Position numbers and translations under genes: made by a program
Shown here: in pieces, positions 1 to 44,728 of the stretch
Layout: every line of letters begins with the position of its first letter
Numbering within the stretch: position 1 is the stretch's first letter
From: Opitutaceae bacterium
GTDB taxonomy: Bacteria > Verrucomicrobiota > Verrucomicrobiia > Opitutales > Opitutaceae
Length of the DNA: 44,728 nt
Assembly (NCBI GenBank): GCA_016794625.1
Contig: JAEUGY010000048.1
Location: forward strand, 1-44,728
Direction of reading: 5' to 3'
The notes under the pieces: generated by a model
Database searches by the model: none
Seen by the model: only the letters and a program-made list of their open reading frames with translations
What the model was told of the DNA's origin: nothing

Positions 1-1
1 C

Positions 2-94
2 TATATTCGGTCCAAGGCGGTTGCCTGGGCTGCGTTAGCTCGTAACTGGGCGAATGCCCGGGTAATCCTTCGCTATTGTGAGCGAGGTGATTAA
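2..94 (+). CDS. Possible C-terminal end of an unidentified CDS (partial at window edge)
   Basis: Frame 2 is open from the window edge and reads about 30 codons, ending in CERGD before a TAA at 92-94. The composition (basic, with alternating hydrophobic and Trp residues, for example AWAALARNWANARVILR) looks more like the end of a real protein than the shadow frames around it. Thirty open codons can occur by chance in GC-rich DNA, and no family can be named. The sequence left of the window is needed to decide. Confidence 0.25.
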   Translation, partial: YIRSKAVAWAALARNWANARVILRYCERGD

Positions 95-368
95 GGTCGA
101 TGACTCGGTTCTCAAGCCCATGCATCCCCTTCTTCTTTCTCCCTCTGGCTCGACGAGCCCGCAGAACGGCCCCGGGGTCGTTGCTCGCGGTGCGGCGGTC
201 GACGGCGAGGGTGGAGACGGCAAGCTTGTGTGGTATCCCTGCCCCTGGGACCGGGGGACCTGACCAATCCGACCCCGCGCAACGTGCGGGCTCGGCACGG
301 CTCTGACGATGCCGGGGGACATCGTTAGGTCGGCCCCGGCGTCGCCGGCGCAGTTCACTCACTTTACC
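95..368. other. Leader region upstream of rpmI, no gene recognised
   Basis: This stretch separates the possible upstream CDS end from rpmI. It contains several GC-rich potential stems but no ORF with believable protein composition. I looked for infC, which often precedes rpmI, and for signatures of RNase P RNA, tmRNA and SRP RNA, and saw none. It presumably holds the rpmI promoter and leader; no boxes are clear enough to mark. Confidence 0.4.
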
Positions 369-563
369 ATGCAAAAAACCAAAAAATCGGTGGCCAAGCG
401 CTTCAAGATCACGGCCACGGGCAAAATGATGCGCCGTACGCCTGGCTTCCGGCATTTGCTCAGCGCCAAGAGCACGAAGGCGAAGCGTCGTGCGAGTCGC
501 GACAAGCAGGTGGCCCCCGGGCACGCCGCGCCCCTGAAGCGCTGTCTTCCGTTCGGTCTTTGA
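369..563 (+). CDS. rpmI: 50S ribosomal protein L35
   Basis: A 64-residue, very basic protein matching bacterial L35, a small component of the large ribosomal subunit. It starts MQKTKKSVAKRFKITATGK and carries the conserved RRTPGFRHLL segment and the LKRCLPFGL C-terminus, all at the usual length of about 65 residues. The ATG at 369 was chosen because the family begins with M-x-K-x-K-T/S; a longer in-frame start at 309 adds a non-conserved extension. In most bacteria rplT (L20) follows directly. Here the stop codon instead overlaps a transglutaminase reading frame and no rplT is in view. Identification is firm; the separation from rplT is the odd point. Confidence 0.93.
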   Translation: MQKTKKSVAKRFKITATGKMMRRTPGFRHLLSAKSTKAKRRASRDKQVAPGHAAPLKRCLPFGL

Positions 564-589
564 GTCCCCTTTCCCGAGGAGCCTTGGTC

Positions 590-1513
590 TTGGCCGGAAC
601 GAGACAATTTGACGTCACAGTCCGCGTGGGCTGCAGCCTGGGCTACGTCGCCACGGGGCCGGCCACGCTATGCCTCATTCTGCGACCGCGGGTGGATCGC
701 GGACACGCGGTGCTCTCCGAGGCGCTGACCCTGGGGGACAATCTTCCTTCGGAATCGTTTCTCGACAGTCATGGGAATTCCGTGATCCGGGTGAACCTGC
801 ACCCCGGCACCCATTTCTTCCGACACGATGCCTTGGTGGCGGTCACGTCGAGGCCCGACAACTACGACTTTCCCGGCAAAGAGCCGCCGACCCCCGCGAA
901 TCTCCCGGCGGAACTGTTGCGCTACACGCTGCCGAGCCGCTATTGCGATTCCGACAAGCTCGCCAACTTCGCCTGGAACAAATTCGGGCAGTGCGAGCAC
1001 GGCTGGCCCCGCGTGCAGGCGATCAGCCAGTGGATCAAGGACAACCTCGAGTACCGGTACATGTCCGGGCGGCCGGATCTCTCCGCCTACGATGTGCTGC
1101 AGCGAGGCTACGGCGTGTGCCGCGACTTCGCCCACCTGGCGATCGCGCTCAACCGCACCTTCAATCTGCCGACGCGCTATGTGACTGGGCATCTGCCTGA
1201 CATCGGAGTGCCGGACCCGGAGAATCACATGGACTTCCACGCTTATGCCGAAGTCTACCTCGGCGGCGTGTGGCAGACGACCGACGCACGGTTCCACGTG
1301 CCGCGGATTGGACGCATCACGCTTTCCTGCGGGCAGGACGCGGTCGATGGAGCGTTCTCCACGATCTATGGCGGCGCCAGTCTGAGTTACTTCCAAGTCT
1401 GGGCCTACCAGGTGCAGCGAGGCACCGTGGCGGTGGGGGACCCCCTCGATTTTTCCCGCCGCCTCGACAATCAGACCTCGATTGTCACGGAAACTCCGTA
1501 CTGGGTGGAGTGA
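590..1513 (+). CDS. Transglutaminase-like cysteine protease/peptidase family protein
   Basis: A protein of about 307 residues with a Bact_transglu_N-like beta domain followed by a transglutaminase-like core. The triad is visible: Cys in GYGVCRDFAHLAIAL, His in MDFHAYAEVYL and Asp in TTDARF. Proteins of this type are mostly predicted peptidases or amidases of unknown substrate; no signal peptide is seen, so a cytoplasmic location is likely. The open frame begins at a TTG at 560 that overlaps the rpmI stop, but a GAGGAG at 576-581 sits 8 nt before the TTG at 590, which I prefer as the start. The short distance to rpmI suggests co-transcription. Family assignment is good; the start is uncertain. 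Confidence 0.82.
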   Translation: MAGTRQFDVTVRVGCSLGYVATGPATLCLILRPRVDRGHAVLSEALTLGDNLPSESFLDSHGNSVIRVNLHPGTHFFRHDALVAVTSRPDNYDFPGKEPPTPANLPAELLRYTLPSRYCDSDKLANFAWNKFGQCEHGWPRVQAISQWIKDNLEYRYMSGRPDLSAYDVLQRGYGVCRDFAHLAIALNRTFNLPTRYVTGHLPDIGVPDPENHMDFHAYAEVYLGGVWQTTDARFHVPRIGRITLSCGQDAVDGAFSTIYGGASLSYFQVWAYQVQRGTVAVGDPLDFSRRLDNQTSIVTETPYWVE

Positions 1514-1562
1514 CTCGGTCCGCGCGGAGAAGCCCTCCGCCGGTGCGCGCCCGTCCGGGGTC

Positions 1563-1784
1563 TCAGGCCTGGAGCAGCGCCTCGATCTCGGCCACCGTCG
1601 CGATCCGCTGCCCTTGCAGCGTATCCATCGCCGACCGCACCTGAACTTCCGTGGCACTGCTCAGCACTGCGAGCCCGATGCGCTGCGACAGGAAGTCGGA
1701 GCGACGGGATCCGGTGACAAACAGATCGAGCGCTCCGTTGACCGCCTGTTGGGTCGGAACGAAGGTCAGAAGGGAGCGCGACAT
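1563..1784 (-). CDS. Small hypothetical protein downstream of groEL
   Basis: A 73-residue ORF starting MSRSLLTFVPTQQAVNGALD, 20 bp after the groEL stop and on the same strand, so probably in the same transcript. It looks like a compact alpha/beta protein: a hydrophobic first strand, a helix, a segment RIGLAVLSSATEVQVRSAM, and a C-terminal helix ending IEALLQA. No signal peptide or membrane segment is evident and I do not recognise a family. The amphipathic pattern and position argue that it is a gene rather than a shadow frame. A longer in-frame start at 1937 would overlap groEL and adds Arg/His-rich low-quality sequence, so it was rejected. Confidence 0.55.
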   Translation of the reverse strand: MSRSLLTFVPTQQAVNGALDLFVTGSRRSDFLSQRIGLAVLSSATEVQVRSAMDTLQGQRIATVAEIEALLQA

Positions 1785-1804
1785 GATCGGGGCGCGTCGG
1801 TAGC

Positions 1805-3403
<1,599 letters not shown>

Positions 3404-3495
3404 GGTAAAAAACGAAGACGAACGGTGCGGACAAAAAGAAACAGCCGGCGACCTGAACCAACGTCAGGTCGGTGCGATCCAAGAACCCTGACTGA

Positions 3496-3714
3496 TCAAC
3501 GGCGGGCCAGTTCCTCGGGCGTGGCGAGTACGTAGCTGATTTTCCGTTCGGCGATTTCACGCAGCGCGGTGTCCTCGGGGCTCAGCTTTTCCAGTGATTC
3601 GACCAGTGGACGGTAGCCGCGGCGAAGTTGTTTCACACGGCGCGAGACCACGTTGACGAGGATGTTGGGGTCATCGATGACGGCGAGGGCGGCGCGAAGG
3701 TAGTCGTCTCTCAT
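3496..3714 (-). CDS. rpoZ: DNA-directed RNA polymerase omega subunit
   Basis: A 72-residue protein resembling PVC-type RpoZ, the small subunit that helps assemble and stabilise the beta-prime subunit. Visible features are MRDDYLRAALAVIDDPNILV, then VVSRRVKQLRRGYRPLV, the equivalent of the conserved R-A-R-Q-L helix, and TALREIAERKISYVL, the conserved A-L-x-E-I-x-x-G/K-x-I block. The N-terminal sequence differs from the proteobacterial form. It sits between the RRM gene and groEL, all on the minus strand. The ATG at 3714 is the only sensible start. The call rests on two short conserved blocks, so some doubt remains. Confidence 0.8.
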   Translation of the reverse strand: MRDDYLRAALAVIDDPNILVNVVSRRVKQLRRGYRPLVESLEKLSPEDTALREIAERKISYVLATPEELARR

Positions 3715-3938
3715 GGTGTAGGAAAAAGATCTGACCGGAACAGGGATCCCTCCCGCGGTACCGGAGTCCGCACGAGGCCACGCCGTGTACTCGGCGAGAA
3801 GTGGAGTTTAGAAGGGGAGGCGAGGGAACGCGATGGAGATCGCATGGACCCGACCTCGGGATCGGCAACCGGTTCGCGGGCCATGCGGTTCGGAGGCCCG
3901 CCGGCACGGCGGAACGTCCCGGCCGGGCCGAAAGGAGC

Positions 3939-3970
3939 AAAAAAAAGCGAAGAGTCCGAAGACCCTTCGC
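3939..3970 (-). terminator. Intrinsic terminator of the RRM gene
   Basis: Read on the minus strand, two 10-nt arms (GCGAAGGGTC and GACTCTTCGC, with one G-U pair) enclose a UUCG tetraloop and are followed by eight T residues (plus-strand A run 3939-3946, stem 3947-3970). It lies 30 nt after the stop of the RRM-protein gene and is a textbook Rho-independent terminator. Confidence 0.93.
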
Positions 3971-4000
3971 TTGAATCAAAGGAGTTGAGTCCTCGACCGC

Positions 4001-4330
4001 TTAGTAGCGGGAACCGCGAGCCTGGAAGGCGCCGGCCTTGCGGTCGGGGCTGCTGTAGGAACGGTTGGAAGAGCCCATTTCTTCCTTCGGACGGGCTTCG
4101 TTGACGGTGAGAGCACGGCCACCGAGATCGGCACCGTTCATCTTTTCCGCGGCGTTCTTGCTTTCCTCTTCCGTGGAGAAGGTGACGAAGGCGAAACCGC
4201 GCGGGCGGCCCGTCATGCGATCCATGGCGACGTAAACGTCGGTCACGGAGCCGAATTGGCCGAAGGTGTCGCGGAGTTCCTGCTCGGTCGTCTGAAAGGA
4301 CAAATTACCGACATAGAGTTTGGAGTTCAT
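4001..4330 (-). CDS. RRM-domain RNA-binding protein (Rbp type)
   Basis: A 109-residue protein with one RNA-recognition motif covering about residues 3-80 and a short Ser/Arg/Gly-containing tail. Both signature strands are intact: RNP-2 as LYVGNL at residues 5-10 and RNP-1 as RGFAFVTF at 44-51. Such small bacterial RRM proteins bind RNA in the cytoplasm and in cyanobacteria are cold-induced; the role here is inferred from that family only. The gene is monocistronic, being followed by its own strong terminator at 3939-3970. A 360-bp intergenic region separates it from the divergent receptor gene, leaving room for a long leader. Start at ATG 4330 gives the canonical RRM N-terminus MNSKLYVGNL. 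Confidence 0.93.
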   Translation of the reverse strand: MNSKLYVGNLSFQTTEQELRDTFGQFGSVTDVYVAMDRMTGRPRGFAFVTFSTEEESKNAAEKMNGADLGGRALTVNEARPKEEMGSSNRSYSSPDRKAGAFQARGSRY

Positions 4331-4690
4331 AGTGTGAAGATTCGTAGCCTGCGTCTACTTCCAGCCTGTTCCCGAGAACCGGGTTTCGAATCATCACCTG
4401 AACTAAAAGCTCACCTGAGGACCCACCAGCCACTGTCACTTAACGTATCGTACGAAACGCTACTCTGTTTTGGAAATCTCGAAACGCAAGGGATATCGCA
4501 AGATTGTTTTCTGCGGACGTTGCAGGTGAGAAGTCGTGGGACGGCTACTTTTCAATAAAAGTAATGCCAGGCTCGGCGTTTGGAACGAATTCAAGCAGAC
4601 CCGTGCTGTCCCCTCTTGTGTGTGCGATCCCCGACTCTATCGCCCGCACCCCGATTTCCTGCCTGTGCTCGATTCACCACCCGCCGTACC
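4331..4690. promoter_or_regulatory. Divergent intergenic region between the RRM gene and the TonB receptor
   Basis: These 360 bp carry no credible ORF and are clearly more AT-rich than the flanking genes, as expected for promoters. The most notable element is an 18-bp perfect palindrome at 4546-4563. No sigma-70 boxes could be assigned with confidence. The receptor leader after the palindrome is about 125 nt long. Confidence 0.5.
4546..4564. promoter_or_regulatory. Palindrome TACTTTT-CAAT-AAAAGTA, candidate operator
   Basis: The 7-bp arms TACTTTT and AAAAGTA flank CAAT at 4546-4563, about 130 bp before the receptor start codon. The 16-mer TTTTCAATAAAAGTAA (4549-4564) recurs with one mismatch at 25019-25034, upstream of the lacI-type gene. 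That recurrence in an otherwise GC-rich window is why I list it as a possible regulator-binding site. Confidence 0.4.
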
Positions 4691-6988
4691 ATGAACATCC
4701 TACCCCGAGTATTCCTTGCCGCCATCGCGTCTACCCAAGTGGGCCTCTCCCTCTTTGCCCAGGCAGTTCCCGCCAGTCGTTCCGCGGCGGGCGCTGCCGC
4801 CGACGAAGTGCTAGAACTGTCACCGTTTGTCATTTCAAGCGCCGCGGACGACGACAACCGCGTCACCGAATCTACCTCCGGCACCTTGGTCTCCCGTCCG
4901 CTCGACAAGCTGCCGATGGGTATCCAAGTCGTGAGCGCCGAGCTGATGAAGCAGCTCGACATCCTCAATGCCGATTCGCTCGGCCGGGTCGTCCCCGGTC
5001 TTGCCAATCAAAACCAAACCACATCCGAAGGCACGGGCAACAATACGCAATACGCCTCGCGTGGTTTCACCGTGCTGCCCCGCCGCAACGGCTTTGCTCC
5101 CGGAGGGAGGCTCTACGACATGACAGGCATCGACCGAGTCGAAGTCATTCGCGGACCCAACTCCCTCCTCTACGGTCAGAGCGATGCGGGCGGTATCATC
5201 AATTACATCACCAAGCGCCCCCGCATCCGCACGACCACAGGAGCCCGCGGCAGCGCCTCGGTCGCCGCCGGCAACTACGCGTTCTACCGCGCACAGTTCG
5301 ACGTCGATTACACCCTGATCCCGGGGAAGCTCGGCTTCCGTCTGCCCGCGTCGTTCACCAGCAATGAACGTGAATTCAACTTCTTCCGCAACAAAGTCAT
5401 CGCCTACAACCCGTCGATTCTCTTCCGGCCATTCGCCAACACCGAGGTCTCCTTTGAGTACGAGTACCTCGATGTGAAGACCAACTTCGGCGCGTTCCAG
5501 CCGATCGTCTGGATCCCACCGGGGTCGACCGTCGAGTTTGTGGATAAGGACAGCCGCGGCCTCGGCCGCGCCGCCCGCGGCGGACTTTTTGGTCCGTACG
5601 CCAAGGCGGAGAATGAGCAGACCAACTGGACCGCGGACATCACCTCCCGCCTGACCGAGAACATCACCTTCCGTGGCGTCTATTCGAAGAACACCCGGGA
5701 CCGCAATGAGCTTGTCCCGACGGGCGGCGATCCCTTTCGCGTCACTCCGGTTCCCTACTACGGAGCAAACACCAAGGATGGCAATCGCATCACGGGTTAC
5801 AAGGGCGACCTGCTCGGCGAGTGGGACATCGGACCGTTCAAGACCCGCTCCGTCCTCGGTTACGAATACAACAAAAACATCTTCTTCGCCTCCATCTGGC
5901 GCGGCTGGAATGCGGCGACCAATGCGCGTGACAACATCTTCACGCTCAACCTCGGCTACGATCCGGTCACCGGCAAGGTCACCCGTCCGCCTACGGCGGC
6001 CGACTTCAGGCCGTTCAACGGGGTGTCCGGCGACTTCCTCGACACCCGGCTGGATCCCGCCTTATGGCGTCTGGAGGTCGGCCCGCAGCGGTTTCAGAGC
6101 GAATGGACCAACCTCCGGGTGAGCGAGGTGCTCTCCGGCTACGACGACCGGCTGCAAATTCTCGCAGGTGTCGCCCGCGGCGAAAGCACGCTCACCAACA
6201 CCACCACCGGAGCCGAGGATGCGCGCAAGAAAACCGTTTTCCAAGCGGGCGTCGGCTATTCGTTCGACCCGAAGAAGCAGCACATGCTTTTCGTCAACCG
6301 CAGCACGAGCTACCAGCCGCAATTCCTCTTTGACATCAACTTCAACCCCCTCGCTCCGCTCACCGCCGAGGGTATCGAGGGCGGCCTGAAGTCGACCTGG
6401 GGCGAGACCGGTCTCTCGACCATGATCGTCGTCTACACGCAGGAGCGCAAAAACGTCGGCCGCCAATTCCAGGATTTCTCCCTCAATCCTCCCCGCACCT
6501 ACGGCGTGCTCACTCCCGGCGAAGAGGCCAAGGGCGTCGAGTTCGAGGCTTGGTACAAGGCGACCAATAACCTCAGCTTCACGTTCCTCTACGCCCAGTT
6601 TGACGGCAAGATCACGGGCGTGCAGCCCGGCCGCGAGTTTCTCATCGGCCGCGAGCTGCCGCGTGCTCCAGAGAAGGCCGCGAATGTGTTCGTCAACTAC
6701 AAGATCGACGGCGACGGCGTGCTCGGCAACACCCGATGGACCTTGGGAGCGAACTGGAAGAACGATACCTGGCTCGACCTCGGCCAAGGGCAGAACACGC
6801 TGCCGCGCCGCAGCGATGGTGGGGCCATCGTCTTCGTGGTGATTTCCAAAGAGTTCAAACTGGCCAACAAGCGTGCCTTCACGCTCCGCCTGAACGTCGG
6901 AAACATCTTCGACCGCGACTACATCTCCGAGGGATTCACCTTCGGCGACAAACGCTCCTGGCGCCTCGCGACCGACTTCAGGTTCTAA
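4691..6988 (+). CDS. TonB-dependent outer-membrane receptor
   Basis: A 765-residue outer-membrane receptor. The order seen is a signal peptide (residues 1 to about 22, ending SLFAQA), a VLELSPFVISS segment typical of Opitutaceae receptors and probably the TonB-box region, a plug domain with RVEVIRGPNSLLYGQ and GGIINYITKRP, then a beta-barrel ending in Phe (WRLATDFRF). At this length and with this plug it resembles FhuA/siderophore-type receptors more than the roughly 1,000-residue SusC type, and no SusD partner is present. It would use TonB energy to import a ligand into the periplasm. Proximity to the polysaccharide cluster suggests an oligosaccharide ligand, but a hairpin terminator separates them, so this is inference. 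The ATG at 4691 was chosen because the signal peptide starts there. Confidence 0.92.
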   Translation: MNILPRVFLAAIASTQVGLSLFAQAVPASRSAAGAAADEVLELSPFVISSAADDDNRVTESTSGTLVSRPLDKLPMGIQVVSAELMKQLDILNADSLGRVVPGLANQNQTTSEGTGNNTQYASRGFTVLPRRNGFAPGGRLYDMTGIDRVEVIRGPNSLLYGQSDAGGIINYITKRPRIRTTTGARGSASVAAGNYAFYRAQFDVDYTLIPGKLGFRLPASFTSNEREFNFFRNKVIAYNPSILFRPFANTEVSFEYEYLDVKTNFGAFQPIVWIPPGSTVEFVDKDSRGLGRAARGGLFGPYAKAENEQTNWTADITSRLTENITFRGVYSKNTRDRNELVPTGGDPFRVTPVPYYGANTKDGNRITGYKGDLLGEWDIGPFKTRSVLGYEYNKNIFFASIWRGWNAATNARDNIFTLNLGYDPVTGKVTRPPTAADFRPFNGVSGDFLDTRLDPALWRLEVGPQRFQSEWTNLRVSEVLSGYDDRLQILAGVARGESTLTNTTTGAEDARKKTVFQAGVGYSFDPKKQHMLFVNRSTSYQPQFLFDINFNPLAPLTAEGIEGGLKSTWGETGLSTMIVVYTQERKNVGRQFQDFSLNPPRTYGVLTPGEEAKGVEFEAWYKATNNLSFTFLYAQFDGKITGVQPGREFLIGRELPRAPEKAANVFVNYKIDGDGVLGNTRWTLGANWKNDTWLDLGQGQNTLPRRSDGGAIVFVVISKEFKLANKRAFTLRLNVGNIFDRDYISEGFTFGDKRSWRLATDFRF

Positions 6989-7015
6989 ATTCCACTCCAT
7001 CACGAGCTGAACAAA

Positions 7016-7056
7016 AAGGCGGAGCGGACCCGGGTCGCGCTCCGCCTTCCTTGTTT
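7016..7056 (+). terminator. Hairpin terminator after the TonB receptor
   Basis: Ten-bp perfect arms AAGGCGGAGC (7016-7025) and GCTCCGCCTT (7039-7048) are followed by CCTTGTTT. An A run precedes the stem, so it could act in both directions. It lies 28 nt after the receptor stop and separates this gene from the GH130-led cluster. Confidence 0.75.
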
Positions 7057-7084
7057 CCAAACGGCAACCTCTCCCTCCATCCCT

Positions 7085-8122
7085 ATGATTCTGCCCACCG
7101 ACTTCCAACTGCGCCGCCATCCGGCGAACCCCATCCTCGGGCCCAACCCGGCCCATTCCTGGGAATCGCTCGTCGCAACGAATCCGGCCGCCTGGTATGA
7201 CGAGGCCGCGGGGGAGGTCTTGCTGCTCTATCGCTGCGCCGGCAATGACGACGATCATGTCGTCCATCTCGCGCTGGCCCGGAGCAAGGATGGCGTGCAT
7301 TTCACCCGCGACGCCTCCGTGCCCGTCGCCTCGCCGATCCCGCACACGCCCGACGGCGGGTGCCTCGAAGATCCGCGCATCATCAAGATCGGCGAGTGGT
7401 ACTACGTGACCGTCGCTTCGCGGCCTTTCCCCCCGGGGAGATATTGGGATCCGGCTTCCTTGGCCACCCGGGTACACCTGACGTTTCCCTCACATTTTCC
7501 GGCAGCCCTCAGGCAAAACCTGACCTCGACCCATCTCTTCCTGACGAAGGACTTCAAGTCCTGGATTCGGGCGGGACGACTGACTGATCCATCGCTGGAC
7601 GAACGCGACGTCGTGATTTTCCCTGAGACCATCGGGGGAAAGTGGGTCACACTGCATCGGCCGATGCAGTGGCATGGAAAGGGGTTCCCCAGCGAGCAGC
7701 CAGCAATCTGGATCGCTGCCACCGATGACGTCCTTGGCTGGAAGCAACTCAAACTCCTCGCCAAAGCCGAGTTTGAATGGGAGAAAAAAGTGGGCGCGAA
7801 CAACCCGCCGCTACGCACTCCTCACGGTTGGCTGCAGATTTACCACGCGGTCGGCCCGGACAAGCATTACCGACTGGGCGCCCTTCTTCTCGACCTGCAG
7901 GATCCTTTCAAGGTCACCCACCGAACGCGCCGGCCGATCTATGAACCGGTCGCGGACTGGGAGACCAAGGGACTTTACAATGGCGTCTGCTTCCCGTGCG
8001 GTCACGCCGTCCTGAACGGCGTCTACCACCTCTATTACGGCGGCGGTGACGTGGTTTGCGGCCTGGCGACCGCTTCGCTTGACGACCTGGTCGATGCGCT
8101 CTTGAAGCAGCCTGTCGTGTGA
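7085..8122 (+). CDS. GH130 family glycoside phosphorylase/hydrolase (mannoside-active type)
   Basis: A 345-residue five-bladed beta-propeller enzyme of the GH130 type. Seen: the N-terminal HPANPILGP, GGCLEDPRI with the likely catalytic Asp at residue 96, ERDVVIFPE, a LHRPM segment, and YHLYYGGGDVVCGLA near the C-terminus. Characterised members cleave beta-mannosides, many by phosphorolysis to mannose-1-phosphate and some by hydrolysis; the sequence alone does not settle which. No signal peptide, so cytoplasmic. It is the first gene of the cluster, and with the GH2 beta-mannosidase downstream it suggests that mannose is in the imported substrate. Start ATG 7085 lies shortly after the receptor terminator. 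Confidence 0.87.
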   Translation: MILPTDFQLRRHPANPILGPNPAHSWESLVATNPAAWYDEAAGEVLLLYRCAGNDDDHVVHLALARSKDGVHFTRDASVPVASPIPHTPDGGCLEDPRIIKIGEWYYVTVASRPFPPGRYWDPASLATRVHLTFPSHFPAALRQNLTSTHLFLTKDFKSWIRAGRLTDPSLDERDVVIFPETIGGKWVTLHRPMQWHGKGFPSEQPAIWIAATDDVLGWKQLKLLAKAEFEWEKKVGANNPPLRTPHGWLQIYHAVGPDKHYRLGALLLDLQDPFKVTHRTRRPIYEPVADWETKGLYNGVCFPCGHAVLNGVYHLYYGGGDVVCGLATASLDDLVDALLKQPVV

Positions 8123-8138
8123 GGCAGCGTGATTCACG

Positions 8139-9248
8139 ATGCATCCGAGCCCTGATCTTGGCCCGGTTCTTCGTCACCGGGCCTCGCTTCACCGGTCCCG
8201 GGCCGCGCTGAACCGGGGTGGGCTCACCCTCGGTTTTCTCGGCGGGTCGATCACCGCGCCGAAAACCGGCACCCGCTGGCCCGAGCCGCTGATCGGCTGG
8301 CTGACTCAGCGCTATCCGTCGATGCGCCTACGGGTGGAGAACGCCGCGCTGGGCGCCACCGGCAGCGATCTTGGGGTCTTCCGTGCCGGTTCGGAAATCA
8401 TCGCCCGCGGCTGCGACATCGTCTTGGTCGAATACGCCGTCAACGATGTCGGCCAGCCCACCGAACGGCGCAACCGGACTCGTGAAGGGTTGCTCCGCCA
8501 GTTGCTGGCGGCGGGTTGCGACGTGGTCAACGTGTACACGTTCTGTCCGGAAATGCTGGTGGACATGGAGGCCGGGCGGGTGCCGCCAACGATCGCCGAA
8601 TTTGAGGTCCTTGCCGGACACTATGGCATCGGTTCGGTCTGGATGGGGCTGCACGCGTGGACCGAGGTGCAGCGCGGGCTGATGACGTGGTCGGAGTGGC
8701 TGCCGGACGGTTTGCACCCGGAGAGTCGGGGCAGTTTGAGTTACGCCCAAAGTGTGATCGCGTTTTGCGAAGCCGCGTGGAACCCGCCGCCGAACCCGGC
8801 CGTCGCACCGGTGCCCACGGCGCTGCCTGCCGCTCTGCACGAGGGTTGCTGGGAGAAAGTGAATCTGTTGCCCTTGGAACAGCCGGAGTGCACCGGCCCC
8901 TGGTCGTGGCAGCGCTGGTGGACATGCCTGGGAGTGACACGCGTGCTTCACACCACGGCACCCGGCTCGCGGTTGCGTTTCAGCTTCCACGGCCGCGGCT
9001 TGGTGCTCGGGTTCGATTTCGGCCGATCGTCCGGCGAGGTGCGTTTCCGGGTGGACCAAGGCGAGTGGGTCACTACGCAGCGCGAACGTCCGGATTGGGT
9101 AGGTGACTCGGGCTGGTTCCGGCCGACCGTCGTCGCCGACGATCTCGTCCCGGGCTCCCACCTCTTCGAACTCGAAACGCTTACGTCGCTCCACGCCGGC
9201 CGTTTGGGCTCAACCACCACGCTCGCCTTCTTTGGCATCCTGCAATGA
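8139..9248 (+). CDS. SGNH/GDSL hydrolase with C-terminal beta-rich domain
   Basis: A 369-residue protein. The N-terminal half (about residues 25-215) is an SGNH hydrolase: FLGGSIT provides the nucleophile Ser, a Gly-containing NAALGATGSD block follows, VEYAVNDVG holds the block III Asn and DGLHPES holds the Asp-x-x-His pair. The C-terminal part (about 230-369) is rich in beta-strands and aromatic residues and may be a substrate-binding jelly roll. Members of this superfamily are mostly carbohydrate esterases, so deacetylation of the cluster's oligosaccharide is likely. No signal peptide is seen. It follows GH130 by 16 bp and overlaps the next gene by ATGA. Family is sure; substrate is inferred. 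Confidence 0.82.
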   Translation: MHPSPDLGPVLRHRASLHRSRAALNRGGLTLGFLGGSITAPKTGTRWPEPLIGWLTQRYPSMRLRVENAALGATGSDLGVFRAGSEIIARGCDIVLVEYAVNDVGQPTERRNRTREGLLRQLLAAGCDVVNVYTFCPEMLVDMEAGRVPPTIAEFEVLAGHYGIGSVWMGLHAWTEVQRGLMTWSEWLPDGLHPESRGSLSYAQSVIAFCEAAWNPPPNPAVAPVPTALPAALHEGCWEKVNLLPLEQPECTGPWSWQRWWTCLGVTRVLHTTAPGSRLRFSFHGRGLVLGFDFGRSSGEVRFRVDQGEWVTTQRERPDWVGDSGWFRPTVVADDLVPGSHLFELETLTSLHAGRLGSTTTLAFFGILQ

Positions 9249-12200
9249 AGGCGCGACTGGCAGCCATCGGACCCGCCCTGGTATTCGCGTCGACCGTGTT
9301 GCTGGTGTCCATCGCGCCGGCGCAGACCACCGACGACTACGCGGCGGTTCGAGCCCGGCTTCGCGCTGCTCAGACCGGCGGCGACCGCCTGGATGCCAAC
9401 GATCCGGTTCTGGCAGCCAAAGTCTCCGCGCTCAACAATAGCGCTCAAACCCACTGGAACAACCTGAACAAGGCGTCCGCACGCACCCTCCTCTGGAGCG
9501 ACCTGACGATTTCCCCGACAAAGTCTGACACGATCACCCCCGTGTTTGAACGCCTCAAGACCCTTGCGGCCGCCTTCGCAACGCCGGGGGCCGCACTCAA
9601 GGGCAACCCCGCGCTCCGCGACGACATCGTCTCCGGCTTGGAGTGGCTCAACCGCAATCACTACAGCCTAGGTCGGTCGTATTACGACAACTGGTTCCCG
9701 TGGCACCTCGCGGTACCACTCAACCTCGTCGACATTTTCGCCTGCCTCCACGACGGTCTCGATGCCCAAACGCGGATCCGGCTCTATGCCGCCTACGCGT
9801 CCGCGGTTGATTTCTATCAAGCCAGTGCCGGCCCCACCTATGCCAACACCGGGGCCAATCGCGTCTGGCGCTCGCGCATCGACGTTGGTCTTGGTGCCGC
9901 GCTCGAAAGCGCCCCGCGCCTCGCCAGCGGTCGGGATAAACTCTCGGTCGTCCTCCCGTACGTGACCATCGGTGACGGTTTCTACGCGGACGGTTCATTC
10001 ATCCAGCATAACACCCATAGCTACACCGGCGGCTACGGTCTTTACCTGATCAGCGAGCTTTCCGCCGTCCTCGAAGCCATCGCCGCCACCCCTTGGGCGG
10101 TGACGGATTCCAATGTGGCCAATGTGTTCCGCTGGGTCGACGAGGCCTACGCGCCGGTGATGTTCCGCGGTGCGATCATGGACTGCACCCGTGGTCGGGA
10201 AATCTCGCGGGCGGGATCGACCGACCACGCCTCCGGCCATCCGACCCTGACCGCCATCGCGCGCGTCGCCCAATTCGCTGAGCCCGCCGCGGCGGCGCGT
10301 CTCCGCTCGCGGATCAAAGGTCAACTCCAGTCCGACGTTTTCCGGAATTTCCTGAACACCGTCGGACTGTCGGCGGCGGGCCTGGTCAAACCAATCCTCG
10401 ATGACCCCACGTTGCCCGCCGCGCCCGCCCTCACCGGCTGTTTCGTATTCTCCGGCATGGACCGCGTGGTTCATCATCGCGGCTCCTGGGCCTACGCAGT
10501 CAGCCTATCTTCGAAACGGATTTCCAAATACGAGAGCATCAACGCAGAGAACCTCCGGGGGTGGCACCTCGGTGACGGAGCCGCATACCTCTACAATGGA
10601 GATCTTGGACACTACGCCGACCAATACTGGCCGACCGCAGATCCCTACCGCCTCGCAGGCATCACGGTCGACAAGCGAACCCGGACCAACGCCGGCACCA
10701 GCAGCCCCAACACCATCGATCCCCGCACCACCCGGGCGTGGGTCGGAGGTTCCACGGTGCTCGGCGAATTCGGCAGCGCTGGCATGGATCATGAGGCGGC
10801 GCAATCCGACCTCCGCGCCAGAAAATCCTGGTTCTTCTTTGACAACGAGGTCGTTCAACTCGGTGCTGGCATCGTCACGAGCACGGCGAACCCCCACCGC
10901 GTCGAGACCATCGTCGAACATCGTCAGCTCACCGCTGCAGGCAGCAGCGGTCCCGCCACGTTCACCGCCAACGGCGTCGTCCGTGCGGCCCTTCCCGCCG
11001 CCCAGGAGTCGCTCGACGCGGTCCGTTACGCTCACCTCGCCCTGCCGAAGCTGGCCGCGTACGGCAACGCCGACATCGGTTACGTTTTCCCGACCGGCCC
11101 TGTCCTCCATGTTCTCCGCGAGGCTCGAACCGGTAGCTACAATCTCATCAACCAGGGTCCGTTCACCAATTCCAACAACCAGACGCGGTCCTATCTGACC
11201 CTTTGGTTCGATCATGGCGCTGAACTCACCGGCAGCGGCGCCGCTTACGCCTACGTCGTTCTCCCTGGAGCGAGTGCGACTCAAACCGCCGCCTACTCAC
11301 AGACTCCCGACGTTGAGATCCTCGTCAACACGATCCATGTCCAGGCGGTTCGCGATCGAAAGCTCAGGGCCACGGGCATCAATTTTTGGTCCGCAGGCAC
11401 GGTGGATGGCATCGTCTGTGACCAGCCAGCCTCCCTCACCCTTCTTGAGCGCGAGGGACAACTTCACCTCGGGTTCTCTGATCCGACGCAGGAAACCACC
11501 ACCGCTGTCACGCTTGAGTTCCCTTATTCGGGAGTGTCCGTCGTCGCTCGAGATCCCCTCGTCACGGTCCTCTCTCTTTCCCCGCGCCTGCGTCTGAGTT
11601 TCGCCGTCGCTGGTACACGCGGTCGGAGCCTCGCGGTCGTCGTCCAACTCAGAGGGACACCGTCCTCCGCGCCCGTTGTCCGGCAAAACCCCTCCCCACT
11701 CGCACTTCCCGCCGGTTCGACCGCCGCCTTCAATGTCGGCGTCGCCGCCGAACCCGCGCCTTCGTATCAGTGGAGTAAGAACGGCGCGCCGGTTGCAGGT
11801 GCGACCTCCGACACCCTCATCCTGAGTGGCATCACCGCAAGCGACGCCGGCGACTACACCTGCACCCTCACCAACCCACTGGGCACTGTGACCACGCGGC
11901 CCGCCTCACTTGAGCTCACCACGCCACCCGCCAGCCCCACCCGCCTCACCAATCTCTCCGTGCGCAGCCTCGCCGGCACCGGTGCGCAAACGCTCACGGT
12001 CGGCTTTGTCATCGGCCGTGGGGAGGTGCCCGCGGATTCGAAATCCCTCCTCCTTCGGGGAATCGGTCCAACCTTGGCCGCCTTCGGTTTGGCCGCCCCG
12101 CTCGCCGACCCCTCGGTCACTCTGTTCGCTGAACAGACCAAACTATCGTCGAATGACGATTGGGCCGGTGAGCCGCTGATTGCCGCGGCAAGCGCGTCGG

Positions 12201-12754
12201 TCGGCGCCTTCCCCTTGGCCGGCCCCACGAGCAAGGACGCCGCACTTGTCCGCTCCGGCATGGGGGCCGGGGCGTACACCCTCCAGATCAGCGGCCCGGA
12301 ATCCGGAGTCGCCCTCGGCGAAATCTACGACACCACGCCCGGAGCGGCATTTACCCCCACAACCTCGCGTTTGATCAACGTCTCCGCACGCAGCTTCGTA
12401 GGCGTTGGGGGCGACCGTCTCATCACCGGATTCGTCATCGCCGGGCTTTCCCCGCAGACCGTCTTGGTGCGCGCCATCGGTGGCACGCTCGCTGCCTTCG
12501 GCGTCGCTGGGTCGCTCGACAACCCCCGGCTGGAGCTCTTTTCCGGCTCGACCAAGTTGCTTGAGAACGACGACTGGTCCGGCAATCCCTCCCTCTCGTC
12601 GACAGCGGCGCGCGTCGGAGCCTTCATCCTGCCAGTCGCGTCTAAGGACGCGGCGCTGGTTGCCACCCTCCCACCCGGGGCCTACACCGCGCAAGTCACC
12701 GGCGTGGCCGAAACCACTGGCATCGCCCTTGTCGAAGTATACGAAGTCCCATGA
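9245..12754 (+). CDS. Secreted polysaccharide lyase family 8 with Ig-like domain and two C-terminal repeats
   Basis: A large secreted lyase of 1,169 residues. Signal peptide at 1-27; PL8 alpha/alpha toroid plus beta-sandwich modules to about 790; an Ig-like domain (about 805-898, with YQWSKNGAPV and DAGDYTCTLTNPLG); then two homologous repeats at about 899-1040 and 1041-1169, each with a GFVI, TLAAFG, NDDW, SKDAAL, GAYT order. Catalytic residues fit PL8: Asn205 (NTGANR), His255 (GSFIQH) and Tyr264 (TGGYG), with spacing identical to the N349/H399/Y408 set of Streptococcus pneumoniae hyaluronate lyase. PL8 enzymes act by beta-elimination on hyaluronan, chondroitin, xanthan or related uronic-acid polymers; which one cannot be read here. 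Starts within the preceding stop (ATGA). Confidence 0.9.
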   Translation: MKARLAAIGPALVFASTVLLVSIAPAQTTDDYAAVRARLRAAQTGGDRLDANDPVLAAKVSALNNSAQTHWNNLNKASARTLLWSDLTISPTKSDTITPVFERLKTLAAAFATPGAALKGNPALRDDIVSGLEWLNRNHYSLGRSYYDNWFPWHLAVPLNLVDIFACLHDGLDAQTRIRLYAAYASAVDFYQASAGPTYANTGANRVWRSRIDVGLGAALESAPRLASGRDKLSVVLPYVTIGDGFYADGSFIQHNTHSYTGGYGLYLISELSAVLEAIAATPWAVTDSNVANVFRWVDEAYAPVMFRGAIMDCTRGREISRAGSTDHASGHPTLTAIARVAQFAEPAAAARLRSRIKGQLQSDVFRNFLNTVGLSAAGLVKPILDDPTLPAAPALTGCFVFSGMDRVVHHRGSWAYAVSLSSKRISKYESINAENLRGWHLGDGAAYLYNGDLGHYADQYWPTADPYRLAGITVDKRTRTNAGTSSPNTIDPRTTRAWVGGSTVLGEFGSAGMDHEAAQSDLRARKSWFFFDNEVVQLGAGIVTSTANPHRVETIVEHRQLTAAGSSGPATFTANGVVRAALPAAQESLDAVRYAHLALPKLAAYGNADIGYVFPTGPVLHVLREARTGSYNLINQGPFTNSNNQTRSYLTLWFDHGAELTGSGAAYAYVVLPGASATQTAAYSQTPDVEILVNTIHVQAVRDRKLRATGINFWSAGTVDGIVCDQPASLTLLEREGQLHLGFSDPTQETTTAVTLEFPYSGVSVVARDPLVTVLSLSPRLRLSFAVAGTRGRSLAVVVQLRGTPSSAPVVRQNPSPLALPAGSTAAFNVGVAAEPAPSYQWSKNGAPVAGATSDTLILSGITASDAGDYTCTLTNPLGTVTTRPASLELTTPPASPTRLTNLSVRSLAGTGAQTLTVGFVIGRGEVPADSKSLLLRGIGPTLAAFGLAAPLADPSVTLFAEQTKLSSNDDWAGEPLIAAASASVGAFPLAGPTSKDAALVRSGMGAGAYTLQISGPESGVALGEIYDTTPGAAFTPTTSRLINVSARSFVGVGGDRLITGFVIAGLSPQTVLVRAIGGTLAAFGVAGSLDNPRLELFSGSTKLLENDDWSGNPSLSSTAARVGAFILPVASKDAALVATLPPGAYTAQVTGVAETTGIALVEVYEVP

Positions 12755-14676
12755 CAACTCTCCCTCTATTTTCATACCGCGGAAGACCGTTGACTACCTT
12801 GCTCCTTTTCTCCGCCGCCTTGTTCTCCGCCAGCTTCGCGGCGGACACACCGCCCCGAGTCGATTCTTCGGAGTGGCTGAAGGAAGTCGCCGCGGCCCTG
12901 CCCGAGGAGCCTCGCGGATGGGGCGCCCGCGCCACCGATCGTGATCTTTGGACGCGGGCCGCCGCGACCGTGCCGGCAGCGGAGTTGATCGCCGCCGCAC
13001 TCGAGGCAGCCAAGACTCCAACGCCCGCCCTACCGGACGAGCTCTACCTCCGCTACTCGCGCGATGGAAACCGCGTCGAGTACCAAAGGGCAAATCTCGT
13101 TCGCATGGGACGCGTCAACTTGTTCGCCTGGGCCGAGGGCGTGGAACACCGGGGTCGTTTTCTGCCCGCTCTCGCTCGCGAGATCGAGGCCATGCTGGAA
13201 GAAAGGACCTGGGTGCTGCCGGCGCACGATCCCAACCTGAACAATTTTGAGGGTCGCTGGACGGAAGTGGATTTGATGGTCGCGATGAAAGGCTGGTCCC
13301 TCGCCACGGTCGCCTACTGGCATGCTGAAGCGTTGCCTCCTGCATTGCTGGAAAAACTGCGGGCCGAGCTGGAGCGCCGCGTGATCCGGCCGTTCCTCTC
13401 CGTCGCGCGCGGAGGACCGGGAAGCGACGGCATGTGGTGGCTGCGGGGTGACAACAACTGGAACTCCGTCTGCCACGCAGGGGTCGTCGGCACGGCGCTC
13501 GCGATCGTGCGATCGAGACAGGAGCGCGCTGAGGTCGTCCGCCACGCGGCGGTCAACCTCGAGTACTTCCTGCGCGGCTTCACGCCCGACGGCTATTGCA
13601 GCGAGGGAATCGGCTATTGGAACTATGGATTCGGTCACTTCACGATGGTGTCGGAAACCCTGGCCGACGCGACGGGCGGCCGCGTGCGGCCGTTGGCGGG
13701 CGATCATGCCTTGCGTGTCGCGGGTTACCCGGCGGGATTTCAGATCCTTTCCGGCGTGTATCCTGCATTTGCTGACATGGACGTGAAGGACCGGCCATCG
13801 AGCTGGTTCGGTGCGCTCGCCGTTCGCCAGGTCTTCCCCAAGCCTCTCGGCATGAAGGTTTGGAATTTGACAGTCAACGACCTGCGATCCCTGCAAACCT
13901 ACGAGGCCGCGATGAAGGTCTTCATGCCCCTGGCAACCGCCGGCCTGCCACCGGCGCCGGCGCCACGCATCCAGGCGTCTCATCACTGGTTCGCCGACGC
14001 CCAGGTCTACACTGGGCGCGCGTCCCCGACGTTCGGCGCCGCCATCAAGGGCGGCCACAATGCCGAACAACACAATCACAACGACCTCGGCTCGTACGTC
14101 GTCGCCGCCGGTGACCGGGCCGTGCTGGTCGATCCCGGGCTCGAAGTCTACACTGCGCGCACCTTCGGGCCGGATCGCTATGTTTCGAAGGTCTTGAGCT
14201 CCTACGGCCACGCAGTCCCGGTGGTGGCGGGACAGTTGCAGCAGCCTGGCCGGGAATTCGCCGCGAAGGTGGTCTCAACCGCCTTCAGCGAGAAGGAGGA
14301 CACCGTGGTCCTGGATCTGAGCAAGGCCTACGCGGTGCCAACACTCAAATCCCTGATCCGCTCCTTCACCCTGCGCCGCCAGCCGAAGGCGGAGATCGTC
14401 GTCACCGACACCGTGGAATTCTTCGAGCCCGCCGCATTCGAGACCGCGCTCATCACCTTCGAGAAGTGGCGGGAGCGCAAACCCGGCCAGCTGACCGTGG
14501 GCGAGGGCGCATCCGCTCTGAAGGTGGAAGTCAAGGTGGAGGGCGGCTCGTGGAAACTCCGCCCTGAGCTGCTGCAGGAGGATCTGCCGGCCGGTCGCAT
14601 TCCCACCCGCCTCGGCCTGACCATGGATACGACCCTTCGCTCCGCAACCATCGCGGTCAGGATCTCTCCCAACTGA
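12751..14676 (+). CDS. Heparinase II/III-family polysaccharide lyase
   Basis: A 641-residue secreted protein with a signal peptide (hydrophobic LLLFSAALFSASFA ending around residue 31), an alpha/alpha toroid and a C-terminal heparinase II/III-like beta-sandwich. Seen: RGDNNWNSVCHAGVVGTAL, EGIGYWNYGFGHF in the toroid and GGHNAEQHNHNDLGSY with AVLVDPG in the beta domain, where the His-Asn block normally contributes to catalysis or metal binding. Relatives cleave heparan, alginate or other uronic-acid polymers by beta-elimination. The ATG overlaps the stop of the PL8 gene. Two different lyases back to back suggest sequential attack on one polymer. The exact PL family number cannot be assigned by eye. 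Confidence 0.83.
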   Translation: MTTLPLFSYRGRPLTTLLLFSAALFSASFAADTPPRVDSSEWLKEVAAALPEEPRGWGARATDRDLWTRAAATVPAAELIAAALEAAKTPTPALPDELYLRYSRDGNRVEYQRANLVRMGRVNLFAWAEGVEHRGRFLPALAREIEAMLEERTWVLPAHDPNLNNFEGRWTEVDLMVAMKGWSLATVAYWHAEALPPALLEKLRAELERRVIRPFLSVARGGPGSDGMWWLRGDNNWNSVCHAGVVGTALAIVRSRQERAEVVRHAAVNLEYFLRGFTPDGYCSEGIGYWNYGFGHFTMVSETLADATGGRVRPLAGDHALRVAGYPAGFQILSGVYPAFADMDVKDRPSSWFGALAVRQVFPKPLGMKVWNLTVNDLRSLQTYEAAMKVFMPLATAGLPPAPAPRIQASHHWFADAQVYTGRASPTFGAAIKGGHNAEQHNHNDLGSYVVAAGDRAVLVDPGLEVYTARTFGPDRYVSKVLSSYGHAVPVVAGQLQQPGREFAAKVVSTAFSEKEDTVVLDLSKAYAVPTLKSLIRSFTLRRQPKAEIVVTDTVEFFEPAAFETALITFEKWRERKPGQLTVGEGASALKVEVKVEGGSWKLRPELLQEDLPAGRIPTRLGLTMDTTLRSATIAVRISPN

Positions 14677-14718
14677 AGCGTCACGGTTGGGGCGAAAACC
14701 GGATCACTGCGAAAGAGT

Positions 14719-16701
14719 ATGCCTACCCTCGACCTCTCCAACATACCTTGGGTCCTCACCGGTTGGCGCCCCTTTGCCTGGAAGCTGCGGCAGTCCGCCG
14801 AGACCGGTGGTTTCCTTTTGCCCGACCATGGACCCTTTCCAGCCCGGTTGCCTGGCAGTGTGCAGGAGAACCTGCGCCGCGCGGGGGAAATTCCTGATTG
14901 GCACATCGGCCGCAATTCGCTCGCCATCGAATGGATTGAGCATCGGCACTGGATGTTCTCCGCGGAACTCCCGCCGCTCGCCTGCGTCGGCGCGTCGTCC
15001 GTCGTCTTTCGGGCCGAGGTGCTGGATCACCATGGCTGGGTTCTGCTCAATGGAGCGGTGGTCGGGGAGTTTTGTGGATCCCACCGGCCGGCCGCGATTG
15101 ACCTGGGCAATTCCCTGGCGATGCCTGGGCCGCATCAGTTGGCGATCGTCTTTGCTTTGCCGCCGGAGGGACAGGGCCAGATGGGCTCCACGTTAAAGGC
15201 GATCGACTTCAAGCCGCGCTACAGCTTCGGCTGGGACTGGTGCGTGCGGATGGTGCCAATCGGTGCCGGCGGGCGTCTCGAGCTGGAAACGAAAGAGTCG
15301 CCCGCGCCACCCGCACTCCTCGGAACGGTCACCGACGTTTCGGCGGATTTGGCCCAGGGCACCGTGTCCTTCACTGTAATCGCGGGCGATGCGAAACCGG
15401 ACCACGAGGTCAGGGCAACCGTGGGACGGCACGGCCGGACGTTGGCCTCGTCCCTGACTCCGCTGGCGACGGGCGAACAACGTCTGGACCTCACGGTCGA
15501 AGACCCGGAACTTTGGTGGCCCTGTGGCGAGGGGACCCAGCCGCTCTACGACGTGGAAGTCGCCGTGACCTGCGGCGGCCAGATTGTCAGGGAATGGACC
15601 CGCAGGGTCGGCTTCAAGCGCGTGGAATGGCGCCCCTGCGCGGGGGCCCCGGTCGGCGCGCTGCCGTGGCTCTGCATCGTCAACGGACGGGCGATCTTTC
15701 TCCAGGGGGTCAATTGGACTCCGGTCCGCATGGGGTACATGGATACCACCATCGAGGAGATCGAGCGCCTAGTTTCGCTTTACGAGGGGATGGGCTGCAA
15801 CCTGCTTCGCGTCTGGGGCGGCGGTCACCTGGAGACACCGGAGTTTTATGCCGCCTGTGATCGGGCGGGTCTGATGGTCTGGCAGGAGTTTCCGCTGAGC
15901 TCCTCGGGGATCGACAGTAGCCCGCCCTCCGCCCCGGAATTCGTGGCCGAACTGGTTGAGGTGGCCCGGCACTACCTCCGCTCCCGCCAGCACCACGCCT
16001 GCCTGCTGATGTGGTGCGGTGGAAACGAGCTGCATCACGATGAACTCTTCCTTGGAGGCAAGCGTCGGATCCCGTTGACGCTCGAACACCCCGCACTGAC
16101 CGCGCTGGCGGCTTTGGTGTCGGTGGAGGATCCATGCCATCGCTTTCTTCCGACATCGCCCTACGGCCCGCGCTTTCACTCCGTGCGCGAGGAGTTTGGC
16201 CAGGGACTGCATCATGAGGTCCACGGCCCGTGGGGACTGGACGGCCACCTGCAGCCGGGGGAATGGGAAGCGTATTGGCGTGATGACGATGCGCTTTTCC
16301 GTGGTGAAACCGGTGTGGCGGGAGCCAGCAGCCTCGCGCTCATCCGCCGCTACGCCGGAGGTGAAGCCACCTGGCCTCCCGGGAGCGCCCTGTGGCAACA
16401 TTCGTCCGGGTGGTGGACGCAGGCGAACCGACTCGGGGCCCGCTTCGCGAGCCTTAGCGGGGACGACGCCTTGGCGGCCTACGTGGAATTCACGCGCCGC
16501 GAGCAGGCTGAAAAGCTGGCCTGCGCGGTGCGGGCCAAAAAAGCACAATTCCCGCGTTGCGGCGGGTTCCTCATCTGGATGGGCCACGATGCCTTCCCCT
16601 GCCTTGCCAACACCTCGTTGATCGAGTTTGACCACCGCCTCAAGCCCGCGGCCCACGCCATCGCGGCGGTTTTTCACACTCGACCCGGTTCCCTTTCATG
16701 A
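14719..16701 (+). CDS. GH2 beta-mannosidase-like glycoside hydrolase
   Basis: A 660-residue GH2 enzyme with N-terminal sugar-binding fold (WHIGRNSLAIEW, DFKPRYSFGWDWCVR), an immunoglobulin-like middle domain ending ELWWPCGEGTQPLYDV, and a TIM barrel. The barrel shows GVNWTPVRMGYMD, NLLRVWGGGHLETPEFY, the acid/base Glu437 in WCGGNELHHDE and the probable nucleophile Glu530 in FRGETGV. The DWCVR and WCGGNE motifs are typical of beta-mannosidases. It is shorter than the usual 800-900 residues because the C-terminal beta domains are missing or reduced. No signal peptide, so a cytoplasmic exo-enzyme releasing mannose from imported oligosaccharides is likely. The stop overlaps the sulfatase start (ATGA). 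Confidence 0.88.
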   Translation: MPTLDLSNIPWVLTGWRPFAWKLRQSAETGGFLLPDHGPFPARLPGSVQENLRRAGEIPDWHIGRNSLAIEWIEHRHWMFSAELPPLACVGASSVVFRAEVLDHHGWVLLNGAVVGEFCGSHRPAAIDLGNSLAMPGPHQLAIVFALPPEGQGQMGSTLKAIDFKPRYSFGWDWCVRMVPIGAGGRLELETKESPAPPALLGTVTDVSADLAQGTVSFTVIAGDAKPDHEVRATVGRHGRTLASSLTPLATGEQRLDLTVEDPELWWPCGEGTQPLYDVEVAVTCGGQIVREWTRRVGFKRVEWRPCAGAPVGALPWLCIVNGRAIFLQGVNWTPVRMGYMDTTIEEIERLVSLYEGMGCNLLRVWGGGHLETPEFYAACDRAGLMVWQEFPLSSSGIDSSPPSAPEFVAELVEVARHYLRSRQHHACLLMWCGGNELHHDELFLGGKRRIPLTLEHPALTALAALVSVEDPCHRFLPTSPYGPRFHSVREEFGQGLHHEVHGPWGLDGHLQPGEWEAYWRDDDALFRGETGVAGASSLALIRRYAGGEATWPPGSALWQHSSGWWTQANRLGARFASLSGDDALAAYVEFTRREQAEKLACAVRAKKAQFPRCGGFLIWMGHDAFPCLANTSLIEFDHRLKPAAHAIAAVFHTRPGSLS

Positions 16702-18059
16702 AACGTGTGTCCCTCGCAATTGCCTGTGTCCTTTTCGCTTCCACTTCTTGTGCCGCACAGCCCGCGCAGCGTCCGAACGTCATAGTGATCGTGACCGACG
16801 ACCAGCGTTTCGACGCCCTTGGCGTGGTGCAGCGCGAACAGGGCGACGCAGCCCGCTTTCCGTTTTTCCAGACTCCAAACCTCGACCGCCTGGCCGCTGA
16901 AGGGGCACGTTTCCGCAACGCGTTCGTGACGCATTCGCTCTGCTCGCCGAGCCGCGCCTCAATGCTCAGTGGAAAGCAGACCTTTGCCCACGGCATCCGG
17001 GACAACCGTACCCCGTTTCGTTCGGAGCACACTTGGGCGCATGCCTTGCGGGACGCCGGTTACCGGACTGGATACTTTGGCAAATGGCACATGGGAAAGC
17101 AGGAGGATCGCCCGGGTTTCACGGACACGTTCACCTTCGTCGACCAAGGCGTTTATCCCAACTGCCGATTCCTTGAGAACGGTGTTAGTGTAGATACGAA
17201 GGGCTGGGTCGATGATGTTACGACGGACCGGGCGATCGCCTATATCCGAGCAAACCGCGGGCAGCCGTTCGCGATGTTTGTCGGTTTCAAGACCCCGCAC
17301 GATGTCCGCACGCCGGCCCCGCGCCATGCCCCGCGCTACGCCGACGTCAGCATCGAGCCTCCAGTGAATCGTCATGCGCGGCCGCCATTTCCCGCCCCGC
17401 CCGCCAAGCCATGGAATCCGCGCGTGCCGGACACGTTAAACTATTTTCGCTGCCTGCAAGGCATGGACGACAACATCGGACGGGTGCTCGACACGCTGGC
17501 TGCCACCGGCCTTTCCGACGACACCTTGATCATTTTCGCCAGCGACAACGGCTACTATCTGGGTGAGCACGGGCTCGGCGACAAGCGCTCCGCTTACGAG
17601 GAGAGCATCCGCATTCCGTTACTCGTGCGCTATCCGCGCGTCGTGCGGGCAGGCCTGCTGATCGACGCGCTGGCCCTCAATTTGGACCTCACCGCCACCA
17701 TCATGGAATACGCGGGCGTGCCGGTCAGGTGGTCCCAACAGGGTCGCAGTCTGGCGCCCCTGCTGAGCGGCACGACGCCCGCCGACTGGCGACGTGACTT
17801 CTTCTACGAGAACTACCGGGATCCGGAGTATCCGGACGTGACCTTCGACCTCGTCGCGATACGGACTGAGCGGGCCAAGCGGGTGGAATACCCCGGGCAT
17901 CCGGAGTGGACGCAGGTCTTCGACCTGGTCGCGGATACCCACGAGCTGCAAAATCTCGTGGCGGAGCCGACCGCGGCCGATTTAATCAATGATTTACGGA
18001 TGCGGCTCGGTGTGTTCAAGCGTCAGGCCGGAATGACTGGCGCCCCAGTGCTGCCATGA
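16698..18059 (+). CDS. Secreted S1-family sulfatase
   Basis: A 453-residue formylglycine-dependent sulfatase. Signal peptide at residues 1-20 (cut near CAAQ). Metal-binding Asp34/Asp35 lie in VTDDQRFDALG. The activation motif C-x-P-x-R is CSPSR with Cys82 as the residue converted to formylglycine. Further conserved blocks are GYRTGYFGKWHMGK, FVGFKTPHDV, ASDNGYYLGEHG and KRSAYEESIRIPLLVRYP. It hydrolyses sulfate esters, here probably on a polysaccharide outside the cytoplasm. The anaerobic or aerobic maturase gene is not in the window. The short 453-residue form is complete. It overlaps both neighbours by ATGA, so it is translationally coupled with the GH2 and dehydrogenase genes. Confidence 0.92.
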   Translation: MKRVSLAIACVLFASTSCAAQPAQRPNVIVIVTDDQRFDALGVVQREQGDAARFPFFQTPNLDRLAAEGARFRNAFVTHSLCSPSRASMLSGKQTFAHGIRDNRTPFRSEHTWAHALRDAGYRTGYFGKWHMGKQEDRPGFTDTFTFVDQGVYPNCRFLENGVSVDTKGWVDDVTTDRAIAYIRANRGQPFAMFVGFKTPHDVRTPAPRHAPRYADVSIEPPVNRHARPPFPAPPAKPWNPRVPDTLNYFRCLQGMDDNIGRVLDTLAATGLSDDTLIIFASDNGYYLGEHGLGDKRSAYEESIRIPLLVRYPRVVRAGLLIDALALNLDLTATIMEYAGVPVRWSQQGRSLAPLLSGTTPADWRRDFFYENYRDPEYPDVTFDLVAIRTERAKRVEYPGHPEWTQVFDLVADTHELQNLVAEPTAADLINDLRMRLGVFKRQAGMTGAPVLP

Positions 18060-19081
18060 ATCATCCATCTCTAACAAGATACCGCTCCAAGCCAGGTACC
18101 GCGCTGGCTTTTCGTGCCGAACTGCTGCCTTGGTTGTTTCCACCCTCCGGGCGGGCCGCGATTGAGCGGCAGGTTGTACTGCTAACGCCTCCGTTCACTG
18201 CCGTCGATTGGCAGACTCACCGCGCCCAACTGGCCGAAGCAGAAATTTTGGTGGGCAGCTGGGGCATTCCGGTGCTCGACCGGGAAATTCTCGAGGCTAT
18301 GCCAAAACTGCGTGTGGTGCTCTACGGTGCTGGCAGCGTCCGGGGCTTCGTAACGGACGAATTCTGGCGGCGGGATATTCTGCTTTCCAGTGCGGCCAGC
18401 GCGAACGCCGGCCCGACGGCGATTTTCGCCGAGGCGATGATCATCCTCGCGCTCAAACAGACCTGGTTTTACCTGAGGCGAGGTGTGACCGACTGGGCCT
18501 ACCTCTCCGACACTGCGTCCTCAGGGGTGCATGCCGCCACCGTTGGCATCATCGGACTTAGCAGCGTCGGTCGGTTGGTGATCAAGGGGCTTCAGCGCCA
18601 CGAGCTCAGGATTCTGGCCTTTGATCCGACGGTGACGGCCGAGGAAGCCACCCGACTGGGCGTGGAACTTGCGGAATTACCCGAACTGTTTGAGCGTTGC
18701 GACGTCGTTTCGCTGCACGCTCCGCTGCTGCCGCAGACGATCGGATTGGTCGGGGCGGATCACTTGCGGCGGATGAAACCGCATGCGACTTTTGTGAACA
18801 CCGCTCGGGGCGCCATCGTGCGTGAAGCCGAATTAGTGACCGTGCTGAAGGAACGACCTGATCTGACGGCCTTGCTCGACGTAACCGATCCGGAGCCGGC
18901 CCCTGCGGACTCTCCGTTGCGCAAGCTGCCCAACGCGGTCCTGACGCCGCATATAGCCGGGGCCCGCCACCGCGAAATTGAACTTGTCGGGGGGCTTGTG
19001 CGGGAGGAGCTCGATCGTTACCTCGCAGGGCAGCCGCTTCGCTTTGCACTGGATCGGGCCCGCGTGGTCCGCATCGCCTAG
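18056..19081 (+). CDS. D-isomer-specific 2-hydroxyacid dehydrogenase (NAD-dependent type)
   Basis: A 341-residue cytoplasmic oxidoreductase. The nucleotide-binding turn reads VGIIGLSSVGRLV, with Ser where the second Gly of GxGxxG is usual. The catalytic trio is present: Arg in NTARGAIVRE, Glu in DVTDPEP and His in LTPHIAGA. Family members interconvert 2-keto and D-2-hydroxy acids with NAD(P). In this cluster it could act on an acidic product of uronic-acid catabolism, but the substrate cannot be inferred from sequence. It overlaps the sulfatase stop by ATGA and precedes the MFS gene by 23 bp. The altered glycine motif deserves note but occurs elsewhere in the family. Confidence 0.85.
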   Translation: MNHPSLTRYRSKPGTALAFRAELLPWLFPPSGRAAIERQVVLLTPPFTAVDWQTHRAQLAEAEILVGSWGIPVLDREILEAMPKLRVVLYGAGSVRGFVTDEFWRRDILLSSAASANAGPTAIFAEAMIILALKQTWFYLRRGVTDWAYLSDTASSGVHAATVGIIGLSSVGRLVIKGLQRHELRILAFDPTVTAEEATRLGVELAELPELFERCDVVSLHAPLLPQTIGLVGADHLRRMKPHATFVNTARGAIVREAELVTVLKERPDLTALLDVTDPEPAPADSPLRKLPNAVLTPHIAGARHREIELVGGLVREELDRYLAGQPLRFALDRARVVRIA

Positions 19082-19104
19082 GCCCCATCCGCAACCCCTT
19101 TACC

Positions 19105-20478
19105 ATGCTACCCCATCGCTCGCCCATACCGCACTCCGGCGGCAAAAAAGTCTGGTCGGTTGGTACTCTGACCTACACGGCAAGCGGTCTAGCGCTGCTG
19201 TTTGTCTGGCTCCTCTTCGGCGATTTTGCCTACATGATGCGCGAGCGATCTGCAGCGCCGGTGACGCAGCTGATGCTCAAGAAATACGAGGCGTCGGATT
19301 TTGTGACCGGGATCTTCCTGCTCACCATTCCTTGGACGGTCATCTTGCTCGCAGGACCGACGGTGAGTTATTGGAGCGACCGATACCGTAGCCGCCGGGG
19401 AAGACGGATCCCCTTTTTGCTGCTGCCCACCCCATTCGTCACCCTCGCCATGATCGGGCTCGCCTTCAGTCCGCGCATGGGTCCGGTGCTGCACCGGCTG
19501 TTCGGCGGAGACCCGGGGACCGTCAACCACACGATACTTCTGACCATGGGGTTTTTCTGGATGGTGTTCGAAATCGGCGTGGTGATCTCGAACTCGGTGT
19601 TTAACGGCCTGATCAACGATGTCGTGCCGCGGGAGTGGCTCGGCCGCTTCTACGGCCTGTTCCGCGCCGTCGGACTCGGGGCTGGCATTCTTTTCAACTA
19701 CAAAATCATCGGCCACGCGGAGGAAAACTATTCCATCATCCTCGCCAGCATCGGCCTCATCTACGGCATCGGATTCACCGTGATGTGTCTGCGCGTAAAG
19801 GAAGGGGACTATCCTCCGCCGCCAGAAAGTTCACCGGCCCATCCGGTGTTGGGCGCGATCGGCGACTACTTCCGCGACTGTTTCAGCAAGCCCTATTATC
19901 TCTGGGTGTTCATTTTTCTGGCACTGGCCAATGTCGCTTTCGTCCCGGTAAACTTGTTCTCCATTTACGCCGCGAAGAGCTTCGGCATGTCGATGGATCT
20001 TTACGGAAAGTACCTCGTGGTGACGTTCATCACTTCATTCCTCCTCGCGTTTCCCTTGGGCTGGCTGGCCGACCGTTTCCATCCGCTGCGGATCGGTCTG
20101 GCCGCATTGCTTCTCTATGCGGTACTGATGGCGATCGGGTTCGTATGGATTCACGACCTGAAGTCTTTCGGTTTCGTCTTCCTGGGTCACGGCATTCTCT
20201 CCGGCACATTCTTCACGGGCACCGCCGCGATCGCCCAGCTGCTTTTTCCCAAGCTGAAATTCGCGCAGTTCGCCGCTGCCGCAGGTCTTATCGCGGCGTT
20301 TTTCAACATGGTGCTGGGTCCAGTGCTCGGTGCGGTGCTTGACAGGCTGGGCAGCGACTATCGCTACACCTTTCTGGCCGGGAGCATGCTCGCCGTAGTC
20401 TCGCTCGGACTGGGATTGTTCGTTCACCGGCGCTGGCAACAGCACGGGGGCGCGAAGGCCTATATCGCGCCGGAGTGA
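19105..20478 (+). CDS. MFS transporter (sugar:cation symporter-like)
   Basis: A 457-residue polytopic inner-membrane protein with about 12 hydrophobic segments. Features seen: a first helix after WSVGTLTYTASGLALLFVWL, a loop with SYWSDRYRSRRGRRIPFLLL (the basic MFS loop 2-3 signature seen in glycoside-pentoside-hexuronide-like carriers), a long central polar loop near LRVKEGDYPPPPE between the two six-helix halves, and a second-half GWLADRFHPLRIG equivalent. It probably imports the mono- or oligosaccharide products made by the exported lyases and sulfatase. It sits between the dehydrogenase and the Tat-exported protein, with gaps of 23 and 6 bp. Substrate and coupling ion are inferred. Confidence 0.85.
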   Translation: MLPHRSPIPHSGGKKVWSVGTLTYTASGLALLFVWLLFGDFAYMMRERSAAPVTQLMLKKYEASDFVTGIFLLTIPWTVILLAGPTVSYWSDRYRSRRGRRIPFLLLPTPFVTLAMIGLAFSPRMGPVLHRLFGGDPGTVNHTILLTMGFFWMVFEIGVVISNSVFNGLINDVVPREWLGRFYGLFRAVGLGAGILFNYKIIGHAEENYSIILASIGLIYGIGFTVMCLRVKEGDYPPPPESSPAHPVLGAIGDYFRDCFSKPYYLWVFIFLALANVAFVPVNLFSIYAAKSFGMSMDLYGKYLVVTFITSFLLAFPLGWLADRFHPLRIGLAALLLYAVLMAIGFVWIHDLKSFGFVFLGHGILSGTFFTGTAAIAQLLFPKLKFAQFAAAAGLIAAFFNMVLGPVLGAVLDRLGSDYRYTFLAGSMLAVVSLGLGLFVHRRWQQHGGAKAYIAPE

Positions 20479-20484
20479 TCTGGC

Positions 20485-21672
20485 ATGCACCGTCCCTACC
20501 TTTCCCGCCGCCAGTTTCTTCTCGGCACGTCCGCGCTGTCCGCGGCCCCTTGCCTCACGAGCTCCGCGGAATCGGCGAACGCCGAGGTGCGGCGATTGAT
20601 CGAAGCTCATCGACCCTCGCGCCGCACAGACACGCCCCCGCCGTACCGTGACGTGTTCGGCACGACACTGGTCGACGGGAAGTACTTTCTGACCTCGAAA
20701 CCAAATCTGATCGAGGGGGCGGAGAAGATGCTCGAACTCGGCACGCGGGTCGGAAAATTCTGGTTCGAGCCCGGCCGGGCGGCCCGCGACAATCCGTGGA
20801 ACAGCGATTGGCGGGTAATGGCGACGCTCCGGGATCTGGCGGCCAGTTCTTATTGGCACTCCGTTTTCCGGCTTCCGTTCACGACCCTGATGTTGATTGC
20901 CCACAGTCCCAACGAACGGGGCTGGAATGCCGATCATCCGGAGGCCTACTACCAGCGCATCACGACCGATTGGGCGGAATTGGTCGGCTACCTTTACGAG
21001 ACCCTGAGCGAGCGGCCTCTTACGATCATTCTGCAAAACTGGGAGGGAGACTGGCAACTGCGCGGAACAGGCGTGCTTTGGGAAACGCCTCCGCCCGACT
21101 GGCACAATCGCTGCGTGCGATATGCACGCCGGCTGGCCGCCCGGCAGGAGGGCGTGAACCGGGCCCGCGCCGCCGCGCCCGTCGGCAGTCGGCTCAGGGT
21201 CGGGCACGCGGCCGAGGTTAATCGGGTGGTGGACGGCTGGAAGGGTATTCCGACCATGGCTGAGCATGTGCTGCCCCTCGTCGAGGTCGACCTTGTCTCC
21301 TACAGTTGCTACGACGCCATGGAGAACGGCCTTACCTTGGTCCGCGCGATCGAAACCATCCGTCGATTCGCCCGCACGGGCCCGGACTTCGGTCCGGGGG
21401 CGGTTTATCTCGGAGAGATCGGTATCCCCGAGAACGTGCACCCGGAACATATCGCTGAGCGCTGGGACGAACTGCTCGGGGCGGCGCTCTCCGCCCGAAT
21501 GCTTTATGTCGCACAATGGCAGCTCTACTGCAACGAACTCGACCCACGGACCACTCCCCATCCGTCGCCGCCAATTTGGGATCCGAGGTACTTGCGCGGC
21601 TTCTGGCTCATTCGACCGGATGGCTCCCTGAGTGAAACGGGCGTCTACTTCCGTCAACTGTGGCAACTATGA
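20485..21672 (+). CDS. Tat-exported protein of unknown function, possible TIM-barrel glycoside hydrolase
   Basis: A 395-residue protein with a twin-arginine signal (LSRRQFLLGTSALSAAP) and no family that I recognise. The mature part alternates beta-strand and helix segments as in a TIM barrel: FWFEPGRAARDNPWN, LTIILQNWEGDWQL, VEVDLVSYSCYDAM, AVYLGEIGIPE and LYVAQWQLYCNE. The Glu residues at the ends of predicted strands (NWEGDW, GEIGIPE) would suit an acid/base and nucleophile pair. It ends FWLIRPDGSLSETGVYFRQLW, resembling the tail of cellulase-like hydrolases. Position inside a polysaccharide operon makes a glycoside hydrolase role likely, but this is inference. The stop overlaps the next start (ATGA). 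Confidence 0.7.
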   Translation: MHRPYLSRRQFLLGTSALSAAPCLTSSAESANAEVRRLIEAHRPSRRTDTPPPYRDVFGTTLVDGKYFLTSKPNLIEGAEKMLELGTRVGKFWFEPGRAARDNPWNSDWRVMATLRDLAASSYWHSVFRLPFTTLMLIAHSPNERGWNADHPEAYYQRITTDWAELVGYLYETLSERPLTIILQNWEGDWQLRGTGVLWETPPPDWHNRCVRYARRLAARQEGVNRARAAAPVGSRLRVGHAAEVNRVVDGWKGIPTMAEHVLPLVEVDLVSYSCYDAMENGLTLVRAIETIRRFARTGPDFGPGAVYLGEIGIPENVHPEHIAERWDELLGAALSARMLYVAQWQLYCNELDPRTTPHPSPPIWDPRYLRGFWLIRPDGSLSETGVYFRQLWQL

Positions 21673-22322
21673 CCTCACCAATCCAGATTCCCGCCAATTC
21701 AGTGCTGCTTTTCCAAGGTGACTCTATCACCGACTGTTCGCGCGACCGCACGCGCAACGGGCCCAACGATCCGGCCGCACTCGGCGCCGGCTACGTTGGT
21801 CGGATCGCCGGCGATCTGCTGGCGCTGCGTCCGGGCGCCGGGTGGAAATTCTACAATCGCGGCATCAGTGGCGACCGCAGCGTCGATTTGCTGGGACGTT
21901 GGCGCCGCGATACGCTCGCCTTGCAGCCGGATGTCGTGAGCATTTTGGTCGGCGTCAACGACACCTGGCATGAACATCTAGCCGGCAACGGCATCGACGT
22001 TCCGCGGTACGCCGCATTTTATAGGATGCTCCTGGCGGATACCCAACAGGCTCGACCTGGAGTTCGCCTCATCCTCGGTGAACCCTTTGCCCTGCCGGGC
22101 GGCGAATTTAAAGACACTTGGATGGATGAACTCCACCACAGAGCTGACGCCGTGCGTGAGTTGGCTAAGGAGTTCGGTGCAGCCTTCGTGCCTTACCAAG
22201 GCATGTTCGACGCAGCGCGGAAGCGATACTCCGCGACCGAACTGGCGGCAGACGGCGTGCATCCTTCGCCGCTGGGTCACCAGCTGATGGCTCAAGCCTG
22301 GCGTGAGGCCGCCTGCCTGTAA
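21669..22322 (+). CDS. SGNH/GDSL esterase
   Basis: A 217-residue single-domain SGNH hydrolase. All four blocks are present: FQGDSITDC with Ser19, NRGISGDRS with the block II Gly, VSILVGVNDTW with the block III Asn, and DGVHPSPLGH with Asp and His. No signal peptide is seen, so it should act in the cytoplasm, probably removing acetyl or similar esters from imported sugars. The ATG at 21669 lies in an ATGA overlap with the previous stop; a GTG at 21660 is also in frame and would add three residues. It is the last gene of the plus-strand cluster and faces the GH3 gene. Family certain, substrate unknown. Confidence 0.88.
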   Translation: MTSPIQIPANSVLLFQGDSITDCSRDRTRNGPNDPAALGAGYVGRIAGDLLALRPGAGWKFYNRGISGDRSVDLLGRWRRDTLALQPDVVSILVGVNDTWHEHLAGNGIDVPRYAAFYRMLLADTQQARPGVRLILGEPFALPGGEFKDTWMDELHHRADAVRELAKEFGAAFVPYQGMFDAARKRYSATELAADGVHPSPLGHQLMAQAWREAACL

Positions 22323-22377
22323 CCAGTCCAGGCGCTGCCGCCCACGCGCGGGAAGCGTGGTCGACCGTCACTCGCGA

Positions 22378-24519
22378 CTACGTGACAGCGACCGTGGCGC
22401 ACAACGGGACGGGCACGCCCAATTCCCGGGCACGCTCCACCGGTGCGGCCAATGCGGCGAACACCCGCCAGTTCCCTGGGAAGTTCCGCGACTGCCCGCC
22501 CTCGTCATGCACGCTCCACGTGGTCGCGGGCAGCTGGCTCGTCACACGCACACGCGCCCCGGGCGCGAGTTCCACGGTGCTGAAATCAATGAGCTTCACC
22601 GAAGGGCCGCCACCGCCGGCCGGTGGTGACACATAATACTGCACCACGGTGCGGCCGGAGCGGGCACCGACATTCTGCACCTCCACACTGACTTCCAGTG
22701 CGCCACCCGGCACCATCGCCACGGGGTGCAGTCGGAGATCACCTAGTTCCCAGCTCGTGTAGCCCAGTCCATAGCCGAAGGGATAAAGCGGAGCCGTCGT
22801 GGCGAAGCGATAGGTGCGACCGGCCATCGCGTAATTCTCAAATGGCGGCAGATCCACCGTGGCGCGCGGCACGGTGACGGGCAGCCGGCCGCCGGGCTCG
22901 ACATCACCGAAAAGGACGTCGGCGACCGCGTGGCCGCCTTCACAACCCGGATACCACGCGTGAAGAATGGCGTCGCACCACTCGTGGGCCTCGGGGCAGG
23001 CAATGGCTCCGCCCCCGACGAGGATGAGCACAACGGGTTTTTCGTTGGCCCGCAGTTTTTCCAGAAACTGGCGCTGGCCCACGTTAAGTTCGATCGCTGT
23101 ACGATCACCAGCCACGCGGGAGGCGAAGGCGTCGCCCTCCTCGCCCTCATAGACCGGCAGGGTGCCAAGCACCGCGACGGTTACGTCGGCGCACGAGCAA
23201 TCGTAAACCGCCGCGGGCGACGGCGGGATGGTGGCATCGTCCGGCAGGCAACCCACGCTGTAGCCGAGCCGCCATCCTTCCGGTGCGCGGCACGTAATGC
23301 CCTCCAGGAGGGTGACGAGCTGGGGACTCAGTCCGAAATAGTTGCCGAGGAGCGCATCGACGCTGGCGGCACCCGGACCGACGAGCATCAGGCTGCGGGT
23401 CGTCGGAGCGAGCGGGAGAATCCCGTTGTTTTTCAACAGGACGATCGAGTTCACGGCGGCCCGTCGGGCGAGGGCGCGATGGGCCGCGGAGTTCACCACC
23501 TCGGGCGGCGTCTCCGCCCCGGGCACGCGCTCTGGAGGGTCGAACAGACCCAGGCGGAACTTGGTGCGCAGCACGCGACGGAGCGAACGATCGATTTCCA
23601 TTTCGGTCACGAGATTGCGGCGCAACGCTTCGATCAGATCATGATAAGTGCAACCACAGTTGAGGTCGCATCCGCGGTTCAGGGCGAGCGCGGCGGACTC
23701 AACCGGACCAGGCGTGAGTCGGTGTCCGCGATGGATATCATCGACCGCCCCGCAGTCGGAGACGAAGTGGCCGGTGAAGCCCCACTCCTCGCGCAAAATG
23801 CGCTGCAGATTCGCGCTAGCGCAGCACGGCTCGCCGTTGGTGCGATTGTAGGCACCCATCACGGCCTCGACTCCGGCGCGGACCACTCGCTCGAAATGGG
23901 GCAGGTAGGACTCACGCAGGTCGCGCCCGCTGATCTGGGCGTTGAAGCCGTGCCGCAACGCCTCCGGGCCGCTGTGGACGGCGAGATGCTTGGCGCAGGC
24001 GGCCGTCTTGAGGTAGTGAGGGTGGTTGCCCTGAAGGCCTTGCACGAAAGCGGCGCCGAGTTCGCCCGTAAGCATCGGGTCCTCGCCAAAGGTCTCCTGT
24101 CCGCGACCCCAGCGGGGATCACGGTAGAGGTTGATGTTGGGCGCCCAGAAGGTCAGGCCCTGATACTGCTGCGTCGCGCCATCTTGCAGGCGCGCGGCGG
24201 CGTGGTGTTTGGCCCGTGCCTCCGTGGCGATGGTGTCGCCGACGCGCCGCACCAATTCGCGATCGAAGGTGGCGCCCAGCGCGATGGTCTGGGGAAAAAC
24301 GGTGGCGCGGCCGTTTCGCCCCACCCCGTGGCAGGCTTCGTTCCACCAGTTGTAGGCCGGCAGTCCGAGATGCGGCACCGGCGGGTTGTCGTGCATCAAC
24401 TGGCCAACTTTCTCCACCGTGGAGAGCCGGGACAGGAGGTCCTCAATCCGCTCATCCAGCGGGAGGTCGGCCTCGCGAAATGGAAAGGGAGCGGCCAAGG
24501 GGATGCGGCTAATGCGCAA
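22378..24519 (-). CDS. GH3 glycoside hydrolase (beta-xylosidase/beta-glucosidase type)
   Basis: A 713-residue GH3 enzyme of typical two-domain layout plus a C-terminal fibronectin III-like domain. N-terminal barrel motifs: YNWWNEACHGVGRNG, FPQTIALGATFD, DPRWGRGQETFGEDP, KHLAVHSGPE and FVSDCGAVDDI, where the Asp of SDC is the expected nucleophile. The second domain shows VVLILVGGGAI and GEEGDAF, and the FnIII region begins near YPFGYGLGYTSWE. The SDCGA form is common in xylosidase-like GH3. No signal peptide. The open frame runs to an ATG at 24705, but that extension is Arg/Ser-rich and overlaps another ORF; I place the start at TTG 24519, with GGGAAG nine nt upstream. It converges on the plus-strand cluster. 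Confidence 0.88.
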   Translation of the reverse strand: MRISRIPLAAPFPFREADLPLDERIEDLLSRLSTVEKVGQLMHDNPPVPHLGLPAYNWWNEACHGVGRNGRATVFPQTIALGATFDRELVRRVGDTIATEARAKHHAAARLQDGATQQYQGLTFWAPNINLYRDPRWGRGQETFGEDPMLTGELGAAFVQGLQGNHPHYLKTAACAKHLAVHSGPEALRHGFNAQISGRDLRESYLPHFERVVRAGVEAVMGAYNRTNGEPCCASANLQRILREEWGFTGHFVSDCGAVDDIHRGHRLTPGPVESAALALNRGCDLNCGCTYHDLIEALRRNLVTEMEIDRSLRRVLRTKFRLGLFDPPERVPGAETPPEVVNSAAHRALARRAAVNSIVLLKNNGILPLAPTTRSLMLVGPGAASVDALLGNYFGLSPQLVTLLEGITCRAPEGWRLGYSVGCLPDDATIPPSPAAVYDCSCADVTVAVLGTLPVYEGEEGDAFASRVAGDRTAIELNVGQRQFLEKLRANEKPVVLILVGGGAIACPEAHEWCDAILHAWYPGCEGGHAVADVLFGDVEPGGRLPVTVPRATVDLPPFENYAMAGRTYRFATTAPLYPFGYGLGYTSWELGDLRLHPVAMVPGGALEVSVEVQNVGARSGRTVVQYYVSPPAGGGGPSVKLIDFSTVELAPGARVRVTSQLPATTWSVHDEGGQSRNFPGNWRVFAALAAPVERARELGVPVPLCATVAVT

Positions 24520-24832
24520 GGGATGCGGCTTCCCGGCGGAACCAGCGATAAGCCGATAGTGCGCCAACCTGTGCGATGCCCCCCGCGAACAGCCACCAAA
24601 GACGCTGGATGCCGAGGCCGCGCACCGTCTCCGTGGCGGCCACCGGCGTAGCGGAGGCAAAACGGGTCGCTGCCGGCGAGACGCCATTGATCCACCAGGG
24701 CGCACTACGGCAGCCCAGGAAATGGCTCGTGCTGTTCTTTCCCGCGTGGCGGCTCAACCCCAGGCCAAGGTCAAGGGACACCCGCAGATAGGCGTCGATG
24801 ACAGAGTGGTTGATCCAGTGCAGAGGTCTCAT
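24509..24832 (-). CDS. Short ORF upstream of and overlapping GH3, unrecognised
   Basis: A 107-residue ORF on the minus strand whose stop overlaps the proposed GH3 start by 11 nt. The C-terminal part (LWWLFAGGIAQVGALSAYRWF) looks like a membrane helix with a basic flank; the N-terminal part is mixed and could be the remnant of a longer protein. No ribosome-binding site is evident before the ATG at 24832, and an in-frame stop lies 18 nt upstream. I do not recognise a family. It may be a gene fragment or a small membrane protein coupled to GH3; it may also be spurious. Confidence 0.35.
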   Translation of the reverse strand: MRPLHWINHSVIDAYLRVSLDLGLGLSRHAGKNSTSHFLGCRSAPWWINGVSPAATRFASATPVAATETVRGLGIQRLWWLFAGGIAQVGALSAYRWFRREAASLAH

Positions 24833-25396
24833 TGCGGAAGCGGCATGGGGCTACTTCGTTTTGGTTCGAGCAGTTGCCTTCCCTCGCGCCATTTCAACTG
24901 AAAAATCCGAGTTCCAATCTCGTGGAGACATCCGTTCTGCTTCGCTTCGCGGCCGTGAAACAGTCTGCTCCGGAGCGAGGATCGGACAGCCGGCCGAGGT
25001 CGAGGCACGACGTTGAGGTTTTCGATAAAAGTAAATTTCTGCCGTACCGGGCCTCAATCGGCATTCTACCTCATCGACGAGTTGGTCGGCCACGAGGAGG
25101 ACTGATCGCTGATTCTCGTCGACCTCGGACTGATCGAAAGGATACCGGGTTTGTGTCATTGGTCATATTGCCGGCCTCGTTTGCATGCCCAGGTCGATGC
25201 GGCCAAGAGGGTCGACGTGACTGCAGCTGAGCGGGTAAGCGCGCGCGTTTCTCACTGGCCCATCTTGCGCAACCATGCCTGCTCTTTGAGCGCATTCTGA
25301 ATTGTCCCTGACGTCCGCACTTTTCCGCATCTCCGGCGTTTGGCGGAAGGCCGGTTGACCGGCTGACTTGGGATGTCAAGATGGTCCTCTCCAACC
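24833..25396. promoter_or_regulatory. Divergent intergenic region between the GH3 side and the lacI-type gene
   Basis: These 564 bp contain no convincing gene; the ORFs present have shadow-like composition. The section around 25010-25040 is AT-rich for this window and holds the motif at 25019-25034. The region should carry promoters for both directions. No clear sigma-70 boxes could be assigned. Confidence 0.5.
25019..25034. promoter_or_regulatory. Second copy of the TTTTC(A/G)ATAAAAGTAA motif, candidate operator
   Basis: TTTTCGATAAAAGTAA matches the receptor-upstream copy at 4549-4564 in 15 of 16 bases. This copy has the central CG step common in LacI-family operators but is only partly palindromic (TTTT-CGAT-AAAA). 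It lies about 360 bp before the regulator start. Confidence 0.4.
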
Positions 25397-26428
25397 ATGG
25401 TGACCCAACGCGACATTGCCCGACGGGCCGGACTTTCGCAGATGGCGGTTTCGCTGGCCCTGCGTCACCACCCGACCGTATCGGCATCCACCATCCACCG
25501 TGTTGATAAAATCGCACGGGAACTTGGATACCGTCCGAATCCTCTGGTGTCTGCGCTCATGGCGCAGCGCAACCGGCCGAAGGAGAGTGCGTTCCAGGCC
25601 AAGATTGCGTTCCTGACGGCATTTCCGGAGAGAGACGAATGGAGGTTGAGTGCCTACGCTGCGGGCTGCTACCGCGGTGCGCAGGCCGCGGCGTTGACTC
25701 GCGGTTATGTGTGTGAACCCATCTGGCTGCGGGAACCTGGAATGAGCGCCTCCCGACTCAGCAAGATCCTCTGGACCCAGGGGTTTCAAGGACTGTTGGT
25801 GGGGCCTCTTCCGGTGAACAGTTTGAAGCTTGAGCTGGAGTGGACTAGGTTCGCGGCCATCAGCCTCGACTATTCGATCGCGGACCCGGTGTTGCACCGC
25901 GTGGTGGACGATCACGCCGTTGGGATCGAGCGCGTGCTGGGCGAGATTCTGCGACGGGGTTACGGGCGGCCCGGCCTCGTCCTGCGGGCGTCGCAAGACG
26001 TGCGAACCCACCACGGCCGGCTGGGTGCGTTTATGGTGCATCGGAGTCTTCAGCCGAAATGGGCGCACGTGCCGCCGCTCATCCTGCCTGAGGATCGTTG
26101 GAATACAGAGATTTTCTCCGAGTGGCTGGTGCGGGAGCGTCCCGACGTCGTGCTGACTGAGGAAATGCAGCTGCCAGCCGCAGTAGCGGCACTGGGGTTG
26201 AAGGTGCCTCGCGATCTTGGCATCGCATTTTTTCACAAGGATCGTCCGGCGCGCCACCTCAGCGGCCTGCAAGTCAACTCCGAGCAGGTCGGAAGGATTG
26301 CGACGAATGTGCTCATGCGCATGATCGAAACCAACGAACGCGGCGCCGCCACCGTGCCTGCCACCACGCTCTTGAGTTCCTTCACCTGGGACGCCGGGCG
26401 CACGTTGCGCCGTGTTCCGGCGTCCTGA
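25397..26428 (+). CDS. LacI-family transcriptional regulator
   Basis: A 343-residue regulator with an N-terminal LacI helix-turn-helix (VTQRDIARRAGLSQMAVSLALRHHPTVS) and hinge (IARELGYRPNPLVSALM), followed by a periplasmic-binding-protein-like effector domain (about residues 65-340; GLLVGPLPVN, AAISLDYSI, RPDVVLTEE, GIAFFHKD). LacI proteins repress or activate sugar genes in response to a sugar effector. It is divergent from GH3 and near the polysaccharide cluster, so control of those genes is likely but inferred. The ATG at 25397 gives the canonical M-V-T-x-x-D-I-A start; an ATG at 25373 would add eight residues. Confidence 0.9.
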   Translation: MVTQRDIARRAGLSQMAVSLALRHHPTVSASTIHRVDKIARELGYRPNPLVSALMAQRNRPKESAFQAKIAFLTAFPERDEWRLSAYAAGCYRGAQAAALTRGYVCEPIWLREPGMSASRLSKILWTQGFQGLLVGPLPVNSLKLELEWTRFAAISLDYSIADPVLHRVVDDHAVGIERVLGEILRRGYGRPGLVLRASQDVRTHHGRLGAFMVHRSLQPKWAHVPPLILPEDRWNTEIFSEWLVRERPDVVLTEEMQLPAAVAALGLKVPRDLGIAFFHKDRPARHLSGLQVNSEQVGRIATNVLMRMIETNERGAATVPATTLLSSFTWDAGRTLRRVPAS

Positions 26429-26471
26429 GCGGAGCGCGTCTTCCGCCGCAGTGCGGGCGCGGCGGGTGCAG

Positions 26472-27860
26472 TCACCGTGCGTTCGCCCGATGAAAGATCC
26501 GCCACTCGTAGGTGCCGAGTTTCAAGTCGGTGGGATCGCTCGAGGTGGGTTCGCCCATGCCGGGGAAGGAGAGGGCGCGGTAGGGGGCTCCGGGCGCGAC
26601 GGTGACGCGCACCGGCACGGGCCGGCTGGAGAAATTGATCACGACGAGGAAGTCGTCCTTCGCATCGACCCGGCGGAAGCTGACCACGTCGTCGGAGCGG
26701 GAATTGGCGAGCCACTCCACCTGGTTGGTCTGAAACGCGGGGTGGGCCTTGCGGACGCGAATCAGCTCGCGGTACAGCTCGCGCAGCGGGGGGCGTTCCT
26801 TGGGCTGCCAGAAGATCGGCAGGGGTTCGAACAAGGCGGGGGCGCCTGACTCGGTCGCATCACCCACCTCCATGCCATTGTAGAGCAGGGGCACACCGTC
26901 GAGGGTGAACATCAGGACCGAGGCGGCGAGCGCCCCGCGGATGCCGAACCGCGCCACGGCGCGCGCCTCGTCGTGATTGTCGGAAATGCGCAGGTGCACC
27001 GATCCCTTCGGGAACTTGGCCCGGGTCTCCTCCCAGGAGCGCTGGAGGGCGGTGGCCGGCTTGCCCTGAAGCAGGACGTCGTTGAGCGCACCGTGGAACG
27101 GCCAGGCATAGTCAAAATCAAAGGCGTTGAGCAGGAGGTCGGGCTGGCTGGCCTCGGCCAGCATGAGGATGTCGGGTTTGACCTTTTCAAGGGCGGCGCG
27201 CGCCTCGTTCCAGAAGTCGACGGGCACCATGCCGGCGACGTCGCAGCGGTATCCGTCGATTCCGTACTCGGTCACCCAGTGTTTCAGCATGGTGATCATG
27301 TAGGTCCGGAGCCCGGGCGAAGCGTAGTTGAATCCGGCGACGTCGGTCCAGTCCGCCACCGGCGGCACAATCTGGCCGCTGGCGTCGCGTTTGTAGTACT
27401 CCGGGTGGCGGGCGATGAGCGGGTTGTCCCACGCGGAGTGGTTGAGCACGACATCCAGGATCACCTTCATGCCCAGCCGGTGGGCGGTGGTGACGAGGGC
27501 GCGCAGGTCTTTCGGCCCGCCGTAGTTGGGGTGGATGCCATAGTAGTCGCGCACCGCGTACGGACTGCCGATCGATCCTTTGCGCAGTTTCTTGCCGATC
27601 GGGTGGATGGGCATGAGCCAGACCACGTCGACCCCGAGTTCGCGCAGCTCGCCCAGTCGGGCGGTCAGGCCGGCAAAGTCCCCGGTAGCGGAGAAGGCCC
27701 GGGGAAACGCCTCGTACACAACGGCCTGGCGGAGCCAGTCGGAGGGCGGACGCGCCTTCTGGGCGGAGAGATCGGGGATCGCGGTGCCGGCCGCGGTCAG
27801 GCGCGTGGCGAGAGTGCAGGCGAGCAGGAGGGCAGGAAGCAGGGTGCGGAGTCGGCGCAT
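26472..27860 (-). CDS. Secreted GH13 alpha-amylase-family enzyme
   Basis: A 462-residue GH13 enzyme. Signal peptide at residues 1-24 (LLPALLLACTLATRLTAAG). Barrel motifs in order: VVYEAFPRAFS, GVDVVWLMPIHPIG, DVVLNHSAWD (region I), GYRCDVAGM with nucleophile Asp207 (region II), MLAEAS with acid/base Glu236 (region III) and ISDNHDE with Asp297 (region IV). The C-terminal 80 residues form the small beta domain. It would cleave alpha-glucans outside the cytoplasm; exact specificity is not readable. It converges with the lacI-type gene and starts divergently from the glutathione peroxidase gene. The start at 27860 was chosen over an ATG at 27914 because it begins the signal peptide. Confidence 0.9.
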   Translation of the reverse strand: MRRLRTLLPALLLACTLATRLTAAGTAIPDLSAQKARPPSDWLRQAVVYEAFPRAFSATGDFAGLTARLGELRELGVDVVWLMPIHPIGKKLRKGSIGSPYAVRDYYGIHPNYGGPKDLRALVTTAHRLGMKVILDVVLNHSAWDNPLIARHPEYYKRDASGQIVPPVADWTDVAGFNYASPGLRTYMITMLKHWVTEYGIDGYRCDVAGMVPVDFWNEARAALEKVKPDILMLAEASQPDLLLNAFDFDYAWPFHGALNDVLLQGKPATALQRSWEETRAKFPKGSVHLRISDNHDEARAVARFGIRGALAASVLMFTLDGVPLLYNGMEVGDATESGAPALFEPLPIFWQPKERPPLRELYRELIRVRKAHPAFQTNQVEWLANSRSDDVVSFRRVDAKDDFLVVINFSSRPVPVRVTVAPGAPYRALSFPGMGEPTSSDPTDLKLGTYEWRIFHRANAR

Positions 27861-28024
27861 GGGAGGAAGGCGGGGAGTCGAGCCATCCCAGCGCGGGCGC
27901 GACGGGTCTGCCAATCGTCATCGCCAGCAAAAAACCTAAGAGAAGAGGAAAATTCCGTGGTGCCTCTTTGGGTGAATCTCGACAGCCGGTTGACGCCGGG
28001 GCACCGGCGCGGCAGTCTTTCGTC

Positions 28025-28573
28025 ATGCGCCGTCTTTCCCTCTTCACGCTGCTTTTCCTCCTTCCTCTGCTCAGCCTGCGGGCGGAGTCGCTCTTCTCGA
28101 TCCCCGTGACCGACATCGATGGCAAGGCGGGCACGCTTGCCCCCTACCAGGGCCGCGTGCTCCTGATCGTCAACACCGCCTCCGCCTGCGGTTACACGCG
28201 GCAGTATGCCGGGCTGCAGGCGATCTACGAAAAGTACCGCGAGAAGGGGCTGGTCGTGCTGGGGTTCCCCTGCAATCAGTTCGGCGGACAGGAGCCCGGC
28301 AGCGCGGCGGAGATCAAGGCCTTTTGCACGGACTCGTTCCAGGTGTCCTTTCCTTTGTTCGACAAGATCGACGTCAACGGCCCGAAGCGTCACCCGTTGT
28401 ACGTCGCCCTCGCCGGGCCGGCCTCGCCGGTGCCGGGCAACATCAAGTGGAACTTCAACAAGTTCCTCGTCGGCCGGGACGGCAAGATTCTGAGTCGCTT
28501 CGACTCGAGCGCCGCCCCGGATTCGCCGGCGGTGGTGCAGGCGATCGAAGCCGCGCTGGCGGCGAAGCCCTGA
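28025..28573 (+). CDS. Glutathione peroxidase family protein (exported)
   Basis: A 182-residue thiol peroxidase with an N-terminal signal peptide (LFTLLFLLPLLSLRA, cut near residue 20), so periplasmic or membrane-attached. The catalytic tetrad is intact: Cys55 in NTASACGYT, Gln89 in FPCNQFGGQEPG, and Trp142/Asn143 in KWNFNKFLV. A second Cys83 in FPCNQ is also typical. Bacterial members with Cys instead of selenocysteine usually reduce peroxides using thioredoxin. The ATG at 28025 directly precedes the signal peptide; an upstream ATG at 27968 adds a polar stretch. It is divergent from GH13 and converges with the large cytochrome gene. Confidence 0.92.
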   Translation: MRRLSLFTLLFLLPLLSLRAESLFSIPVTDIDGKAGTLAPYQGRVLLIVNTASACGYTRQYAGLQAIYEKYREKGLVVLGFPCNQFGGQEPGSAAEIKAFCTDSFQVSFPLFDKIDVNGPKRHPLYVALAGPASPVPGNIKWNFNKFLVGRDGKILSRFDSSAAPDSPAVVQAIEAALAAKP

Positions 28574-28585
28574 GCGGGTCGCCGG

Positions 28586-31500
28586 TTACTTCAGGCCCTT
28601 GAGGTAGGAAAGCAGGTCGCGGGCGTGCTCCGTCGGCAGCCCTTCGAGCAACCCCGACGGCATGAGCGAGCGACGAAGGTGGCTGGCGCTGCGCACGTCG
28701 GAGCGGGCGATCTTCCGTTCGCCGGGCGTGCCGGGCAGTCGGAGCGTGAGCGAGGTGGTGTCCTCGCTGACCAGAAATCCCTCCAGCAGGCTGCCGTCAT
28801 TGAACTGGACGCGGTAGATGCGGTAGGCGCCCTCCATCGCGGCATTGGGTGTGAGGACATTGCGGAGGATGGCGTCGATCCCGGTGTGTCCGAGGCCGTC
28901 GAGCGCGGGCCCGATCTGGGCGCCGCGTCCGCCCTGAACGTGGCAGATCAGGCAAAGGTTTTCGAAGAGCTGGCGCCCATGCTCGGGATTGCCCGGCAGG
29001 TTGGAGATCGAACGGAAGCGCGCGTGGACCTCCGCCTGCGCGGCGGCCTCGGCCGGCGTGAGCGGGATTCCCGTCTCCGCCGCACCTGCAGTGAGGGTTT
29101 CGCCGCCGAGACGGTTCCAGAGCGCGGCGACCTCCGCGTCCTCGGGCAGCACGGTGCGCATCCGGTCGACGGTGACAAACCCCAGGTCGGCCTCGACCAC
29201 GGTCTGGTTCGTCAGTCCGGCCAGCACCGCGCGCGTGCCGGCGGAGGTTCCGGTGAGTTTTTCCAAGGCGCGGCCGCGTTCGCTCGGTGACAAATCGGGC
29301 AGCCGTGTGACCAGCAGGTGCGCGGCATCGGCCTGACCGCTTTCGGCCAGGCTGGCGATCGCTTCGTTGCGCGGGTCGCGTTCCTTCGAGAGCCGGAGGA
29401 TCAGCTCCAGCGCGTCGAGCGGCGCCGCGCCCACCGCGCGCAGCGCGCGCAAGGCGGCCAGGCCGGTCGGCGTCAGGGTGCCAAGGGTGGGGTGGAGTTG
29501 GGTGCGCAGGACGGCGGCGGTCTCCGCGGCCGCGGAGGTGACCTTGAACGCGGCGACGGCTTCCGCGCCGAGCGACTGGTCCGCCAGCTCGGGTGACGTG
29601 AGCAGGGCGCGCACCGGCTCGCTGAGCACCGGGCGGAGCACCTCGGGATCGAGGTCGGGCCGAAACTTGACGACGGATCGAACGGTGGAGGGGCGGTGCA
29701 AGGGGGACGCAATCGCTGCGAGCAGCGCCCCGCGGACCGAGCCTTCCCCGAGATGGGCGACCAACAGCCGGACTTCTTCTTCGGCCACCGGCCGTTCGAG
29801 CCGGGGAATCTGGCGCGCGAGTTCTTGCGCCGCCGGGCGGTCGCCCAGCGCGAGGAGCGCGAGCAGACGACTTTCGATGGGCAGGGCGCGCCCCGCGGTC
29901 GACGCGAGGTAGGCGCGGGTGGCGTCCGCGTTGACCTCCATCGCCCAGCGTGCGAGGTAGCGCTCGAATTCGCGTTCGTAGCGTTCCCAGACGCCGCCGG
30001 TGGAAAGGGGTGCCCGGGCGAGCTGGGTGGCGTTGCGCACCGTGCCCGCGCCGGCGGAGGGGATCCGGCGCAGCGCGTCGCCGAGGGCGGCGCGCACCGA
30101 GGGATGCGGATCATCGGCCCGTCCCTCCGCCACCTGGGCGAACTCGCCGTCGCTGAGTCCCTGGTGAGCCGCGATGCGCAGGGCTTCGCGTCGGAGCGCG
30201 GGCAGGGGATCGCGGGCGAGTGTGGTGAGGCTGGCGGTGGAAACGCGATCGAGTCCCTCCCACGCCCAAAGGGCACCGAGGCGCCGGTCGGTGGAGACAG
30301 CCGGATCGAGGGCGAGTGTACGCAGGGTCGGCACCAGGCCGGTTGCCCGGCGGTCGATCAGCTCAAGCCAGGCGAGGCGGGAGACGAGAGCGTTGGCTCC
30401 ACCCACGTAGGCGAGCACGTCGGCATCGCCCAACCGCGTGAGATCCGGCGGCACGGAGCGCGCCTGGTCGCGATGACGTATGCGCCAGATGCGGCCGCGG
30501 GCCCGGTCGCGGTCGGGGTGTTCACGCGGCACCTCGTTGTGGGAAATGATGCGGTTGTACCAGTCGACGAGGTAGAGGGCGCCATCGGGTCCGAAGTGGA
30601 TCGCGATCGGCCGGAACCAGCGGTCGGTCGAGGTGAGGAAGTCGTCGAGTTTCTGATACCGGTAGCGTCCACCGTCTTCGATGGCGCGCACGACCTGCAC
30701 GGTGCCGGTGATGGGATTCGCGAGGTAGAACACCTCCGTGGCGGTGTCGCCGCCCACCCGTCGGAATGCTCCGTCGTGATCCTCGGCCAGCGCCAGCCCG
30801 CTCAGTCCCGTGCCGCCCATGACGGGTTTTTCGAGAGGTGGGGGCATGAGCGGCTGGTAGGGACGCAGGCGTTCCTTCGAGAGTGTCGGCAGCCAGACCC
30901 CGGGTTGGTAAGGTATGACCGGATACCCAAGATCGTTGGCCTCCTGCAGGAAGGTCTCGCCCTGCCGGCTGGTGACGAGCCCCCAGATGTTGTTTGGTCC
31001 CGTCGTCAGGTTCTCCCACCGCGCGCCGTCGAGCGTCATCCGGCCGAGCTTGCATTGGTTGAACACGATTTCGCGGGAGCCGTCGGCGAAGGGTTGTCCG
31101 TCGGGGCGGCGGAGGCGGGAGTAGTTGAACAGGCCCTGCGCGACCATCATCCAGCCACCGGGCTGGCGGTGGAATTGATGCGGAAAGAGATGGGAATCCT
31201 CGGTGCCGAAGCCCGTCACCACGACTTCGTGACGCTCGGCGCGGCCGTCCTGGTCGGCATCGCGGTAGAAACGGATGTCGGCGCCGTACTGGACGTAGGC
31301 GCCGTCGCGATAGGGCTGCACGCCGAGCGGCATGACCAGTCCATCGGCAAAGACGCGGGGCGGGCCGGCTGCGCCCCGGTCCGGATCGGAGGGGCCGTAG
31401 GGGGCGTCGAAGACGACGACGCGGTCGCGCCCGCCGCGGGCGAACAGGGCGTCGGAGGCGGGTTTGTTTTCGTTGGCGTCGACCGGATACTCCAGCGCGG

Positions 31501-31858
31501 TCATGCTCCAGAGCCGCATGCTGGCATCCCAGGTCACCGTGATGAACTTGCCGATGCCTTCCGTTTCCGCGGCCACCAGTTCGATTTCAAATCCCTCGGG
31601 CAGCCGAAACGTCGCCTGCTGCTCGCGCGCCGTGCGGGCGGATTCGCCGATGATGTTGTAGCTGCGGTCGGACGGATTCGGAGCCGCCGGTCGGGCCGTC
31701 GCCGGCGGGGAGGTCGGGGCCGGTGCAGGTGCGGGCGGAGTGCCACCGGCCTGTGCCTGCAGTCCGCGGGCGGCGAAGACGAGCAGCGACAGGACAAGCA
31801 GGCGCAGCGGCCGGAAAGACGAGCGGGCGGCGAAGAACGGGCGGTGGCGGAAAAACAT
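28586..31858 (-). CDS. PVC-type dehydrogenase/HEAT-repeat/cytochrome c protein
   Basis: A 1,090-residue exported protein of the kind abundant in Planctomycetes and Verrucomicrobia. Order: signal peptide (LLVLSLLVFAARGLQAQA, ending near residue 36), a Pro/Ala-rich linker, a membrane-bound-dehydrogenase beta-propeller (PEGFEIELVAAE, FPHQFHRQPGGWMM, IHFGPDGALYLVDWYNR), a long alpha-helical HEAT-like region rich in Ala/Leu/Arg, and a C-terminal cytochrome c domain with heme-binding C969-L-I-C972-H973 and IGPALDGLG. Redox chemistry on a sugar or alcohol in the periplasm is the general assumption; substrate is unknown. The gene stands alone on the minus strand. Start ATG 31858 begins the signal peptide; the longer frame to 31948 does not fit. 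Confidence 0.9.
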   Translation of the reverse strand: MFFRHRPFFAARSSFRPLRLLVLSLLVFAARGLQAQAGGTPPAPAPAPTSPPATARPAAPNPSDRSYNIIGESARTAREQQATFRLPEGFEIELVAAETEGIGKFITVTWDASMRLWSMTALEYPVDANENKPASDALFARGGRDRVVVFDAPYGPSDPDRGAAGPPRVFADGLVMPLGVQPYRDGAYVQYGADIRFYRDADQDGRAERHEVVVTGFGTEDSHLFPHQFHRQPGGWMMVAQGLFNYSRLRRPDGQPFADGSREIVFNQCKLGRMTLDGARWENLTTGPNNIWGLVTSRQGETFLQEANDLGYPVIPYQPGVWLPTLSKERLRPYQPLMPPPLEKPVMGGTGLSGLALAEDHDGAFRRVGGDTATEVFYLANPITGTVQVVRAIEDGGRYRYQKLDDFLTSTDRWFRPIAIHFGPDGALYLVDWYNRIISHNEVPREHPDRDRARGRIWRIRHRDQARSVPPDLTRLGDADVLAYVGGANALVSRLAWLELIDRRATGLVPTLRTLALDPAVSTDRRLGALWAWEGLDRVSTASLTTLARDPLPALRREALRIAAHQGLSDGEFAQVAEGRADDPHPSVRAALGDALRRIPSAGAGTVRNATQLARAPLSTGGVWERYEREFERYLARWAMEVNADATRAYLASTAGRALPIESRLLALLALGDRPAAQELARQIPRLERPVAEEEVRLLVAHLGEGSVRGALLAAIASPLHRPSTVRSVVKFRPDLDPEVLRPVLSEPVRALLTSPELADQSLGAEAVAAFKVTSAAAETAAVLRTQLHPTLGTLTPTGLAALRALRAVGAAPLDALELILRLSKERDPRNEAIASLAESGQADAAHLLVTRLPDLSPSERGRALEKLTGTSAGTRAVLAGLTNQTVVEADLGFVTVDRMRTVLPEDAEVAALWNRLGGETLTAGAAETGIPLTPAEAAAQAEVHARFRSISNLPGNPEHGRQLFENLCLICHVQGGRGAQIGPALDGLGHTGIDAILRNVLTPNAAMEGAYRIYRVQFNDGSLLEGFLVSEDTTSLTLRLPGTPGERKIARSDVRSASHLRRSLMPSGLLEGLPTEHARDLLSYLKGLK

Positions 31859-32012
31859 GGTGGGGCGGATCCGGGAGGGGACGCAGGCTCGGGTTCCGAC
31901 GCGTCCGCAGAACGGGGCTTGGGGGCGGTTCCGTATGCAACGCGACACCGACCGCGGCGGAAAGCTTCATCCGCACACGCCCCCCTGACGAAAATCCACC
32001 GCGGGCGGCCGA

Positions 32013-32771
32013 TCAGTTGCGGGCCTGGATGCTGCCCAGACCTCCATCGATGCCCAGGACCTGGCCGGTCACCCAGCTCTGTTCGCGATCCAGGAGCCAG
32101 CAGATGGCGGACGCCACTTCGGTCGCCTCGCCCAGCCGGCCGAGCGGATGCAACGCCGCGGAGGCCTTGGCCACCGCCTCGTTCTGGGTCAGGTTTCGGC
32201 TCAGATCGGTGCGGGTCAGGCCGGGGGCGACACAGTTGACCCGCACGCCCTGGCGGGCGTAGCTCGCGGCCGCGGCGAGAGCGAGACCCTCCACTCCGGC
32301 CTTGGCGGCCGCGATGGCCTCGTGGTTGATCAAGCCGCGTCGCGCCGCGACCGACGAGAGCAGCACGATGCTGCCGCCACCCGGCTGCCGCATCATCCGC
32401 CGCGCCGCGCTGCGCAGCACGTTGAAGGCGGTGGTGAGATTGAGGGCCAGGGTGTCGGCGAACTCCTGATCCGTGAGCAGGTGGGCCGGTTTCAGGAGAA
32501 TCGAGCCGGCGCAATTGACGACGCCATCGAGTCGTCCGTGACGCGTGTGCACCTCGTCCAGCCAGGCCTCGACGGCGGCACTGTCCCGGGCGTCGAGCGC
32601 GCGGTAGTCAGCCCCCAGTTCACCGGCCCGTGCCTCCAGCCGGGTGGCGTCGCGGGCGGCGAGGTGGAGGTGGCGTGGCGCGGTCGCCAAACGCTGGGCG
32701 ACCGCAAGGCCGATGCCGCTCGAACCGCCGACTATGGCCACCACCGGATGGGAATCGTTACTCATCGTCAT
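32013..32771 (-). CDS. Short-chain dehydrogenase/reductase lacking the catalytic Tyr
   Basis: A 252-residue Rossmann-fold protein. The cofactor motif is VGGSSGIG (residues 14-21), the NNAG equivalent is NCAG (86-89), Ser139/Ser140 stand at the active site, and the C-terminal GQVLGIDGGL motif is intact. The usual Y-x-x-x-K reads I153-A-A-A-K157, so the catalytic Tyr is replaced by Ile while Lys is kept; His150 lies three residues before. The surrounding NHEAIAAAKAG segment looks like a conserved subfamily rather than random decay. It may use different chemistry or act as a non-catalytic binder. No obvious operon partner; the gene upstream (SOUL) is divergent. Confidence 0.87.
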   Translation of the reverse strand: MTMSNDSHPVVAIVGGSSGIGLAVAQRLATAPRHLHLAARDATRLEARAGELGADYRALDARDSAAVEAWLDEVHTRHGRLDGVVNCAGSILLKPAHLLTDQEFADTLALNLTTAFNVLRSAARRMMRQPGGGSIVLLSSVAARRGLINHEAIAAAKAGVEGLALAAAASYARQGVRVNCVAPGLTRTDLSRNLTQNEAVAKASAALHPLGRLGEATEVASAICWLLDREQSWVTGQVLGIDGGLGSIQARN

Positions 32772-32915
32772 TGGGAAAGAAGGAGCGGCAGTGTAGAAGG
32801 GATGGGGAAAAACGCCACCGACCGGGGTGTTTCGACAGGGCTTTGCGGCCAGCCAACGGTGACGAGGACGCCTTGGGTCGACTTGCGCCGAGGCGGGAGG
32901 TGACTAGGGTCCGGC

Positions 32916-33470
32916 ATGCGCCTCACCGCCCTGGTCCTTGTTTTGGTGGCGACCGTGCTTCCTGCCATGGCAACACCCGCCGCTTTTCCCCCCACCGCCC
33001 CGGAGGTGTCGGAGTTCAAGACGCTGCCTGCCGGCGTGCTCTTGAAGGCAACGGGACGGGGCAGTTATTTCGACGAGTCGAACCGGCTGTTTCGTCCCTT
33101 GTTCAATTACATTTCGAGCCATGATATCGCCATGACCACGCCGGTGGAGGCGAAGATCGACGGCGCGGCGATGTATTTCTGGGTGGCGCCGAGTGAGGAG
33201 GCCAAGGTGGTGGGCAATCGCGGCGGAGTGGAGGTGGTCAAGATCGGCGAGCGTCGGGTCGCCAGCCGCGGGGTCGCCGGCGCGTATTCCCGGGGTAACT
33301 TCGAAGAGGCGCGCGACGCCTTGCTCACGTGGCTGGCGCAGCAGCCCGGCGTGGTGGCCGATGGAGAGCCGTATGCCGTGTATTGGCACGGCCCCTTCAC
33401 GCCATGGTTTGCCAAGCGTTCCGAGGTGCACATCCCGGTGCGTGCGGTCGAACCCGCTCGCCAGCCGTGA
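32916..33470 (+). CDS. SOUL-family heme-binding protein (exported)
   Basis: A 184-residue protein with signal peptide (MRLTALVLVLVATVLPAMAT) and a SOUL/HBP-like beta-alpha fold. Typical segments are FKTLPAGVLLKATGRGSYFDES, the RPLFNYISSHDIAMTTPVEAKI block shared by most SOUL proteins, and WHGPFTPWFAKRSEVHIPV at the end. Eukaryotic relatives bind heme or porphyrin; the function of the bacterial exported forms is not established. It is divergent from the SDR gene and converges with the DUF3817 gene. Start ATG 32916 begins the signal peptide. Confidence 0.85.
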   Translation: MRLTALVLVLVATVLPAMATPAAFPPTAPEVSEFKTLPAGVLLKATGRGSYFDESNRLFRPLFNYISSHDIAMTTPVEAKIDGAAMYFWVAPSEEAKVVGNRGGVEVVKIGERRVASRGVAGAYSRGNFEEARDALLTWLAQQPGVVADGEPYAVYWHGPFTPWFAKRSEVHIPVRAVEPARQP

Positions 33471-33520
33471 TTGGCCAACCCGGCTCTGTTGCGGAGCCCG
33501 GGCGGCGGGAGTGACGCGGC

Positions 33521-33826
33521 TCAGGACCGCTTGACGACCAGCGGCCGTAGGACCTTGGCGTCGAAGACGAACGGTCCACCGGGCAGCAGGCTCGCCAGCA
33601 CGCCCAGCATCGTTGTCTTCCAGCCCCATCGGTGGTCGAGCGCAGCCGGCACCAGCGCGGCGAGGTAGAGGAGGAAGAGCACCCCGTGGGCGAGACCGAC
33701 ATAGCGGACGGCGAGCGGTTGGTCCGCGAGGTACTTCAACGGCATGGCGATGAAGACGAGGAGGAGGAACGAAGCGCCTTCGAGGAAGCCGATCACGCGG
33801 AGGCGGGCGAGTGAGGTGTCGAACAT
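33521..33826 (-). CDS. DUF3817 small integral membrane protein
   Basis: A 101-residue inner-membrane protein with three hydrophobic segments: LRVIGFLEGASFLLLVFIAM, YVGLAHGVLFLLYLAALVPA and TTMLGVLASLLPGGPFVFDA. The GFLEG..LLLV, KY, VGxxHG and PxGPFxFD pattern matches the DUF3817 family, which has no established function. It lies 25 bp downstream of the TerB/DUF697-like gene on the same strand, so the two are probably co-transcribed, and it converges with the SOUL gene. Confidence 0.82.
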   Translation of the reverse strand: MFDTSLARLRVIGFLEGASFLLLVFIAMPLKYLADQPLAVRYVGLAHGVLFLLYLAALVPAALDHRWGWKTTMLGVLASLLPGGPFVFDAKVLRPLVVKRS

Positions 33827-33851
33827 GAGTGGGGAGGGAAAAGGCGGCGGA

Positions 33852-34835
33852 TCAGGGCTGGCGGACCAGGTTGAGCACGTCGCTCGGAGTCAGGGTGCGG
33901 GCCTGCTGCTCCACGCGGGCACCGTGCTGGGAGAAGAGACGGCCCCCGTCGTCCAACAGGCGGCGATAGGTGTCCTTGAGCACGTGGGTCTCCATCCGCC
34001 GTCCGCCGGCATAGTAGCGTAGGGCGAGGTGGCCGATGGCATAGGTGGCGGCAAAGGTGAGGGCGGCGCCCGAGCCGGTGCCGACGGCGTGCCGGGCCAG
34101 ACCGCCCATGACACCTTTGCCGAGGAGGCCGCCGACCAGCCCGCCGAGGAGTTTTCGCGCGTAACCTTCCACGGCCTGGGCCGCGAGACCGGCCCCCGCG
34201 GTGGCGATGAAGTCACGAATGTGACCGCGATCGAGGGTGTAGCCGTGAGCCTTGCCGATGCCGTAGACCATCTTCATCTGGATCGGGACCACCGCCATGG
34301 TGGCCAGGGACTGGGGTAGCAGCTCGAGAGCTCCGGTCAGGATGGCGTAGTTGAGGATGCTCTTTTCCAGCGCCGGCGTGTCGACGACCACACCGGGAAT
34401 GGGGGAGGTCGCGGGGGTGGAGGTTGCTGGGGACACCGCAGTCGCCGAGGCCACGGGCAAGGCGGCGACGAGGGACTCCGCGGCGCGGTCGGTCTCGTTT
34501 CCCGTTTCGGGCGGGAGTTGCAGGGCCTGGCGCAGGTCGTGGAGGAAACTACGTTCGGCGGGATTGGGGGGACCGTCCGTGTCGCAGACTCCCACAGCCA
34601 TCTCGTAGGCCAGCAGCCGCGTCTCCGGACGCGTCAGATCGGCGGCTGCGGCGGCGACGGTGACCCGACCGCTCAGAACATCCTGGTAGAGCGTCCACGG
34701 ATTGAAGGAGTCCGCGGCGAACCCTTCGGTGATCCGCTTGAGGGCGGCCCGCTCCGAGTCGGATTTGGAACCGTCGGCGAGAGCGGCATGGAGCAGGAGA
34801 GCGAAGACAGCGCGTTGTTCGGTGGGCGTGAGCAT
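33852..34835 (-). CDS. TerB-like/DUF697-like membrane-associated protein
   Basis: A 327-residue protein. The N-terminal 120 residues are helical and TerB-like (TEQRAVFALLLHAALADGSKSD, then NPAERSFLHDLRQAL), with acidic residues as in tellurite-resistance B proteins. A Ser/Thr/Pro/Ala linker (about 125-150) leads to a C-terminal Gly-rich hydrophobic domain (MVYGIGKAHGY, LLGGLVGGLLGKGVMGGL, AALTFAATYAIGHLALRYY) resembling DUF697. TerB domains are linked to stress or metal sensing at membranes; a role here is inference. The frame is open to 35579, but the upstream part crosses a repeat region; ATG 34835 was chosen as the start. The DUF3817 gene follows closely. Confidence 0.75.
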   Translation of the reverse strand: MLTPTEQRAVFALLLHAALADGSKSDSERAALKRITEGFAADSFNPWTLYQDVLSGRVTVAAAAADLTRPETRLLAYEMAVGVCDTDGPPNPAERSFLHDLRQALQLPPETGNETDRAAESLVAALPVASATAVSPATSTPATSPIPGVVVDTPALEKSILNYAILTGALELLPQSLATMAVVPIQMKMVYGIGKAHGYTLDRGHIRDFIATAGAGLAAQAVEGYARKLLGGLVGGLLGKGVMGGLARHAVGTGSGAALTFAATYAIGHLALRYYAGGRRMETHVLKDTYRRLLDDGGRLFSQHGARVEQQARTLTPSDVLNLVRQP

Positions 34836-35192
34836 GAAGGGACCACCGTACCGACAATGCCGACGTCGCGCCATTACGCGTTCCGCGTCCGATTCAACCC
34901 AGCCCTGGAACCCGTGAGGCCTGCGCCAAGCCGGCGCCGCACGATCCGCCTGTCCCTTTTTCGCACCGATCGCGCGCTGCGAACGAATCGGCCTGTCCCT
35001 TATTTGGATCGTGGTGATCCGGGCGGGATGGGAGGGGTGCATCCGGAGGGTCGCGAAATCCGCCTGTCCCTTATTTGGCCGGTACCCCTTCGGAGAGCGG
35101 GAAATCGCCGGTCCCTTACGCCGTCCGAAATTGACCTGTCCCTTATTGGTGGGGGGGCTTGTCAGGGTCGCGAACGTTGCTATCGTTCCCTG
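34836..35192. other. Gene-free region holding a short-repeat array
   Basis: No credible CDS was seen; frames running through here on both strands have low-complexity Arg/Pro-rich translations. The main content is the repeat array annotated at 34943-35149. The promoter of the TerB-like gene should lie at its left end. Confidence 0.6.
34943..35149. repeat. Five-copy array of a GCCTGTCCCTTATTTGG-type repeat
   Basis: Copies at 34948-34961 (GCCTGTCCCTTTTT), 34991-35007 and 35062-35078 (both GCCTGTCCCTTATTTGG, identical), 35101-35120 (degenerate, GCCGGTCCCTTA) and 35127-35149 (GACCTGTCCCTTATTGG). Three of the later copies are preceded by GAAATC or GAAATT, so the fuller unit is about 23 bp. Spacing is irregular (26-71 bp), which rules out a CRISPR. 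Read on the other strand the core is AATAAGGGACAGG. Confidence 0.8.
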
Positions 35193-35327
35193 ATGATTGG
35201 TATCATGTTGGCAGGCATACTCTTGTTGGTCGCGTTGAGTTGGGGGCTGCGGCGTTATGTCTGCTTCCGGCGGCGCGATTGCTGCGGCAAGGGCTGTGGT
35301 TGTCTCTTTCCGGCCAAGCGGCCGTAA
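35193..35327 (+). CDS. Small Cys-rich single-pass membrane protein (FeoB-associated-like)
   Basis: A 44-residue ORF with one hydrophobic helix (IGIMLAGILLLVALSWGL) followed by a basic, Cys-rich tail (CFRRRDCCGKGCGCLF). This layout resembles the FeoB-associated Cys-rich membrane proteins that accompany ferrous iron transporters; no feoB is in this window. Composition is much better than in the surrounding shadow frames. No strong ribosome-binding site precedes the ATG. It lies directly after the repeat array and converges with the ASCH gene. Moderately likely to be a real gene. Confidence 0.45.
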   Translation: MIGIMLAGILLLVALSWGLRRYVCFRRRDCCGKGCGCLFPAKRP

Positions 35328-35386
35328 AACGGGGCACAGCCCGCCGGTCGGCGGCGAGAATCCTCCGGCCCAGGGTCGAAGTTTGG

Positions 35387-35794
35387 CTACGGTGCAGGCA
35401 ACGCCTGCACGAGGCGGAAGGTCTCGAGGACCACGTCGACGTCGTCCCGCCACGGCAGGCCGATGCGGGCGCACTCGGCCTGGAGGTACTCGAGATGGAC
35501 CGCCCGCCAGTAGGCGAGGGATCCGTCGCCCGCCCCTTCGAGTCGGGCATAGTCGGCTCCCACGGACGGGAAGGGGCACACGGTCACCGAAGTCACCTCA
35601 ATCAACGCCACCGTCCTACGCTGTCCGTCCCGCACGAGGCTGCGCTTTCCGACCCATGGCAGGGGCTCGCCGTCGTGGGCGTACGCGGCATGCAAGGAGG
35701 TGGTGGCCCCTTTCTTTCCCTGGACCACGTCCTGGGCGCAGAGGTCCTGGTCCTCGGGAGTGAGGCCAAATTCGGTGAAGGGGAGGGACTCCAT
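35387..35794 (-). CDS. ASCH-domain protein
   Basis: A 135-residue protein of the ASCH fold, related to PUA-like RNA-binding domains. Seen: FTEFGLTPEDQDLCAQDVVQGKKGATTSL with the G-x-K-x-x-T/S signature, GKRSLVRDGQRRTVALIEVTSV, and YARLEGAGDGSLAYWRAVH with the typical E-G-D-x-S-x-x-Y/W-x-x-x-H ending. ASCH proteins are thought to bind RNA or modified nucleosides; some hydrolyse N4-acetylcytidine. The frame is open far upstream but the extension overlaps the DUF429 gene and is Arg/Pro-rich, so ATG 35794 was preferred. The gene lies 68 bp downstream of DUF429 on the same strand. Confidence 0.8.
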   Translation of the reverse strand: MESLPFTEFGLTPEDQDLCAQDVVQGKKGATTSLHAAYAHDGEPLPWVGKRSLVRDGQRRTVALIEVTSVTVCPFPSVGADYARLEGAGDGSLAYWRAVHLEYLQAECARIGLPWRDDVDVVLETFRLVQALPAP

Positions 35795-35862
35795 GGCCGA
35801 GTTGGACTGAATGCGGGTCGTCTCAGGAAGCAAGAGGTGGGTCGGATCGATCCCGCGCGGTG

Positions 35863-36600
35863 TCAGCCTCGCTTTGTCCGCGGGGCTCGGGTGCCAAGGG
35901 GGCTCGGCTGGCTGGTGGGTAGGTGGATCCATCCTTCCACCGTCGCGGCGGGCTGTTGCGCCGGTGTCGGTCGGTGGGTGTGTCCGGTGGCGGCGAGCCC
36001 GGTCGTCAGCGCGGCGAGCAGGGAGTCGAGGGCATCCGCGGTCTCGGCGTAGGCATCGGGGACGTCCAGCCAGTCGAGGGCCGCGCGGATCTGGTCGAGC
36101 ATGGCGGTCCGGGCACTGCGGGCGGCGGTGTCGCGGGCGGCTTTGTACCCGCGGTGCGACCAGCCCCACACGCGGAGGCTGGCCGCGGGGTAGACTTCAA
36201 AGAAACGCCCGTCGCCGCTGCGGTCCGTCACGCCGTGGCGGTGGAGCAGGGCCATGGCGCGCATGGCGGGAAGCGCGATGAGGTCGGTCGATACGCTGAG
36301 CGGCAGCAACCCGAGTCGCCGCCTGACCTCGCGGTCGGTTTCCCGGAAGCGCAGGCGGTCGCGCAAATCCGGGTTCCACGTGGTCTCGTGCCAGCCGGCC
36401 ACGGCGCGGATGAAGTCCACCGGCCATCCGAGCGGGGCGTCGAGGCCCACCGCGTCCGCCTTCGCGATCTGCGCATCGAGTTCATCATCGGTGCAGGCGA
36501 GCCGGGGCGGGTGCGCCCGGGCCGTCTTCGTTTTCCACTCCAGGGTGCAAGCCGCCGTGCCGGCCGGCTGCGACGAGAGGTCGATGCCGAGCGTGATCAT
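35863..36600 (-). CDS. DUF429 family protein (predicted RNase H-fold nuclease)
   Basis: A 245-residue protein starting MITLGIDLSSQPAGTAAC, where the first strand with an acidic residue matches the RNase H-like fold of DUF429. Later segments are VGLDAPLGWPVDF, RFRETDREVRR, FFEVYPAASLRVWG and a helical AYAETADALDSLLAALTT, in family order. Members are predicted nucleases or resolvase-like proteins, not well characterised. The start at ATG 36600 was chosen at the conserved N-terminus; the frame is open to 36969. The ASCH gene follows in the same direction, and the next gene at 36667 is divergent. Confidence 0.82.
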   Translation of the reverse strand: MITLGIDLSSQPAGTAACTLEWKTKTARAHPPRLACTDDELDAQIAKADAVGLDAPLGWPVDFIRAVAGWHETTWNPDLRDRLRFRETDREVRRRLGLLPLSVSTDLIALPAMRAMALLHRHGVTDRSGDGRFFEVYPAASLRVWGWSHRGYKAARDTAARSARTAMLDQIRAALDWLDVPDAYAETADALDSLLAALTTGLAATGHTHRPTPAQQPAATVEGWIHLPTSQPSPLGTRAPRTKRG

Positions 36601-36666
36601 GACGCCGGGAGCCGGCACGTTGGTCCGGGTTTGCCGTGGGCCGTGGCGTGGATTGGATGCTGGGCC

Positions 36667-37095
36667 ATGAAGTCGTCGCGCACCTTGTCCGCCCGCCCCC
36701 GGGTCGTCAAACCGGACCACCCGTTGCAGTGGCTCGCCGAACCCCTGGTACATGAGCCGAGCTTTGTGCTGAAGTCGTGGTTCGGAGGTCGCACGATCAT
36801 GCTGCATGGACGCCATCACCTGTTTCTCACCACCCAGGGCGAACCCTGGCAGGGCGTGCTCGTGTGCACGGCGCACGAACACCAGCCGAGCCTGCGCGCC
36901 GAGTTTCCGTCGCTCCAGCCGCATCCGGTGCTGAAAAAATGGCTCTACCTGCCGGAGTCGCACGAACACTTCGAGCGCGACGCCCGCCTCCTGGTGCGGC
37001 TGGTGCGCGCCCGCGACCCGCGGCTGGGCATCGAGCCTTCGCCGCGCAAGAAGAAGAAGTCGGTCAAGCGTATCCGATTCGGCGATAAACTCTGA
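36667..37095 (+). CDS. Conserved hypothetical protein with basic C-terminus
   Basis: A 142-residue soluble protein, not assigned to a family. The core reads as alternating strands and helices: FVLKSWFGGRTIMLHGRHH, LFLTTQGEPWQGVLVCTAHE, HPVLKKWLYLPESHEHFERD and ARLLVRLVRARDPRLGI. The FGGRTIMLHGR stretch faintly resembles TfoX N-terminal or MmcQ-like folds, but this is not secure. It ends in a Lys-rich tail (PRKKKKSVKRIRFGDKL) that could contact nucleic acid. The ATG at 36667 follows the divergent DUF429 start by 66 bp. A much longer in-frame extension to 35923 is antisense to DUF429 and was rejected. Confidence 0.65.
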   Translation: MKSSRTLSARPRVVKPDHPLQWLAEPLVHEPSFVLKSWFGGRTIMLHGRHHLFLTTQGEPWQGVLVCTAHEHQPSLRAEFPSLQPHPVLKKWLYLPESHEHFERDARLLVRLVRARDPRLGIEPSPRKKKKSVKRIRFGDKL

Positions 37096-37114
37096 GGCGC
37101 GCCCGCGCGGCGGG

Positions 37115-38092
37115 TCACTTGCCGCCGTACCAGAATCCGCGGTTCCACCGGTGCTTGCGCAGGGCGAGCAGGGCGGCGGGTGAAAGATCGGGTTTGCCGG
37201 ACACGGCGCAGTTGGCGTCGGCCTGGGAGACGCGGCGCATGCCGGGGATCACGGTCGACACTGCCGGGTGGGCGAGGGTGAACTTGAGCGCTGCCTCGGG
37301 CAGCGTGAGTCCGGTGCCCGCCAGATCGGGCACGATCGCCTGCGCCCGGTGGGCCGCGCGCGCGATGCGGTCGCCCGCAAAGTAGCGTTGGCGGAAGTCG
37401 CCCTCCGGAAACGTGGTGGACTCATTGAACTTGCCGGTGAGCACGCCTTCATCGAACGCGACCCGCACAATGATCGCCGTGCCGGTCTCTTTCGCGACCG
37501 GCAGCAGCTCGGCGGCCGGTTCCTGCTCGAACAAATTGTAGATGACCTGCACCGAGTCGACCCAGCCGCCGCGCATCAGATCGATGACGCTGTTCTGGTC
37601 GTGTTCAGGCGTGGAAATGCCGATGGCCCGCACCTTGCCCTCCTTCTGCAGCCGGCGCAGGATGGCGAAGGGCTGGGGGTCGCGGTTCCAGGCGCGCGTC
37701 CAGGTGTGCAGCTGGAGCAAATCGATGGTGTCGGTGCCGAGCATGCGCAGGCGCTCCTCGATGTTCGTGCGCAGGTAGGCCTCGCTGTAGCGATCGGCCC
37801 ACGCATCGTAGGGCGAGGGGGGCCAGGCACCCGGCGCGGGCGGTGTCTTGGTGGCAACGTAGACCCGTTCGCCCCGCCGCTCGCGCAGCACCTGGCCGAT
37901 GATGCGCTCGCTGCGCCCGTTGCCATAACCGGCGGCGGTATCGATGAAGTTCACGCCCAGATCGAGCGCCCGGTGCAGGGTGCGGACCGACTCCGCTTCA
38001 TCCTGCTCTCCCCAGCCGCCGCCGATGGCCCAGGCGCCGAAGGAAATTTCTGAGATGGACCAGGTGGTTTTGCCGAAGGGACGATGGCGCAT
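37115..38092 (-). CDS. Aldo/keto reductase
   Basis: A 325-residue NADPH-type aldo/keto reductase with a TIM barrel. The catalytic tetrad is visible: Asp51 and Tyr56 in DTAAGYGNGRSE, Lys82 in TKTPP and His129 in QLHTW. Other family marks are GFGAW-like SFGAWAIGGGW at the N-terminus, YNLFEQEPAAELLP and the cofactor-binding VIPGMRRVSQADAN near the end. It reduces aldehydes or ketones, possibly sugars, in the cytoplasm. It converges with the hypothetical gene and is divergent from the CE7 esterase. ATG 38092 was chosen over 38227 because MRHRPFGKTTWSISEIS is the conserved start. Confidence 0.92.
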   Translation of the reverse strand: MRHRPFGKTTWSISEISFGAWAIGGGWGEQDEAESVRTLHRALDLGVNFIDTAAGYGNGRSERIIGQVLRERRGERVYVATKTPPAPGAWPPSPYDAWADRYSEAYLRTNIEERLRMLGTDTIDLLQLHTWTRAWNRDPQPFAILRRLQKEGKVRAIGISTPEHDQNSVIDLMRGGWVDSVQVIYNLFEQEPAAELLPVAKETGTAIIVRVAFDEGVLTGKFNESTTFPEGDFRQRYFAGDRIARAAHRAQAIVPDLAGTGLTLPEAALKFTLAHPAVSTVIPGMRRVSQADANCAVSGKPDLSPAALLALRKHRWNRGFWYGGK

Positions 38093-38323
38093 GGGGGAAA
38101 AGAAGAGTAAAGGGCGAAGAGTGAAATCGGAATTCGGCAGTGGGTGTTCTGCACCGCCACTGAAAAATGGAAACGGCTTTGGCGATGAACGTGAACTGCG
38201 GGGTGTGGGAACTCCACAGACGGACAAGGAATCTCCTTACCCGTGGCCGGACGCTCTGCTAGGCTGGGAGCGTGTTCGTGTCGGACCCCTTCCCGGCGCG
38301 CACTCTTTCTTTCGTTCCATTCC

Positions 38324-39688
38324 ATGTCACCTTCGTTCCTTCGTCTGGTCCTTTCCGCCGTCTGCAGTGGGTTCCTCGCCTTCCTGCCTCTACGAGCCGC
38401 GTCGACGGCCATCACCCCGGTGCCGCCGCAGGCCAACCTGCGGGTCGCCTCGGTGCAAGTGCGGGTCATTCCGGATCATCCGGACTGGACCTACCTGCCC
38501 GGACAGCCGGTGCGTTTCCGGGTCGAAGTCACCGCCGACCAGATCCCGATTGTCGGCATCCCGGTGCGCTATTCCGTCGGACCCGAATTGATGCCGGCCG
38601 AGACGAAAACCGCCGAGGTGCCGGCGGGTGGTCTGCAGATCGACGGCGGTACGATGACGGTGCCCGGGTTTCTGCGTTGCACGGTGACCGCCGAGGTGGC
38701 CGGCCGGACGTACAAGAATGCCGCCACCGCCGCGTTTTCACCCGAAAAGATCCAGCCCTACCAGACGGAACCGGCGGACTTTGATGCGTTCTGGCAACGG
38801 GCCCGCGACGATCTTGCCAAGGTCCCGATGGACGTGCGCATGACGCTGCTGCCGGACGCCTGCACGCCGACCGTGAATGTCTACCACGTGGGCATCCGCA
38901 CCATCGGTGAGGGCTGGTCCGCGCCCGGCCGGGTCTACGGCATCCTCTGCGAACCAAAGGCGCCCGGCAAATACCCCGCCGTCCTGCGCGTGCCCGGCGC
39001 CGGGGTGCGGCCCTATTTTGGCGACAAGGACCTCGCCTCCCGGGGCGTCATCACCCTCGAGATCGGCGTGCACGGCATCCCGGTCAACCAGCCCCAGGAA
39101 ATCTACGACCAGCTGCTCGCCGGCGCGCTCATGCGGTATTGGCTCTTCAACTTCGATGATCGCGAGACGTTCTACTACCGCCGCGTTTATCTCAGCTGCC
39201 TGCGCGCGAATGATTTTCTCGTCTCCCGCGAACAATGGGACGGACGCAACCTGCTCGTGCTCGGGGCCAGCCAGGGCGGACAGCTGGCCATCGTCACCGC
39301 GGCGCTGGATCGACGCGTGACCGGGCTCAGTGCCACGCATCCCGCGTTCTGCGACATCGCCGCGCCCCTGCACGGCCGCGCCGGCGGCTGGCCGCATCCG
39401 TTCATGGCTCGCGATGGCGTGCCTTCGAAACACAACACCCCCGCCAAGCTTGAGACGGCCAGCACCTACGACACCGTCAATTTCGCCCGGCGGTTGAAGG
39501 TGCCGGGATTCTACATCTGGGGCTACAACGACGACGTGTGTCCGCCGACCTCGACTCACGCCGCCTACAATGTCATCTCCGCGCCGAAGGAGCTCGCCCT
39601 CGAATTCGAGCAGACCCACAGCTACCCGCCCGAGCAGCACGAGGCGATCAACGCCTGGGTCGTGCGCTTCCTCGGGCTGAAGCCGTAG
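38324..39688 (+). CDS. Exported acetyl xylan esterase (CE7/AXE1 family)
   Basis: A 454-residue esterase. Signal peptide at 1-26 (FLRLVLSAVCSGFLAFLPLRA); a beta-rich N-terminal domain of about 120 residues not found in the minimal CE7 fold; then an alpha/beta hydrolase. The triad is Ser316 in GASQGGQLAI, Asp in YIWGYNDDVCPP and His in QTHSYPPEQHE. CE7 enzymes remove acetyl groups from xylan or xylo-oligosaccharides and cephalosporin C. The exported location and extra N-terminal domain suggest action on polymeric or surface substrate. It is separated by about 16 kb from the main polysaccharide cluster. Start ATG 38324 begins the signal peptide. Confidence 0.9.
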   Translation: MSPSFLRLVLSAVCSGFLAFLPLRAASTAITPVPPQANLRVASVQVRVIPDHPDWTYLPGQPVRFRVEVTADQIPIVGIPVRYSVGPELMPAETKTAEVPAGGLQIDGGTMTVPGFLRCTVTAEVAGRTYKNAATAAFSPEKIQPYQTEPADFDAFWQRARDDLAKVPMDVRMTLLPDACTPTVNVYHVGIRTIGEGWSAPGRVYGILCEPKAPGKYPAVLRVPGAGVRPYFGDKDLASRGVITLEIGVHGIPVNQPQEIYDQLLAGALMRYWLFNFDDRETFYYRRVYLSCLRANDFLVSREQWDGRNLLVLGASQGGQLAIVTAALDRRVTGLSATHPAFCDIAAPLHGRAGGWPHPFMARDGVPSKHNTPAKLETASTYDTVNFARRLKVPGFYIWGYNDDVCPPTSTHAAYNVISAPKELALEFEQTHSYPPEQHEAINAWVVRFLGLKP

Positions 39689-39703
39689 CGGCGGCTCGAT
39701 GGC

Positions 39704-39898
39704 TCACTCTTGCGTCTTGCGCGGGCAGGTGCTGATGCCGAGCAGCGGATAAGCCGGGCAGAAACCGACCACGGCCGTCAGCAGCGGCACGAGGCCGATC
39801 AGGCCGAACCAGCTCTTGAAATAGTAGCCCGCGCCGAGGATGCCGAGACCGATGACAATACGAATCGTGCGGTCGATGCCGCCAACATTGGGTTTCAT
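39704..39898 (-). CDS. DUF2892 (YgaP-like) small membrane protein
   Basis: A 64-residue inner-membrane protein: MKPNVGGIDRTIRIVIGLG, a helix through ILGAGYYF, a second helix GLIGLVPLLTAVVGFCPAY, and the conserved ending PLLGISTCPRK. The C-P-x-Y...G-x-x-T/S-C pattern with two Cys is the DUF2892 signature, seen also in the membrane part of the rhodanese YgaP. It lies 47 bp downstream of the Crp/Fnr gene on the same strand and is probably co-transcribed. ATG 39898 is the family start; a longer frame to 39949 overlaps the regulator stop. Confidence 0.88.
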   Translation of the reverse strand: MKPNVGGIDRTIRIVIGLGILGAGYYFKSWFGLIGLVPLLTAVVGFCPAYPLLGISTCPRKTQE

Positions 39899-39945
39899 AG
39901 TGAGGCCATCGTAGCGACGACCCGTCCTGGCGGGAAGTGACCAAG

Positions 39946-40623
39946 TCACACAGCGGAGGATTTATCGGTGAGGGCCGCCAGGTCGGCGGGACGAAGCACC
40001 TCAATCCAGCCCCGGCCGGTGCGGACCCAACCGGCCTTCTGCCAGCCCGCCAGAGTCCGGCTGACCACCTCGCGCGCAGTGCCTAGGGCGTCGGCGATTT
40101 CCTGCTGCGTGCAACGGACGCGCGGCCCCCCTCGCGAGGGCTCCAGCAGCCAGGTGGCCAGCCGGGCGTCGATCCGCCGGAACGTCATGTCTTCGAATTT
40201 GGCGAGCACGTCACCCAGCCGCTGCGCGAGCAACCCGAAGACATAACGTCGCCAGAACGCATGCTGTTCCACCCAGCGATGAAACACCGAGGCCGGCACG
40301 GCCCACGCCTCGCCGGACGACTCCGTCTCGACCAAGGCCGGAAAACCCTGCCCACCGAGCACCGCCGCGACCGAGAGCACGCAGGCCTCCTCCGGCTGGA
40401 TCCGGTAGAGCGTCACCGCCCGGCCGTCCTCGCCCATCTGGTACACCCGGATTTGCCCGGCGATGGGAAACAGGATGGCCTCACACGTCGCCCCGGGCGA
40501 CATCAGGATCCGCCCGCCCGCGAACGGAACCCGCCGCGCAGTGCGACTGAAATCGTCGACCACCTCCGCCGGCGCGGAGGCGAGCAGACGCAAGTGGGGT
40601 GACGACGAACGGGCGGCAGCCAT
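39946..40623 (-). CDS. Crp/Fnr-family transcriptional regulator
   Basis: A 225-residue regulator with a cyclic-nucleotide-binding-like beta-roll (about 15-130; FAGGRILMSPGATCEAILF, IRVYQMGEDGRAVTLYRI), a dimer helix (FWRRYVFGLLAQRLGDVLAKFE) and a C-terminal winged helix (CTQQEIADALGTAREVVSRTLAGW). The four-Cys iron-sulfur motif of FNR is absent, and the cAMP-binding R-S pair is not obvious, so the signal is unknown. Relatives of this shape (Dnr/NnrR-like, some heme-dependent) respond to redox or NO. Two dyads lie 54-134 bp upstream. The DUF2892 gene follows; the heme-binding chemoreceptor lies upstream on the same strand. Confidence 0.9.
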   Translation of the reverse strand: MAAARSSSPHLRLLASAPAEVVDDFSRTARRVPFAGGRILMSPGATCEAILFPIAGQIRVYQMGEDGRAVTLYRIQPEEACVLSVAAVLGGQGFPALVETESSGEAWAVPASVFHRWVEQHAFWRRYVFGLLAQRLGDVLAKFEDMTFRRIDARLATWLLEPSRGGPRVRCTQQEIADALGTAREVVSRTLAGWQKAGWVRTGRGWIEVLRPADLAALTDKSSAV

Positions 40624-40676
40624 GCTCCAGCATCGCCCTGCCGCCGCCGGACATCAATGCCGAAGCCCCCAAGCCG

Positions 40677-40699
40677 AGTGTCATCCGGCAGATGACACT
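40677..40699. promoter_or_regulatory. Dyad AGTGTCATC-N5-GATGACACT, copy 1
   Basis: A perfect inverted repeat with 9-bp arms around CGGCA, centred about 65 bp upstream of the Crp/Fnr ATG. The twofold symmetry suits a homodimeric regulator; autoregulation by the adjacent Crp/Fnr protein is an inference. It lies in the gap between the chemoreceptor stop and the regulator start. No T run follows, so a terminator role is less likely. Confidence 0.65.
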
Positions 40700-40732
40700 T
40701 CTGGAGTTTGGCCTAGTTGGTCGGTGTTTCCT

Positions 40733-40757
40733 GAGTGTCATCCGGCGGATGACACTC
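40733..40757. promoter_or_regulatory. Dyad AGTGTCATC-N5-GATGACACT, copy 2
   Basis: Same arms as copy 1 around CGGCG, extended to 10 bp by one more G:C pair. The centres of the two copies are 57 bp apart. Near identity of two dyads between two functionally related genes supports a regulatory role. Confidence 0.65.
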
Positions 40758-40796
40758 CACTGCGCGCCGCGGCCTTGGAAAGGCGGGTGGCTGCGG

Positions 40797-42368
40797 CTAG
40801 GCGGAGACAGGTTCCTTGCGGATCGGGCGCGCCAGGCGGGTGCTGCCTTGGCGTTCGGGCGGGGCGGAGGGAGTGAGAGCGGCGGGCGGAGGCGTGTCCG
40901 CGGATTCGGTGTTCGCGGTTTTTCTGCCGATCAAGGCAACCAAGGCGCTGACCGCGCCGGTCAATTCGCCGGCTTCGCGATCGAGTTCGCGCGCGGCGCT
41001 GGCGTTTTGTTCGGCGCCGGCGGCGTTGGCCTGGGTGACGCGGTCCATCTGGTGCACCGCCTCGTTGATCTGATCGCAGCTCGTGGCCTGTTCCTGACTC
41101 GAAGTGCTGATGCCGGAGGCGAGCTTTGAGACCTTTTCACCGAGCGCGGCGCCTTCGTGGATGGCCTTGCTCACTTCGGCGAATTGGCTGGCGGTGGCTT
41201 CGAGGTGCTTGCGCGAGTCGCCGAGCAGACCCTGGGTGTTGCGGGCGGATTCGGCGCAGCGTTGCGACAGGCTGCGCACCTCGCCCGCGACCACGGCAAA
41301 GCCGAGCCCGGCCTCGCCGGCGCGCGCGGCTTCCACGGCGGCATTCAAGGCCAGCAGATTGGTTTGAAAGGCGATTTCGTCGATCGTCTTGATCACGTCC
41401 GACGTCCGTTCACTCGCGGCGATGGATTCCTGCAGCGTCTTCTGCATGGCCTCCGACAGGGTGCGAATCCGGTGCAAATTGGGGGCGAGCTCGTCGCGCG
41501 CACATCGATCCACGCCGCCGGCGGCCTCGGAATTCTGTTTCGTGGCGTCCGTCATCAACGCGAGCGAGGAACTGGTTTGCTCCAAGGCGGCGGCCTGCTG
41601 GCTCGCCCCATCGGCCAGCGAACCACTGGCCTCGGCGATGCTCCGCGAAGCGTGGCCCAGCTGGCGGGCGCTGTGGTCCAACCGCAGCGCGACCTTGTCC
41701 ATTGGCCGCACAATCTGAGTGCGGACCAGGTACCAGACGAGCAAACCCAGCACGACCACCAAGGCCACGGACGTCACCACCGCGTTGCGGGTGTTCTGGT
41801 GATTGAGCTCGGCCGTGAAGCCCTCCCAGCGCGACTGGGCCTGCGCGAGTTTGTCGGTCGTGTAGCGGTAGGCCAGCACCCCGCCCACCTTGAGCTGTTT
41901 GAAGTTGGCGTGACACTCGATGCACGACGCCGTGACGGGCATCGGACGGTAGATTTCGAAGGCCGAGTCGGTCTTGCGCAGGACCGGAGTCGGGTCCGTC
42001 AGCAACCGGTCGCGGAGATCGGCCGGCAGCGGACGCTTCTTGAATTCCGAATGCGAAGAGAGGGCCACCACCCCCTTGATGTTGTAGAATGAGAGCTCCT
42101 TGACGCCATCGACCCGACCCTGTTCGTCGAGCAGCTGTTTGACCGTATCCATTTCCCCTTGAGCCATGGCGGTGAGCAGGGCGGCGCCGGCGGCGCTTTC
42201 CACGGTTTTCACCCAGTGCCACTGCAAGTCCTGCTCCTGGGCCAGGTTCTCGGTCGAGAGCCGGGTGATGGCCGCGGTGTTGACGCGCTGTTGGGCCAGT
42301 TCAGAGAGACCATAGACGACAACGATGCCGCCGATCAGGGAGCAGAGGAGTTTGGCTTGGAGGGTCAT
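40797..42368 (-). CDS. Methyl-accepting chemotaxis protein with periplasmic CxxCH heme site
   Basis: A 523-residue transducer. A first membrane helix (about 6-23), a periplasmic sensor of about 170 residues with C149-I-E-C152-H153 typical of a covalent c-type heme (DUF3365/Tll0287-like layout), a second helix (about 196-216), a HAMP-like linker starting RTQIVRPMDKV, and a cytoplasmic coiled-coil with the conserved hairpin tip IDEIAFQTNLLALNAAVEAARAGE interrupted here. It would signal to CheA on redox or gas binding. No che genes are nearby and no CheR-binding tail is seen. It lies upstream of the Crp/Fnr gene on the same strand, separated by the dyads. ATG 42368 was chosen as the start before the first helix. 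Confidence 0.9.
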   Translation of the reverse strand: MTLQAKLLCSLIGGIVVVYGLSELAQQRVNTAAITRLSTENLAQEQDLQWHWVKTVESAAGAALLTAMAQGEMDTVKQLLDEQGRVDGVKELSFYNIKGVVALSSHSEFKKRPLPADLRDRLLTDPTPVLRKTDSAFEIYRPMPVTASCIECHANFKQLKVGGVLAYRYTTDKLAQAQSRWEGFTAELNHQNTRNAVVTSVALVVVLGLLVWYLVRTQIVRPMDKVALRLDHSARQLGHASRSIAEASGSLADGASQQAAALEQTSSSLALMTDATKQNSEAAGGVDRCARDELAPNLHRIRTLSEAMQKTLQESIAASERTSDVIKTIDEIAFQTNLLALNAAVEAARAGEAGLGFAVVAGEVRSLSQRCAESARNTQGLLGDSRKHLEATASQFAEVSKAIHEGAALGEKVSKLASGISTSSQEQATSCDQINEAVHQMDRVTQANAAGAEQNASAARELDREAGELTGAVSALVALIGRKTANTESADTPPPAALTPSAPPERQGSTRLARPIRKEPVSA

Positions 42369-42664
42369 GCAGGCTCGCCCGAGGTCAAAGAGACGTGGCG
42401 CCACCTAGGCGCGACTTCGTTTCGACGACGAGCGATCCAAGCTCCACTACGGCACGACGCGCGAACGGCCAAAGCCGGCCACCGGCAAAGCGGTCACGGA
42501 ATCACCGTTACAAACGAGCGGAACACCTGCGGCGCATCGTTATTGTCCATTCGCCAACGCATAACCCGACGAGGAGACGTCAGGTTTTCCTCCACTGGGT
42601 CCCCCGGCGCGGACACCCGAGTAAGAATATTCCTCAGCAATTTCTGCGCGTTGCGCAAACGATC

Positions 42665-43306
42665 CTAAAGTTGTTCCGATTCGAGGATGTTTACCCCGGA
42701 TACCGGGTTCAGGGCGGCCTCCAGCAGAGCCTGGGCGACCCGTTCGGCGGGAACCACCCGGTAGCGCCGAGGCACGATCGGACGGGCCAGGCGCAGGACC
42801 AGGCTGGCGATGCGCTCTCCGAGACGGAATTCGGAGCGCTGACCCCCGAGCAGCCCGGGCCGGACGAAGGTGAGCGAAGGGTATCCGCAGGTGCGCAGGG
42901 CCTCTTCCAGTTCTCCTTTGGTACGGGAGTAGAACACCCGCGAGCGCGGGTCGGCGCCGAGAGAGGAGTTGAGCGCGTAGGCCTGGGCGCCGGCCTGCCG
43001 CGCCCGGCGGGCGATGGAGAGCGGGTAGTCGAAGTCCACTTTGCGAAAGGCGACCTCGCTGCCCGCCTGTTTTCGCGTGGTGCCCAGCGTGCAGATGACA
43101 CTGTCGGCCGTCCAGACCTCGGCGGTGTCGGGCAGGGCGTCGAAGTCCACCACCGGATTGCGCAGCCGCACCCGGGAAGGGGCGGGGGTGTTCAGAGGGC
43201 GGCGCGTCAGGGCGACCACCTCCGCCACCCGTGGATCGGCGAGCGCCTGGGCCAGCACGGACTGACCGACCAACCCGGTGACGCCGACCAGCAGCAGCGA
43301 TTTCAT
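42665..43306 (-). CDS. NAD(P)-binding Rossmann-fold protein (atypical SDR)
   Basis: A 213-residue protein with the GxxGxxG cofactor motif as GVTGLVG (residues 8-14), a following basic TRRPL region, VICTLGTT, and YALNSSLGADPRSRVFYSRTKGELE, where Ser and Y-x-x-x-K equivalents (Y126-S-R-T-K130) are kept. VRPGLLGG and GVNILESEQL complete a pattern like the HTATIP2/YwnB group of extended or atypical SDRs. It may be a reductase or a quinone- or nucleotide-sensing protein; function is not clear. It lies downstream of purC on the same strand with a 55-bp gap. Confidence 0.82.
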   Translation of the reverse strand: MKSLLLVGVTGLVGQSVLAQALADPRVAEVVALTRRPLNTPAPSRVRLRNPVVDFDALPDTAEVWTADSVICTLGTTRKQAGSEVAFRKVDFDYPLSIARRARQAGAQAYALNSSLGADPRSRVFYSRTKGELEEALRTCGYPSLTFVRPGLLGGQRSEFRLGERIASLVLRLARPIVPRRYRVVPAERVAQALLEAALNPVSGVNILESEQL

Positions 43307-43361
43307 GGGGCGAGCCTCGGGAGCCGGCGGTGGCGAGGCGAGTCTGGACGGTGGCGACCTC

Positions 43362-44279
43362 TCAGCGCGGATCGACCAGCTTGCGGACCGCCGTCAGGTA
43401 CTTGTCGCGGGTTCGCGTGATGACGTCGACCGGCAGGCGCGGGGCGGGCGGCTGCTGGTTCCAGCGCAGGGAGAGCAGATGGTCGCGCACGAACTGTTTG
43501 TCGTAGCTCGGTGGAGACTGATCGGGCGCGTAACTCTCGGCCGGCCAGTAGCGCGACGAGTCGGGCGTCAGGGCTTCGTCGATCAGGTGCAGCCGGCCCG
43601 CGTCGTCGGTGCCGAACTCAAATTTCGTATCCGCCAGGATCATGCCGGCGCGGGCCGCGAGATCATGACCCCGCTGGTAGAGGGCCAGACTGATGGCCTT
43701 CACTTCGGCGTAGCGGGCGGCGCCGAGCGTGGCGACCCCCTCGGCGTCGGTCATGGGCGCGTCGTGCTGTCCCTTGGGCGCCTTGGTCGTTGGCGTGAAC
43801 AGCGGCGAAGGCAGACGTTCCGCCTGGCGCAACCCAGGCGGCAGCCGGTGTCCGCAGACCTCGCCGGACTTTTGGTAGGAACTCCAGCCACTGCCCGCCA
43901 GGTAACCTCGGACCACACATTCGATGGGCAGCGGCTTTAGTTTGCGCACCACCATGCTCCGCAGTTGCAAGTCCCGGTCGAGCAGCCCCCGCCGTGCGAA
44001 TTCCCCGGCTTGGTCCGGCAGCAGGTGGTTGACGATCAAATCGCTCGTCTGTTCGAACCACCACAAACTCAACTGAGTCAGCAGGATGCCCTTGCCAGGG
44101 ATCCCATCCGGCAGGATCACATCGAAGGCCGACAGCCGGTCGGTGGCCACCAGCAGCAGAGCGTCACCCAGGTCGAAGATTTCGCGCACCTTACCCGAGC
44201 CCAGATGCCGGAACGGCAGGGAAGGACAGGCGGTGACCGCGACGGGCGGAAGCGAGAGGGCGATTTCTTGGGAAGTCAT
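43362..44279 (-). CDS. purC: Phosphoribosylaminoimidazole-succinocarboxamide synthase
   Basis: A 305-residue SAICAR synthetase, which joins aspartate to CAIR using ATP in purine biosynthesis. The signature blocks are SGKVREIFDLG, LLLVATDRLSAFDVILPDGIPGKG, PIECVVRGYLAGSGW, ADTKFEFG and LIDEALTPDSSRYW. The length, about 300, matches the longer bacterial/yeast-like form rather than the roughly 240-residue E. coli form. ATG 44279 gives the conserved start MTSQEIALSLP; the frame extends upstream to 44498 without conservation. The NAD(P)-binding gene follows. Cytoplasmic, and identification is firm. Confidence 0.95.
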   Translation of the reverse strand: MTSQEIALSLPPVAVTACPSLPFRHLGSGKVREIFDLGDALLLVATDRLSAFDVILPDGIPGKGILLTQLSLWWFEQTSDLIVNHLLPDQAGEFARRGLLDRDLQLRSMVVRKLKPLPIECVVRGYLAGSGWSSYQKSGEVCGHRLPPGLRQAERLPSPLFTPTTKAPKGQHDAPMTDAEGVATLGAARYAEVKAISLALYQRGHDLAARAGMILADTKFEFGTDDAGRLHLIDEALTPDSSRYWPAESYAPDQSPPSYDKQFVRDHLLSLRWNQQPPAPRLPVDVITRTRDKYLTAVRKLVDPR

Positions 44280-44540
44280 GTGCGGACAGAGGCTTGGGAG
44301 ATCCGACGGACAGACGAGCCAGGACCCGCGCCAGCGGCAGCCAGACCGTCCATGCGAACGGATGGACCCGGCACCAACGCACGCCATTGCGGACCCTTTT
44401 CCAATCCGATTCTTTGGCAAACCGACGCCCGCACCCGCAACCCCCTGGCTCCAAACGACCCCCGCAGCCCGGAAATCCCCCGAAAAACGGACTTGCACGA
44501 CGCCCGATCCCCCCTACCGTTCGCCCCCTTGTTCTTTTGC

Positions 44541-44617
44541 GTCCCCATCGTCTAGCCCGGTCAGGACACTACCCTTTCACGGTAAGAACCGGGGTTCGAA
44601 TCCCCGTGGGGACGCCA
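44541..44617 (+). tRNA. tRNA-Glu (anticodon TTC), CCA encoded
   Basis: A complete cloverleaf: acceptor GTCCCCA pairs with TGGGGAC (44607-44613), D arm GTCTAGCCCGGTCAGGAC, anticodon loop CTTTCAC giving TTC, and T arm CCGGGGTTCGAATCCCCG. The 3' CCA is encoded at 44615-44617. The outermost anticodon-stem pair is C-A, otherwise standard. Sequence is close to E. coli tRNA-Glu over the acceptor and T arms. Confidence 0.96.
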
Positions 44618-44622
44618 CTTTA

Positions 44623-44640
44623 CTCCTTAGAAATAAGGAG
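44623..44640 (+). other. Hairpin with GAAA tetraloop after tRNA-Glu, containing a Shine-Dalgarno-like arm
   Basis: Arms CTCCTTA (44623-44629) and TAAGGAG (44634-44640) enclose GAAA, a GNRA loop. It starts 5 nt after the tRNA CCA and has no T run. The right arm plus the next G is AAGGAGG, a perfect ribosome-binding sequence, and would be hidden when the hairpin forms. Confidence 0.7.
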
Positions 44641-44653
44641 GTTAGCGGTTTCA

Positions 44654-44690
44654 ATGACCGATTTGCCAGTTGACGTGGCAAATCGGTCAT
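44654..44690. repeat. Perfect 15-bp inverted repeat with 7-nt loop
   Basis: Arms ATGACCGATTTGCCA (44654-44668) and TGGCAAATCGGTCAT (44676-44690) around GTTGACG. The stretch is also a 12-codon ORF, MTDLPVDVANRS, ending at a TGA (44690-44692) that overlaps an ATG at 44689 in ATGA style. No T run follows, so it is not a standard terminator. The feature is directly visible; its role is unknown. Confidence 0.75.
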
Positions 44691-44728
44691 GAATCACGCT
44701 GCTAAGTTCATCATCTCAGAGTTCACGA
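44689..44728 (+). CDS. Possible start of a CDS running out of the window
   Basis: An ATG at 44689 opens MNHAAKFIISEFT and stays open to the window edge. It overlaps the stop of the tiny leader-like ORF (44654-44692). Thirteen codons are too few to judge and this could be chance, but the composition is protein-like. The gene, if real, would be the first after tRNA-Glu, where integrases of islands are often found; nothing seen here identifies one. Confidence 0.25.
   Translation, partial: MNHAAKFIISEFT

Follow-up and report, generated by a model that had tools for sequence, protein, structure and literature searches.

The window, by which we denote the whole analysed stretch of 44,728 nucleotides from an Opitutaceae bacterium, carries between positions 7085 and 22322 a run of ten open reading frames, all ten on one strand (Table 1). 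An ORF and gap check confirmed the co-directional arrangement reported in a preliminary description of this DNA and its five 4-base ATGA overlaps (at 9245, 12751, 16698, 18056 and 21669); the remaining four intergenic gaps within the run measure 16, 42, 23 and 6 bases. Promoter-like sites (3 versus 2.4 expected) and terminator-like sites (19 versus 16.3 expected) occur at background level, and the argument for co-transcription thus rests on gene spacing. As a unit, however, the ten genes were drawn too small, since a TonB-dependent receptor upstream and a GH3 enzyme and a LacI-family regulator downstream belong to them too. The run forms the centre of a wider catabolic locus of Opitutaceae, approximately 4544-26428, of which searches of the open-access PMC literature listed no description. 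The TonB reading frame opens at 4580, and the start given in Table 1 is its first in-frame ATG past the operator-like site.

Table 1. Features of the locus, in window coordinates.
Feature	Position	Strand	Evidence
Operator-like site upstream of TonB	4544..4565	+	top window site, 19.7 bits, held-out motif
TonB-dependent receptor	4691..6988	+	PF07715 Plug 48.2 bits
Gene 1, GH130 beta-mannoside phosphorylase-like	7085..8122	+	PF04041 130.4 bits
Gene 2, GDSL/SGNH hydrolase-like, probable esterase	8139..9248	+	PF13472 36.7 bits
Gene 3, PL8 lyase + Ig domain + Opitutaceae C-terminal repeat	9245..12754	+	PF08124, PF02278, PF02884
Gene 4, PL33-type lyase	12751..14676	+	PL33 structures 8r75, 8r6z ~6e-40
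Gene 5, GH2 beta-mannosidase-like	14719..16701	+	PF22666, PF00703, PF02836
Gene 6, S1 sulfatase, CSPSR motif	16698..18059	+	PF00884 173 bits
Gene 7, D-2-hydroxyacid dehydrogenase family	18056..19081	+	PF02826 155 bits
Gene 8, MFS transporter	19105..20478	+	PF07690, PF13347
Gene 9, conserved protein without known family, candidate glycosidase	20485..21672	+	conserved motifs
Gene 10, GDSL/SGNH hydrolase, probable esterase	21669..22322	+	PF13472 98 bits
GH3 beta-glycosidase, start codon uncertain	22378..24705	-	PF00933, PF01915
Second operator-like site, GH3/LacI gap	25014..25035	+	second-best window site, 19.6 bits, held-out motif
LacI-family regulator	25373..26428	+	PF00356 48.2 bits

The family assignments support the earlier view of a polysaccharide cluster with lyases, a sulfatase and two esterases, represented here by a PL8 lyase, a PL33-type lyase, an S1 sulfatase and two SGNH proteins. 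The predicted GH130 and GH2 mannoside enzymes were borne out as well, their nearest relatives being of the beta-mannoside type. Gene 1 belongs to GH130 (Pfam cut-off 26 bits), with phosphorylase activity predicted, and its best solved structure is the 1,2-beta-oligomannan phosphorylase 9fj8 (1.1e-45). Gene 5 is nearest to GH2 beta-mannosidases (5n6u, 3.6e-41); 15 of the 33 chains listed for it, the top ones, are beta-mannosidase-like. In the 5n6u alignment it has Glu at both positions that we take to be catalytic in GH2, while 5n6u itself has Cys at one. The sulfatase is nearest to the GlcNAc-6-sulfatase 5g2v (6.1e-70), and its CSPSR, located by alignment with a solved sulfatase, matches C/S-x-P-S-R, presumably the S1 sulfatase motif. 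Judged by eye, genes 1 and 5 have no obvious signal peptide, the starts of genes 3, 4 and 6 are signal-peptide-like, and that of gene 9 is TAT-like.

The GDSL/SGNH match of gene 2 is weak (cut-off 32.9 bits); its orthologues occur at 54-69% in the genomes G205, G218, G204, G034, G183 and G023, those of gene 10 at 78% in G205 and 74% in G204. Orthologues of the MFS transporter (gene 8) reach 72-87% in G205, G218 and G204, and no NCBIfam equivalog scored above cut-off for gene 7. For the GH3 enzyme, with orthologues in the G205 (83%) and G204 (71%) loci, the nearest NCBIfam model is beta-xylosidase Xyl3A, at 708 bits under a cut-off of 1250. The TonB receptor carries the Plug domain but does not stand out as a SusC, and its best NCBIfam models, all below cut-off, are siderophore-receptor types; its nearest relatives (76-82%) lie in other loci bearing a LacI regulator of the same type.

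This regulator has orthologues (63-70%) between GH130 and the lyase in G205, G218, G204, G034, G183 and G153. An operator motif was learned from nine relatives with the window held out, the seeds being chosen by eye and the genomes being related. Its two best window sites are those before TonB and in the GH3/LacI gap. In a first-order Markov control the best site reached 19.6 bits in 3 of 300 sequences and the second-best in none of the 300. Five further sites had no part in motif building: three precede an SSF gene (G205, G034 and G153), one precedes TonB in G161, and one lies next to lacI in G121. The motif is missing at several loci: the best score is 11.7 close to the GH130 gene of G003, and around the lacI orthologues it is 12.3 in G006 and 9.9 in G004, both of these orthologues having an in-frame stop. 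On motif evidence, the LacI protein and the operator-like sites at its putative target promoters agree with a LacI regulon, in which binding is predicted.

Three related loci (G205, G218, G204) share the order TonB-GH130-LacI-GDSL-PL33-(GH5)-GH2-S1-2-hydroxyacid dehydrogenase-MFS-gene 9, at 54-87% to the window proteins. They differ from the window in that they lack PL8, have LacI inside the run instead of downstream, and contain an extra 476-aa protein and an ABC exporter; the GH5, of the endoglucanase/endomannanase type, is present in G205 and G204 only. In G034 and G183, a PL8 enzyme occupies the lyase slot amid GH130, LacI, GDSL and GH2. TonB stands beside it in G034 only, the G183 contig beginning inside GH130. 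At E 1e-30, PL8 was not found in G205, G218, G204 and G006, and it is present in 21 of 252 genomes; the heparinase-like matches of G034 and G183 are distant only (4e-15 and 2.1e-13).

Among the relatives examined, three loci thus have the PL33-type lyase alone and two PL8 alone, and the window is the only one with both. The pairing of two lyase families, as it had been described, therefore appears to be a choice between two lyases for a single polymer rather than a fixed pair, and PL8 and PL33 of the slot probably act on the same polymer, as their alternation in one position suggests. Our claim is limited to this locus, as G156, G196 and G200, for example, carry PL8 and heparinase-like enzymes elsewhere at lower identity; PL33-type relatives of G187, G169 and G023 were left out because their loci lack the TonB/LacI pair. 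A recent foreign origin of the PL8 gene is not supported by composition, its GC3 of 0.755-0.782 falling within the locus range of 0.69-0.81. The C-terminal segment of the PL8 enzyme (approximately residues 900-1169) recurs behind the PL33-type lyase in the g7 genomes. We rejected it as a shared substrate-binding module: since it is found in many other Opitutaceae loci that have neither of these lyases, it was regarded as a generic repeat for export or anchoring and given no evidential use.

Gene 3 contains all three PL8 domains and matches xanthan lyase 2e24 at 1.1e-165, compared with 2.4e-103 for chondroitin AC lyase; its five best solved structures are all xanthan lyases. This agrees with the earlier view that the target is not simple hyaluronan or chondroitin. 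With the xanthan lyases of Bacillus sp. GL1 and Paenibacillus (PDB 2e24, 6f2p) it shares the catalytic Asn/His/Tyr (N205, H255, Y264) and R313 (R322), but it has Gly at Y315 (G324) and R612 (G638), as well as the added Ig domain and C-terminal repeat. We take Y315 and R612 of xanthan lyase to be pyruvate contacts, and all three positions to mark the pyruvate-specific enzyme. As Tyr or Arg occurs at the last two in 0 of 20 Opitutaceae rows at at least 38% identity, their absence is the rule and nothing peculiar to gene 3.

Gene 4 scores 20.0 bits against the Pfam heparinase II/III-like family, under the cut-off of 24, whereas it matches the solved PL33_1 enzymes at approximately 6e-40, while forming a separate clade. 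In a published account of PL33 (PMC11848413), N238, Y291 and H444 are invariant and Y470 and F475 occur in every sequence analysed. All five are kept in gene 4 (N236, Y289, H441, Y467, F472), and equivalents of R103 and H154 were read off the alignment; it thus has 7 of 7 residues checked, all given in that account as invariant or nearly so, in common with BtPL33HA and the PL33_2 enzymes of Opitutaceae TAV5. The same account describes PL33_2 with Val replacing Trp at the -1 subsite, and gene 4 has V240 at the W242 position, tentatively taken as that Trp. In our tree, it falls in a clade separate from four tested G014 paralogues, to which it is 34-36% identical.

We hold with moderate confidence that this is a LacI-controlled Opitutaceae locus for an acidic polymer, departing from the SusCD-type utilisation locus by the lack of a SusD-like lipoprotein (30 ORFs scanned), with PL8 and PL33 as alternative occupants of one slot. 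Judging from the enzymes, the substrate is probably a gum that contains glucuronate and beta-mannose and is acetylated, which retains the earlier proposal of an acidic polymer of mannose and uronic acid as a gum.

That the locus instead serves chondroitin or hyaluronan, the mannoside enzymes acting on an attached glycan or in a side job, appears quite unlikely. PL8, PL33 and S1 sulfatases do work jointly in the glycosaminoglycan loci of gut Bacteroides (PMC12877422), chondroitin sulfate is cleaved by one PL33_2 enzyme of Opitutaceae (PMC11848413), and gene 6 is nearest a GlcNAc-6-sulfatase. Unlike those Bacteroides loci, however, this locus lacks a SusCD pair and GH88 and has mannoside enzymes and LacI. 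Gene 3 is far closer to xanthan lyase than to chondroitin AC or hyaluronate lyases, and GH130, GH2 and the two SGNH proteins, the first three of which are kept in relatives, would be left unexplained.

A strict xanthan locus, in which PL8 removes terminal pyruvated mannose and the other genes degrade the rest, would account for the structural matches of gene 3, for the GH5 in one pair of relatives and for a GH38-family gene elsewhere in the genome. We consider it very doubtful, as Gly replaces Y315 and R612, whose pyruvate role is presumed. Moreover, while PL8 and GH3 or esterases are common to the window and the Microbacterium XT11 and R.UCG13 xanthan clusters, the window is without the endoxanthanase, alpha-mannosidase (GH38), GH94 and GH88 of these characterised systems as described in PMC10881899.

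A gellan- or sphingan-type gum locus centred on the PL33 enzyme would agree with the cleavage of gellan by an Opitutaceae PL33_2 enzyme (PMC11848413) and with the Val of gene 4, if read as a PL33_2 mark. It is nevertheless highly improbable, since gellan lacks mannose and gene 4 stands apart from the G014 paralogues. To a sulfated glucuronomannan of diatoms, as one form of the glucuronomannan proposed earlier, we give almost no credence despite the sulfatase, mannose enzymes and uronate lyases, because it has an alpha-1,3-mannose backbone and known loci are GH92-rich with SusCD (PMC9723552), whereas the mannoside enzymes here are beta-type and neither GH92, another alpha-mannosidase nor SusD was matched among the scanned window ORFs.

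Returning to the gum locus with alternative lyases, we start from what can be read in the DNA, namely gene content, conserved order, operator motif, slot alternation and kept catalytic residues, and propose the following course. Without substrate, LacI would occupy both operators, the one ahead of TonB and the one in the GH3/lacI gap, until released by a polymer-derived sugar, the putative inducer. The PL8 and PL33-type enzymes, presumably secreted, would beta-eliminate the acidic polymer at 4-linked glucuronate, and the sulfatase, perhaps with gene 9, would trim it outside the cell or in the periplasm. Fragments would be taken up by the TonB receptor together with the MFS carrier. In the cytoplasm, SGNH proteins would deacetylate them, and GH2, GH130 and GH3 would free mannose or mannose-1-phosphate and other sugars; the unsaturated uronate could go into a KduI/KduD route encoded elsewhere.

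Gene 9 may be an undescribed glycosidase. It matched no Pfam family above cut-off, and a profile search of the PDB with an E limit of 1 brought up no chain; a PDB match at E 0.53 was taken as chance. The motifs NWEGDW and GE-G are invariant across nine family members, and of 17 GH130 places 8 have the gene in the same locus. Its single-sequence AlphaFold2 model has a mean pLDDT of 34.3, and profile comparison with the G205/G204 GH5 lends no support (probability 0.5%), even though the GE-G motifs coincide in the alignment. A bolder version of our reading, tentative and on balance unlikely, has an undescribed pathway for an acidic beta-mannoside gum, where PL8 and PL33 lyases could stand in for each other on a single substrate. 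Gene 9 would then represent a new glycoside hydrolase family of TIM-barrel type, with the Glu of NWEGDW and of GE-G as catalytic pair, and would work with GH130.

If these proposals are true, two unrelated lyase folds replace each other on one polymer within one conserved locus, and the specificity of orphan PL8 and PL33 enzymes becomes directly testable with both on the same gums. A candidate glycosidase family without a Pfam or PDB relative found would be named, and Opitutaceae, here without SusD, would provide a model case of a gum locus switched by LacI.

The preliminary description had noted no SusD, GH88/GH105 or Kdg-pathway gene. For the window this stands: SusD, GH88 and GH105 had no match in the 30 ORFs scanned, some of which are probably not genes, and KduI and KduD are absent as well. 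It does not extend to the genome, where two GH88-family places above cut-off, two KduI-family places, and equivalog-level KduI and KduD were found on other contigs. On contig C80, GH88, KduD and KduI adjoin a GH28 domain and the best operator score is 7.4; with that neighbour and no operator, these genes probably serve pectin.

The preliminary description gave ten genes with five ATGA overlaps, and the ORF and gap check of the window (C74, one of 127 contigs in a genome of 6.4 Mb) bore out both. The ten-gene observation was thus confirmed and extended, but its limit to ten genes did not stand, since comparison with G205, G218 and G204, three genomes of the Opitutaceae family set, reveals a larger unit; the interpretation of the cluster is supported in part. 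The most useful new points on the locus and its genes are a putative regulon, an alternating lyase slot, i.e., the place filled by orthologues of gene 3 (PL8) or gene 4 (PL33-type lyase), and the unassigned gene 9. Judged by eye from their N-termini, PL8, the PL33-type lyase, the S1 sulfatase and gene 9 look secreted; no signal-like start was seen in the dehydrogenase, GH130, GH2 or either SGNH protein.

Coordinates of features in the window and in fetched stretches (L) of the same and other genomes
Feature	Location	Strand	Remark
Operator-like site	window 4544		19.7 bits; TonB ATG at 4691
TonB receptor	window 4691-6988	+	
GH3	window 22378-24705	-	
Operator-like site	window 25014		19.6 bits; GH3/LacI gap
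Third-best motif site	window 22576		14.9 bits; within GH3
LacI	window 25373-26428	+	
DUF7133 protein	window 28586-31948	-	large
PL8 remnant	G153, L172 9362-9643		
476-aa protein and ABC exporter	G205, L082 1283-2710 and L102 14494-16293		
URO-D-family group	G023, L086 159-5914		
Second GH130 locus	G000 (window's genome), C48, L015 ~2051-14280		
Pectin-type group	G000, C80, L019 5048-13280		

The gene order shared by G205, G218 and G204 is TonB, GH130, LacI, GDSL (the gene 2 type), PL33-type lyase, GH2, S1, 2-hydroxyacid dehydrogenase, MFS, a 476-aa protein and gene 9, and their core proteins are 54-87% identical to those of the window. A GH5 lies between PL33-type lyase and GH2 in G205 and G204, where GDSLb (the gene 10 type) and GH3 also follow beyond gene 9, as far as the fetched stretches extend to them. 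Gene 9 is preceded by an ABC exporter in G205, a GH10 pair sits between GDSLb and GH3 in G204, and a DUF1961/LamG protein is found close to the locus in G205 and G218. The window carries the same set except that the GH5, the exporter and the 476-aa protein are absent, PL8 is added, and LacI lies on the far side of GH3 instead of inside the run. In the relatives the exporter and the 476-aa protein, the latter matching DUF455 weakly, are situated within the conserved locus.

Both lyases occur together in one such locus in the window only. PL8 without the PL33-type lyase is found in G034 (SSF, TonB, GH130, LacI, GDSL, PL8, GH2) and in G183, where the contig starts in GH130 and continues with LacI, GDSL, PL8 and GH2. 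G153 retains about 107 first residues of PL8 between LacI and GH2, fused in frame to a short piece of the C-terminus; this remnant stems either from a deletion or from faulty assembly (bin contamination 6%). Heparinase-like matches in G034, G183 and G153 are distant only (best E 4e-15 to 4e-13). Conversely, the PL33-type lyase occurs without PL8 in the full core of G205, G218 and G204, after TonB and GH130 in G006, after TonB and LacI in G152, G163 and G170, and together with part of LacI at the edge of a contig in G160, while G161 shows a 65-residue lyase match adjoining TonB and LacI. GH130 and GH2 were not seen in the latter five genomes (G152, G163, G160, G170 and G161), so that TonB, LacI and the operator are the basis for assigning them to the same locus. 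Genome-wide, 21 of the 252 genomes have PL8 at E 1e-30, and no genome with a PL33-only locus is among them.

By sequence comparison the window locus is a mosaic, because PL8, TonB and the remaining genes have different nearest relatives. Its PL8 is 79% identical to those of G034 and G183 (other shared non-TonB genes, 61-72%), its TonB is nearest to G153 and the group of G152, G163, G160, G170 and G161 (76-82%, versus 54-56% for G205, G218, G204 and G034), and GH130, GH2, LacI and GDSL are closer to the G205 orthologues. GC3 gave no sign of recent foreign origin.

Nine sites selected by eye in front of TonB, in G205, G218, G204, G006, G034, G153, G152, G163 and G170, were used to build a 22-base operator-like motif, with the window left out. 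Of the two top window sites of this held-out motif, one precedes TonB and the other lies in the GH3/LacI gap; among 300 random sequences from a first-order Markov model, three had a best site of at least 19.6 and none a second-best site of that score, and a smaller control of 20 sequences peaked at 17.4. Further strong sites outside the motif-building set precede SSF in G205 (19.9), G034 (20.2) and G153 (21.3) and TonB in G161 (23.6), or lie beside lacI in G121 (28.1). TTTTCRATAAAAGTAA, a pattern from both window sites, is not repeated exactly elsewhere in the genome; a single further match has two mismatches, and the reversed control gives none. Low best scores speak against this picture: 11.7 near GH130 of G003, 12.3 near the G006 orthologue of lacI and 9.9 near the G004 one, and each of these two lacI orthologues contains an in-frame stop. 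In the paralogous GH130 locus on C48 of the window's genome, the top site scores 18.2 and is unrelated in position. LacI orthologues at 58% or above occupy 14 places in 14 of 252 family genomes, window counted.

Among named relatives found through the PL8 protein, Opitutaceae predominate for its tail and Bacteroidota (24-28%) for its catalytic part. Its best five solved structures are xanthan lyases (1.1e-165 onward); chondroitin AC lyase comes next (2.4e-103), then hyaluronate lyases (2.8e-78 and weaker); the top NCBIfam model, hyaluronate lyase HylB, scores 424.5 bits, far under its cut-off of 1350. The protein retains the catalytic Asn, His and Tyr together with the R313 equivalent, and has Gly at the Y315 and R612 equivalents. 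We take R313, Y315 and R612 to be contacts to pyruvated mannose in xanthan lyase; an open-access PMC search found no text naming them. Among 20 Opitutaceae PL8 rows at 38% or above, none has Tyr/Arg at the Y315/R612 equivalents and 19 keep R313.

Gene 4 matches PL33 (~6e-40) and PL35 (1e-19) structures and keeps all seven PL33 residues checked, as listed in PMC11848413, which also gives Opitutaceae TAV5 as the source of PL33_2 enzymes cutting gellan and chondroitin. In a quick tree (SH-aLRT only), it groups within a clade of 12 rows, separate from the four paralogues of G014 that were included. In G023, three URO-D-family genes lie upstream of GDSL, PL33-type lyase and MFS genes.

As judged from family assignments, the shared genes point to 4-linked glucuronate (lyases) and beta-mannosides (GH130, GH2), the two SGNH proteins to ester groups, and S1 to sulfate or a sulfate-like ester. 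The GH5 of the two relatives has an endoglucanase and an endomannanase/endoglucanase as nearest structures; the nearest model of GH3 is a beta-xylosidase, under that model's cut-off. We read the substrate as a gum-like acidic heteropolysaccharide, with low confidence in each individual polymer that could be named. Proteins encoded elsewhere in the genome could act on the unsaturated product, namely GH88 family proteins (C80, C10), KduI (C80, C114) and KduD (C80). The C80 uronate genes stand beside a GH28 domain and show no operator-like motif; C10 also carries a GH38-family gene. The C80 group is of pectin type and comprises KduI, KduD, DUF4861, a GH88-GH28 fusion, MFS and DctP.

Gene 9 has a TAT-like start (Pfam TAT_signal 17.1 bits, under the cut-off of 22.7), no Pfam family above cut-off, and no PDB chain at E <=1 in a profile search; its structure model was uninformative. 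A search of 115 genomes at E 0.001 gave relatives in five, and N185-W186-E187-G188-D189-W190 and G310-E311 are invariant in nine members. From the shape of this motif, gene 9 is a candidate glycosidase. A relative shares the locus at 8 of 17 GH130 places, at most 2 kb away at four of them (C48 of the window's genome, G001, G197, G193), while the distance is 12-17 kb in the window, G205, G218 and G204; conversely, three of seven fetched gene 9-search stretches (window, C48, G001 C239) contain a GH130 relative. The second locus, on C48, has no lyases and combines a GH130 (64% to gene 1) with two S1 sulfatases, a relative of gene 9, a regulator of XylR/AraC type and a distant TonB receptor; G001 C239 (L016) is arranged in the same way. 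Beyond LacI in the window, the DUF7133 protein is kept beside SDR and SAICAR synthetase in G006.
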